Below are positions 1-64,000 of a DNA stretch of 64,000 nt, one piece after another. Each line of letters starts with the position of its first letter. Position 1 is the stretch's first letter. Under the pieces are notes generated by a model, which worked only from the letters and a program-made list of their open reading frames with translations, did no database searches and had not been told where the DNA came from. The translations under genes and the position numbers were made by a program. Where the stretch lies: the NCBI GenBank assembly GCA_002794775.1, contig NBAY01000045.1, positions 248,001-312,000 of the forward strand. Reading direction: 5' to 3'. This DNA comes from Porodaedalea pini (Eukaryota; Basidiomycota; Agaricomycetes; Hymenochaetales; Hymenochaetaceae).

Positions 1-340
1 AAATCCAATCCTTTCGATGCAGCAAAGTAAGAAAGACTAAACACCTATTCCTTCTTTTCTTCCCTAATATATCGTGATTGGGCCTGTTGATGTATCAGCT
101 CGCGAAGCAGCCGTGATGGAGAAGATCGAGACAGAGAAAGAGGAGATCAGGGAATGCATTGTCCACCACTCAATGTCGTGCCAGCTCGTGCCAGGCGCGC
201 AAGCGCCCTGGACATGGGCGCAGCAAGGTAGGAGCACAGTCACCATCATCGGCTCCGGCGGGATGGTTGAGGAAACCGCGCCCAGCTCTCCACGCGCATT
301 AAATGCACCCTCTCAGCCACCAGCACCTGTGAACGTTCGT

Positions 341-1795
341 TCTTCTTTCAGTTTCTGGAGGACCTCAACTTCTTCATCAGCGATGAGGCTATTGCGAACC
401 AGAAAACTCCTGGCTATGGCATGCATTACCCAGTTCGCCACGGCATGATAGACAATTGGGATCACATGGAGCGCTACTGGGAGCAGACTATCTACAAGTA
501 CTTGTGTGGTGAGCCAGACGATCACTACTTCCTTCTTGTGTGTAGGGGATGCGTTTGATTCAATTCACCCATTGTTGATTGACAATGTCCAGACTGAGCT
601 GCTCAATGCCCCCAAGAACTGCGAGCAGACTGCAGAAATCTTCTTCGAGTCATTCAACATCAAGGGCCTGTACATTGCTGTGCAAGCTGTACTCGTCCTA
701 GCAGCATCTTGGTCCTCGAACAAAGCCGCTGATCGCACACTCACTGGCACTGTAATCGACTCTGGTGATGGAGTGATGAACGTTACTCTATGTGGAAGGC
801 TATGTCATCAGAAGTGCGATCAAGCACATCCCCATTGCCAGCCATGACATCATTCAGTTCGTTCTCAACCTCATGTGCAAGCACGGCGAGATGGCCACTG
901 TCCCACTTGAGGATCAGATGCGCGTCGCGAGCAAGGTCAAGTCGAACTACAGTTATGTGTGGCAGGACATCATGAAGGACTTTAGAAAATATGATGCCGG
1001 TCCATACGACATGTTTTGATGGTACACGACCGAATACACTGTGACTGGCAAGGTATATTATATTGTCCCTTAGCATATGTCTAGTTATTCATTATATTGC
1101 CTCGTCTTTGCGGACTTATGGCATTGACGTCGGATAGGAGTGCTTCCTTGCCCCAGAGATTTTCTTCAACCCAAAAATATAGTCATTAGATTTCTTGACC
1201 TCTCTACCCAAGATTGTCGACAGTACCATCCAAGCTTCTCCGATTGATGTCCAGCATGGTCTATATAAAATAAGTATATCTGGATCAGAAAGCTAGTTTA
1301 TATGATGAACATGCAGTGTTAGAACATCGTTCTCTCTGGTAGCTCGACTATGTCACCCACTTTGGTCAGCATCTAAAGTGCGACCTGAAGCAGTTAGTGG
1401 ATCATCGAATCGAGGCTAGCGAACTTGCCAGTGGAACTAAGGTGAGGGTAAGCAGTATTTTGCTTTACCTTTCCCACTTTATTCACACTCAACTCCGTAG
1501 TCTACTGGTGTCGAGGTTGATGTCATTTCTCACCAGAGGCAAAGGTGCAAACTTCAGCTTGCTCACATCATGATCATATGCTAATATTCTGTCTCATTAG
1601 GTATGCGGTCTTGTTCGGCGGTTCCCTTCTTGCATCCTTGGTAAGCTTCATATTCCGTAAAGAGTTCATGCTTTCATCCCCTTACTCGTATGCACGTAGC
1701 CCGAGTTCTACTCCTACTGTCACCTGAAAGCGCAGTACGAGGAAGTGGGCCCTAGCATCTGCAGGCAGTACCGGATCTTTGGTAGTGTTGAACAT
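341..1795 (+). pseudogene. Actin-related protein 3 (ARP3) pseudogene or captured fragment
   Basis: Translated pieces follow ARP3, the actin-like subunit of the Arp2/3 complex that nucleates branched actin filaments. In order I see the FFISDEAIA segment (about 365), the DHYFLL segment before a 55-bp intron (538-592, GT...AG), the [15 protein letters not shown] block (640-700), [12 protein letters not shown] (735-770), KHIPIA (about 825), LAPEIFF (about 1150), the STM block (about 1345), IEASE (about 1415), FGGSLLAS (about 1615) and PSICRQYRIF (about 1750-1780). It is broken: a frameshift lies near 780-800 between the GDG block and the GYVI block, and in-frame TAG stops sit near 1134 and 1180. 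No convincing first exon with the actin N-terminus is visible upstream; 1-340 does not read as ARP3. The MFS remnant follows directly. Confidence 0.8.
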
Positions 1796-1802
1796 GCGCA
1801 TC

Positions 1803-3173
1803 CCTCTGCACTTTATTCTCCCATTCTTGTGATGGACATTTTTATCAGACTTATCAACCTTTTCGAACGTCCATCAAACACTATGTTAGAGCTCAGGAAA
1901 AGCCTGTTGTGCTACCATGCGCTGCTGTACCATACCGGCTTGAACTCACTTCAGCAATACTCTGTCATCCTCCTTGTATTCTTTATATCCTATGTTATCT
2001 TTGAGGTGCCTGCAAATATGATCCTTTCTTGTGTGCAGCCTTCCATCTAGTGAGCCGTGTCTTCTGTAAAATCCCTTTTTATCAGAATTCTTACTCTTTT
2101 ATATACAGCTTATCCGTGGCTTGCTTCTTTTGGGATACTGTAGCAGCCTGCATGGCCGCTGGTCATTATTGAAGCCACATTTGCACCGTGTGTTGCATTC
2201 TACTTATCTTCGTGGTACAAGATGCACGAGCTTGCGCAGTGCTACTGCGACTGCGGTCTCTGTCGTGTCCTCTGGACTGCTCGCGGGCATGATCATGGAC
2301 AACATGAACGGTACGCGCGGGATTGCAGGCTGGCATTGGCCCCTGCTGATTGAGGGCATTGCGAGCTTAACTGCGGGCCTCTTCACGTGGATGATCCTGC
2401 CTGACTGGCCTGCTACGACCCGCTGGCTCACTGATGAGGAGAGGTTCCTTGCAATCCAGCGCCTCAAGTACGATGGTATCGCGTCGTCTGGTGCAGAGGA
2501 GGGTGCCGAACTGACCCATGCGGAGGGGCTCAAGTTAATGTTGTACGACTGCGCCTGTACCCTCTCATTTTCATGTACATGCTTGCAACCAGGTAGCAGA
2601 CTATTCAGTATTTCATTCCCAGTTGGTTTCAGGTCTCCCACGCTATTGGACAGTTGCTGATTTGCTCTCACTGCAGCTCTTGTCAAACAACTTGGATATT
2701 CGGGATACATGAAGTAATACATGACGATCCCCATCTATGCTGTCGCTCTCATCAGTATCCTTGCCTTTTGCTTCATCTCCGACTACCGCAAGGAACGTGG
2801 GCATTACGTTACGATTACCTCCATGCTTGGTGCTGTCGCTGTCACCAATGAAAAGGTGCAGTACGCTTTCCTGTGCTTCACTGTTGCTGATGTATATGCC
2901 GCATGCCTGCTCATGCTGCTCTGGGTCTCCGCCATAATCCTACATCCAGCAGAGAAGCGAGCAGTCGCTATCAGAAGATGCTCCACGCTATGTATCTGGG
3001 TTTGCGACGACGACGGATGTGCTTCTGCTTCCGATGCGATGGCTCGGATGGGAGCTAACTTGTGTTTCTTGCGGCCATTGCACAGATTTTCTGCCACTAC
3101 ACGATCAAGTACCCCACCACCGTACAGGAGCGGTACGACGACGCCAGACACGGACAAGGCCGCAGACCTCTGA
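1803..3173 (+). pseudogene. MFS anion:cation/allantoate-type permease pseudogene
   Basis: Fragments match the fungal Dal5/allantoate-permease branch of the major facilitator superfamily, membrane carriers for organic anions such as allantoate, nicotinate or vitamins. Recognisable parts are FFISYVIFEVPANMIL (about 1980-2030), the hydrophobic GMIMDNMNGTRGIAGWHWPLLIEG block (about 2290-2355; GWxWxFxIEG is typical of the family), the LPDWPATTRWLTDEER loop (about 2400-2450) and a C-terminal half with ISDYRKER, CFTVAD and HPAEKRAVAI (2721-2970). The pieces lie in different frames, the segment between transmembrane helices 2 and 4 is garbled near 2110-2210, and the last helix region after 2970 is shifted. 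I read it as decayed; complex splicing could rescue part of it, but not the garbled segment. The substrate cannot be told. Confidence 0.65.
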
Positions 3174-3490
3174 GTCCCTCTGGAGGGTTGGCTCTGACAC
3201 AGTGTTTTGTTTATATACCTTATGATGCATGCTATCTTACTTCTCAAATCAGTTGTTTCATGAGCGGCATCAGATGAATCTAAGATGTTTCCTTGAAATG
3301 TAATAGAAGTCTAAAGTGTACACGGGAGTTTTGCCTCGTCTCATATTATAAGTGTGAGAATTCAAGACATCAACCGGCAAGCATGAGATGCAAATGGCCA
3401 TTTGAATGTATTCAAATACAAGAAGGGGGTCCTCGCAGCCCTTGTAATACAACAAAAGTCCTACCTACCCTATTCGACGACTGAAAGCAA

Positions 3491-6400
3491 ATGGACATGA
3501 ACCAGACGATGAGCGATGCATCGCCTGCAAGCTCGATGGGCAACGAGCACTCGGATCATCAATCAGCAAGCACAGGCGGCGGAGCGGGGTCATCAAAAGA
3601 ATGGCAGCGAGTTTGGCTCGCGTGCCTTCACTGCCGTGCAAAGTGCGCACGGTGCTCCGGCGTCCGGCCGTGCTGCAGGGCGTGCGATACCGCCGACATC
3701 GAGTGTCAGTGGTGTGTATATTAGTTCTATAGAGCTATAATTCATTTAGTGACGGATGTTTGGATCATGTTTCTCAGGCCAGAAGGATGTAGAAGGAAGC
3801 GCATGAGAAGGGAGATGGAGCAGGCCGAGCGCCTTGAACATGAGGCAGCTGCAGCAGCAGATGAGCGAGGGCATCCTGCTGCAGGATCTATGTCGCAACT
3901 AGCACCTATTGTGCAGCAGCAACAGCAAAATATACACCGGTTGCCAGCATGGGTGGGTATGGTTGGCTTTTCTATGCCTTTCTAGACTCACATTTGGGCC
4001 TAGGACTTCAATGCCCACCCGGGACATGAACTGCCGATGTCCACGACGCACCCTATACCTCCTGACAAGCGGTGGGAGTATGCAATGCCGCCCGCACACC
4101 CATCGTACATCTGGCTGCTGCAAGATTCTTCTTTGAGCACTATGAACTCCATTGCAGGTCCCAGCCCTCCATTGGGTGACTATGTGTCTGATATGCTTGC
4201 TGGCACAGGTGTGCCTTCTACTTCGAACAGACAGCTGATGCGCACACTGCAATCACAGACAGCATTTGTTGAGGGCGATCCTGATACCAAGGAAGACTTC
4301 GAACTGTACTACTACCAAATTGTGTGTTCTTTACCTCAGTCCTGAGCCTGTGAATAACTGTGTACTGATATTCTCGATAGGCTGGTTCTACAGCAATCCA
4401 GTCCGTTCTTCCATTCTCTTCATTTCGGACCAGCCATTATAGGCCAGCTCATGCTATTTTATTCGCAGCCTGGGAATCAGCTGCATATCATTGAAATTGC
4501 AACCACATTCTGCACTTGCTGGAAGTTTGCCGTTACCAAGTAGCCAGAATGTACCTCCTGTGCCTCTGCAGCCAGAGGAACTCTTCAATCAGTATGGCAT
4601 GCCGCTTCCGAGTGTGCACACTCCCCTCCTCAACACGTTCTTTTGTACCATGAGTCAACATTTTCCATGCATTAGTCGCAGGCACATGTATGAGAGACTC
4701 AAAATGGGGACAATGTCTGCATTCTTGCTGAACTGTACATGACTTGTTGCTTTTGCTTCTTTTCATGTGCGTAGTGCTGTGCTCATTATCATGTGTAATC
4801 AGGTATTTGTGCGATTGCTGCCAGGTGACCTTTTTTTTCTTGCCTTCTCCTGATCGTCAGACTCGTTCCAGCTCACATCAAGTTCTCAAAAGGTTTCATC
4901 CACATGCAAGCCAAACGGCTGCAGAGGTAGGGCCAATATCTGAATTCAATGGTTAGATGGTTTCTGACCCTCATTGTATTGCTCTAGGCCTGTGCTCTGT
5001 TCATAACAAGGGCGCAGGAGCTCATCATGCCTGTGGTGCATCTGCCAGCACATGATACCATGACTGGTTTGCTTCTCTTGGCGTGGGCTTCCTATGGGCA
5101 GGTAAGTGTTCTATGTCAAGACCTGTTTTATATCTCAATGGCTGATTTCACCATTCTCAGAACTCTGAAGCAACTCTTTGGGTAAGTTTGGACCCTTGCT
5201 TTAGGATTAATTTATCTGCTGACTGGCTCGATATAAGCAATATTCCGGGTGCGTGAAGGTGAAAACTTTTGTATGTCGAATAAGGCTTACATGTATCTAG
5301 AATGGCGTTCCAGATGTCTCATGATCTTGGCCTGCACAAGGTAGGGGCAACTCAGATTACGGGCGAGCAGCGAGCATGTGAGTGTCAATATGGGCACTAA
5401 CTTTGTCACTTGACAGGTTTCTGAGATTTATGAGATGAAGGCTCATGTCGTCCAGACACAATTGCTCTTCTGGAGCCTCTTCATCATGGTAAAACACAGT
5501 TGATTTATAGCAGAGTAGGTATACTCACAGGCCTGCCAGGATTGGATCCTCTTGTTCTCTATGGGTCGGTCCAGTGCCATCCCAGAAGATATCATCGAGA
5601 TCCCGCTGCCGACAGATGAAGATTTCTTTCCTGATCCCGCATGAAATACAAATCCAGCCTCTTTGCACAAGCCTGTCGAACCCATCCCGTTCCAGTATCT
5701 TGTCCGAGCACAGGTGCTGTGTGGATGCATATCGGCTGTTCTCAATGGCCAGTGGGGGCGTCCGTGGACACTCACCAGATTCTGTGACATGGGCTCACAA
5801 GGGCTCAGCAGTCTGCAGACGCAGCTCGTGAAATTTTATGCTGCTCTTCCCAAAACAATGAAATGGGGCGTGGAGAACTTCAAACACCAGGAGGCCCATG
5901 GACATGGGGTGAGCACCCTTAAAGCTTGACATGCAACAAGTTTGCTAACCTGCATTGTATAGGGCACATTCTCGACACTCCATCTGTGGATGAATGCTAT
6001 CATGGCTCTTGTGTATCATCCAGAGCTCACTGTGAGCCTGTTGGGCATGCAGATGCCTTTCTTGCAGGTGATGCAGCACTCCATGAGACTGTCGCTGTCG
6101 AGCTCACGTAACATCAGCGAGTGCTTGGTGTTTGCGGATCTGTTCTCATCGCAAGCCTACGTGAGTGGTTCATCCTTTTATACATCTGAGTACCCATGTC
6201 TTACAAATATTTGGCCTGATAGCTCGTAAGCCCATTTAGTGTTCAGCCTATCTACGTCACTTGGCAAGTTCGCAGAATTATCTTTATAAATTGCATTACT
6301 CATATCATTGTTCGGATATTTACAGCCTCGTGTTCATTCACAAATTGAAGTGTAGTACAGCCAGTCAAAATTCCCTTCCTTCTGACACACCATCGGCTGA

Positions 6401-7087
6401 GGCTAAGGAACCTCCATTGGTGGAAGAGTTTATGACATCAATTGTGTGGCAGAACCTATTGGTTCTTACAAAGGCAATCCAGCAGATGGAACAGCTTTGG
6501 GCAGGCATAACATATGTTTCGAATATCCTCGAGCAATGCGTGGCAGGTGAGTAGGGGGACAAAATCATGTCTTGCCTGACAGCAATTAATCTGATGCATA
6601 TGTCGGTCAATTGTTGGTGCTTTGCAATGGGTCCCAGGCCTCGGATATTCACACATTGACTCGGATGTCAAGGTCAAGACATTTATTTCCCTGCCCAACA
6701 AAGGCCTTATCCATAGATATACAAGTGAGTTTAATGTGACTGTTTTCTGGTTATGCCGCACTGACTCATCGGCCTGAACAGGTAATGATTTGCCTCATAA
6801 TACATCTCCGGCCACTGAAACAACTCTATGCATGTCCATCGCAAAGGACAAGGCAGATGCAAGTGCAAGTCTGTCTAGTTGTCCATTGACGCACGGTTCA
6901 TTGCTAACATTCAATCACAGGCTCATTCTCTGTCCAGGACCTGCTTGTGTCGTACAGCATTCAAGGCCTATACGTAGAGCCGGCAGACAGTCATGATCTA
7001 GAACATCTGATTGCTACTGGTGCATGGTCAGATGGCGGTAGTAATGCTGGACCAATGCTGGATGGGAGTGGGATGACTGTTCAGTGA
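3491..7087 (+). CDS. Zn(II)2Cys6 fungal-specific transcription factor (multi-exon)
   Basis: The first exon starts at 3491 and carries a Zn2Cys6 binuclear cluster at residues 45-72 (C45, C48, C55, C62, C65, C72; spacing 2-6-6-2-6), which binds DNA in the nucleus. A basic linker rich in Arg, Lys and Glu follows after an intron (3780-3850), then a Gln-rich stretch (about 3910). Later exons give the fungal_trans middle homology region: PLLNTFFCTMSQHFPCISRR and TMSAFLLNC (4625-4735), LPAHDTMTGLLLLAW (about 5045-5085), FQMSHDLGLHK (about 5310), LWMNAIMALVYHPEL (5980-6030), LSLSSSRNISECLVFADLF (6090-6145) and KTFISLPNKGLIHR (about 6675-6715). The C-terminal exon ends at TGA 7085-7087. About a dozen short introns are implied and most joins read well, so the gene looks intact, though I did not resolve every splice site. 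Target genes are unknown; the neighbouring permease is broken. Confidence 0.75.
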
Positions 7088-7954
7088 CCTTGTGACGTGA
7101 AATGTTGGATGTAGATATTAAAATTTAATAACACTTGAGTTCAGCAGCAGGATAATTCAGAGGCGGTGAGGTATTTTGTGTAGCATATACATACTTATCT
7201 ACTCTATGTTGTATCATTTAGTTGCTATCCCCTCCCGGTATATACTTGTCTTTGAACTCGATGCATTTGGCCGTGAGCTCACCCACACATAATTCTGGTT
7301 CTGAGCCTACTCTTGTGCCCAACTTACATGACTGAGGATTAATTAGGTATATCAGCTGTCCATTGGCAGATAGATATTTGATCTGCTCTTCGACCTCATC
7401 AGGAAAAACCTCCCAGTGGAATATCACGGAATAATTTTAGAATAGAAAGAAAATTGTAGAATAGTTCGAAATGGCATTAGAATGGGTTTGGGACCCTTGG
7501 AATTGCACAGAATTGAGTAGAAAAATGGAACTATATTGGAATTTGCTGGAATTGGCAAGGTGGGTTGTAGAAAATGTTATAGCAAATGTGGCATTTGAGC
7601 ACCTCAGAAACTTGTAAAATCCATATCTCACTCAATTCTTCATAGAATAAGTTCAAAAAAGTTGCTAAATTTATTTTTCAATGGCTTCTAAATTTAAGTG
7701 AGATTAGTGCACAGAAGGTGGAATATTAAGGCTGCAGTAGTGAGAATGGGTGTTTTTCCAGCAAAACTCCTTCCTTGATTTTTCCTGAGCTCAATTTCAA
7801 AGCTAATGACATGAAACTTGTTGGAGAATGGTCTATATATTATATTGTTGATTTTATGAGGGCTGAACTAGGAGGGCTGAACTAGAGTGAATGTCTCCTC
7901 TTGTTCTGCTTGACTGTTGTGCTGAAACTCTCAAATTTGCTTGACTCAGACAGT
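7088..7954. other. AT-rich intergenic stretch, no gene recognised
   Basis: After the regulator gene I see only AT-rich sequence with short open frames and no protein motif. 7430-7620 is rich in GGAATT/AATTCC-like words, suggesting decayed repeat DNA. It ends at the start of an old gypsy LTR. Confidence 0.4.
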
Positions 7955-8424
7955 TGTTAGGACTTGAACCTTTTTGCTCTTTTATTTTATTTTAATTCAT
8001 TTTCCTTTCTTTAATATCACACATTCACTTAATCACTTTCCTTTCGTTGCTCCTTTTGTTTAAACATTCTCATGCTCACTTAATCCACAACTCCCATGAT
8101 CCTTACAATTCTCATGATGCATATGGACACTCATGACATAAACTATGTAGTTCTTAGATAATACAGTCTCACAGGTCCTAAGCTTAAAAGGAAAGCAGGA
8201 ATTGCATGAACACCTGTTCTGCTTTTTCTCTTACCTCTGTGATGACCTAGGTGAGACCACATCCCCCTCCTGTAGTAGTGTACATTTTATTAATCCTCTT
8301 ACCTCCACAACAACCTAGTCTGAGCATAGTGTGTCCCAAGTCCCTGCTCAAGTATAGCATATCCCAGATGACAGTCAGCTGAGGCTTGCCTGATTTGAGC
8401 ACCCACTTGAGTCTCCACCCAACA
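7955..8424 (+). repeat. Decayed 5' LTR of an old gypsy element
   Basis: It begins TGTTAGGAC and ends CCCAACA. Over most of its length it aligns by eye with the reverse complement of the LTRs at 28888-29312 and 34786-35209: a CTTACCTC-x-ACCTAGGTGAGAC module, its second copy, and GTATAGCATATCCCAGATGACAG. Many CG dinucleotides of the younger copies are TG or CA here. The 11-nt GTTCTGCTTTT primer donor (about 8216) is kept. Confidence 0.75.
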
Positions 8425-10245
8425 TAAAAGCAGAACCTCCCACAGGCTCATCTTCAGCATATATCATCACTGTTGACTCGCCTTCACTCAGCCTAGAGGA
8501 GCAATCCCCTCAATAGGCTTGACATGTAAACACCTCAAACAACAACCCTCAACCCTGCCCAGATGTTTTTGGATATTCATGTATTATGTAACACCCCCAA
8601 CCACTTTTTCCCAAACCTGGCTCTCCACATCAGTCTCTGGTTGAGGAGTCATTTGACATGGATGTGGGTAACTAGACAGATTCAATCGTCATCAACAATC
8701 TCATTTGTCATCTCATTTACATCTTTCTATGTTGTCATCAACTTTGCCAATGAGCCTGCTCACCATTGGCATAACCCCAGATCAAATGAGCAACTGATCC
8801 CCATCCTACCCCCTACTTAGCCAAGATAGATCTCACAGTGGAACAATGATGGGCCCTCCCTTTGTCATTGTGGTACAACGAAGAACAATATTTGTACACT
8901 GCGACAACAGCAGAAGGTGTAACCTATGACATCTGGTACAGCAATATCAGGAAAGCCTGGTACATGACAAGTGAAGATGGAACCAGATTTAGGTGGGCTC
9001 CAGCAGTACCATCATCGCCTTTGGTCTCTACCTCTATCACTCTATCTTGCGATCCAGGAGAATATTGCATGCCATGTTGAGACTCATCACTCCTGCTGCC
9101 TACTGCAATGTTGATGGGATTCACTCAGCAGCAACAACAGGAGTTCATGGCCTTGATTGCTGCCATGTTTGCTCAAAACCAGACTTGCAATCCACCCCTG
9201 GTGCCTGTGATCAATGTTGCAAAGCCATGCAACTTTGTGGGGGGTGATGACTATCTTGATTCAAAGTATGAGGTTACTCTCTTCATGTCAGCTAACCCAA
9301 GTAAGTTCATGACAATGGCATCAAAGATATTCTTCACCCTTTCATACCTTAAGGGCAGACATGTGTCAATATGAGTGCAAAAATATGTCAAGAAATTCAC
9401 AACAACAAGCATTGTTAATCTGATGGAGACTTGGAATAAGTTCCAAGAGCATCTAGATGCATCATTTGATGACCTGAACTGCAAGGAGAAGGCACTACAG
9501 GAGTTCTGCAAGATAATGCAGAAGGGACTCATGGCTGATGAATTCTTCCAGGACTTCAAGGTCCTATGCACAAAGGCTGGTCTGACTGATGTGGTTCATG
9601 ATGGTATCATCATTGATCATCTGAAGAGGGCACTGAACATTGAAGTGGTGTGAGGGATCTTGTGCTCAATGTAGAGTACCAACAAGCAGCCAACCACTGC
9701 AGATCCCTCTAGAGGCCATCCGTTGCATGTTCCAACAGGTATTGATGTGTACCGGACTCAGAAGGATTTGCCTGACACATACCAGACACATGATGATATG
9801 CCCGACATCACATCAGCAGATCACTGGGAAGATCCCCCTGGCAATTCGGGATATACTGGAAAGCTTATGTCATCGGAGTCAGTTGGGACGTGTACTGGAG
9901 ATCAGCCTGATGATGGATGATGACTCACTGATTGGAGGATCTTAGTTCTGGTGGAGCTGCAATATGACTGGATGAGAGACTGAGGCAAATGGGGAATTTG
10001 TTGCATGGTTATGTTTTCTTTTGACTTTCTATGTTTCTCTTTATGTTCCGAGTGTTTTCTCTCTGACGCTCTATGTTTCACCTGGTACACACATTATACT
10101 CACTTTGGAATAATTTTCTTGTAGATAGATCTCTTGCACCTTGTATTTAGTGACTCCCCTGTCGTAGGTAGGAAAAAAAGAAAAAAATACTACTGCAGAG
10201 TTCCCCTCAGATAGGGCAGCTTCTGTGCATGCAGTTAGTCTCCGC
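8425..10245 (+). pseudogene. Gypsy remnant: untranslated leader and gag (capsid) region
   Basis: The first bases after the LTR carry AAAAGCAGAAC, the same self-primer binding site as in the intact gypsy element further right. Gag homology runs from about 9080 to 9660 and matches the young copy's capsid: FTQQQQQEFMALIAAMFA, GGDDYLDSKYEVTLF, SANPSKF, SKIFFTLSYLKG, EHLDASFDD and LMADEFFQDFKVL. The frame is broken by TGA at 9372-9374, where the young copy has a Trp codon, and gag stops at 9653, where the young copy continues to a CCHC knuckle. 9660-10245 has no clear counterpart in the young copy. The CCHC/protease linker of the same family reappears at 19590-20015, beyond the copia insertion, so I infer one element split in two. 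Confidence 0.65.
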
Positions 10246-10415
10246 TGTTAGGAGTAGTGATCGACATCACCTGATTTGGTAGTACGCATATAATCTGAAC
10301 GTTCACCTTCTTGCCACCTCAGTCTTAAACCACAAAAGACTGAGGTGAGCATCTCTCTTAACTTTCAATACTTTAACTAGCAACCTAATATTGTCATGTA
10401 GTTCATTGTTTTACA
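10246..10415 (+). repeat. Copia 5' LTR (170 bp)
   Basis: Begins TGTTAGGAG and ends TTTTACA. It contains an inverted pair CTCAGTCTT...AAGACTGAG around 10319-10343. The same 170-bp unit starts again at 18999 with scattered substitutions, several of C-to-T or G-to-A type. Confidence 0.9.
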
Positions 10416-10430
10416 GGTTATGAGCCTTGC
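10416..10430 (+). promoter_or_regulatory. Primer binding site matching initiator tRNA-Met anticodon arm
   Basis: Immediately after the LTR the sequence reads GGTTATGAGCC, which is complementary to the anticodon stem-loop of initiator tRNA-Met (GGCTCATAACC). This fits the internal tRNA-fragment priming known for Drosophila copia and related elements. There is no TGG for pairing with a 3' CCA. Confidence 0.6.
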
Positions 10431-10689
10431 CCACTCACTTTGACCACTGTGTTACATTTTTTTTTTGTTAAATACCGATTATATGGTATGAACTCAAGGA
10501 GAGTTACATAGGAATCACGAAGCACTACTGGATTTCGATTTGGATCTGTGGTTGTTGAACTTGAGGGAGAACGTTCATGACCAAACACCGACCAATTTGA
10601 GTGGCACAACATTGTCGCACTTTGTTCCCAGCAAACTAGACTCATTATTCAATGGGACCTTGACCCCTTTACTTTTGCGCACTGTCAAA

Positions 10690-13600
10690 ATGTCTTCCTA
10701 CTCTGGTGCTGAACCATACATGCGTGGAAGCGATTACTTTTCACCTTCAATGCCAGGCAGTGCTACCACTCTGTCTCATTCTCAAATCCCTTCTCTGATG
10801 CTCTCTCACAACCCATTTAGAACCCCTAGTTGATCTTCAACACCGAACATACCGTTCCTGCCTCCTAAAACCTTGCAAACAGTCATGTCATCTACAAGTT
10901 ATCAAGCAAAGTCAGAGGAGTACAAAATCGAGAGGTTCACGAAAGACCAAATACTTAAACCGTCCAGTTCAAACTTCTTTGCATGGTGAAGCGTCCAAGA
11001 GATCATCCTAAGAAGCCATGACTGGTATGCTCACACGATGGGATTAGAGGCATGTCTGGATGCGTCCCAAGGAATCAATGGTGGCACAAGATCAATCAGT
11101 TGACAACATCCCAATTGATGATGAATATGGACTTTACCTTATTTCACCAACTCAATATGAGGTGCAAAACATCAGCTGAGCTGTGGAAGACATTAAACAA
11201 GCATTTTGGGAGATGATCTGTCCAGGCATCTGCTGACACCAGTGAACAGCTAAGGTCAAAGAAGATTCAAGTTGGAGAGTCAATGAGAACTCACATAGAT
11301 GAGCTCAGAAAGCTCTGGAGTGAATACATCAAGTATGGTGGTGTTCTTAGTGACTTGGAATGGCATGCAATCATTGTCAGATCCTTGGCCCAACACCCCG
11401 AGTGGAAATGATTGATTCCACTAGCGAATATCATTGTTGACCCGGAACAGTTTATCTCCATCCTGGAGCTCCAAGAGATGCAAGGATTTGGTGATAACAC
11501 AACATCAGAAGCTGCCCTACAGACACAAAATCAGCCGAAGCAAGTCAATACAAATTCTGGAAGAACAAAACTCACTTGCACGAACTGCGGTCAGACTGGG
11601 CATACTGCTCCATACTGCTTTGCACCAGGGGGAGGAGCCGCCCATCGTCAGCCTTTGACCTACAAGATTCCTCCACACATGGTAGAAAAGGAATGAGTGA
11701 ATCTTACTGCACAGCTTAACAAACTGGACAAGCATGAAAGCTCAATGACTCCAGATGTTGAGTCAGCTCTACTGGCCACTATCTCCCTGGAATTTGCTCT
11801 GATGACTGCAGAATCTTTGCTCAACTCGAGCTCTTGGTTATTGGACTCTGGGTCATCCTCCCACCTGACAAGCACTCACACCAACTTTGTAAAATATACT
11901 CCTATGCAGCCGATCAATATTTGAACAGCTAGGAAGGGACTCACTGTTCAAGCTGTAGGTCAAGGAACCGTATTGGTGTACTTCTGGGTCAGACAAAAGT
12001 CGGTCCTAGTGAATATTGAAGGGGTCCTTCACATTCCCCTCCTTGCCCACAACCTTCTATCACTAGCTAAACTTGATCAGCATGGGATTGAGTTTAGGTT
12101 GATGAAGGGGAAGTGTTACCTTTCAAAAGACGGCGTTACTTTCACCGAAGGATCAACTGTCCAGAACCAGTGGGCCATGCGGGTGTCTGTCAGTACTGTT
12201 CGTCAAGAAGCCGCAAACCTTATCTCAAGTTGAGCAGACATCCATCAACCATTGCATGTCTGGCACCAGCGCCTTGCACACTTGAACTTCAATCATGTCA
12301 AGGAAATAAACCGAGATTCAACAGTAGATGGAATTGAACTCATGTCAAACTCTCTCGAAGGCAAATGCAAAGCCTGTGTAGTCAGAAAGATGACAGCCAT
12401 GCACGCAGAATCACAGGACATGCGGGCCTGTCAACCTGGCAAAGTGATACATGCAGATCTGGAATACACGAGTCATAAGTCTTTTTTGGGAGCCAAACTC
12501 TCACTTAAGTTTGTTGATGAATTCTCCAACTTTGTCTGGGTGTTCGCAGTTGTCAATAAGGAAGCAAAGACCATTCTCAGGCATTGGACAAACCTTTGTG
12601 CTGAGTTCCAAAACCAGTTCTCCCTATCCATCAAAGCTCTCCACACTGATAATGGGACTGAATTCATCAATAATGAAATGAATACCTTCAATCAGTCTCT
12701 CAGGACCCATCACCACCTGACAGTTGCATACAGGCATGAAATGAATGGCCATATTGAGCGACTCAATTGCACAGGATCAGATGCTGTTCGGTCGATGCTC
12801 GAATTTGGTCAATTATCAAAAATTTATTGGGCAGAGGCGTACCAGACTTTCGCCTACATCCATAATTGGACTGTGGTGTCCTCAATCCCCCATGAAACTC
12901 TGTATCAGGTCCTTCTTAAACGCAAGCCTGATCTCACCCATGTTCGCATCTTTGGGTCTCCTGCCTATATGTGTATTCCTCCAATATGTGCCACAAGCTA
13001 GATGCAAAGGCTATTAAGTATCTACTTGTTGGATATCGTGAGGATGCCGCTTACAAGTTAATTGACCCCAACACACACCGCGTCATTTGGTCTCGAGACG
13101 TTGTGTTTGATGAGCTTGGTAATTTCCTACTTTCTAAATCTGGAAACATGTCAGGCATGGAGCCGAAGCTCTCTTCACCTGACTCCTCGGTAACCGCCAC
13201 CCCTCTGCTTCTGCATTGCTCAGATCACCTTTGTCAAATTCAATCTAAGCGAGATTTATCTCAAAAGGTTCTCTTAGCCAGTGCCCCGATCTACATTCCT
13301 CAATCTGCTGCCAATGCTTTCCGCTCTGAACAAGCAGATCAATGGGAAAAAGTGATGCTCTACGAAGTAACAAAGCTCATGGAAATGGAATGCTGGGACG
13401 TAGTTAGCCGTCCACAACAAGGACATGTAATCAAAGGCATGTGGGTCTTCACGGTCAAGGAAGAGGCAGACAGCACACTTGAATATTGCACTCGTTGGGT
13501 AGCACATGGTGATTCTCAAGTTCCTGGTCTTGAATTTGGCAAAACCTTTGCTGCATGCAGTGACTTCATAACTGCAAAGATAATCCTGGCTCTGAGCATG

Positions 13601-14583
13601 CACTCTTCTTCTTCTCTCCTTGCTGCCGACATAACTTCCACCTATCTACACAGCCCTCTACAGGAAGAAAATCTCCTTATAGAGTATCCCACTGGTTTTA
13701 TGGTCAATTCTACAAATGACCCTGTATGCAGTCTCAAGAAAGCTCTATATGGCCTTCGGCAAGGTGCTAGAGCTTGGTCCAAACACTTTTCACAAAAATT
13801 ACTTTCCATGGGTTTCAAATGTTGCGTCTCAGCTCCCTTAGTTTATATCTGCTCTGACACAGAAGGAGAAACTATCCTTGGGACTCATGTTGACAACTGT
13901 ACAGGGTCATGTAGTTCTAAGAACTCCGGTGGCACTACAGAAGCACCTCACTTTAAAAGGCAACTTGCTGAACATTTCAAGTTCAAGGAGAAGGATACCA
14001 CCAAGTGAGCAAATCTGCTCAGGCTGATGGTATTCTATAATGAAGAAGAAGGTTACGTCAGCCTATCTGAGGGACAAAAGATTGATTGTGCATTAGCTCA
14101 ACTACAGGATGATAAATGTGAACATGTGCAGAACTCTGATGAACAAAAATGTGTTATCCCTCTTCGATAACGATAAATCTGAACCCCCAGCGACCTCTCT
14201 GTGGCCTTATGCCCAACTCATTGGTGAACTCCTGTGGCTAGGTTCTGTACTGCGCATTGACATCACCTTTGCTGTCAATTATCTAGCCCGATTCATGCAA
14301 AACCCAAAGGAGATCCATTGGGAAGTAGCTAAACGTGTATTGCACTACCTCAAAGGTACCCAAGACTTAGGCATTGTGTTCCACTCAGGGACAGACAGTC
14401 ACCCTGTTGGTTACTCAGACTCAGACTATGCTGGCGATAGATCAGACCAAAAATCAGTCACTGGCTACATCTTTATGCTCAATGGCGGACCAATTGACTG
14501 GTGCACCAAGAAACAAACAGTAGTTGCTAAGTTGACCGCCAAACCAGAATACATTGCCATTTCTACCTGCACTACAGAGGCGA
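10690..14583 (+). pseudogene. Copia gag-pol, 5' part up to the nested insertion
   Basis: Gag begins at 10690. A CCHC knuckle (CTNCGQTGHTAPYC) lies at 11578-11620, the aspartic protease motif LLDSGSSSHL at about 11842, the integrase HHCC region with WHQRLAHLN at about 12261 and the core with HTDNGTEF at about 12644 and HIERL at about 12750. RT spans about 13435-13905 with ALYGLRQGARAWSK at 13742-13780, and RNase H starts at about 14200 with the DSDYAGD block near 14420. In-frame stops at 10831, 11694, 11922, 12231 and 14006 are all TGA, as expected if CGA Arg codons were deaminated. Frame changes occur in gag near 11000-11100 and near 12995. The protein would do reverse transcription and integration in cytoplasmic particles if intact. 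Confidence 0.85.
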
Positions 14584-15571
14584 TGAAAGGTGACGGTACG
14601 GTCTACTGGCAGACTCGGACCTGGTTGAGTTCGGCCACTGGGGGTTCACTCTAATGTGTCTGATGGAGGGGATAGTGTCAGGAAGTGCGGGGAAGTGTAA
14701 TAGAATACTCGGGGCTAGGTGTCGACTCGAGGACGCGAGTACAAAGGACGACCGGCAAAATGTGCCTAAATGCGGTCGGAGAACAAAGAGCAACTATGAT
14801 CTTGACAACCCGGGCTCGGAAACTCGCCAGTGAAGACAGGAATCGATACTATTCGTCGAGACGATTCTGAATCTGAAAAGACCTCGAGACGCGATGCAGA
14901 ATTGACGGAGATATAGCAGTTGCACTGGTTGCGGCTGGCGGAACGCACGGAACTCCCGGAACCAAAAGCTATTTTCGTAGCTCTACGACGCGGGCTCGGA
15001 ATCGTGCAAGAAAAGACAGTGTTCGAAAGCGATTTTCGACGAGATTAAGAATCTGAAGAGAGCTCGGGAAACGGATAAGAACTGAGGGCGATATAGCGAA
15101 AGCAAGATTTGGCCGAAAACGGGACTCGAGACGGAACGGACGGAACGACACTGAACGGCGACGGAGACGAGAACTAAAGACTGGGACTGACTCAGGGGAA
15201 CTAAACTTGTATTTTTGAGACATTTACATGAGTGTTTAAATAACCAACAGAGGTTTGAGCCTCTGAGCGGCGTACAAAGGACACAAAGACAGACCGGAGG
15301 CTCTAGCCAAACAACACCAAATAGCCGGAACTCGGAGCCGTAACTCGAGAACATGAGTAATTAAGCTTTGGGAGGCTCGGAACAATACCAGATCTGACCC
15401 AAAATGGACTTCGGTGGCTCACCGATGCAGAACCAAGCTGTATGCGTCGAGTTAATACTGCCAAACACTGAAACTGTCCTGAAATGCATCGGGGATACTT
15501 GTAAGACTGTCCTGAGTCGAGTCGAACCTAATAGAGCCGATTCCGAGGCCAGCGGCATCGGGATCTCCACA
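14584..15571 (-). repeat. 3' LTR of the gag-only element (988 bp)
   Basis: On the minus strand this is the downstream LTR. It is unusually long for so small an element and includes GGAACGGACGGAACG-type short repeats (about 15131-15150). The gag frame enters it by about 120 bp. Confidence 0.9.
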
Positions 15572-17617
15572 TCTCCACGGACCTTCTAATAGTGACCGTC
15601 CCCGGTCACTCCGCTCCTCGAGTGTCAAAGACGAAGGCAAAAGCGGTGTGAGGGGAACATCCGAGGTGTCTGAATCCGAGACAGAATCATCTGATGAGTC
15701 GAACGACGCTTCTGAGGGCACGGAAACACGAGAGATCGAATTTGCTGAGCTGCTCGACGAGAAACCACTCTGAAAAGTGACTGGAGTCGAAACCGTATGC
15801 TGAGACGCCAATTCTGAACCAAAACCGGTGGTTGCGGAGTCGATTTGAGCGTGGGAACGTCGTTCCGTTCGTTGCATCGGACGGAACGCACGGAACTCAC
15901 GGAACGGCTTCGAAATGCTATAAATATCTGAAAAACTCGGAGAGAAAGCCTGCAAAGTTGAATCTGCAATGTCGGGGCTGCTAAAATGCATAGAATTCGA
16001 ATCCGGCACTAAGGCCGGGTCCGAAACGTCGGAACACGATGGAGGAACCTCTGAACTGTCTAAATCCGACGCATACACCGGGCAGACACGAGAACTTGAA
16101 TTAAATAGGCTGGGTGTTGAAGAATCTGCCTTAAAATGCCTTCCCAGTGCATTTCTGCACTGAAAATTCATTTCGTGGCCGAAACTACCCTTCGAAGAGT
16201 CGATCGGCGAGCTCGAGGACCGAGGAATCGAATTGAATGTAGCCGGAGGCTTCGAGAAGCGCGGAGAAGTCGAAGAACGCGGGGTAAGAGGCTGTACACT
16301 TGAGATAGAAGCACCAGAAGTGATGTGCCTGACAGAAGCTGAATGTGAGAAATGATCGGCACTCCGAGTGTCCGTAACCTTCGGAGGGATGTCAGGGGCA
16401 CTCGAGGAACTCGACGGAGCCATCCGAAGCTCCGGATATGCGTCATAGAATGCATCGAACCTCTCTTGTAAGTCATGGCCACCAAAACTCGATGGAACAA
16501 ATAATCCACTCGGAAGAACAACCTGCCCTGCCGAATTTCGCATGCAACGACGGGTCCGAGAGTACTCCAATACCACTGGACAATCCTTGATGAAATGCTC
16601 GAGGGAACTGCAAAAGAAACAACCAAAAACGCGTCCGGAACAAGTTGTATGCGTCGGTGTCGAGTTTGCTGTTGGAACGGACGGAACGGACGGAACGACC
16701 GGAACACGTGACGGATCGACGCACGGAACGCACGGAACGGATGCAACGGATCGTATCTTCGATTCTGACACTTGGGCAGCCGGAGAAACAAAGGGAATCA
16801 CTGGGGAACGCAGGGGGACGCTTGAAGTAGATAACTGAGATGTCGGTGTACTTGTAAAATCTGTAAAACCAGAACCAGAGATCTGAGATGCGTGGTGAGG
16901 GTACCGTTCGGAACGTGCTGGACCCAGCTCCTCGACCGAGTGTAAACGGCACGCAGAAACTCGGTTTAAAATAAAATCGGCAGCCTCCATAACCTCCTCA
17001 ATACTGAAAACATCATCGGCGAGTCTGTCACTGAATAAAATCTCAAACCGATCGAAAACGTGAGCTCGAAGCGATGCTGGGATGCCCTGGACAAAGAGCC
17101 TCTTTGCCTCCATATCCGTTATACGATCGTGGGCTTCGAGGTACCGAAAAATGCGAAGGAATGACTGGAAATACTCATACAGCTGCTCCACAGTGTTCAT
17201 GGGACTGGCGGATGACCTCTGGACCAACTCCTGAAGATCTGCACGTAGATAGCGATGAGTGTTGTCAGGGTACTCGGGATATAAGAATAGAACTGCCGTC
17301 TCGAAGCTAGACCATGTCGGCGAACTTGCCATGGCCTCCGGGAACAAACTCCACTGATCGGCAATATCCAAGGAAGCGTAGTAAATGGTCCAATAAACTC
17401 TGTCAGCCTCTGAGAGCTGAGCCTCATCACAGAGAAGCCCAACATCCTCCAAGAACCGACCTATGAGACGAGGGTTCGAGCCATCGAAGAAAGGTGCATT
17501 GTCTGCACCCGAAAGCGGCATCGGGCTGGCACCACGAGTGCCACGAAGACAAGATCGAGGCATACTGAATCTGATGGACCGAAGCTGAAAGAAAACAAAG
17601 GGGAACACTCCCAACAC
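15452..17617 (-). CDS. Gag-like protein of the gag-only LTR element
   Basis: A 721-residue uninterrupted minus-strand frame. Residues about 40-230 look like a retrotransposon capsid domain: a FFDGSNPRLIGRFLEDV start, then a helical region with LFLYPEYPDNTHRYLRADL and VEQLYEYFQSFLRIFRYL. A Pro/Val/Ser-rich low-complexity linker (PCVPCVDPSRVPVVPSVPSV) follows, then one CCHC knuckle (CFFCSSLEHFIKDC, spacing 2-4-4; about 16590-16635). The rest is Ser-rich and disordered-looking. An alternative start lies 18 residues in, at MPRSCLRG. The last 40 or so codons are encoded by the 3' LTR. It would package its own RNA in particles; pol functions must come in trans. The lack of stop codons contrasts with the surrounding copia. 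Confidence 0.8.
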   Translation of the reverse strand: MLGVFPFVFFQLRSIRFSMPRSCLRGTRGASPMPLSGADNAPFFDGSNPRLIGRFLEDVGLLCDEAQLSEADRVYWTIYYASLDIADQWSLFPEAMASSPTWSSFETAVLFLYPEYPDNTHRYLRADLQELVQRSSASPMNTVEQLYEYFQSFLRIFRYLEAHDRITDMEAKRLFVQGIPASLRAHVFDRFEILFSDRLADDVFSIEEVMEAADFILNRVSACRLHSVEELGPARSERYPHHASQISGSGFTDFTSTPTSQLSTSSVPLRSPVIPFVSPAAQVSESKIRSVASVPCVPCVDPSRVPVVPSVPSVPTANSTPTHTTCSGRVFGCFFCSSLEHFIKDCPVVLEYSRTRRCMRNSAGQVVLPSGLFVPSSFGGHDLQERFDAFYDAYPELRMAPSSSSSAPDIPPKVTDTRSADHFSHSASVRHITSGASISSVQPLTPRSSTSPRFSKPPATFNSIPRSSSSPIDSSKGSFGHEMNFQCRNALGRHFKADSSTPSLFNSSSRVCPVYASDLDSSEVPPSCSDVSDPALVPDSNSMHFSSPDIADSTLQAFSPSFSDIYSISKPFREFRAFRPMQRTERRSHAQIDSATTGFGSELASQHTVSTPVTFQSGFSSSSSANSISRVSVPSEASFDSSDDSVSDSDTSDVPLTPLLPSSLTLEERSDRGRSLLEGPWRCGDPDAAGLGIGSIRFDSTQDSLTSIPDAFQDSFSVWQY

Positions 17618-17635
17618 AAAGACAGAAACCCCCTC

Positions 17636-17651
17636 GCGGTGGGCTCCAATT
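17636..17651 (-). promoter_or_regulatory. Primer binding site of the gag-only element
   Basis: Next to the 5' LTR on the minus strand the sequence reads TTGGAGCCCACCGCGAG. TGGAGCCCACC could pair with a tRNA 3' end ...GGTGGGCTCCA. The matching tRNA is not identified here. Confidence 0.6.
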
Positions 17652-18639
17652 TGAAAGGTGACGGTACGGTCTACTGGCAGACTCGGACCTGGTTGAGTTC
17701 GGCCACTGGGGGTTCACTCTAATGTGTCTGATGGAGGGGATAGTGTCAGGAAGTGCGGGGAAGTGTAATAGAATACTCGGGGCTAGGTGTCGACTCGAGG
17801 ACGCGAGTACAAAGGACGACCGGCAAAATGTGCCTAAATGCGGTCGGAGAACAAAGAGCAACTATGATCTTGACAACCCGGGCTCGGAAACTCGCCAGTG
17901 AAGACAGGAATCGATACTATTCGTCGAGACGATTCTGAATCTGAAAAGACCTCGAGACGCGATGCAGAATTGACGGAGATATAGCAGTTGCACTGGTTGC
18001 GGCTGGCGGAACGCACGGAACTCCCGGAACCAAAAGCTATTTTCGTAGCTCTACGACGCGGGCTCGGAATCGTGCAAGAAAAGACAGTGTTCGAAAGCGA
18101 TTTTCGACGAGATTAAGAATCTGAAGAGAGCTCGGGAAACGGATAAGAACTGAGGGCGATATAGCGAAAGCAAGATTTGGCCGAAAACGGGACTCGAGAC
18201 GGAACGGACGGAACGACACTGAACGGCGACGGAGACGAGAACTAAAGACTGGGACTGACTCAGGGGAACTAAACTTGTATTTTTGAGACATTTACATGAG
18301 TGTTTAAATAACCAACAGAGGTTTGAGCCTCTGAGCGGCGTACAAAGGACACAAAGACAGACCGGAGGCTCTAGCCAAACAACACCAAATAGCCGGAACT
18401 CGGAGCCGTAACTCGAGAACATGAGTAATTAAGCTTTGGGAGGCTCGGAACAATACCAGATCTGACCCAAAATGGACTTCGGTGGCTCACCGATGCAGAA
18501 CCAAGCTGTATGCGTCGAGTTAATACTGCCAAACACTGAAACTGTCCTGAAATGCATCGGGGATACTTGTAAGACTGTCCTGAGTCGAGTCGAACCTAAT
18601 AGAGCCGATTCCGAGGCCAGCGGCATCGGGATCTCCACA
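17652..18639 (-). repeat. 5' LTR of the gag-only element (988 bp)
   Basis: Upstream LTR on the minus strand. It has the same length as 14584-15571, and all four longer open frames inside the two copies give the same translations. Confidence 0.9.
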
Positions 18640-18643
18640 GCGA

Positions 18644-18927
18644 CATGGCTGCATCATTTCTACCAAGAAATCGACCGTCTGTTTGGCAATAATCCAACCA
18701 TTATCCATGTAGATAACTTGCTGGCTATAGAGCTCACGAAGGATCCCATCTACCTTTCTAAAACCAAGCATATCGACATCCAAGTGCACCACATTCGCGA
18801 TGAGGTCGCTAACTGCCATATTTCTTTGCTTCATATTCCCAGCATCGAAAATCCTGTGGACATTTTCACAAAACCCCTAGACCCAGAACCCCATGAATGT
18901 TGTGTTCATCTTCTTGGAATGCTTTAA
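18644..18927 (+). pseudogene. Copia RNase H, 3' part after the nested insertion
   Basis: It resumes with TWLHHFYQEI, then VDNLLAIELTKDP, KHIDIQVHHIRDEV and the HIPSIENPVDIFTKPL end typical of copia RNase H (the DxxTKxL motif). It stops at 18925-18927. The LTR begins 71 bp later, after a purine-rich GATGAGGGGGAG polypurine tract (18987-18998). Confidence 0.85.
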
Positions 18928-18998
18928 CTTCTCAAACTTTCCACTTGATTCTCATTTATTTCATTCATTCTCACTCCAAACTGCACGATGAGGGGGAG

Positions 18999-19224
18999 TG
19001 TTAGGAGTAGTGATCGACATCACCTGATTTGGTAGTACACATATAATCTGAATGTTCGCCTTCTTGCCACCTCAGTCTTAAACCACGAAAGACTGAGGTG
19101 AGCGTCTCTCTTAATTTTCAATACTTTAACTAGCAACCTAACATTGTCATGTAGTTCATTGTTTTACAGGTACTTTAATAATACAGAGTCTTGAACCACG
19201 AAAGACTGAGTTCATTGTTTTACA
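18999..19224 (+). repeat. Copia 3' LTR with a 56-bp partial duplication
   Basis: 18999-19168 matches the 170-bp 5' LTR. The next 56 bp repeat its inner part in altered form (a GAACCACGAAAGACTGAG block, then TTCATTGTTTTACA), so the LTR seems to end a second time at 19224. The word TCTGC that follows resembles the left flank TCCGC. Confidence 0.7.
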
Positions 19225-19589
19225 TCTGCAACACTTAGTTTTGTGGCAACCTTGTCTTCAGTCTCGTCTCTTATCTCATTCTCGCTCTCATCTCTGCTAT
19301 TGCTATTGTCTTGTACCAGAGTTGATATCTCGCTCATTCTGGCTCTGTACTGACACTCACATTGGGTCCAGAGCACCTTACAGTATTAACATGTACCAAG
19401 GTTTTCCCACACTCATACTGAGGTTATCCTTACTTCTTAACTCAACGGAAACACATCCCCAAATGAACCACCGATCCTAAACAACCCATACACAGGATCT
19501 ACATCAATGCTGGTACTGACAACATATGTGGAATTTAGGGACAAGGCCATCAAAATTGATTGCAGTGAACAACAAATCTGCACTCTACA

Positions 19590-20015
19590 ACAAGGGTGTC
19601 AGATGCCGCCCCCATGTCCCCCCCAACAATAGGTGAGACCACTTCCACCAGCACACCAAATCACCACTCCCCACATCGACAAGTGGGATGTGACCAGGAT
19701 CACCTTTGGCAGGGCTGGTCAACCAATGGATGTCTTGATGAACAAGATGTGTTGTTGAGGGAATTGTTGGCTGTGTGGCCAGCAGGGGCATTTCAAGGAC
19801 AAGTGACCTCAGTGTCAGCAAGTGGTTCACTGCATGATCATGGTGATGGAGCCAGAGATTTGAAGTGTCTTTGCTGATGAACTCAGCACGATGAAAGAGT
19901 CATCATTTGAGGAAGTCATAGACACTTGCAAGATGATGGTGAAAGATTATGTGGAGGAGGATGATAATGACAATGAGGTCGTCAATGTACAGAGGGCACC
20001 CTCACTGGTGCACCC
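19590..20015 (+). pseudogene. Gypsy remnant, CCHC to protease linker
   Basis: Nucleotides GGCTGGTCAACCAATGGATG (about 19713) and GCATTTCAAGGACAAGTG (about 19787), and the translation MKESSFEEVIDTCKMMVKDY at 19891-19950, match the stretch around the zinc knuckle of the intact gypsy element at 33000-33260. Same orientation as the gag remnant at 8.4-9.7 kb. The knuckle cysteines are damaged. Confidence 0.6.
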
Positions 20016-23000
20016 CCCTCCAATAATACATGCTCCGAGTCTCCAATATGATATATCTATGTGCCTGCACTCCTCCCTAGAAGCAGCATCCATTACTCTT
20101 TCATCTCTCCCCACTATCCACTCCCAATCTAGCATCCAGTAAAACACACTCTGAAGGAACAAGCTCCAGAACACTTCCTGAGTGAACATCCAAGATGACT
20201 CAGGACCCCTGAATGTGGGTGCTGGTACCCACTACCCCAAATGTGGGGAACAAGGGTCAAGATGCAAGTCCATAAGTACAAGGCTGGCACGTTGTTTCAG
20301 GGGCCGAATGTCTAGGCAATTAAAGTGCATCATAAGATGCCAAGGAACTGGGTGGATGGATATACACTCTCACTAGAGAGTATCTGTCCCCCCAAGTTGG
20401 ACATAGGATGATAAGACCATATCTCAGTAGGGCCAAGCATGTGTTTCAGGGCCAGTAGATTATGACTCGGTAGCTCCCAATGTGTATTTAGGAAAGATGC
20501 CTGTAGACCAAAAATACCAGTTCCCCTTTGGACTAGATTTCTTCTGTGTGACCATACCAAGTCTGAATCAGTAACCTGGAACACTCCCGAACATGCTTGG
20601 ACAACTGACAACCTGCTTTGGACTGGTCCCTCTCACCCACATCATGCTTGGACACCTCTTGGGCAGTGTGTGCCACTCTCAGTTGACTATCAGTCTGACG
20701 CAGAGACCTTTGGAGCATTCCTCTTTGTACTCAGTGTGCCTCTGGGCCACTTCTGTATATTGGAGTTGGTCTGTCTGTTGCCCCTCTTGCTTGAAATAGA
20801 CACTTGCACCTTGCCTGAGGCAATTGGGGTTCTGCCTGCAGTATACTTCACTTGCAGCATGCACCACTACTCATTATCTGGAGCCCACCGTGAGGGGGGT
20901 TTAGTGTTTCACAGACACCATTTCTGGTATCAGGAAAAGCACAGCTGCACCCCAAATCTGAGGACAATCCTCTGCAGCCACAAACAGCAACAAAAAAACC
21001 ATACCACCTGCAGTACAGCAATCAGAGATTCACACAGGATCACCTGCATGATGACCCTGTACTCAAGGATTTGCCCAAGAACCATACAAGCTAAGGCAGC
21101 GCACCATGCCAAGTGGATCTGCTGCACCAACCTCCTGATCATCTGGATGAACTATCCTATGTTCTCAGCAAAGCAATAAGGTACCCTCTGATGCTGAGTC
21201 AGAGGAGATAGATGAATTCAAAGACACCACTGAGACCTCAACACTCTCCAAAGATCCAGAAGACTCCACCAAAGATGATACCAAAATAGCTTGGTTCCTC
21301 TTAGAAATGGCACCAATAGGCATACATTCAACAATAATATCCCAAACCTCATCAGGGTTGCTATTGGAAACCCCATCATTATTTGGTGATAATATTGAGT
21401 TCCAGTTGTTAGTAAGAGGGAATCAGATGATTGAGTTCAAGGGAGACATGTCTAGTGGGTCAATACCCTCATTCCGGTCGAGTTCTGTGGGTTCTGGATT
21501 GAAGGATTCGAGTTGCATGCATTCCAGTGTGTCAGGGGCAACAGAATCAGCAGAGCATACTAGTGGGGAAGTGTTTGAAGCTTAGCACCAGCGGAGTGCT
21601 CAAGATGTGCAGGGGATTGTTGGTGGCTGTGTCAGAAGATGTGGAGATACGCTAACAATAGTGCAACTTCTCGGAGTGGAATTGTCCTCGGTACGGACAA
21701 CTGGTCCCTGTGCTCAACAAGATGTCATTTGGAATACCAGAGAATGAGACAAGATACAGAATGAAATCAGAAGATAAGAGACGAGAGGTGGGTGAGGTCA
21801 AGGTAATGAGAATGAAGCAGAATGAGGCAAAGATGGAACAGATGGAATGAGCACAACAAGCACAATGTGAATACAACAAAGTCAAGGTGAGTGATTCAAG
21901 TCACTAAGGCACTGAAGTGTACCTAGGGACCATCCTGAGAGATATCACACAAAGTTAGGCATCAAAACTTGGGGGTGGAATTGCTGTTCTATCTACAACA
22001 TTTGGTGCTCTATAAATACTAAACAAGTGTCCTGTGTAAACACGAAAGGTGGAATAAAGTAAGACAAGTCCTCTATTGTCCTACCACTGAGCCACCTGAG
22101 TGTTCCTTTGAGTGGCTCTGCAATCCGGATGACTGAAAGGCGGGGACAGTGCGTGTTGGCTTGGTGTAGTGTCAGTGAGCTTTGGGATCCTTTGTATGGA
22201 GCTGGAATGACCAATGCCAGGCTGCTGCATGTTCATTAGACAAAGGCAAATGAATGAACCTTTGGCAGGGTTGAGTGGACATGTGCACAGATAAGTGCTC
22301 TGGGGTTGGTCCGAGTTGCTGATGCATGTGATCTGGTCATTGTGTGTGTTCCATGTTTGGGTAAACACCACCAATCCAGATGTACCACTTAGCTTGATTG
22401 CCGAGTCGAGGCTCTGCAACTTCGTGACATACATTGTATGTGTTCTGCTCATTCCGTGCCTAACAAACCGGTTGGTGTTACATCTCCTCAGGTGTTTTAA
22501 ACAGTGACTGTCCCTAGTCACTCCGTCCTTCTGGATTCTCTCATGTTCATGGGATAGGGCATCATACATTGGCCTCATGTAGTCCGCAACTCTCCCTCTC
22601 ACCTTCATCCATTGCAACATCAAAATGTTGTCCTACCAGCTTGGAATGTCTGGAGCGTGCTTCCTGGCATTGACGTAACTCAAGAACAAAGTTCAGGACT
22701 GGGAGTGGAGCATCCTGGAGCAGTGGATGAAGTTCCTGATCAATAGGCTGACGCCAGAGGTAGTACATGCCTGGCAAGTCATTTTGACCAAATTTGACGT
22801 GAGTATTGACATTCACCATGAGTGACTCTATACCTGACACTTCCATTTAGCACTAGTGGACTGATCTTCATTGTCATATGACCAAGGCCCATTGTTTTGA
22901 TATGTGGGCTCACCTACCTGAGAGTCACTGACAGCGGATGCATGATTACCTGGACGCCACGAGGCAATGCTACAAGATGCGGGACAACAAGTCCATGCAT

Positions 23001-24132
23001 GCTGTGGCTGATGTGGCAATACAATAGCTGCAGAAATGGCGGCATCATGAATCAGACCTGGGAGTATGGAGTTGGACCGGGAGCTGGCTGTGTATGAGCA
23101 GTATGAGCAAGTTTGTCAGGCTAGTGAGCCTGAGAGGCTCGATGAGCTGATCCAGCACAGACAGCAGTCTCTCCCCATGTCAGTGATGTGGTGCAGCATG
23201 TCTGCCCAACCAACAGCACCTGATCTTTGGTCTCCTGCTGGGAGTGATCTGGCTGGGCACACTTGGATGAGAAGTGTGCAACTGGTGGAACTGGTGGAAC
23301 AAGTGCAACAAGCAGGACAGATGAAATGGGCAGAACAAATGGAACAACCACAACAAGCGCAACAGGCAAGATCTGGTCCTGATGAAACTGATCTACCGGT
23401 CGAGGATGACAGAAGGGAAGGATTTCGATCTCCTGCGATGTGTTCATGGGCTGACAAGTGCCTAGCATCCTGTTGTGCTGAACATGGGCAACGGCATCTG
23501 ATTCCACCTCTTCAAGCACCAAGTGAAGAGTCAACTCGTATGGTTGTCAACAAGAGTCCTGCTAGTCCTCCACCTGGTTGTCGCGGGGAGTCAGACTACG
23601 GGGGAAACGGCTCAGACTTGACTGTTCGTGGCTCGTGGGGTCAATCCATGGGTGCTGCTTCGGGCAAGTACAGCAGCAGCAGCAGCAACAAGGGTCAGGT
23701 TGATAATGGCAAGGAAGCAGGCACCACAGCAAGTTGGATCAATGAAGGACTGATAAATGGTTAGATCGGTTCAGAGCTGAACCAATCTAACAGTATATTG
23801 AGAGAGTAGAGTAATACTACAACATTACTACAAATGTAAAGTAGAGCTTCATGAAAAAAGAGTGATGAAAGAACAGTTCAAAACACAGAGAAAAACATAA
23901 TAGAATGGATCAAGGGGAGTAAAAGAAAGCTAGTCTCATAAAATTGAACAGTTCAAGGAGAGCAAAGATACCAGATGCATGGAACATGTTAGAACAGTTC
24001 TTTAATATCACAACTATATGTGCACTATAAACAGACGAGTTAGACAACCTATATAAAAGTAATGTGAGAACTTACCACATTTACTAGGTTCCTTAGGAGA
24101 AGACTTGCACTTCAGCGGCTGGTCAGTGTTTA
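20016..24132. other. Repeat-derived stretch without a recognisable gene
   Basis: Several open frames of 60-230 codons exist, the longest at 23066-23764 (+), but none shows a known domain. Around 22500-22530 a GTGACTGTCCCTAGTCACTCC palindrome-like word resembles the GTGACCGTCCCCGGTCACTCC word at 15592-15612 in the gag-only element. The GGAAC-type repeats near 23285-23350 recall that element's Pro/Val-rich linker. This may be a decayed relative. I see no host gene. Confidence 0.35.
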
Positions 24133-25562
24133 CTACAGTGTTATGGAGTACTGCATTAGAAGGTGAAGATTTTTCTTCAAAAAGTAAGCTGCAGTCAGTA
24201 AGAGATCCAGAGCATTGTTAGCCATAGCATGGAAGATGGCCTTTTTATGAGATGCATATGCAGATGGCCCAGGTGAACCAGATCTTTGCATACTGGAAGC
24301 CACCATAGCCCATGTCCTTGACAGCACCTCAAAGCCATGAATCAACCTTTTGAACTCTTCCTCGACAATGACAATTTCTTCTTGCCAGCGATCTCAGGAA
24401 GCACGCAAGCGGAACCATAGCACACGATCCTCTACAAGAGCATCAGCCTGTGTGTTTTATGAGAAGAATAAATGTACCTTCTTTCACCCACTCCTGAGAG
24501 TTCTTTTCTTTGTGACCCATTTTCCACACCCAACCATCAGTCTTTCTCCCCAACCCGAGTTCATGAGGTTCAGTAATTGAAGGCTGATACATATCCTCCT
24601 CTTTCAATGGACAAAGTGTAGTGTCCGCATCATCCATACCGAGAGCAACGAGTGCAGCACACATTGTTCGATATTCATTGGCCCATTTCTACTTCTTATC
24701 ATTTGCTTGCTTTTGTGCTCTTGCAGTCCTCGTCTTTTCTTGCTTTCCAAAGCCGTATTTGTTTTGCTGGCTTTCTAAGTAGCTATGTTCTCAAAAAGCA
24801 GCCTTTAGACCCTGGAGATCATCATATGCTTCACCTTTTTGCAGTTTGTACTTGATATCAGCAAGTTCTTCAAGATGATGAAATGCATGCTCATCCTTGG
24901 TAAAGGAAGATGGGAGCCACAGAGTCTCATCTTCAATGTTGCCCTTGTGCTTGTCAACAATCTCCCATACACTGGGCATGAATAACGCTTGCTGGGAGCA
25001 CCATTTCTTTACCTCACGTTCTAATGCCATGCGAGCGGCTTTTAAGGACTGGTGTCCATTCTTGGATTTCAATTCTCACATATACATAAGAATTAGTTAT
25101 ATGATTGAAAACCATATGTGAGACATTCTGACTGGTGGAACTGAATTGAGATACCAGTACTTATGAAAATAGCAAGTTTTCCTTTTGCTTTCAGATGGAG
25201 TCCATCTCTGGGTTTCAGTACCTCGCTCTTGAGTACCTTTGCTCAGGAAGGATCTAGAAAATGGCAAAGCTTCAGCAAAATGAATTCACAAAGCACTAGT
25301 GCAGGGTCCAATGGCCGCAAAAGTTAACAGAACTTACAAGTGAGATTAGGTTGATAGACACTAACTCATTCGCCTTTTGAATCCTTGTATGGGCTTGTAT
25401 CTGTTCCCTCCCATTGCTTAATAACTTTCTCACCATATATATGCTGCATGCTCAAATCTGAAGATTCAAAACTGATCTTCACTTTATCAAAGGTTTTCTG
25501 CACAGTTTTATAGTGTCTAGCAAGAGTTCATGCTGCACTGTAAATTAGTATATTCTACCTTA

Positions 25563-26413
25563 CAGCTATTTTCATAAGCCCTGCAACACGTGCATGTCAC
25601 ATGAAATGAGCCGCGGCTGAGCCAACATGTCAAAAATTTAGAATAAATGCCTATTTTCTCTGTAAATTCTGTACAGTACCTGCCCATTAAGTACTCAAAA
25701 AAAAAGGCATGGTTCTCAGGAGCAGAAATATGTAAAATAGGGAGCAATACATTGACTGAGTAGGTGGGTGGAGATCAAACAAGTGCAGCCAGTCTGTTTT
25801 CTCATACATTTCCACCAAGATTCAAAAATTATGGCTCCCCTACATCTACCTATAAAATTCTTTCCTGTGTCTGTAAATTAAGTATATGACTATACCAACA
25901 GCTCCTGCAAGTTTGAAGCCAATCCATTCAGTATTTGTGGTGCAGCAGCAAGGTTTGTGTTCCACTTTGAGCTCTTTCCACCCTCCTTTTCTCACAACAG
26001 CACAGACAAGAGTGGAACACAAACCTTGTTGCTGCACCACAAATACTGAATGGATTGGCTTCAAACTTGCAGGAGCTGTTGGTATAGTCATATACTTAAT
26101 TTACAGACACAGGAAAGAATTTTATAGGTAGATGTAGGGGAGCCATAATTTTTGAATCTTGGTGGAAATGTATGAGAAAACAGACTGGCTGCACTTGTTT
26201 GATCTCCACCCACCTACTCAGTCAATGTCTTGCTCCCTATTTTACATATTTCTGCTCCTGAGAACCATGCCTTTTTTTTGAGTACTTAATGGGCAGGTAC
26301 TGCACAGAATTTACAGAGAAAATAGGCATTTATTCTAAATTTTTGACATGTTGGCTCAGCTGCGGCTCATTTCATGTGACATGCACATGTTGCAGGACTT
26401 ATGAAAATGGCTG
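25563..26413. mobile_element. Foldback (palindromic) element 1, 851 bp
   Basis: The left half reads back as the right half: CAGCTATTTTCATAAG at the left end and CTTATGAAAATGGCTG at the right, with arms of about 400 bp around a short centre near 25985-26005. TA lies on both sides, suggesting a TA target duplication as in Tc1/mariner-related MITEs. No coding capacity; open frames inside are mirror images on the two strands. Confidence 0.85.
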
Positions 26414-26524
26414 TAATAGTCAGAATTTATATAGTACATACCCATCGATTCAATCTTGGACCAGTTCCATGCTCCAATGATATCGTCAAGGGTATTGCAT
26501 CGGTGTCCCAGCCACATCTGCTTA

Positions 26525-27373
26525 CAGCCATTTTCATAAGTCCTGCGACACATGCATGTCACGTGAAGTGAGCTGTGTCAGAGCCAAAGTGTCAAAAAAT
26601 TAGAATGAATGCCTATTTTCTCTGTGAATTCTGCACAGTACCTGCTCATTAAGTACTCAAAAAAAAGGCACAGCTCTCAGGAGCAGAAATATGTAAAACA
26701 TAAAGCAATACATTGACTGTGTAGGCTGGTGGAGATCAAACAAGTGCAGCTGGTCTGTTCTCTCACACATTTCCACCGAGATTCAAAAATTATGGCTCCC
26801 TTACATCTACCTATAAAATTCTTTCCTGTATCTGTAAATTAAGTATATGACTATACCAACACCTCCTGCAAGTTTGAAGCCAATCCATTCAGTATTCATG
26901 GTCCAGCAGCAAGATTTGTGTTCTACTCTGCAAGACCTGTTGTGAGAAAAGGAGGGTGGAAAGAGCTTGAAGTGGAACACAAATCTTGCTGCTGCACCAT
27001 GAATACTGAATGGATTGGCTTCAAACTTGCAGGAGATGTTGGTATAGTCATATACTTAATTTACAGATACAGGAAAGAATTTTATAGGTAGATGTAAGGG
27101 AGCCATAATTTTTGAATCTCGGTGGAAATGTGTGAGAGAACAGACCAGCTGCACTTGTTTGATCTCCACCAGCCTACACAGTCAATGTATTGCTTTATGT
27201 TTTACATATTTCTGCTCCTGAGAGCTGTGCCTTTTTTTTGAGTACTTAATGAGCAGGTACTGTGCAGAATTCACAGAGAAAATAGGCATTCATTCTAATT
27301 TTTTGACACTTTGGCTCTGACACAGCTCACTTCATGTGACATGCACGTATTGCAGGACTTATGAAAATGGCTG
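26525..27373. mobile_element. Foldback element 2, 849 bp, inserted in the KDZ transposase
   Basis: Same family as the element at 25563-26413, with arms of about 400 bp. It is flanked by TA on both sides; joining the flanks at one TA gives an open KDZ frame across the site (AAGST then KQMWLGH on the minus strand). About 110 bp of transposase sequence separate the two elements. Confidence 0.85.
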
Positions 27374-28887
27374 TAGTACTTCCAGCAGCTAGATTCACTT
27401 CTGACCACCAGCGCTCGACTTCCTCTCTGTCAGTATGACCGACACCATCCATATAATTAAATGAAAACCCATATTGACATGACTTGATATGACCGAAAAG
27501 ATGCAACTTGCTGACAAGAACTTTCATGTTGCGAATCATATCAACAGACTTGGGAAAGCACATCTCAAACCTCTCTACAAGTTTAACAGAGTACTGGCAG
27601 CCTATGTCGTAAGAAAGAATGAGTTGCTTGATCATTTCCTTGCCTTTCAGAGCGCCCGCTAGGGCATAGTCGATGTTAATGTGCCTACGAATACAGCATG
27701 AGTTCAATTGTGAGCATGACTATCAGATATACTTACCTTTCGCCATACTGTAGATTAACAGCTCCCTCTGGCTCCCTGAGCCCGTGCTTGCGCAAAACCA
27801 TAATGAGGCCACTGGCATTCTGGCTACAATGTTTCAACATGTTTGCATTATTGATCGCCTGAAATCTAGAACACATAGATTTCTTAGAGCCCAGTCAGAA
27901 ATAGCTTATGATTATTTGTGTGGCTCACGTACCTCCTCCTTGAGTTCCCCATATTTATTTATATGCATGTCCAGGTCTTCTTGTTTCCTAACGTATCCGC
28001 GTCCGCCCCACAATGCCTTTTTGCGAAGATTATTCTTTTTGATCGATCCAATGAGGTGGAAGTTCGCATTGACTGATATATTTTTTTGATTCTTATAGCT
28101 TTCAACATCATGAGTAAAAACAGAGCGCAGTAGATGCTCATAAAACTTACTGCAAAGTGAGATCTTGTTCAGCATTGAGACTGGGAAGGGGACATGCCAG
28201 ACAAACAACCACGAACAATCCAAGCGGCCAACTGAGTGATGAATCATCAACCTTATGAAGCTGCCCACTCCTCCACTCAGTGAGTAGAAACCAACAGTAG
28301 TGTGCAATACGTATAAACTGCTGGGATGGGACCTAATTTGTCAGAATTAATTTAACTTTCAGGAACACTGAAGTTCATTAATCAAATGCACCTTAACTTT
28401 TGAAGGAATGTAATTATTAGTCTTTTTTCGAAGCCCAATCATATAGTCATATGCAGACTTCTTTGAGACAGTCGTATGTGTGTGAAAATCCTTCAGTGCG
28501 TTAAATGTAAATGCTACTTGGGGTAACTTAACAGAGGTGGGAAATAGACCATATCTTATGAGTTGTAACATGACATCATCCTTCCCCACACATGCACAGT
28601 ACACAATCTGGCATTTGTGTATCCCATTTACATCTCCTATAGTAAAATTGTAGCCCCCAGACATAGCAGATGGACATTTGCAGCCTGCATGCCCCAGATG
28701 AACCTTGAGACCCATGAACACAAGATCAATGCACTCAAAATATTCACCAGTCCATCTCTCTGCCCAATGGAATGGGCAACGGACATGACACTCTAGTAAA
28801 CATGCATCACAGACCACATCAACCCACTTGAGGTAGTGGGCCATTAGGATGGCAAGCTACGATTACTGTTTACTGAATACCAAATAA

Positions 28888-29312
28888 TGTTAGGCGGGAG
28901 TCCGGGAGATGACTCGGACTGGGCAGGCCTCGGCTGACTGTCGTCTGGGACGTGCTATACTCGAGCGGGGACTCGGGACACGCTGTACTCAGGCTAGGTC
29001 ATTGCGGAGGTAAGAGGATTAATACAAGGCTAAACTAATACAAGGGGGGCGAGTCTCACCTAGGTTGTCGCGGAGGTAAGAGGAAAAGCAGAACAAGGAG
29101 TTCATGCGATTCCTGAGGCCTTATATAGCGATGACCGTGAGACTATATTACCTAACATTACATAACAAGCAGGAATAGAATGAATGAAGGTCATGTGAAG
29201 GGAGTGTGGGAAGCGATTGGAAAGATGATTAAAGATAATGAAAAGGAGCGATTAAAAGAAAAGGAAAAGGGAAAGGGAAAATAAAGAAAAGGGGAAGTTT
29301 CGAGTTCTAACA
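28888..29312 (-). repeat. Gypsy 3' LTR (425 bp)
   Basis: Differs from the 5' LTR at a modest number of sites, several being C/T or G/A changes at CpG (for example GCGATTCCTG against GCAATTCCTG). Carries the same TATA-like and AAAAGCAGAAC words. Confidence 0.9.
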
Positions 29313-30528
29313 TTACCCCCCCCCTCAAGGCTGGGCGTCCTGACCAGCCATGATTGTGGTCGTCAGGCTCGGTGTTGACAAAGAGTGGACGGAGTTGTTG
29401 ACGAGGGATGTCGAGTTTCCGAGGTGCACCGGGATGTTTGCGATAGAACTCAGTGATCGCCTCCTTTGTGTTCTCTCCAAAGTCCGTATCGGGCTGCCAA
29501 GTCGGTTCATTGTAGCCGACCCACTTGACAAGGTACTGTAGTTTCCTTCGGTGCAGATGTGAGTCTAGGACTTCTTCGAGTTTGTACTCCTCCTCGTTGT
29601 TGATGATGTCTGGTTGCGGCGGCGGTGGTTGCTTCTGGCTTTCAAAGGACGGCTCAATGGCGGGTTTCAATAGGGCTTCGTTGAAGACGGGGTGGACCTT
29701 TTTCCATCGCTTCGGGAGCTTGAGCTTGTACGCGCTTGCTCCCACCTTGTCGACAATGTTGAAGGGGCCGTACCACTTGTCTGCGAGTTTCTTCGTCAGC
29801 GAGTCCGTACTTATATTCCATCCATCGAGGAAGACCTTGTCTCCAGCCTTATATTCCACCGAAGTCCCTGCCGTCTGGTCATGGTAGCACTTCATGTCTT
29901 CTGCCGCTTTGACCAGATTGTCCTTTGCGATGTGATGAGTCTTCTTGATGTGCTTCGTGAATTCTTCTGCTGACATGTTAGCAGATGAGGTTCGTATCGT
30001 GTTGAAGCTTAAAGGGTGACATCCTGTATTGACATAGAAGGGGGACATTTTCATCGCCGAGTGTTTGCGGTTGTTGTATGCGAACTCTGCAAGGGGGAGC
30101 CAGTCCTTCCAGTCCGATTGTCGATGGTTAATGAAGAGTTGAAGGTACTGTTTGAGCTCTTGGTTAACACATTCCGTTTGACCATCTGTCTGTGGGTGGT
30201 ACGCTGTCGACGGGTTGCCTTCAATGTGCAGGAGTTTGTACAGCTCCTTCATCATTGACGCATCAAACTGCATGCCTCGGTCATGGATGATCTTCTTCAG
30301 TAAGCCATGGAGGCGGAAGACGTGGTCGCGGTACAACTGGGCCATGCCTTCTGCTGACAACTTTGTCGTTGTCAGGATCGCATGCATCTGCTTTGAGAAC
30401 CTGTCCACGAAGACACAGATCGCGTTGTGTCCCTTGGAGTCCGGGAGCTCTCCAATTAGGTTGACTGTAATGATTTCCCAAGGACCTTCAGGGACTGCAT
30501 TTGGATGAAGCGGTCTCGACCTCGACAT
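29191..30528 (-). pseudogene. Gypsy integrase with C-terminal chromodomain
   Basis: Same frame as the RT and RNase H segments, separated from them by a TGA at 30565-30567. The integrase core shows the DDE residues in context: the start VNLIGELPDSKGHNAICVFVDRFSK (first Asp at IVNFIT-like/ICVFVDRF), IIHDRGMQFDA for the second Asp, and NPSTAYHPQTDGQTECVNQEL for the Glu. The chromodomain near the C-terminus reads YKLEEVLDSHLHRRKLQYL then VKWVGYNEPTWQPDTDF (29440-29600); such domains bind methylated histone H3 and steer insertion to heterochromatin in related elements. The frame runs about 60 codons into the 3' LTR side before stopping. Confidence 0.9.
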
Positions 30529-30564
30529 TCTTAAGGCTTTCGTCTGTTGACAATGGTCGCATCC

Positions 30565-32808
30565 TCAGACGTACGTCCAGACGTTGGAGAACATCGACGC
30601 CCACCAGAAATCGTGACGGATGAGCTCCACTGTCTTTGATGCTCCCGGATGACCAGCCAGAACCGAGTCGTGGCACTCCCACAACACGGCCTCCTTCATC
30701 GTCGATGGAACATACACCTTGCCTTTCATCCGCCACAACCCATCGACCTCCACCAAACCCATTGGCCTCTCCGACTTGTCCTGCGCTCTCTGCACTTCCC
30801 CCACTCGTTCCACCACTCCATCGCACAATGTCTGCACTACTCCATGGTTCAGCCACTTGTCCTTGATGAACACGACACCATCGTTGTCATCCTTGCCCTG
30901 ATCATAACCCGCCATGCGCGATAGCAGGTCGGCCTTGCCCATCGTCTTCCCCGACTTGTGTTCGAGGTGGAAGTTGAATTCTTCAAGTTCGGTCTGCCAG
31001 CGAGCTTGACAATAGCTCAGCTTCTGTGCCGACCTGAAGTAGGTGAGGTTGGCGTGATCGGACCAGATTTTGATCTTGTGGTGAGCGCCCAGGAGGTATT
31101 GCTGCCATTCCTTGAGCGCCGAAACGATCGCGAGCATCTCCTTGTCATAGATCTCATAGTTTCGTTCCGCCGGTTCGAGTGCCTCTGACCTGTAGGTGAT
31201 CACCCTCCACTTTCCTTCCTGCTTCTGCAACAACACGCCGCCAAGTGCAAAGTTCGACGAGTCCGCTTCTACGCAGAAAGGGCCCTTGTCGTTGGCGATG
31301 GCTAGGACTGGAGGTGAGCAGAGACGTCGTCTCAGCTCCTCGAACGCTTCCTGCTGTTCAGTCTCCCATACCCAGTCCTTTTTTCCCATAAGCGATGTTA
31401 GCGGTCAGACCACTTTGCTGTAGTCCTTGATGAATCGTTGCAACCAGTTGCCCATGCTGAGGAACTGTTGCAGTTCCTTAAGGTTTTGTGGGACGGGCCA
31501 GTTCGCAATTGCTTCCATCTTAGCCGGGTCCGCCTTGATCTCGCCATTGCCGATGATGTGACCGAGGTATTTGACAACCTTGGCATCGAACTCACACTTC
31601 TCCGGCTTCAGGTACAGGCCATTCTCTCAGAGGATCTGGAGGACACGCCTCGACATGTCGATATGCTCCTCGATGGTTTCTGAGAGGATCAGGATATCGT
31701 CAAGGTATACAATGATCAAGTTCGCATAGATCAGCTCCTTGAAGATGTGGTTGACGAAAGCTTGGAAGGTGGCCGGTGCGTTGCAAAGACCAAAAAACAT
31801 CACCGTTGGTTCAAAGAGGCCCATGTTCATGCGGAAGGCCGCCTTCCACTCATCGCCCTCGCGGATCCGGATGTTATAGTACCCACAGCGAAGGTCAAGC
31901 TTGGTGATAAACTTAGCTTTCTTGACCTTGTCGACAAGTTCGTCGATGAGTGGGAGGGGGTACTTGTCCTTGATCGTACCGTCATTGAGCTTATGGTAAT
32001 CCTGGATTGGGTGTAGCAATTTGTCAGCCTTCTTAATGAAGAAGAAGGGCGACGCCATGGGAGATATTGATCGACGAATGCGGCCAGACTTCAAGTTCTC
32101 ATTGAGGAAGTCCTTGAGTGACTGTTGCTCAGTTGGCATGAGTGGGTAGATCTTGCAGTCACTAGGTTTGAAGTCGGGCTTCAAGTCGATGACGTGGTCC
32201 CAGGGTCGATGCTCCGGTAGCTTCTCAAAGCCCTGTTCGCTGAAAACGTCGGCGAAGTCATTGAGATATGCAGGCCAGGACACCTTGTCCATTTGCACCT
32301 CATTCACCCTCCTCATCTCCTCTACCACCTTCTTCATCTTCTCCACATCTTCCACCGTCGTCGTCTCGAACGCGCATTCTTCCGGACAGCGGGTGAATTC
32401 GATTGAACCCGTCTTCCAGTCGACCTCTGGGTTGTGACATCTAAGCCAGTTGTATCCCAGGAATATGTTCGAGGACGCCAGGGATGTCACCGCAAGGACG
32501 ATCCTTTCCTTGTGGTGACCGATCAGGAGTTCGACGTCGACGTACTCCTTGATCAGCCCGGCCTCATTGTGCATGCTGTCGGCGTTGAGCACCGCAAGGG
32601 GTCAGATGTAGCGTTTCGTCTCCAACCCATACCTTTCGACGAACCTCACATCGATGCATGACCCCGTGCACCCTGAATCCACTAGGGCGTGCGCATCCAC
32701 TTCTTCTACTTCACCTGCCACATTGTGTCCGACGGACAGGAGGAAGTCCAGCTGGTGCCTGCCAGTTCCCCTCAGGAACAGTTGCTCATACTCGTTGTTC
32801 TTGTTCAC
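30565..32808 (-). pseudogene. Gypsy protease, reverse transcriptase and RNase H (nonsense-interrupted)
   Basis: One continuous frame broken by TGA at 32602-32604, 31627-31629 and 31405-31407, and ended by TGA at 30565-30567. Protease active site LVDSGCTGSCID lies at about 32650-32690. RT contains FFIKKADKLLHPIQDYHKLN (about 31990-32050), DLRCGYYNIRIREGDEWK and the catalytic YLDDILILSE (31685-31715). RNase H has FCVEADSSNFALGGVL, YEIYDKEMLAIV and KIKIWSDHANLTYF. The four stops sit where the family has Arg (for example RYI-R-PL, QIL-R-ENG, YV-R-GCDHCQQ), as from CGA to TGA. Otherwise the protein is well kept, so the copy is young or recently silenced. Confidence 0.9.
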
Positions 32809-33109
32809 ACCGGTGGGGACTTTGTAATCGGAAAAGTCATCGACGTCGTTTGCATCTAGGTATTGTACAGACGGTTGACTATATTTTATCGAGTCCAGAT
32901 TTGAAGTCCCTTGTTCTTCTCGGTCAGTTGCCCTGATGGCTACGCCTGACCACTCGCAAAACCCTGTGAGTCGATGACCTCTTTGTCATCTCCTTCTTCC
33001 TCCACATAGTCTTCCACCGTCAACCTCTGAGTGTCTACGACTTCCTCAAAGGCCGATTCCTTCATCGCGCCAAGCTCATCGGCGAGGAGGCGATGCTCGC
33101 CTGGCGCCA

Positions 33110-34131
33110 TCAGTTCCAGCATACACTGGATAATCGTCTTTCCCTGTGGGCATTTGTCCTTGAAGTGGCCCAGCCTGCTGCAGATCCAGCACGCTCGCTT
33201 TTCATTGTGCCTTGTTCATTGAGACATCCATTGGTTGACCAGCGCCTCCAAGGTAACGCCAGTCGCATCGCGTTTGTCAACGTGGGGGGCTGCAAAAGGA
33301 CGATGGGTGGGTGGCGCCTGCTGTGGCTGCAGGTGTGTTGGGGGTAGCACGCGGCCTCATTGGATGGTGCGGATCTGCTGTTCACCACGATCGATTTCAA
33401 TGGCCTTCTTCTTCCAGTCCTCGTACTTTGTCGGGACCGGCATCGACCTCAGCACTCCGCGGACCACCTCGATGTTCATTGCAGCGCTTCAAGCGGTCGC
33501 AGATGACACCGTCGTCTGTCAGTTCCGCTGCCTTGATGATCACGTCGAGATCCTGGAAGAACTCGTCAGCGGAGAGGTCCTTCTGGATCTTTTCTTGGAA
33601 CTTCTTCAATACCTTCTCCTTCCTGTTCGGATCGTCGAAGGAGGCATCCAGTCGTTCCTGGAACTTGGTCCAGTCCTCTGTGAAACTCACGACGCCACTC
33701 GTCGTGAATTCCTGGACGTAGTTTTGTGCCCACGTGGACGCGTTGCCACCCTTGAGGTAAGAGAGGGCGACATAAATCTTACTCGACGATGAGGGGTATC
33801 TTGTGGGGTTCGCCGAGATGAAGAGTAGGACTTCGTGCTTGAAGTCGAGGTAATCATCGCCGCCAGCGAATTCACATGGCCGGGCGACATCTATCGAGGG
33901 AGCTGGAGCTTGGGCCGCAGGGGTGTTCGTTGCTGTGCGGGTGAAGGCGGCAGCCACGATCGCTGTGATCTCCTGCTGCTGCCTTGCGGTGAAGCCCTCC
34001 GACATTGCTGGTTCGGGTGTTGGCGTCATAGGTTCAGGAGGGGTCAGTGGTGATGGGGGCCTAGACGTTTCGCAGTACGGACCAGGGGTTGGAGGTAGTG
34101 GTACGGTGGATGTCGACGGTGTGGGTGACAA
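33110..34131 (-). pseudogene. Gypsy gag (capsid and CCHC knuckle), frameshifted
   Basis: The capsid part reads FTARQQQEITAIVAAAFT, GGDDYLDFKHEVLLFISANP, SSKIYVALSYLKGGNASTWA, FQERLDASFDD and LSADEFFQDLDVIIK (33480-34000). A 1-nt insertion near 33480 shifts the frame: the expected MNIEVVRGVLRSMPVPTKY and DWKKKAIEID stretch is in the next frame. That frame carries the knuckle CWICSRLGHFKDKC (33150-33191; spacing 2-4-4) and the acidic linker MKESAFEEVVDTQRLTVEDY (33000-33065). A TGA also precedes the knuckle (about 33216-33218). N-terminal 40 residues are Pro/Thr-rich. Confidence 0.85.
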
Positions 34132-34773
34132 TGGAACTGCTGGTGGCCACCTGGCTCTCTTTCCTTCCTCATCTGTTGAGTACCAGCTATGCCAGATATC
34201 ACTCCACCAGATGTTGTATACAACGCCGGTGCGATGGGTCGCGACGTAGGTTGATCAGTCTGGATTCCAACGTGCCGAAGACGGAAGGGCCCACCGTTGT
34301 TTGTCGGTGAGATCTATCTTGATGACGGTGGGGGAATGGGGATCGGTTGCGCGTTCGATCCGGGGTTATGCCAACGTTGAGCGGGTTCGTTGGTGAAGTT
34401 GATGACAAGGCGATAGGAGCCGAGCGAGATGACAAACGATAGTGCGGTCGACGCGCGTACTCATCTGGTCACCCACGTCCACGTCAGGTGTGTACTCCAC
34501 CAAAGGCTGATGCGGAGAGCCAGGGTGGGAGAGGGTTTCCCAATCGGGGCATCAACTCCTCCAAGGTCAAGTTGGCGTCCAAATGCGGTAAGGGTTGGGA
34601 AAAGTCAGTTGGAAGGTTTATGTAATACACAAACATCCGAAAACGTCCGGGCAGGGTTGGGGGTTGTCGTTTGAGGGGTTTACACGTCAAGTCCTTCGAG
34701 GGGAGCGCTCCTCTAGACCAAGTGAAGGCGAGTCGACAGCGACGACGTACGCTGGGGATGAGCCTAGGTGGAG

Positions 34774-34784
34774 GTTCTGCTTTT
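34774..34784 (-). promoter_or_regulatory. Self-primer binding site of the gypsy element
   Basis: On the minus strand AAAAGCAGAAC lies one base inside the 5' LTR. It has no TGG. It is an exact 11-nt complement of GTTCTGCTTTT in the LTR, as in Tf1 of fission yeast, where the transcript's own 5' end primes reverse transcription. Confidence 0.75.
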
Positions 34785-34785
34785 A

Positions 34786-35209
34786 TGTTAGGCGGGAGTC
34801 CGGGAGACGACTCAGACTGGGCAGGCCTCGGCTGACTGTCATCTGGGATGTGCTATACTCGAGCGGGGACTCGGGACACGCTGTACTCAGGCTAGGTCGT
34901 CGTGGAGGTAAGAGGATTAATACAAGGCTAAACTAATACAAGGGGGGCGAGTCTCACCTAGGTCGTTGCGGAGGTAAGAGGAAAAGCAGAACAAGGAGTT
35001 CATGCAATTCCTGAGGCCTTATATAGCAACGACTGTGAGACTATATTACCTAACATTACATAATGAGCAGGAATGGAACGAATGAAGGTCATGTGAAGGG
35101 AGTGTGGGAAGCGATTGGAAAGATGATTAAAGATAATGAAAAGGAGCGATTAAAAGAAAAGGAAAAGGGAAAGGGAAAATAAAGAAAAGGGGAAGTTCGA
35201 GTTCTAACA
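34786..35209 (-). repeat. Gypsy 5' LTR (424 bp)
   Basis: Upstream LTR on the minus strand, with TG...CA ends and two copies of a CTTACCTCC-type module. Next to it at 35210-35214 is AATAA, matching 28883-28887. Confidence 0.9.
34982..35026 (-). promoter_or_regulatory. Gypsy promoter: TATA box and predicted transcript start
   Basis: On the minus strand CTATATAA (35019-35026) is followed 33 bp later by GTTCTGCTTTT (34992-34982). The TATA-to-start spacing and the complement to the primer site together suggest the RNA begins at this G. Confidence 0.6.
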
Positions 35210-35332
35210 AATAATTCACCAATGAGAATAATGTTTTAGTATGATTTGCAAGCTTTAGTCCTCTTATATAAAATGAAAGACACAGAAAACAGTAATCATA
35301 GCTTGCCATCCCAATGGCCCACTGCCTCAAGT

Positions 35333-35500
35333 TCAATTACATCCTGTCCAAGAAAGTCAGCTCAACGAAAGGCTATGAAGCAGAACGCACACACCTGTAA
35401 CATGAACTGCATATGACATGACATGTTGCTGCTCTTCACAAGCTCCTTCATGCGACTGAAGTAGACGTCCATGTGTCCACAAGCCACAAACTTGTTAGGT
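35333..35500 (-). pseudogene. eIF4G fragment (MIF4G domain piece) with intron
   Basis: Minus strand: HMDVYFSRMKELVKSSNMSC then HMQFMLQ (about 35396-35475), a GT...AG intron of about 51 bp (35346-35395), then DVIEL next to the MITE. This matches the part of the eIF4G middle domain (DVYFxRMKELxKxxNxSSRMQFMLQDVIELR) that binds eIF4A. Only about 35-45 codons remain. The intron shows the piece was copied from genomic DNA. It lies directly downstream of the NOT1 piece in the chimeric unit. The 35500-35770 stretch has nothing I recognise. Confidence 0.6.
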
Positions 35501-35814
35501 CGAACTTTGAGTAGATCCGGCCTCAGTGAGGTAACCCCACGCGTAAGTATTAAAGTAAGAGGATCAACGCCGTCGCGTCAGTAAGACACATTCTTGAAGA
35601 AATTTCTGTAGAGTCAATAGAAAAAAATTCGTCACTACTCTTTGTTTTTAAATACAATACTTGATACAATACAATGTGCAGTAGAAGAAAGAGAGCTTGA
35701 GAGTACCGACAAAGAACAAAAACCAAAGAAAGCAACACAAAAATATCACAGCTGATGAGCATTATTTAATCTATGGTTATGGTTGAAACACACTGCGAGC
35801 AACCTGCACAACAG

Positions 35815-36585
35815 ATGATCTATCAGTACAAGCAAGGGCAAGTGATGAGAAGACTGCAATGTATATTATCCAGCATGAGCGTGACCTCCAGTGCGACACG
35901 CACAAACTCTTTGTCCCAGAAGTCGTACTTGGGGTTGCGCAGGAGCTCAATGAACGTAAGCGGCGCTCCCAACGGGTGGGGACGACGCACAATGAAGCGC
36001 TCCAGTAGCACCCTAGTCATGATCTCACGGAAACAATCGTCCTTCGCCTGCTTGAACAGGTACAATAGGAGGCAGCTGAACCAGTGCGTATGCGCATTCG
36101 GGTAGCGAAGGTGGAGAATCATCGAACCAATCAAGTGGTGTTGACCTGGAAGTAATATGATGGGCTGGGCCAGTCATCGCAAATTGTGTAAAAGAAGATA
36201 ACAGACGCACCTTCAGGATCTAGATTGTATGCCAGGTAGGTCAGAGCGACTACGCCTGGGTCCGTCGGAACGAATGTTGATGTGCCGCTCCGAGCCTTGA
36301 CCTGAGCAACCGAGGAAACACCAACGTACATGACAACCGCGTTCATCAGCGAAATGTTGTACGTCTCTTCGCCTGTCGCAATACCAGGGGCAGGCGCAGA
36401 CGATCTTTGAGTGCAGCCAGGGAGGTCTGCAAGATGCGGCTCAAAGGGCACTGGTCCAGATAGCCTCTAAGATCACCATTTTTGAGGATGAGGGAGAAGT
36501 CGGATAGGATGGGAGGGATCGGGCCCATCTCTGGAATGGACTCGAACTTGATGTTGCGCAGGAGATGCAGAGGAAGGCTTGTGCA
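35815..36585 (-). pseudogene. NOT1 (CCR4-NOT scaffold) C-terminal fragment
   Basis: The minus strand gives the conserved NOT1 C-terminus: [20 protein letters not shown] and [17 protein letters not shown] (36460-36560), EETYNISLMNAVVMYVGVSS (about 36310-36365), FVPTDPGVVALTYLAYNLD (about 36215-36270), then after an intron (GTGCGTCTG...CCAG, about 36142-36210) MILHLRYPNAHTHWF, ITRVLLERFIVRRPHP and FIELLRNPKYDFW (35880-36120). NOT1 is the scaffold of the cytoplasmic deadenylase complex. A frameshift lies near 36390-36420 and the last helices diverge after the VALEVTLML segment. It is joined to PRP8 at about 36575-36590, out of frame with it. Confidence 0.8.
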
Positions 36586-36589
36586 GTAC

Positions 36590-39500
36590 GCTCCTTCAAC
36601 TGCTCGTTGGTCAAGTTCCACACCCCGTCCTTGAGCGAGAACTGCTCTCCACTCATTGTCCGAATCTTCGGCAGAATGCGCACCTCGAAGCCGCTCATCG
36701 AGAAGAGTAGCTGAGGGATGTTTTTGGAGTAGACACTAACAAACGGATCTTCCTATTCAATCATCGTCAAAGAACGAGGCAGGCTCTCCTTCACCTTCCA
36801 GAACACAGCTCGACCTAGATTGACGTCGTGCTTGATCAGGCGCATACGGCAATCCCGCGGCCAACATCTCTTGTTGTCATATCCAATAACATTGTTGTTT
36901 GTTGGATCCGGATTCGCGTCGAAGTAACGTTGTATAAGGTCGCGTGATTCTTCGGCGGTGAAGCGGAATGAAATATGCAAACGATCAACATAACGAGAAT
37001 AGAGACGGACTGGATGGCGTGTCTCGGTCGCAGAATCACGGTACCGCAGGAAATTATTGGGCAGTTGTGGGGGACCCGCCATTTCACTTGCGCGTTGCAA
37101 GCCGAGGATGAGAAGATCGAGGACAAGACCATAGTATTGGAAGACAAAGGCAGTATATGCTCGTATGTGCCATATCTTTGTAGGTGAGAACACAGTTATT
37201 CTTCGCTGTGATATAGTCCGCAAGATTATGGTCGAGAATAAGATGAAGCAGACGGTTGAGAAGGGTCAGGTCAATCTTTTCGTAGATTCGACAGTACAGT
37301 CTCCATCATCACTACGTATTCGCCCTCGCTCGTCTCCCAGATGTCCATCAAGTTATTGATACCCTGGCACCACTTGTACACTAGAAGGGGAGGAGGTTCA
37401 GTGTCCACAGGCTTGATCCACGCCGGGAATAACCCGCGCTTGTCAGCCTCAAAGAATAAGAACTGGTCAAGATATGCGAGCTTGTCATATGTGTCGAAGA
37501 ACTCAATGCCTGCCTCTTTGAAGGCTCGCTGAGTGAGCAAGAGACGCTTGATCCTAGACAAACCTGCACGCGAATCAATAAGCTACACCCTACGACCAAT
37601 TAGAAAAAGAACATACATTTGTGTGGATTGTCATACGCCTGCTCAATGAGAGCAAGCTCCTCACGCTGAGATTCGTTAAGATGACCTTTGACGCTGTACG
37701 CGTCATGCCTATACGAAAGGGGACTGTATGGGAACATCAGTGAGAGCCACCGAAAGACGTAGTTAATTGAATCTTACGGGAATGGGATGGGAGCAAATTT
37801 CCGACTCTCAAACCAGTGGACTGTCGATGTGTAGATCGCAACGGCCTCCTCAGCACTAACGTAAGGACTATCTTTGAGGTAACCATGCTGACGCTCCTGC
37901 TCAGCTTTCAAGTACAGTCGAGTAAGATGCCCTATGTTCTTCTTGACCACAGCCTTGTCGACAGTCGCACCGCACCTGACACGCTCGCGAATGTAGTGCG
38001 CAATCGAGCACCACCAGTCCGCCTTGTTCTTGATGTACCGCAGGATGATGTTCTCGATTGCAGTCGGCATGCCCGGGACCTTCCATGGAGCTGTAGAATA
38101 AGGCTTAGTACGCAAAGTCCAGATTCAACCAAACGACGTACTGTTTGCCTTCCAGCAGTGCGACGCTTCTGACAAGTCCTGCAAGATAGTCTTCGCCTTG
38201 TTCTGCTTGATCGACTCCGGCATCATATCAAGAATATCGTGCATCACGGCAGTGCGTAATTCCAAGTCATTGTGCGATTCGACACGCTGCTTCGTGACCG
38301 GCTTTGCGATGTCCTTGCTGCTGAGACCCTCGAACTGACGCGCAAGCAAGTTTCCGAGCCAGTGCTCAAGCAGCGGTACAACTCCACGCATGAAGAAGAG
38401 CCACACTCGCCAACCTGGAGCACAAAACCCACAGCATGGGCCCTTACCAACAGGTCCCGTATTGAAGCGATAGTAGATTAGATGATTGAGATCTTTGCAC
38501 GTCCGGATCTGACGCATAAGTTTGTACTTGTAACGGTACATGCCGCTGAGCGCGCCGATATGTGCGAAGATATACTGCAATGCATCCGCCAGTTGGAAGG
38601 CATCCACATTGCCAAGCCGGAATTGGACGTGCGCATCGACGACGAGCTTCGTGAGGCGAAGAGTTTCACGGAATGCATTTCCAAAGCAAGCCTTTTTGTG
38701 TTCCTTCGTCGTGAGCGTCTTTACCGGCTTCAGATTCATGTTGTAATCGAGATGAAGGTAATTCAAGTTCTAGAAGGATTGGAAGTCAAAATGATATAAC
38801 GCAGCTTTCCCAACGATCATACCTTGCGACGGACGAGCAAGTTCAGCATGTTGTATCCTTGCCTGCATACTTGCAAACCAGCCTCCACCCAGTCCAGTTT
38901 TGTGGTCTGGAAAAACTTCGTCGCCTTCAACTGACGGAACAGGTTCTTTTTCGTCATCGGCTTCTCCGGCGTCGTCTTCAGCTCGTTGAGAACAAAGCAC
39001 TTGAGTAGCTTCTGGTACGACATGCGAACCTTTACAGGCTGGTTCGGTGGGCAGTGCTCCAAGTACCAATTCTTCACCAATGGTACATCTTGCGCGCGGC
39101 GCATGTGTCCCGAGCGGCGACTGTAAGGCGCCGGCGCCCACCATAAGGCAATACCGTCCGCAGTGCTCTCGTTCTCCAAATCCTTATCCGAGAGGAATGG
39201 CTCAACCTCATCTGGTAGCTCGAATTCATCCTCGTCCGCGCCGTTGGGTCCGAAGATTTCGTCCATTGACGTGCGGAGTGTCAATCAATGGCTTCGGGTC
39301 ATAAAACCAATCAATTATAGCACTGTCCTCCTCCTCATCCAGGTCAAGTTGAATGGCTTCCAGCGGCTCGACATCCAGCACGTTGTCCCCATAGTCGAGA
39401 GGAGGTTCTTCGTCGTCGAAGGGTGGGAAGCGCATACGCTTGAAGTGTCGACGGTCGCGCTTCTCGCGACGCACAGCAAGCCACATGGAGCTCCACTGAG

Positions 39501-40150
39501 CATGATACACCGGCTCAATGACACGCGGAATCTCGTTGACAAAAGTGATTGCACCCGTGATATGGTAGAGGACAGGCACTTCGCGGACCTGCTCCCAGGG
39601 ATACGGGATGTTTTCGCAGTTTCATGACCGCATGGGGGACGTATTTGAGCACACCGAGATGTACACGCTTATCATTACGGAACTTGCGGTTACTCGTGTC
39701 TCCGCAATCTTTTATAATCTTGCGAACGTGCTCGGGCGGAAGATCCTGTAGACAACAGAACATGCCTCGTCAGCGCTCAAGTTGCATGTCACTTACCAAT
39801 GGAACAAAGGCACACCTGCTTCCTAGTATCAACGAATCCACCTTTGCGCTTCTCGCCATAGCGCTTGTTCTGCATCTGGTTCCGCTTATGGGACTTTTGC
39901 GCGAGTACCTCTGGCGGCATCCGCGAACTCGAAGGTTCGCCAGCGGAAGACATAGGCATGCCCGGCGGGGGAGGCGGCATCCCAGGCGTCGTGTCGATAG
40001 CACTGGGAGCACCTGGCGGGGCACCCATAGCGAGGTCATCGTTTACGTTTTGATCGAGTGCAACAATACCATCTGCGACGTCATCGTCCGCTGCATTCGT
40101 GTTGATAACGATATGTGCATCCAAATCGACATCGAGCGCATCAGGCGTAC
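36590..40150 (-). pseudogene. PRP8 N-terminal half, left copy
   Basis: Minus strand. PRP8 is the U5 snRNP core protein at the catalytic centre of the spliceosome. The piece begins with the Pro-rich start (TPGMPPPPPGMP, about 39965), then MQNKRYGEKRKGG, the block [14 protein letters not shown] (39530-39575), [20 protein letters not shown] (about 39415-39475), [13 protein letters not shown] (39180-39225), [15 protein letters not shown] (38830-38870), a retained 56-bp intron, [20 protein letters not shown] (38705-38766), [90 protein letters not shown] and [12 protein letters not shown] (about 36660-36690). About 440 bp present in the right copy are missing at 39265, and 9 bp near 38672. A stop lies near 36750. 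Only the first 1,100 or so of about 2,300 residues are represented; the RT-like, endonuclease, RNase H and Jab1 parts are absent. Confidence 0.9.
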
Positions 40151-40625
40151 CCGCGACACCTACATCGGCTGCACCGGTCGCCGCTGGTCAGGGAGAGTCT
40201 GCAACGATTCCGACGGTCCGACGTCCGTGGGGAAGTGAAGGAGGCGGGGGCAAGTCTTCGTCCATGTCCTGGTCGTGTGATATCGTCGTCTCCATCTCGA
40301 CATCACCATCCGCATCTGGCTCGCCATCATCCTCCATCTCTGTCTCAGGCCTCGAAGTTGATGTCGAGGGCGTTGCCGCTTCTGCCACCATCCGGGCGCG
40401 AATTGTTAGAGAGCGCGCCATCGACGCACCCGCAGTTGCCTGCTCGCGTGCATTCGGCTGTGTGTCCCAAACTCGGCGCGCCACGACTTGCCAGATCTGT
40501 CACGCCCTGGTACGATGACCGTACTTGTTGGGGTACCTGAGCCAGACGGCGTCGCATTCGCAGACGTGTCAGTTGAGACGAACGTCTCAGCATCCAATGT
40601 GGCAACGCTTTATTCTTCCTGAAAG
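40151..40625 (-). pseudogene. Linker region between BTB-like fragment and PRP8, left copy
   Basis: Minus-strand frames carry an acidic run with EMEDDGEPDADGDVEME and DLPPPPSLPHGRRTVG, and another with VSTDTSANATPSGSGTPTST. Also present in the right arm. No domain recognised; it may be part of another host gene or of the BTB-like one. Confidence 0.4.
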
Positions 40626-40639
40626 GCCCTCAGATCAGT

Positions 40640-41785
40640 CAGCCAATAACAAAGATGATGGATGACTCACCTCGGCGTTCGCAAGGGATCGTTCGATAGC
40701 GAGCAGTCTGACGAGTTCTTGGGCCTGCTCGCGCCGACGCTGTTCTAATTGCTGCTGCCGTCGTTGCTGACACTGTTCACGGGTCTCGCGTGGTATGCCG
40801 CTCGCACTCGTGGGAGACAAGGGAAGGCGAAGGGTCGTGAGCTCGCCGGGCAGGGGTATTCTTGAGACCATAGGTGATGAGTTGATCGTAGAAATATGGC
40901 GCACGCGAAACAAGAACGAATCGATGCGAGCAGAAGACGGCGGTCGTCTCTTCTTCATTGCAAGGAGCACCCATTGTTGGCATATCGCTGTGTAGTTCAA
41001 TGCGAATGTCAGAATACAGACGAGACCTCCACATGAAGACAAGGTCCTTCCGAAGCTTGTCGACGCGTGCCTCTTCCACATTGGCGTCGCCTTCCCAGCC
41101 CTCCTCATTCGCATCGAACAAAAACTCAAACACATCCCCAAATCCCTTTCTTGTATAGAGATACTCGAGCTCGTTGGCGAATAACGCGGGATTATGGTTG
41201 AGAGATATGCGCGTGAGGGAGCCGATTACAGAGGGCACAGGGGAGATAGGCCAGAATTGGGAAGGTAAAGTGGAGCACATCGAGGCGGTAGGGGAACTCA
41301 ACGCCAAGGTTGAGAGAGTGTGCAGATGTTGTCGGCATTGGAAGAGACGATATCGGAGAGGCAGCGAAAGGAAGTGGGGACGCGATAGGTGTCGGGCGGA
41401 ACGAGAAATAGTGCGCCTGGGAACTGAGTAGTGCACGAGCATAAACGATAGCTAGCATTTGTTAGTCTCAAGGACAGGTGGTAGGTTCTGCGCTTGTGCT
41501 CACCTTTATGTCCCCAAACCTCCGAGTCCGCGTTGCGGCCTTTGTCCATCGCGTCCTCATCCATTAGATCCCAGACGTCATCTGGGAAGCAATCCTTCGC
41601 GCGATGAAAGAGCGATTGGAGGTCCTCTTGCCATGCTGTTGTCGACCTCTTCGTTGCCTCGAGCAGTGCAGGTGGGCAGGCAGGCAGCTGTGACGGGACG
41701 GCTACCAAGACAAGCAGTGATGTAGTGTGATAAAAAAAAAAGCAGAGAAATCCCAAGAGAAAGGTGAAGGAGACAGACTTGTCGA
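40640..41785 (-). pseudogene. BTB/POZ-like gene fragment, left copy
   Basis: Minus strand: LLEATKRSTTAWQEDLQSLF and VWDLMDEDAMDKGRN (41560-41680), then after an intron AIVYARA, later ALFANELEYLYTRKGFGDVF, DKLRKDLVFMWRSRLYSDIR and FCSHRFVLVSRAPYFYDQL (40875-41180). The SDIRIxL...FxSHRFxLVSRxPYF arrangement is that of a BTB/POZ domain, used for protein-protein contact. A Gln/Arg-rich coiled stretch (EQRRREQAQELVRLLAIERS) follows (40690-40760). The upstream end near 41770 has a hydrophobic TFLLGFLCFFFYHTTSLLVL segment that may be spurious. The left copy has small differences and a frame break near 40860. Confidence 0.6.
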
Positions 41786-43842
41786 CGATGCCTCCCACTG
41801 AGGTTGGAGATCACATGTTGGCACTGTCGTCAACTTTGCTTTTGACCCATTTTTAATTCAACCAGGCCATTTTATTTTACCAAAAACACATAGACAGACA
41901 GAGGATTGTCTGAAGTTTTTTTACATGGTTCAAGCTTGTGATTTGAATGGTTGAATAAAATTAAATATGCCAATGAAGAAAGTGAGCACTGTACAGCCAC
42001 AAAAGCAGTGAACCCTTCATAGCCACAGCCTGAATTTAGTAGAAAAGGGGTCCAAAATTAACATATATGGTATGCCATCAGCTTATAAAAGCTGACAAAA
42101 ACCCAAACTGGGGACTTTATCTTTGCCCACAACAAAAGACGATACTTCGTAAACTCAGTAATCGTAATGCACAGTCACAGCAATGATACAGACATAATTT
42201 CCCTTCCCTACCGCATTCGCATAGACTACCGACATTCAAGTCTTACTCAATATCCATAATGAGGTCTTGAATAATTCTAGTCTTATATTCAGAAAACCTG
42301 ATAGCAGGTGTTCTGCGGATTGCCGCTGATTGTATATCAGTGAGAGGACCTTCACTATACCATTGAATGCTTACCATGAACCCTTCTTTGCTTTCACTGT
42401 CTTGTGCCTTGCTTTCTTCCCAGCAGGAATTTCTGCATGGCTTGTAAATGTGAATGTGGGTTAATATCACATATGATGTTTCATGGCCACTCACCACTAT
42501 TGTCTCAGTAGGTTTTCTGGCCAGCTTCATGGCTTCAGGCATGAGTTGCTCTTGTATTGCTGCATGTGTTACATGCACACCCCCACATGAGCTATTCTGT
42601 CTCAAACCAAGTGAGACAGTGTTATCAAGAAAGTAGACAAGGAACTCGCCTGCTGTAAGCACCCACATTCCATTGATGCAATGACACTTCCCGTACCTGC
42701 TGACCTTGATTCATCTCTGGAAACTTTGATCCCTCCGACATCTTCATCACTATTGGTGGTATCACTGCTGTCACTGTTGTGGCTCCTCACGTAGTATTTG
42801 TTTGCTTTTGGTAGGATGGAAGTCTTGCGAGCCATGGTCAAAAGTAATTGTCGAGCAAAAACTAAGGGTGGTCAGTATATATACCTTTCGTGTATCTAAG
42901 TGGACAATGCCTTTCTATCAACCAGGCCACGTGGCTGGGCCACAAAACAGTTTATACATAGACAATAAGTTATGTGTCTACAAAGTTCATGAAATGATAT
43001 GCTATTCAGAGAACAGAGGAATGCTGGAGTCATCCTAGGTCATGAGAACATATGAGAAGTCCGCAAGAGTAGAATAACTGACACGATGCACTGTAATCCA
43101 CTGAACCATACAAACTATTTTAGCTTGACTTTTGTCACATCAGAGGTGAGCTCTTCCCAACAGTGTCTCTTGTTCCCCGGAATGCAGACTGTGACCTTCT
43201 TTGGGCCTCCATCTCTCTGTCAGGGTAGGCCTGCTACTTCCAGAATCCTGCTGACATGTACGTCAAGGACTCTGATCTGAGTGACAAGTTCTCCTTTTTT
43301 TGTGGGTATATGCAAACATAAGTCTGAAACCGACAAAAGCGATGATGAAAATCTGTGTCCCATGTCGACGTTACCATTGACACGACACCCATTGTGTGAT
43401 GTTGAGCAATTTGTGTGGTTGTCGAAGGGGTCAGCAATAATGAGGACTCCAGATCTATTACGATTACTGAGTTTACGAAGTATCGTCTTTTGTTGTGGGC
43501 CGAGATAAAGTCCCCAATTTGGGTTTTTGTCAGCTTTTATAAGCTGATGGCATACCATATATGTTAATTTTGGACCCCATTTCTACTAAATGTGGGCTGT
43601 GGCTATGAAGGGTTCACTGCTTTTGTGGCTGTACAGTGCTCACTTTCTTCATTGACATATGTAATTTTATTCAACCATCCAAATCGCAAGCTTGAACCAT
43701 GTAAAAAAACTTCAGACAATTATCTGTCTGTCTATGTATTTTTGGTAAGATAAAGTGGCCTGGTTGAATTAAGAATGGGTCGAAAGCAGAGTTGACAACA
43801 GTGCCAACATGTGATCTCCAACCTCAGTGGGAGGCACCATCG
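41786..43842. mobile_element. 2.06-kb element with long terminal inverted repeats
   Basis: Its ends are inverted: CCTCCCACTGAGGTTGGAG at 41791 and CTCCAACCTCAGTGGGAGG at 43816. The repeats extend about 360 bp inward (41790-42160 against 43475-43840) with words such as AAGCTGACAAAAACCCAAA. The right palindrome arm has the empty site at about 54672-54684. The outermost bases are CGATG and CATCG with a 2-bp gap; I cannot fix a target duplication. Interior minus-strand pieces (42243-42841 and 43220-43558) look like exons of a small unknown gene without transposase motifs. Confidence 0.8.
42243..42841 (-). CDS. Small unknown gene inside the long-TIR element
   Basis: A start at 42841 gives MARKTSILPKANKYYVRS followed by a Ser/Asp-rich stretch; frame changes suggest an intron near 42660-42690. 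The next exon has EFLVYFLDNTVSLGLRQNSS and EQLMPEAMKLARKPTETIV, then a probable intron (42410-42490). I recognise no domain. The position between the inverted repeats suggests it belongs to the element; it does not look like a transposase. Only the left arm has it. Confidence 0.35.
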
Positions 43843-43849
43843 CACCTAA

Positions 43850-44375
43850 GGTACATACACCCCAGAATCTAATTAGAGGGGTTACTGCTCCCCTGTAGTC
43901 CCTCTAATTAGGTACCTTTTGGGTTTCTCCCACTTACTGAGCTTAATACTGAGCTGAATTGCAGGACTTACGGACCGGGGAGCTGACCACCGGTAACCAT
44001 GACTCACCGGTCGCCGGCGATGTGCGTCACCTGCCAAATGTGGTATGGCCGGGTCCTCCCTCATCACGCACGTCGATCACACATCGATGCGCGTCATCAA
44101 CACCCCGAGCTCATTGTGCCACACAATGAGCTTGACTAATTCACTCAATTCGCAACCATTTCGCTTCATTTTTTTTGCATTAGTTAGATAAAATTATGTA
44201 TTATATTATCATGCAAATACAAAAATATTGCGTGGTCTTTTTATGAGAGAAAAGCGAGTCGGCATGCAGCCGACTCATATCAATATCTATGAATATTACC
44301 CTGCTTACCCTGTACACCACAAAATATAGATATTCCCTTACTAAAGGCATCCTCTGAACCATTCAATGTGCTAGT
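43850..44375. repeat. Arm leader with hairpins and short repeats, left copy
   Basis: Contains CTAATTAGAGGGG...CCCTCTAATTAG (43870-43912), a CACCGGTAACCATGACTCACCGGT word, several CGACGCGCGTC-like words now partly CpG-mutated (44025-44100), AGCTCATTGTG...CACAATGAGCT (44110-44133) and GAGTCGGCATGCAGCCGACTC (44256-44276). Non-coding as far as I can see; the 61-codon frame in it is kept in both copies but looks like a by-product. Confidence 0.7.
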
Positions 44376-44396
44376 GCGTGGCCGTGCAGTTATGCA

Positions 44397-47300
44397 GGCT
44401 CCTCGTCATCACTCGCTGCGTGCTCGTGGTCCGCATTGCATTTGGTCCATGTTGCTGTTGGTCCGTTTTGCTGCTCATCTGTGTCGTTGCTGCTTGACCA
44501 TTTCCTCAATTCGCTGTTCGAATTGTCTTGCTGCCTGTGCAATGTGAGTGACTCACCGAGGCCAAGTCCTCACAGCAAAACGTGTTTATTTGTAGCTGTT
44601 GTGTAAAAGCATGTGCGCAGCGTTTGAGTTGACTTACAACACATTCAACGTGTTCTGCTCACTTCTTGGTGATTTTACATTTAGAACAAAAGTTTATATT
44701 ATCCTGACATTGTCCAATGTATTCTGAGCAAGAAAAGAGAGCATGTTAAGTAACAGAAAATCAGCAAGAAGAGATCAAAGCAAATATCAAGAAAGGCAGT
44801 GCGCAATGGGACTGGAGAACCACAGAGGATGCACGTAATGAGGCAGAGCAAGATAGGACAACTGGAAAGAAAGAAACAAGAAATATACGTGGTTTTGAAT
44901 GAGCAGAGAGGGGTTACTCGTCAAGAAAATGTTCAAGAAATGATTGGACACAACCATCAGTCTCTGCCCTCGTCAATGTCGACAATGTTAGCTTGGCTCT
45001 CATCTGTCTCCTTACCTTTGTCGGGTTGTGCTTCGGTATTCTTACAGCAATGCATAACAGATGACTTGTGGTATGGACCGCAGGCTACTCCCTTGTCAGA
45101 ATGTGTGCGCTTTGCCTTCTTTGCTGGTGGTTCGCTTGATGATTGCTGGGTGAGAGCCTCGATTTCGACTAGCAAAAGATGTTCCCACCTGCACAAGCTG
45201 TCATGAAGACTCGCAAGAACTTTCTTTAGGTCCACCTTGGACATGCCATCAAGGTTGAAGGACAGCTCGGATGGCCAGCCAACAAGTTTGACCTTGTGCT
45301 TCCTGACTATGTCTTCATTGTAGTTCACCCAGCTCATAGAAAGCATCTCGATGCCAGTAATATCACCTATAAATAATGTAAGTCAAAAAATCTAATACCT
45401 AATTAGAACACACTTACGAAGTTCGTCACGAACAATACCGTGTATCTCACCCTTGCTATCTATCCTTCGTCTAGGATTATTGTCCTTCATGGTTGTTGTG
45501 GCAAGTCCCTCAAGTCCTGATGTCGCAAAGCCCTCATATGAGTTGACGAGAGCATTGATGGACATGTTGAGCCCAGTCTCCAAGAATCGCTTGGAAACAT
45601 TGTCTACATGTATAACGGGTGCATGTGAGCCCAGCGGTGATGTTCAAATGATAATGCATAATGCGGATGTGCCAGCTTGCTTTGAAAGGGCCGTTAACTA
45701 GGTAACTATTAGAAATGATTGTTCACATAGTTAATAAAGAAACTTACTTCTGATATGATGTGCTCGCTTGTATGGCGTACAGTCTGACCAATAGACCTCT
45801 GGGACTGTCGTGACACAGTGGCCTTCTTTGAACGATAGTCTTCAAGGAGTTTGAGGATGTTGTGCTTGGTTTCGTCATCAAGGAGAGTCCAGGAGGAGTA
45901 TCCCTCGCCATCCGGCAAGTTCTGGATGTCCCAAAGCTTCCTTCTGGTGCCTTCGGTGAGAGTGGTAGGGAGATCTATATCAAACAATGTCAGATAATAA
46001 ATTTAAAATACGGCTCTATCAACTAACCTTCATCTTGTAACTGAACGGCCTTGAAATGGTTGAATGCATTGTAAGCATTCACCTTGCAAGTGCTTTTAAA
46101 GGCGGTCATAGCCAGTGCCTTTTGTTTTAGCAGCTCGAGGCGTTCGTTATGCGTACTTGAGATGTTGGCAAGATTCTCCTTATGTCGCTCCATTTCGGAA
46201 TGGACTTCCATCCAGATGGTGAGTTTTTTTTCAAGCCTTGTTGCCCTGGCCTTCACACATTGATCCAATGTGAGGTTCTTCTTGGTAGGGCGCTTCCGAG
46301 TCAGAGAGGATGCAGGTTTGCTCATCTCGAGTGCAACCCTCACGGCAACTTCTGCTGTGTCCAACGGCATAGAGGGAGGGGCATCGGGTGTCACTGACAT
46401 CGGAGGAGAGGTGGGAGGAAATGGGGTGTACATTCGCTAGCCTTGCATGCCTTGCTTTTTGATCATAAATATTCACTTGCCAGCCGATTTGTCTTCATAC
46501 TACCTGTCAACATCAAAAACAATTATAGCACACCTTAGAGGGAAACTCGACAGACTCATCTCATTATATTTAATCAAGATCACAAAACTACATACCGACA
46601 AATGCACATTGGTGCAGGGCAGTAAAGACATTTGCAAAAAAAAAATCAGAAGAGAACAATCAAGGAGCAGCATAGGATACAAGACACTCGACGATGAGAC
46701 AGAGCCGTCAGTCCTTCTTTCGTGTACATCAAGAAGTATAAACCAGACTTTGTCGACTTCAAGGTAGACAGAGTCCTCATGCGAGTCGGTGTCTCAGCCA
46801 CCGAATGTCTGACGACCAGATGAGCCAGCTTCATTCAGCCGAGGTCGATGCTTCCTCACAGTCGATGATTTTGCCTTTTTACTCAGTGACAAGTGAACCA
46901 AAGGTTCTTCCTCGTACTGCTGCAGGCATAGGAGACTGTTCTGACCGTGGTATGGAAAGAGAACCGGACCTTGTGGGCTGAAGAAGACACCGGGCTGCAT
47001 AGCCTGACCAGACTGGTGGTGACATTGCGAGGGAGTCGACAGTGCAACGTGCTGCTGGTGCGGCGGCGAGGGCATGTAGAATCTGGCAGGAAGGAAAACA
47101 CCTCCTATTGGCAGAGCATATGGAGCATAGCCCGCATTTGTGTATCTCTCGCTTGAGGCGGTCGACTCATATTGAGTCGACCGCTCATCATCGTTGTAGT
47201 CGGCATTATCACCTGTGGCCGTTCTCTGCTCTTCAGGCTTTGTGATGACCAAATACTCCGATTTGACCTTCTCAAGATATTCCAAGTCATCTGCTGTGGG

Positions 47301-47507
47301 AGGGACCATCTTCTTCCACATCTCGACTGATGACTGAGCATGCATCATGCAAGTGGAGCATCCAAGAGAGGCAGCGGGAGTACGAGGCTGTGCATCTGCC
47401 GCCGTGGCCGAAGGAGTCCGTGCATGCTGAATGACTGGCGCTGGGATGTTGAGCAAGTCTTCCACTGGCTCTAGCGCAAGCGCTTCATCAGCATCATGGG
47501 TGAGCAT
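44397..47507 (-). CDS. Companion gene of the KDZ element (LVGWP-motif protein)
   Basis: Minus strand, multi-exon. From the 5' side: an exon with Pro/Gln/His-rich and acidic sequence (46794-47507), an exon with RKRPTKKNLTLDQCVKARAT and a helical, Lys-rich stretch (46023-46433), an exon ending YEGFATSGLEGLATTTM (45392-45990) and one with MSWVNYNEDIVRKHKVKLVG and WPSELSF then KKVLASLHDSLCRWEHL (44957-45346). The last small exon is likely acidic and ends with TAA near 44397. From memory, proteins with NYxxxIVxKYxVKLVGWPxxxxF followed by LRxxxxxxxCRWxxL recur in Agaricomycete genomes near transposons, and I infer this is a conserved passenger gene; its function is unknown. Exon joins were not proven, and the 5' exon may belong to a different gene. 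Confidence 0.5.
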
Positions 47508-47638
47508 GGTCGGCTGGATGATGGGAAGAGGGCTGTCTTGTCCGAGATTGATAGTATTGAACTTGAAGAAAATAAGTCAAAGAGCGAATTAAACATTGGT
47601 TATAGACATACCTGCTTGATTACCACGCGAGAGTGTCC

Positions 47639-48328
47639 TCAATGAATCGGCGACTCATTAATGAACTTCGCCAATGCTCGAGCATATCGCTTGCAAAACT
47701 GTTCAGTCTTGGCACGGAAAGTTGTGTCATCACAAAGCACATGAGGCAGTCGTATATGCATGAATTTTGCCGCATCATGAGATGTAGCTCCCCTCTTGAG
47801 TTTGCTTATCTTGTCGATGTTGATGGTGATGCCGAGTTGGATAACCTCCTCCGTGCGTTCTCGCATGATGAACTGAAGGAAGGATCTATCAGCCACAGAA
47901 AGGAAATTAAAAGCAGGATACCTCACTAGTCCCTCTTGAAGCTTTGCATTATGCACTCGAGCTTTCGCATGCAAGTCCTTGTTGTTGATAAAACCAGGCG
48001 CCGACTTCCACAAAACGATGGAGCTCGAGTCTTGGCTGTGGTTGTTTGAATAACTCAGCAGCATATCATAGAAAGCCCCTTTTTGCTGTGCAGTAGGCTC
48101 GCTGTAGTCTTGCATCTTGATGTAACAGACATTGTGGTTCTTCTCGAAATGAAAGTTCAACACTCCCGGCTCAGTGAGCCTGGAGAACAGGTCTATCGTG
48201 TTTTGAATCTCCATATTGCCTGTATCGGTTATGTATTCCATATGGAGGCCACAGCAATGATTAAAGATGATTTGGGGTGCCATGTGTGGGACGGGCGGTG
48301 AGCAGTGGTGATGGTCAATGATAGACAA
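47639..48328 (-). CDS. Unknown protein upstream of the companion gene
   Basis: A 229-codon minus-strand frame with no stop: MAPQIIFNHCCGLHMEYITD, FHFEKNHNVCYIKMQDYSE, KDLHAKARVHNAKLQEGLVR, FNFLSVADRSFLQFIMRER and KLKRGATSHDAAKFMHIRLP. No domain recognised. It may be the first exon of the gene that continues at 47507 (130-bp gap), or a separate gene of the KDZ element. It contains no transposase hallmark. Confidence 0.45.
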   Translation of the reverse strand: MSIIDHHHCSPPVPHMAPQIIFNHCCGLHMEYITDTGNMEIQNTIDLFSRLTEPGVLNFHFEKNHNVCYIKMQDYSEPTAQQKGAFYDMLLSYSNNHSQDSSSIVLWKSAPGFINNKDLHAKARVHNAKLQEGLVRYPAFNFLSVADRSFLQFIMRERTEEVIQLGITINIDKISKLKRGATSHDAAKFMHIRLPHVLCDDTTFRAKTEQFCKRYARALAKFINESPIH

Positions 48329-48329
48329 T

Positions 48330-49770
48330 CGTGGCGTGACCCCTGAGAACCAAACAGCAAACTGACGTATTTGCTGTTATTTGCTTGAACCTTCATAGAT
48401 CTATATTAGTCACGAGCGGTGCATCATGTTTTGCAGATTTGCGGTCTTGTGATTGAAGGAAGTACTATTGGCACTTGAATGCGCCTCACGACACAGAAAA
48501 TACGATGCATTTCGTTGGTTGTCCGCAGCGTAGGCTCCCCAGATAGTTGGATACAGTACTAGTGCAAGCACGCAGACCTCTTGAAAAGTAGACCTCAGTA
48601 GCAGGACCAGCGAAACTCGGATGGAGAGAGAGCAGTGAGACGAGCAAGGACACAGGAGCATGCTTGACTTAGTTGACTCTTGTGTATGCTGATCAGCGCA
48701 GATCAGCTTGTTAAGCAATAGTACTCAAAAGTCTAAATAATATCCGACAACCTTGCGGCTCCACATTTTGCATGAAGCTTCTCATTCTTCACAGGGCACA
48801 CACAACTATAAAGACAGTCAAAAATATCTGTATTGTTGATGGGATGATGTAGACAAGTTTTTAGCTCCCTATGTGCGATAGCGAGATGTGAGTCCAACTT
48901 TCAATCCCTGATATCAAGAAAACATGGCCTCTGTGAATGTATAAGAATAAAATAAAAGTGATCACTGCACCAATTGTCTTCTAAATAAGCATTCACGATT
49001 AGTGGATACATTCAACTTTAATAAAAAAGTTTGAAGATTCCAGTGGCTTGCCTTCACGTTTTATCAATGAAACAATGTCTATTGTGCATGAACAGCCTGA
49101 TTTTGGACAAATCTCAGCGTTCTCAACTTTACAGTAGTCCGTATGATTTCACAGATATTCTAGAACTTCTGCAGGCTCTATCTGTTGTATGTATAATCAT
49201 ATTTAAGGTGTTGGTTTTTGAGTTACAAGAAAAGTTATTGTAGGTATTAGCTCGAATTCCCTGAATCACTTTGAAAAGTATGTATGCATGCTGAAAACAT
49301 CCTCAGAGCACATGTTTTCAGGAACACGTTCTTCAAGCACATCTGCAGAATATCGGGCAATGTCTTGATTTTATACCAGCTGATACCTCCCAAATACAAA
49401 AGGAATAAGCACATTCCATGCAGCCAATTGAGCTGCAGAAATTTGACTCTCAAACTGTGGCTGATCAAAAGTTATGGGGCCGGAATCCAATATAAACAGA
49501 TTTCTGCATGATCAGCTGCAGAAAATCTCATGAAACTCCAGAACTAAGAATTATCAGTAGTATATTGTATATAGCCAAAATTATACATCTATAGCAATTG
49601 TGTGGCAGGTATTAAAAATCAGAACATTCTGTGTAGAGATGCTACCTATGCCTGAGAAGGCCGAACGGCCTTTCGATGGCCTCATCTCTGTTTTATTTAC
49701 CTTTCTGATCACTGTCGAGACAACAAAAAAAGTATATTGTATATGATATAATAATTTACACATAATCTTA
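48330..49770. other. Non-coding spacer between the two KDZ-element genes
   Basis: AT-rich with short frames only. I see no motif, tRNA or repeat shared with the rest of the window. Confidence 0.4.
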
Positions 49771-52700
49771 TCACTCGTAGATAGAAAGAACATCAAAAGC
49801 AGACGATAACGCTGCAAGGTCGTTGTTCTCATCATCTCCCTCATCTCCGATATCCACTTCATTATATATTTTGACATCTGAAGGTGGCCTTTCCGCATCC
49901 AAGTGCATCTCTCTCCCGACAACCGTATCCTCTGCACTGTTAAACATTCGCAGCGGGTTTCGATCACCCATGAACTCGTCCCAGTTTTCGATATCCAACA
50001 ATCAGGCGAGGTGCGTTCGGTTCATAATGTGTCGAAGTGCATGCCGTTTGCTCAGTTGTACTTCCAGCAACGGATTACTTACCTTCAGTTCTGCTCCGAC
50101 CTTCTCTATCCGTACCTCTGAGTTGATGATGTGGGTATGAAGCCGACGTATTTCAATATTTAGACGCCGAAGTTCTTCATGTGATCTAAGTAGCTTGAAG
50201 TACTTGATTGACGCGTTGCGCTCCGGCTCACGAGTCCATGGCTTTTCATGTACGTTGTGGCGGCTTAGGCGGAGGATGTCAAACTGACCAATGAAGACAT
50301 ATTTCAGCACCGTTTTGAGCTGGAGAGTCAGATGGCCCAAGCAAGTGGCAGCCTCATTGTAGACTTTTACAGCCGACGTGATGACTTTTGAGCGTGCCTT
50401 GAGTGCTCTGCAGATGTGTTTTCGTTGCTTGTACCCTTCTCAAACTGTTAGACTGTTAAATAAATGCAAAAAGGGGGATTAACCAACCGGTGCCAGCTTG
50501 ATTCATTTTCCCCAGTTCGAATAGCCGTGACATAACTTGGTTCTCGAGAGAATCAATGGCCTTGTCGAAGTTCCGTTCTGCTAGTGACTTGTCCACACGT
50601 TTCCAATCCGCACTACCTATGATTCATCAAGTCGTAATGTTGAGCTTGTCCTCGAGCGTGCGTGCTGCAGATTGTAGCATGAGGAGCGAGTCCAGCCCTC
50701 GTACATTCGCACTTTCGATTCGCTGTGTCTCTCACTGATCCATACTATAGTCGGTGATTCCGTCGTTGAAGTGCTGTGGATTCAACCGCACCCATTGCGT
50801 AGACTTTGAGTCGTAGCTACTCCTGGAGTAAACAGTTAGCTTTAAGAAACAAGTCCTCTGGTAGAAATAGTGGGGAGTACGAAGAGGAAGGACTCACTTT
50901 TCAAGTGCAAGTTTCTTCAATATGTTGACATATTCCATCTCAAAGACCTCGACTTTGTTTGGCTGATGAGACTGCAAAGTCCTCAGGTATTCAAGTTCCT
51001 CGGCATGCCACTGCTCATACAACTCGTCCGATGCAATCCCAAGCTGCGTTCTGGCTCTTGATAGCTCTTGTGTGAGGTCGGCGATATTCCATAGCGCTTG
51101 TCTATAGTTGTTGATTAAAAAATGAGCTGCATTAAATGTAAGTATGTCATTCTGTAAAAGGCGGAAATTACTTACATAGCTTGCCATATTTGTCTGAATT
51201 CCATCACTTGAAGTGCTGAAGTACGGCTTGCCTTCGATGAAACTTTGATGCATGGCGTGTAACAGCAGCCACTCGGTTTGACTCAGAGAACACTCTTTCA
51301 CAACCCTCGAAGTCCTCCAACCCAGTGCCCTCGATGTACTGCGGGTGCCATTGGAGCTGACAGACTCGGCAGTGTGCATGTCCGTGGAACGCGCCGCAGC
51401 AGAAAGTACATTGCTTACTTTTTATCTTTGGACCGAGGAGTCTGCTGTTGTTTGCTGTTGTGGAGAACCCGCAGCCAATATCATATCCAGCCATGAGCCT
51501 ATCTCCAAAGATATCAATGAGCTGGCTTGTCAGGGCAAGTGGATATTTGGCTCTGTAAATGGTTTCAATGTCTGTATTATCTGGTAATATATTAGGACTT
51601 ACAATTCTCCACTGCGAACCATATCACAAAGAAGAAGAACCACGCTGTGCCGACACACTGTAACAAAGATCCCTGTCTCGTCGAATGTGCCCCACATCTT
51701 CTTCTTTGAGTCTTCAGACAGGTTTGCCCAGCGATCAATGCATGGTGTTTTGTCCTCGACACCGTCAACAGGGGAGCCCTCCTCAGTAGTACCCAAGACC
51801 TCTCTAGCTTTTGAGATGATATCTAACTGATCGACAGCATGCGTATCAGAAGGTGATGTGGCAGGCACTGGATCTACATCCATTGCATTTGTTGTGGGAG
51901 GCTTGTTCTGGATGTTGAACAATTAGCTATACATACAGTTTAGTTCGTCCCACTTACATTTGTCTTCTGTTTCTTCACCTCGTCCTTGTACATGTCGACA
52001 GTCCATGCTTTGACAAATATATGTGATTGTCATGTATGGTTGTCCGGCATCTCGACATTCTGCACACCTCTCATATTGCCTTTCTCGTCGATGACTCACC
52101 GCTGGACCATATTTCTCTTGAGAGACTCGTTACCATCCATCACAAATAGCATTCTGAAGCATAGTTCCTCTTCATTCGGAAGCTCGACAGTACAGCATGG
52201 GCACATATCTTGATAGCAAGACAGTAGACTCGGATAAAGAAGCCTATCGAGTGCCATATCAATATGATCTAGTATTTCCATATAGACATCAAAAGCGCAT
52301 GAGAAGGACTTTGTGTGCAATGTTCGAAAAGCAACCTATAGCGATATTAGCAATATTATTCATAGCATTATTTAAATGTCACCTTCTGAAGCTTGCATAG
52401 GCCATGAACAAATGCTTGAATACCAAGGTTCGGGCACCGGCTGCTGATCACTCGATACGCTTCAAGAACCTGCATCGAGATTCTGGTGTTTGGATGCTGC
52501 GGCGCAGTCGGCATATAACCGTGGCGGACCATGGTCTCTGTCAATGGTCTAGATGGGTCAAGAGGAAAGGAAAGGTCTTTACAATCTATATAACAGAGAG
52601 TCAGCAATCGTGAGGAAGAAAATATTGTACAGAATAACATACCAAACATATTGATGCAGGTGATAGGCGCATGGTGGTCAACATCCTCTACCGCCGGTGA

Positions 52701-53510
52701 TCCATTTGCATCCCATTCGATGTATGCATCGTACAAGCAGTTGTAAAGGTCCTCCCAGTGGTCGTTGCTTATTTGGGTGCGATTGTGTGCAGAGGCCTGC
52801 AAGTATCCCTTGTGCCTTTGAAAACAAACCTCAGACCTTTCACATTTAATTTGCTCAGTACACACCTTTGTTGTAAATACTCAGCATATGCTTTTTTCTG
52901 TCGCTTCTCCTCCTCCTCCTCATCTTCAAAGTCCTCATTGCCATTGTCATCCTCAACAATGATCATGCAGTCCGGAATGCCAGTCGCCTTGCCTGAGAGT
53001 TCGCCTTCAACCCAATCGAGGAGAACACTGTCATCAGCAAAGTCATCGCCTACCTCAAATCCCCCTGGTGCATCGATGCGGGTCTCTTGCTCGGCCTGCT
53101 TCTTCCTTAGGTCGTCATGCATTTCTGTGGCATGTCTGAAGTACTACAACATTGTAATATAGTCAGTGATCGCACCTTCCAGTTCCCGTTTCCTTGCTTC
53201 TCGAACTTCAGCCCGATCATCGTGCGTCGTGCAGACACGCTTCGTATGTCGATTGAAGCTACCGAGGTCATTGTCATGGTCGAGGTAGGATAACTTTACT
53301 TTTTTCGAACCTCCAAGACCAGCCCTTGGCATATTGTGAGTGAGATTCTTGATTTCCGAGCTCGCTGTGATAAGCGAGCACTGTGATCGACAAGCACTGC
53401 AATCGGCAAGTATAAGAGCTTCGCGAACCTTTAGTCGCTTGGCCAACCACTGTGCACGTGATATCAGACTTTCACAATAACAACACACCAAACAAATAAG
53501 TATCAAGGAA
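49771..53510 (-). CDS. KDZ transposase with CxC1 cysteine cluster
   Basis: Minus strand, about ten exons. From the 5' end: KKVKLSYLDHDNDLGSFNRH (about 53260-53320), an acidic and Glu-rich stretch (52900-52960), then the CxC1-associated region LTETMVRHGYMPTAPQHPN and RISMQVLEAYRVISSRCPNLG then IQAFVHGLCKLQ (52375-52540). CPCCTVELPNEEEL and LFVMDGNESLKRNM follow (52100-52215). The core has CIDRWANLSEDSKKKMWGTF, DETGIFVTVCRHSVVLLLCD (51600-51745), YDIGCGF, CGAFHGHAHCRVCQLQWHP and GTGLEDFEGCERVFSESNRV (51270-51490). The C-terminal helical part includes ARTQLGIASDELYEQWHAEE and KPWTREPERNASIKYF (50240-50290), ending at an acidic tail (49771). KDZ enzymes are DDE-type cut-and-paste transposases acting in the nucleus. 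All expected blocks are present and I saw no clear stop within exons, so it may be complete. Confidence 0.75.
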
Positions 53511-53605
53511 GCTCATAGTGATGACTTGACCTATTTCAAACGTGCGGGTGTAGTCAACAACCATGCTAGACAGATGTACGTGCGATCAAGCTCCAGGTTA
53601 GTGGC

Positions 53606-54139
53606 CTATGTGGCCTTGACGGCGGCTACAAAGCTGGTCAGTGTGTCATTGCTGGAGACAGATTGTGTCAAGGACGGTGTCGTCTCCCAGAGGATATTCC
53701 TTGACGCATAGCCATCACTCTCTTCTTTGTCTTCCTCCTCACTGACTTTCTTCTCAACAAGGCCGGCCGACATAGGTGGGATGGTCTTGCACTCAAACTC
53801 GGCGAGGACACCAGTGAACATTGGTACACCTCTTGCCAACACAAGCGAGAGGCTGTAGACAACCTCTCGTGGTTGTAGACCCATGCGTATCGGCGTGCTC
53901 GTGACGCTGTCCGACGCAGGCTCTCCCGCTTTGGTTTCGCCCTCGACCTCATACTCCATCTCTGGCTTCACGTCCAGGTCCGCGATGCTGAACATCAGCT
54001 GCACGGCCTCGTTGCCAAACGTGCGCTCAAAGGTCACCTTAGAGGCCAACCAGCAGCAACACGATCCCAATATAGCGCGCATAGCAGGTGCACGCAGCTC
54101 TCGACATCTAGGAAGCTGCACAGGCATGCACACGGACAT
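53606..54139 (-). pseudogene. Mitochondrial p32/Mam33-like gene fragment
   Basis: A 177-codon minus-strand frame with SKVTFERTFGNEAVQLMFSI then ADLDVKPEMEYEVEGETK and TPIRMGLQP. The VTxERTFGNExxxxxFSIADLxxxPE pattern is that of the mitochondrial-matrix p32/Mam33 family. The later part (after about 53880) no longer matches and is acidic and Lys-rich. The N-terminal targeting region is missing. It lies between the transposase and the right arm, so it may be one more captured fragment or an extension of the KDZ element. Confidence 0.5.
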
Positions 54140-54154
54140 AGCAGGGTTGTGAAA

Positions 54155-54665
54155 TGGCTCAGAGGATGCCTTTAGTAAGGGAATATCTATATTTTGTGGT
54201 GTACAGGGTAAGCAGGGTAATATTCATAGATATTGATATGAGTCAGCTGCATGCCGACTCGCTTTTCTCTCATAAAAAGACCACACGATATTTTTGTATT
54301 TGCATGATAATATAATACATAATTTTATCTAACTAATGCAAAAAAAATGAAGCGAAACGGTTGCGAATTGAGTGAATTAGTCGAGCTCATCGTGCGGCAC
54401 AATGAGCTCGGGGTGTTGACGACGCGCGTCGATGCGTGATCGACGCGCGTGATGAGGGAGGACCCGGCCATACCACATTTGGCAGGCGACGCGCGTCCCC
54501 GGCGACCGGTGAGTCATGGTTACCGGTGGTCAGCTCCCCGGTCCGTAAGTCCTGCAATTCAGCTCAGTATTAAGCTCAGTAAGTGGGAGAAACCCGAAAG
54601 GTACCTAATTAGAGGGACTACAGGGGAGCAGTAACCCCTCTAATTAGATTCTGGGGTGTATGTAC
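54155..54665 (+). repeat. Arm leader with hairpins and short repeats, right copy
   Basis: GAGTCAGCTGCATGCCGACTC (54240-54260), GAGCTCATCGTG...CACAATGAGCTC (54383-54409) and several CGACGCGCGT words (54419-54500) are present. CCTAATTAGAGGGACTACAG and CCCCTCTAATTAG form a long imperfect stem (54604-54648). The GC-rich repeats are better kept here than in the left copy. Confidence 0.7.
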
Positions 54666-54671
54666 CTTAGG

Positions 54672-55850
54672 TGCACCGTCGACGAGTCTGTCTCCTTCAC
54701 CTTTCTCTTGGGATTTCTCTGCTTTTTTCTTTATCACACTACATCACTGCTTGTCTTGGTAGCCGTCCCGTCACAGCTGCCTGCCTGCCCACCTGCACTG
54801 CTCGAGGCAACGAAGAGGTCGACAACAGCATGGCAAGAGGACCTCCAATCGCTCTTTCATCGCGCGAAGGATTGCTTCCCAGATGACGTCTGGGATCTAA
54901 TGGATGAGGACGCGATGGACAAAGGCCGCAACGCGGACTCGGAGGTTTGGGGACATAAAGGTGAGCACAAGCGCAGAACCTACCACCTGTCCTTGAGACT
55001 AACAAATGCTAGCTATCGTTTATGCTCGTGCACTACTCAGTTCCCAGGCGCACTATTTCTCGTTCCGCCCGACACCTATCGCGTCCCCACTTCCTTTCGC
55101 TGCCTCTCCGATATCGTCTCTTCCAATGCCGACAACATCTGCACACTCTCTCAACCTTGGCGTTGAGTTCCCCTACCGCCTCGATGTGCTCCACTTTACC
55201 TTCCCAATTCTGGCCTATCTCCCCTGTGCCCTCTGTAATCGGCTCCCTCACGCGCATATCTCTCAACCATAATCCCGCGTTATTCGCCAACGAGCTCGAG
55301 TATCTCTATACAAGAAAGGGATTTGGGGATGTGTTTGAGTTTTTGTTCGATGCGAATGAGGAGGGCTGGGAAGGCGACGCCAATGTGGAAGAGGCACGCG
55401 TCGACAAGCTTCGGAAGGACCTTGTGTTCATGTGGAGGTCTCGTCTGTATTCTGACATTCGCATTGAACTACACAGCGATATGCCAACAATGGGTGCTCC
55501 TTGCAATGAAGAAGAGACGACCGCCGTCTTCTGCTCGTATCGATTCGTTCTTGTTTCGCGTGTGCCATATCTCTACGATCAACTCATCACCTATGGTCTC
55601 AAGAATACCCCTGCCCCTGGCGAGCTCACGACCCTTCGCCTTCCCTTGCCTCCCACGAGTGCGAGCGGCATACCACACGAGACCCGTGAACAGCGTCAGC
55701 AACGACGGCAGCAGCAATTAGAACAGCGTCGGCGCGAGCAGGCCCAAGAACTCGTCAGACTGCTTGCTATCGAACGATCCCTTGCGAACGCCGAGGTGAG
55801 TCATCCATCATCTTTGTTATTGGCTGACTGATCTGAGGGCCTTTCAGGAA
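54672..55850 (+). pseudogene. BTB/POZ-like gene fragment, right copy
   Basis: Same order as the left copy: VWDLMDEDAMDKGRN (54890-54935), an intron near 54960-55012 (GTGAGC...GCTAG), AIVYARA, NELEYLYTRKGFGDVFEFL (55290-55345), DKLRKDLVFMWRSRLYSDIR (55405-55465) and FCSYRFVLVSRVPYLYDQL (55530-55590), then a Gln/Arg-rich coil (55680-55790). The second half of a BTB domain and anything beyond it are missing; the sequence turns into the acidic linker and PRP8. The CAP-Gly region at 61.45-62.2 kb may be the other end of the same host gene. Confidence 0.6.
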
Positions 55851-56330
55851 GAACAAAGCGTTGCCACATTGGTTGCTGAGACGTTCGTCTCAACTGACAC
55901 GTCTGCGAATGCGACGCCGTCTGGCTCAGGTACCCCAACAAGTACGGTCATCGTACCAGGGCGTGACAGATCTGGCAAGTCGTGGCGCGCCGAGTTTGGG
56001 ACACACAGCCGAATGCACGCGAGCAGGCAACTGCGGTGCGTCGATGGCGCGCTCTCTAACAATTCGCGCCCGGATGGTGGCAGAAGCGGCAACGCCCTCG
56101 ACATCAACTTCGAGGCCTGACACAGAGACGGAGGATGATGGCGAGCCAGATGCGGATGGTGATGTCGAGATGGAGACGACGACATCACACGACCAGGACA
56201 TGGACGAAGACTTGCCCCCGCCTCCTTCACTTCCCCATGGACGTCGGACCGTCGGAATCGTTGCAGACTCTCCCTGACCAGCGGCGACCGGTGCAGCCGA
56301 TGTAGGTGTCGCGGGTACGCCTGATGCGCT
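55851..56330 (+). pseudogene. Linker region between BTB-like fragment and PRP8, right copy
   Basis: Contains VSTDTSANATPSGSGTPTST and the acidic DGEPDADGDVEMETTTSHDQ run, as on the left. No domain recognised. Frames differ slightly from the left arm. Confidence 0.4.
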
Positions 56331-56340
56331 CGATGTCGAT

Positions 56341-59300
56341 TTGGATGCACATATCGTTATCAACACGAATGCAGCGGACGATGACGTCGCAGATGGTATT
56401 GTTGCACTCGATCAAAACGTAAACGATGACCTCGCTATGGGTGCCCCGCCAGGTGCTCCCAGTGCTATCGACACGACGCCTGGGATGCCGCCTCCCCCGC
56501 CGGGCATGCCTATGTCTTCCGCTGGCGAACCTTCGAGTTCGCGGATGCCGCCAGAGGTACTCGCGCAAAAGTCCCATAAGTGGATCCAGATGCAGAACAA
56601 GCGCTATGGCGAGAAGCGCAAAGGTGGATACGTTGATACTAGGAAGCAGGTGTGCCTTTGTTCCATTGGTAAGTGACATGCAACTTGAGCGCTGACGAGG
56701 CATGTTCTGTTGTCTACAGGATCTTTCGCCCGAGCACGTTCGCAAGATTATAAAAGATTATGGAGACACGAGTAACCGCAAGTTCCGTAATGATAAGCGT
56801 GTACATCTCGGTGCGCTCAAATGCGTCCCCATGCGGTCATGAAACTGCTCGAAAACATCCCGTATCCCTGGAAGCAGGTCCGCGAAGTACCTGTCCTCTA
56901 CCATATCACGGGTGCAATCACTTTTGTCAACGAGATTCTGCGTGTCATTGAGCCGATGAATCATGCTCAGTGGAGCTCCATGTGGCTTGCTATGCGTCGC
57001 GAGAAGCGCGACTGTCGACACTTCAAGCGTATGCGCTTCCCGCCCTTCGACGACGAAGAACCTCCTCTCGACTATGGGGACAACGTGCTGGATGTCGAGC
57101 CGCTGGAAGCCATTCAACTTGACCTGGATGAGGAGGAGGACAGTGCTATAATTGATTGGTTTTATGACCCGAAGCCATTGGTTGACACTCCGCACGTCAA
57201 TGGTTCGTCCTACAAATACTGGTCGCTTTCACTCCCCATCATGGCCAACTTGTATCGACTCGGTCGGTCACTCCTCTCGGATCACACCGACAGTAACTCG
57301 AGTTACTTGTTCGACAAGAAGTCTTTCTTCACCGCTAAAGCACTCAATCTGGCCATTCCTGGTGGTCCTAAGTTCGAGCCTCTGTATAGGGACATGGACT
57401 CTTTTGACGAGGATTTTAACGAGTTCAATGACATCAACAAGATCATTATTCGTCAGCAGATTCGTACTGAATACAAGGTTGCTTTCCCGCACCTGTACAA
57501 TTCTCTTCCACGTTCTGTGCATATTTCGCCTTACCATACGCCGAAGAACGTCTACATACGCACGGACGATCCTGACTTGCCTGCTTTCTACTTCGATCCG
57601 CTCATTAACCCTGTCTCCTCTCGTGGTTTCCAACCAAAGAATGACGAAATTTTCGGACCCAACGACGCGGACGAGGATGAATTCGAGCTACCAGATGAGG
57701 TTGAGCCATTCCTCTCGGATAAAGATTTGGAGAACAAGAGCACTGCGGACGGTATTGCCTTATGGTGGGCGCCGGCGCCTTACAGTCGCCGCTCGGGACA
57801 CATGCGCCGCGCGCAAGATGTACCATTGGTGAAGAATTGGTACTTGGAGCACTGCCCACCGAACCAGCCTGTAAAGGTTCGCATGTCGTACCAGAAGCTA
57901 CTCAAGTGCTTTGTTCTCAACGAGCTGAAGACGACGCCGGAGAAGCCGATGACGAAAAAGAACCTGTTCCGTCAGTTGAAGGCGACGAAGTTTTTCCAGA
58001 CCACAAAACTGGACTGGGTGGAGGCTGGTTTGCAAGTATGCAGGCAAGGATACAACATGCTGAACTTGCTCGTCCGTCGCAAGGTATGATCGTTGGGAAA
58101 GCTGCGTTATATCATTTTGACTTCCAATCCTTCTAGAACTTGAATTACCTTCATCTCGATTACAACATGAATCTGAAGCCGGTAAAGACGCTCACGACGA
58201 AGGAACACAAAAAGGCTCGCTTTGGAAATGCATTCCATTTGTGCCGTGAAAACCTTCGCCTCACGAAGCTCGTCGTCGATGCGCACGTCCAATTCCGGCT
58301 TGGCAATGTGGATGCCTTCCAACTGGCGGATGCATTGCAGTATATCTTCGCACATATCGGCGCGCTCACCGGCATGTACCGTTACAAGTACAAACTTATG
58401 CGTCAGTCCGGACGTGCAAAGATCTCAATCATCTAATCTACTATCGCTTCAATACGGGACCTGTTGGTAAGGGCCCAGACTGTGGGTTTGGGGCTCCAGG
58501 TTGGCGAGTGTGGCTCTTCTTCATGCGTGAAATTGTACCACTGCTTGAGCACTGGCTCGGAAACTTGCTTGCGCGTCAGTTCGAGGGTCTCAGCAGCAAG
58601 GGCATCGCAAAGCCGGTCACGAAGCAGCGTGTCGAATCGCACTATGACTTGGAATTACGCACTGCCGTGATGCACGATATTCTTGATATGATGCCGAAGT
58701 CGATCAAGCAGAACAAGGCGAAGACTATCTTGCAGGACTTGTCAGAAGCGTGGCACTGCTGGAAGGCAAACAGTACGTCGTTTGGTTGAATCTGGACTTT
58801 GCGTACTAAGCCTTATTCTACAGCTCCATGGAAGGTCCCGGGCATGCCGACTGCAATCGAGAACATCATCCTGCGGTACATCAAGAACAAGGCGGACTGG
58901 TGGTGCTCGGTTGCGCACTACATTCGCGAGCGTGTCAGGCGTGGTGCGACTGTCGACAAGGCTGTGGTCAAAAAGAACTTAAGGCGTCTTACTCGACTGT
59001 ACTTGAAAGCTGAGCAGGAGCGTCAGCATGGTTACCTCAAAGATGGTCCTTATGTTAGTGCTGAGGAGGCCGTTGCGATCTACACATCGACGGTCCACTG
59101 GCTTGAGAGTCGGAAACTGCACCCATCCCATTCCCGTAAGATTCAATTAACTATGTTTTTAAGTAATTCTCATTGATGTTTCCATACAGTCCCCTTTCGT
59201 ACAGGCATGACACGAAGTTGCTCGTGTTGGCTCTTGGGAAGTTGAAAGAGGCGTACAGCGTCAAAGGTCGTCTTAACCAATCTCAGCGTGAGGAGCTTGC

Positions 59301-60122
59301 TCTCATTGAGCAGGCGTATGACAATCCACACAAATGTATGTTCTTTTTCTAATTGGTCGTAGGGTGTAGCTTATTGATTCGCGTACAGGTTTGTCTAGGA
59401 TCAAGCGTCTCTTGCTCACTCAGCGAGCCTTCAAAGAGGCAGGCATTGAGTTCTTCGACACATATGACAAGCTCGCATATCTTGACTAGTTCTTATTCTT
59501 TGAGGCTGACAAGCGCGGGTTATTCCCGGCGTGGATCAAGCCTGTGGACACTGAACCTCCTCCCCTTCTAGTGTACAAGTGGTGCCAGGGTATCAATAAC
59601 TTGACGGACATCTGGGAGACGAGCGAGGGCGAATGCGTAGTGATGATGGAGACCGTACTGTCGAAGGTCTACGAAAAGATTGACCTGACCCTTCTCAACC
59701 GTCTGCTCCGTCTTATTCTCGACCATAATCTTGCGGACTATATCACAGCGAATAATAACTGTGTTCTCACCTACAAAGATATGGCATATACGAACACATA
59801 CGGGATGACCCGTGGTCTGTAGTTCTCTGCCTTTGTCTTCCAATACTATGGTCTTGTCCTCGATCTTCTCATCCTCGGCTTGTATCGCGCAAGTGAAGTG
59901 GCGGGTCCCCCACAACTGCCCAACAATTCCCTGCAGTACCGTGATTCTGCGACCGAGACACGCCATCCAGTCCGTCTCTATTCTCGTTATGTTGATCGTT
60001 TGCATATTTTATTCCGCTTCACCGCCGAGGAATCACGCGACCTTATACAACGTTACCTCAACGCGAATCCGGATCCAACAAACAACAACGTTATTGAGTT
60101 TAACAACGAGAGATGCTGGCCG
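56341..60122 (+). pseudogene. PRP8 N-terminal half, right copy
   Basis: The Pro-rich start (TPGMPPPPPGMP, about 56475) is followed by an intron near 56650-56718 and a frame from 56821 to 58080 carrying [98 protein letters not shown] and AFPHLYN. Then the 56-bp intron, [20 protein letters not shown] (58139-58200), a 2-bp deletion near 58407 that shifts frame, [40 protein letters not shown] and [13 protein letters not shown] (about 59888-59926). A stop replaces a codon near 59488, and the segment between the FFDTYDKLA block and [11 protein letters not shown] is shorter than in PRP8. It keeps about 440 bp lost on the left. Copying ends within NNERCWP. It is not functional as PRP8. Confidence 0.9.
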
Positions 60123-61440
60123 TTGAAGGGAAGTGAATCCCGTTTGGCTTCAGGTATCGCACACTACCTTACTTTACGAAGGATGACTTCAGCCCAGAGG
60201 CGCGCGGTTTCGTTGAGAACTCGTATCTTCGTGGATTAACTCCGCAAGAGTTTTTCTTCCGCGCTATGGCTGGTCGCGAAGGTTTGATCGATACCGCTGT
60301 CAAGACGGGCGAGACTGGTTACATTCAACGTAGACTTGTAAAGGCACTCGAAGACGTGGCTGTCTGCTACGACGGGACTGTACGAAACTCACTGGGTGAC
60401 CTGATCCAATTCGTGTATGGCGAGGATGGTATGGACGGTGCTTTTATTGAACGGCAAACGATCAAAACGTTCGGTATCAATGATCGCAAGTTCGAACATC
60501 GCTATCGGGTCGACATCACTGACCCGAAGGGTGGATTCCTTCCTGGTGTTTTGCAAATCGGTATCGACGACTCATCCCTCGAGCTCCGGCAAAAACTCGA
60601 CGAGGAATACGACCGTCTTCATGAGGATCGTAAATTGCTCCGTGAATTCATTTTCCAGAGCCGTGACAGTTCCACTGCCCACTATCTTCCTGTCAACCTG
60701 AACCGCATCGTGCAGAACGCAACGCAGATTTTCCATATCGACCGCAGAAAACCGAGCGATCTGGAGCCGGTTTACATCATTGAGCAGGTGCAGCAGCTGG
60801 CGGACCGCCTCATCGTTGTGCGCGGCGATGATCTTTTAATAAAGGAGGCTGCCGAGAACGCTTCTGTTGCATTCCACATGCACCTTCGGGCGACTTTTGC
60901 CGCTTGTCCAGTCCTAGAGGAGTTCCATCTCAACAGAGAAGCGTTTGACTGGATCTTGGGCGAGGTGGAGACAAAGTTCAACCAGTCGGTCGCTCATCCG
61001 GGTGAGATGTGCGGCACACTCGCTGCCCAGTCGATCGGTGAGCCGGCGACGCAGATGACACTAAATACCTTCCATTACGCTGGTGTTTCGAGTAAAAACG
61101 TCACGCTCGGTGTGCCGCGTCTTAAAGAAATCATCAACGTCACCATGAATATCAAGACTCCGCTGCTGTTGACACGAGGGCCAAGTCGGTGCAAACAGAA
61201 CTTGCGTACACATCGCTGCGTACCGTTACAGCGGCGGTCGAGATCTACTACGATCCTGATTCAAGTACAACGATCATTGAGGAGGATAAGCATTCTTCGT
61301 CATCTCCGACGAGGAAATTGAGTCGGGTCTTCATATTCAGTCGCCATGGCTACTTCGCCTTGAGCTCAGTCGCTGAAGATGCTTGACAGGAAACTTACGA
61401 TGAATTACGTTGCTGACCGTATCGCGGAAAGCTTTGCCAT
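60123..61440 (+). pseudogene. RPB1 fragment (RNA polymerase II largest subunit)
   Basis: Starts with [20 protein letters not shown] (about 60150-60210), then [20 protein letters not shown] and [20 protein letters not shown], which is the bridge helix, and after a long intact stretch [20 protein letters not shown] and [20 protein letters not shown], which is the trigger loop. The open frame from 60266 reaches 61321, but RPB1 homology leaves it near 61170 and continues in other frames ([20 protein letters not shown], then LLRLELSR and [20 protein letters not shown]) to about 61440. The clamp core, N-terminal part and the CTD heptads are absent. The join to PRP8 is out of frame. In a cell RPB1 makes mRNA; this piece cannot. 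Confidence 0.9.
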
Positions 61441-61451
61441 TGCCAAAAATG

Positions 61452-62182
61452 CCATCTAAGGAAAATATCGACCCTGATGATCCTCCCAATACAGGCAGTA
61501 CATTGACGATTATATGGAAGGGGAAGGGGAAGGGGAAAGGGCGGGCGGATGCCATCATCGCAGACGACAGATCTCTGCAATCGAGCGACAACGGATCAAA
61601 TACAACTCTCGCTACATTGCGGCACAAGGAATCGAATGACATCATTACCCTCAATCGAGTGCCTGCGGGGGAGACGGCATCTGCAAGCGAGACGGTCATG
61701 CTGCAACCCCGTGGCGCTACATTGGACATCGGCATTCCATGTATCATTACTTCAAAGCGGACGCGGTTCTGTGCATTTGCCCGTTATATCGGCGAGGTTG
61801 AGGGTGAGAGCGGGCCATGGGTTGGTGTCAAGGTGCCCGTGGGCGATGCTTGGGCAGACAATGAGCTCGAGGGCCGCCAGTGGAATGACGGCTCATGGGG
61901 TGGCGTGCGCTACTTTGACATCGGGACTTTGGCATCGGAATGGGGCAACGACAAATGCATGGCCCACCGGCAACGCGATTTGATGAATAACTATGGAACT
62001 AGCATTATTAGTGGCTAGAAGGGCACGAAGCGTGAGGGGGAGCAGCTCAGTGTTGACCACAAGAAGCGTTTCTGTAGCATGTCGCCATCAGTGTTGGACG
62101 TGTCGAATGTGGAGTATCGAGGTCTCTTTGTGAGGCCACAGCAGGTGCTGTATGTTGTAGATGCTGTCGGTTCGGACTTGTG
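61452..62182 (+). pseudogene. CAP-Gly domain gene fragment
   Basis: Directly after RPB1. MPSKENIDPDDPPNTG opens a frame with a Lys/Gly run, then GIPCIITSKRTRFCAFARYI, GEVEGESGPWVGVKVPVGD and RQWNDGSWGGVRYFDIG (61730-61925), which is a CAP-Gly fold of the kind that binds microtubule plus ends or EEY/F tails. The NDGSWGGVRYF stretch replaces the usual GKNDGSVQGxRYF motif. Past a TAG at about 62016 the match continues out to RGLFVRPQQVLYVVDAVGSD (62119-62180), as at the end of basidiomycete proteins of this kind. So either a read-through stop or a lost intron breaks it. Could be a real gene end or a captured piece. Confidence 0.6.
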
Positions 62183-62225
62183 AATCTTGGAATATATTTA
62201 AGTTTGGATTCCTGCCCTTTTTCTT

Positions 62226-62253
62226 TTTCTTTCTTTCTTTCTTTCTTTCTTTT
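62226..62253 (+). repeat. CTTT microsatellite
   Basis: About seven tandem CTTT units in a pyrimidine-rich stretch after the CAP-Gly region. Confidence 0.9.
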
Positions 62254-62716
62254 ACCCTGCTCCCATGTTTAGTCACCCCTTGCTCTGGGCAGATGCCCTC
62301 ATCACCGAAATCACTTGTTGGCATGTTCATATTCCTCTCTTATCTACTCAATTGGATTGCTCTGGATTCTTGAATTGCACCTTTTGGAGATTTTTTTAGT
62401 CAGCTTTTGAACACTGTCGGTTTTTTAGTTAGTACATTTGTGTTGAGTTTCTGTACAAACAGCATTCTCGTGCCTCATGCAATAAGTTAGAAATCATTTT
62501 GGAGTATGTTGGCACACAGATGAGTTGTGCATTGCATTTCAATTGGACATGTAGTCAGTGCTATAATAGTAATATAATGAAGGCACAATGAATAAGGCAA
62601 TGATATGTAGTTATGTCACTAGAGTCCAACCAAGCTACCTAGAAGAGAACAATGACAAAAAGTAAGAATACAGATGATTGTAGAGAAACAAAGGATTCAA
62701 CTATTTGTCTCTATGT

Positions 62717-62825
62717 ACTTGAGGTAGTGGGACATTGGGGTGGCAAGTTACAATTACTGTTTTCTGTGTCTTTCATTTTATATAAGAGGACTAAAGCTTG
62801 AAAATTATACTAAAACATTCTACTC
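62717..62825 (+). mobile_element. Truncated MITE copy
   Basis: Starts ACTTGAGGTAGTGGGACATT and runs through the ATATAAGAGGACTAAAGCTT middle, but lacks the right inverted end; the next copy begins at its break. Same family as the MITE at 28826. Confidence 0.75.
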
Positions 62826-63017
62826 ACTTGAGGTAGTGGGCCATTGGGATGGCAAGCTACGATTCCTGTTTTCTGTGTCTTTCATTTTATGATTCATTTT
62901 ATATGAGAGGACTAAAGCTTGCAAATTATATGCAAACATTATTCTCATTAGTGAATTATTTAATATTCACTAAACAGTAATCGTAGCTTGCCATCCTAAT
63001 GGCCCACTACCTCAAGT
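62826..63017 (+). mobile_element. Complete MITE copy (192 bp)
   Basis: ACTTGAGGTAGTGGGCCATT at the left and AATGGCCCACTACCTCAAGT at the right, with a longer inverted part including GGATGGCAAGCTACGATT. Non-coding. Confidence 0.85.
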
Positions 63018-63106
63018 CCTTTGATGACACTTTTACGTGAACCTTGTAATTAGAAAAAAGAGCCTGTACAGCAGTGAAAGAATCCACATCCCAGGTCCAG
63101 AGAAGT

Positions 63107-63926
63107 CTACGAGCTCATCAGCGTAGTCTCAATTATAAGTACATAACACTTACCAGATAAAGTCTCCAATTTAGCCGGTTCCAATAATTCATTGGGCATT
63201 AGAGCCCATTCATCGTCAGAGATGGAAGTCAATGCATGCAGTGGAGTGGAGGGACGGGGCATAACAGAGTCCATATGCATGTCCTTAAACCTTTCTGCAT
63301 ACTCGTGCCTTTCTACATCTGTCAAGGGATATAGGTGGTCTAAACAGTGAATTTCATCACTGTATTCAGCACCAAAAGAGTTAGCAGTAAGTTGACTTGA
63401 TAAGCATGCAAGTACATACATTGAGACCAGGCTTCTAAGGGCAAATGTCTTGACAGTGTTTTGTGTGCCGTATGACACCTGTGCTGTCTTGTTCATCCCG
63501 TCGACGCTCATAACGTATCCGCGGAAACCCTTGGCAAACTTTGCTTTGCCCTCCTGACCTCGAATGAGCACAAGCTTGCTGACATATGGATTGTGTGCCT
63601 CTCGTTCATACATGTAGAGGTCCCTTATCTTGTTCTTCACCATGTCATCATGCGAGCATTCCTCGACTGAGTGCAAGGGAAGTTCAAGCTTAGAAGAGGA
63701 GTAGTTAGTTTCACAACTGCAATACAATTACAAGACGTACTGTTTACATTATGCATTCAAACACACGGACTTGCACAACTTTGGATTTGACCTGTAAGAC
63801 GAACCCCCGGCAGCCCTTGAACTGACCATCCTTTATCATGACGCTAGCGCCGTAAGCCAAAGGTCGAATCCCAGCTTTGCGCAAAATGCTACTGTTGGCC
63901 ACATCCATAGTTTTGACCCAACTCAA
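63107..63926 (-). CDS. Protein with KOW-like segments, possibly partial
   Basis: Two minus-strand exons. 63744-63926 has GASVMIKDGQFKGCRGFVLQ then VKSKVVQVRVFE, which resembles a KOW motif (nucleic-acid or protein contact loops in Spt5 and ribosomal proteins). 63107-63727 has KLVLIRGQEGKAKFAKGFRG then YVMSVDGMNKTAQVSYG, a second KOW-like unit. The rest is not recognised. An intron of about 50 bp near 63700-63745 would join them. The gene may start further upstream, past the window, as 63926 lies 74 bp from the edge. It ends after a MITE-rich stretch, so it could belong to another repeat. Function unknown. Confidence 0.4.
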
Positions 63927-64000
63927 TCAAATTGTCAGCTAGCATTTGAACAGCATTTTCTGTCAGTAAATAAAACATAACTCATAGAGAGAATGCGTAC

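Follow-up and report, generated by a model that had tools for sequence, protein, structure and literature searches.

Two inverted chimeric units built from core-gene pieces in Porodaedalea pini, probably non-autonomous Helitron-like elements

The window considered here, a 64,000-nucleotide stretch of contig NBAY01000045.1 of the basidiomycete Porodaedalea pini, holds two chimeric units that lie head to head, 1.29 kb apart, within another KDZ-type element. The right unit (43458..63016, plus strand) is split by a KDZ transposon (43843-54673), without which it measures about 8.7 kb, and the left unit (28827..42167, minus strand) by a Gypsy LTR retrotransposon (28888..35209, minus strand, TSD AATAA) that sits inside its terminator and without which about 7.0 kb is left. 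The limits of both were fixed by 5' and 3' motifs and by empty sites, and those given in an earlier note on this DNA (35333 and 62182) were too narrow. That note had described two units with a common BTB-PRP8 5' part, and they are indeed inverted with arms 94-99% complementary; the chimeric units are real and their anatomy is unlike the first reading, which is partly confirmed. By paralogue identity the spacer between the units (42168..43457) is part of the KDZ-type element that both entered, being 94-95% identical to sequences on contigs C10, C93 and C45 (C45:364159) and 77% identical to one on C15. Just past the joint of the left unit, in 28362-28823, Pfam finds a CxC2 domain (PF18803). An Rfam search gave no match.

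The right unit opens with a 5' terminal region (43458..43842, plus strand) that starts TTACGATTACTGAGTTTACGAAG and was delimited by comparing the boundaries of copies. Beyond the KDZ transposon follows a piece of a BTB-domain gene (54682..56476, plus strand, limits inexact), for which the earlier assignment holds in part, as relatives carry PF00651 and the sequence itself has no Pfam match. Next come an intron-bearing PRP8 piece (56477..60122, plus strand) 95.8-96.8% identical to the gene on contig C12, presumed to be the native PRP8, and an RPB1 piece (60123..61403, plus strand, right limit approximate) in which Pfam recognises RPB1 domains 5, 6 and 7, with domain 4 under its cut-off. The RPB1 piece is cut within PF04990, all 136 positions of which are present at the native locus, C5:1016367. 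A CAP-Gly gene piece (61404..62018, plus strand, limits approximate; PF01302, 9e-7) precedes the terminal palindromic sequences and 3' end CTACCTCAAG (62714..63016, plus strand). In the left unit, all on the minus strand, the PRP8 piece (36561..39988) has a 461-bp deletion relative to C12 and is followed by a NOT1 C-terminal piece (35479..36560; PF04054, 1.6e-35; native locus C3:1913921-1915062) and a putative eIF4G piece of the MIF4G region (35333..35478), which was assigned by eye, with no profile confirmation; three relatives (L051, L052 and L055) are longer and run on beyond the end of the left unit in the part assigned to eIF4G. Pfam thus finds all four of the PRP8, RPB1, NOT1 and CAP-Gly pieces that had been named, the PRP8 domains being PRO8NT, PROCN and RRM_4. 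The right PRP8 piece ends at 60122, exactly as claimed, and the left one at 36561 rather than at about 36580.

The PRP8 copies contain frame-breaking indels and align through the introns of the C12 gene at 94-97% identity. Such identity, together with the inverted, near-identical PRP8 arms, would be in keeping with RNA from the head-to-head units acting on PRP8, RPB1, NOT1 or eIF4G. Against this, the arms are now split by the KDZ element and the head-to-head arrangement was examined in this window only, and a role of this kind, read from sequence, seems rather unlikely.

The sequence that had been taken as the leader of both units (54155-54665) is one terminal inverted repeat of the KDZ transposon (43843..54673, minus strand). 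Its two repeats of about 520 bp (left, 43843..44361, minus strand; right, 54155..54673, plus strand) are 97% identical, transposase domain pieces lie in two frames at 51198..51769 on the minus strand (KDZ PF18758, 1e-16 and 1e-44), and the element is flanked by an 8-bp TSD, CACCATCG/CACCGTCG, with one mismatch between the copies; its relatives have TSDs CTACAGAA/CTACAGAA, TGAAAGGA/TGAAAGGA and ACACCATC/ACGCCATC. A KDZ transposase, terminal inverted repeats and an 8-bp TSD mark this nested element, not the units, as a KDZ transposon. Since the leader is a repeat of an element with its own TSD inside the right unit, it was rejected as the 5' end of the family. It is nevertheless a genuine terminal inverted repeat beside both units, and a cut-and-paste transposon of Pack-TIR type with the leader as its repeat might be thought to have captured the genes. 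This is very improbable. Four stretches with KDZ relatives (198 kb; C89, C45 twice and C21) contain no BTB, PRP8 or 5'-region match, their sole match to the units being 46 bp at 87% on C89, and the 24 listed PRP8 places that lie beyond the window (26 are listed in all, namely those scored among 281 candidates) never coincide with a leader match. No TSD flanks the units, and both their empty sites and the leaderless copies count against this explanation. The KDZ transposon is a bystander that did not carry the gene pieces, and it and the Gypsy element were inserted later than the units.

The ends of the family are of another kind. The 5' end is 5'-TTACGATTACTGAG and the 3' end CAGTAATCGTA-GCTTGCCATCCTAATGGCCCACTACCTCAAG-3', and the two form an asymmetric terminal inverted repeat, with TACGATTACTG 1 bp inside the 5' end and CAGTAATCGTA about 31 nt inside the 3' end, as in Helitron2 elements with asymmetric repeats of 8-15 bp. 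Thirteen nucleotides from the 3' end lies a hairpin, GCCAT-CCTA-ATGGC, whose folding gave z values of -2.8 and -2.1, with 2/200 and 9/200 shuffles equally good; a 5' hairpin that uses the 5' inverted repeat can pair and is no more stable than shuffles (z -0.5 and -0.9). Canonical Helitron1 ends (5'-TC and CTRR-3') are not present, the family having 5'-TT and CAAG-3'.

Both units are inserted exactly at A^T with no target duplication, in each case against four of four paralogous empty sites, as is typical of the Helitron superfamily. For the right unit the empty site reads CCAGATCTA^TCCTTTG in all four paralogues, with substitutions in C15, and the flanks of the left unit (TGCA^TGGG, minus strand) join gap-free to four of four paralogues that lack the unit, with substitutions at this place. 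An insertion into T^T without duplication was rejected because the joint with one T aligns to all four empty sites without a gap; the reading frame restored at the left joint is weak evidence, one T giving 180 aa and two Ts 178 aa in another frame. Nor do the empty sites, being A^T, agree with insertion after TTTT or in TT as in Helitron2 and Helentrons. Among 21 distinct flanks the base preceding the 5' end is A in 14, G in five and T in two, and all 21 distinct followers of the 3' motif, among them inward-facing palindrome arms, begin with T; these counts omit L075 and L076, where TTACGATTACTG is followed by other sequence, although both are within the total of 5' motifs given below. Two further empty sites were dropped: that of a copy on C26, drawn from LTR repeats, was ambiguous by eye, and that of a copy on C62 inside antisense PRP8 had a 5' flank that did not fit the prediction, this copy being probably nested. 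With these ends and insertion sites, the units are very probably Helitron-like and non-autonomous, their ends being Helitron2-like.

Across the genome the 5' motif occurs 98 times (reversed control, 5), and the 3' motif, with up to 3 mismatches allowed, 199 times (control, 0). A complete domain is found at one RPB1 and one NOT1 locus, next to 57 partial RPB1 and 11 partial NOT1 loci. A same-strand 5' motif lies at most 20 kb upstream of 36 of the 57 RPB1, 10 of the 11 NOT1 and 24 of the 26 listed PRP8 copies, the opposite-strand motifs in the same count being 10, 2 and 5; for the remaining 21 RPB1 copies, no exact 5' motif lies in the 20 kb upstream. Conversely, none of the listed PRP8, RPB1 or NOT1 pieces comes within 15 kb of 37 of the 98 motifs, a figure that reflects the scoring of 26 of 281 PRP8 candidates. 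In 12 of 17 compared copies the 5' boundary against unrelated flanks is sharp; the other five lack the motif at the expected place and have it 1.2-3.9 kb further up. This dispersal makes an assembly artefact or a segmental duplication very hard to credit, even in a region that is repeat-rich and nested: many contigs contribute to the 26 PRP8 places listed and to the 57 loci with partial RPB1, and the ends are sharp, the flanks unrelated and the empty sites exact. Some copies may, however, be co-duplicated, since C54 and C128 have a common 5' flank. That several genes lie in one orientation might recall retrotransposed, spliced chimeras, which are scarcely conceivable here because the PRP8 copies retain introns.

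Behind the 5' end the family is variable. By our reading, tails finish in a palindromic terminator of about 180 bp, or in one of its arms, at about seven places: about 61506, 62434, 62457-62462, 62541-62545 and 62713 on the right track, and about 35461 and 35333 on the left. Six of these positions are passed by another copy that runs on; for 62713 none was seen. Of 13 fetched tails, six (L044, L046-L050) have a 3' end behind the unit body, six (L045, L051-L053, L055 and L056) have none, and L054 has only an inward-facing one, 1.2 kb on. A fixed 5' part with swapped 3' cargo, as the earlier note had it, is therefore borne out by a single 5' end that is conserved against 21 different flanks, by two cargo chains and these tail positions; its element family that captures host genes and varies its 3' cargo stands, without the leader as 5' end.

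Fixed ends, insertion at A^T without duplication, dispersal, intron-bearing captures and variable cargo and tails behind one 5' end characterise the family, and the units are very probably non-autonomous Helitron-like rolling-circle elements with captured host-gene pieces, shaped by bypass and by terminator-driven change of tails. The RepHel protein of a related element would nick the 5' end, one strand would be copied as far as the terminator, that is the 3' hairpin end, and the copy would be inserted at another A^T. Copying past the usual end would add host DNA from the flank, or a neighbouring unit, to the element, and the short palindromic elements, which have the 3' end in both orientations, would supply new terminators, so that cargo would be lengthened or cut behind the fixed 5' end. 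It is conceivable, and no more than tentatively proposed, that these palindromes are portable, orientation-independent terminators that give a new 3' end either way round, so that one 5' end re-cuts and recombines core-gene cargo; this would amount to a modular end-swapping system beyond accidental bypass.

RepHel is found at eight loci in the genome, several with long open frames. The family ends were sought inside these loci, a search that did not link RepHel to the ends of the units at any of the eight. It adjoins antisense PRP8 in three loci with one common breakpoint. In C54 and C128 it lies on the strand opposite to the family 5' motif that comes first upstream of its PRP8 piece, which counts against the Helitron-like reading; in its favour, L057 and L062 have an unbroken RepHel frame at the position of the 3' junction in C77.

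As a kind of element the family is not novel, combining Helitron-type insertion with Helitron2-like ends. As described for the Helitron2 group (Bao and Jurka 2013, PMC3627910), these elements have a 5' T and an inverted repeat near each end, 0-2 bp in from the 5' terminus and about 20-30 bp in from the 3' terminus, the latter directly upstream of a hairpin, with RepHel reversed in some elements. Our family shares the 5' T, a comparable placement of the repeats and the 3' hairpin, and differs in its weak 5' hairpin and in the A^T insertion of both tested units, the sites described in PMC5148889 being TTTT^T/C for Helitron2 and TT for Helentrons. The FoHeli elements of the same source, non-canonical Helitrons of Fusarium oxysporum, are likewise fungal, with asymmetric inverted repeats, self-insertion composites and, in FoHeli4 and FoHeli5, reversed ORFs, although their end sequences are other than those found here. 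HELPO1 and HELPO2 of Pleurotus ostreatus (PMC4289320) are Agaricomycete Helitrons with A^T insertion, a subterminal hairpin, cargo genes and a nested Gypsy element, but end in T[C/G] and CTRR (CTTG in HELPO2). Helraiser and Helibat of bats (PMC4778049) share the A^T target, the 3' hairpin terminator, capture by end bypass, shown experimentally for Helraiser, and new 3' ends, and differ in their TC/CTAG ends; the five new ends that arose in cells lacked a palindrome, and in the present family the new ends come from a palindromic module that is repeated.

The extent of capture sets the family apart from what these fungal sources describe. Passages of PMC5148889 give 27 putative capture events, see no evidence that capture is important in that species complex and regard a maize-like extent as rarely observed elsewhere, and the account of intact elements in PMC4289320 reports no P. 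ostreatus gene fragments in them; by contrast, RPB1, PRP8 and NOT1 pieces occur here in one family at tens of places. With elements nested in one another, empty sites and tails at several stages of change all in one genome, the end-bypass model becomes testable by sequence, and the near-identical pieces could mislead the annotation of single-copy core genes. As for the nested KDZ transposon, it has KDZ domains and terminal inverted repeats in common with Zisupton and other KDZ transposons as described in PMC12730594, combining CA..TG termini, given there for Kyakuja, with the 8-bp TSD given for Zisupton.

The two chimeric units lie head to head in the window, which spans C45:248001-312000, the right unit running from 43458 to 63016 on the forward strand and the left unit from 42167 to 28827 on the reverse strand, its tail split by a Gypsy element (28888-35209) with the duplication AATAA. 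Comparison of the 5' sides of 17 copies (15 fetched and the two in the window) revealed a single sharp start, TTACGATTACTGAGTTTACGAAG, behind unrelated flanks in 12. Other sequence begins slightly inside this start point in L030 and L039, copies L031, L033 and L042 are interrupted at the 5' side, and in all five the 5' motif is found 1.2-3.9 kb further upstream. In 6 of the 13 tails fetched, the unit body is followed by the 3' end, AACAGTAATCGTAGCTTGCCATCCTAATGGCCCACTACCTCAAG. The 1.29-kb spacer between the units is part of another element of the KDZ transposase class, and both insertion sites are empty in all four of its relatives (near ones at C10, C93 and C45:364159, a more distant one at C15), with no gap at the joint when these sites are set against the joined window flanks. 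The right unit's site is CCAGATCTA^TCCTTTG; the left unit's is TGCA^TGGG, matched with substitutions. Closing the left joint restores a frame of 180 aa, which lends the joint weak support, since a frame of 178 aa also remains with two T at the joint and the whole CxC2 domain is on one side of it.

The sequence at 54155-54665, viewed in the earlier note as the leader with which both units begin, proved instead to be the TIR of a transposon (43843-54673) that is nested within the right unit's 5' part and contains KDZ transposase pieces (PF18758, 1e-16 and 1e-44). Because the element is so placed, the left unit too has one of these TIRs facing it, and thus both units seemed to start with the leader. 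The genome holds 21 leader matches, among them six inverted pairs 10-23 kb apart, and no BTB, PRP8 or 5'-region match occurs in 198 kb fetched around four KDZ relatives. The window element is bordered by CACCATCG and CACCGTCG, its relatives by CTACAGAA/CTACAGAA, TGAAAGGA/TGAAAGGA and ACACCATC/ACGCCATC. This TIR family is common to several large KDZ-type elements (10-23 kb) on contigs C45, C89, C38 and C21 of this genome (G000), with three inverted TIR pairs on C45 alone.

The BTB-PRP8 stretch is indeed common to both units, which are inverted to each other. Among the gene pieces originally named, PRP8, RPB1, CAP-Gly and NOT1 were recovered with Pfam and BTB through its relatives (top named: proteins of Phellopilus nigrolimitatus at 55-65% identity, followed by those of Phlebia brevispora and Pyrrhoderma noxium); eIF4G was assigned from the translation by eye. 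The window PRP8 pieces retain introns, carry indels and are 94-97% identical to the C12 locus, presumably the native PRP8, which has a C-terminal PROCT domain (one TAG read through in the match) and exon-sized open frames; shorter PROCT matches occur on C5, C54 and C23. Across 53.3 Mb in 201 contigs, one of 64 PF04990 (RPB1) rows is complete (C5:1016367, 1207-aa frame), and NOT1 has one complete locus (C3) and 11 partial ones. The other 63 PF04990 rows form 57 loci, the window's included, and in 43 of these the match ends at profile position 79-83.

The genome holds 98 copies of the 12-base 5' motif (reversed control, 5) and 199 of the 34-base 3' motif with up to three mismatches (control, 0), the 3' positions being those of the first matches listed. 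A same-strand PRP8, RPB1 or NOT1 piece lies within 15 kb of at least 61 of the 98 5' motifs, leaving 37 without one among the matches listed. Four 5' motifs form a small tandem array at exact 25-bp spacing at C77:170607-170693.

Tails of the right type stop at about five positions and those of the left type at two; after each of these seven stops comes the palindromic terminator or a single arm of it, and at six some other copy continues beyond the point. A copy on C1 seems to carry both cargo chains behind a single 5' motif (motif 2979476, NOT1 2972055, RPB1 2966318, 3' end 2965048), as would be expected if copying had run through one unit into its neighbour.

The units share with Helitrons A^T insertion without duplication and a 3' hairpin, and their asymmetric inverted repeat agrees with the PMC3627910 description of Helitron2, but their ends are not TC/CTRR, their insertion sites are not TT or TTTT and their 5' hairpin is weak; the family is therefore called Helitron-like with Helitron2-like ends and placed in no subgroup. 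Genes for the Helitron Rep-helicase (RepHel) occur at eight genome loci, and none of these genes was linked to the unit-family ends. At three (C54, C128 and C105) RepHel adjoins antisense PRP8 with an identical breakpoint, a hint of kinship. In one fetched stretch (L060, C77), a chimeric unit tail with its palindromic terminator breaks into a RepHel open frame near 1060-1230, whereas in L057 and L062 the frame runs on through this point. The mechanism class is already known; for a fungal Helitron-like family with a recurring palindromic terminator to capture host genes extensively is unusual, and no earlier paper on such a family appeared among the matches listed from the open-licence literature.

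Elsewhere in the window, a 753-aa open frame (15452-17713, reverse strand) to which Pfam gave no match lies between direct repeats (14584-17951) that are at least 300 bp long, 100% identical and 3.07 kb apart; the whole may be a young, unclassified element of the LTR type. A frame for a Copia-type reverse transcriptase (RVT_2) lies at 12932-14008, and four copies of about 400 bp, 88-99% alike and alternating in orientation, form nested inverted repeats at 25559-27375.
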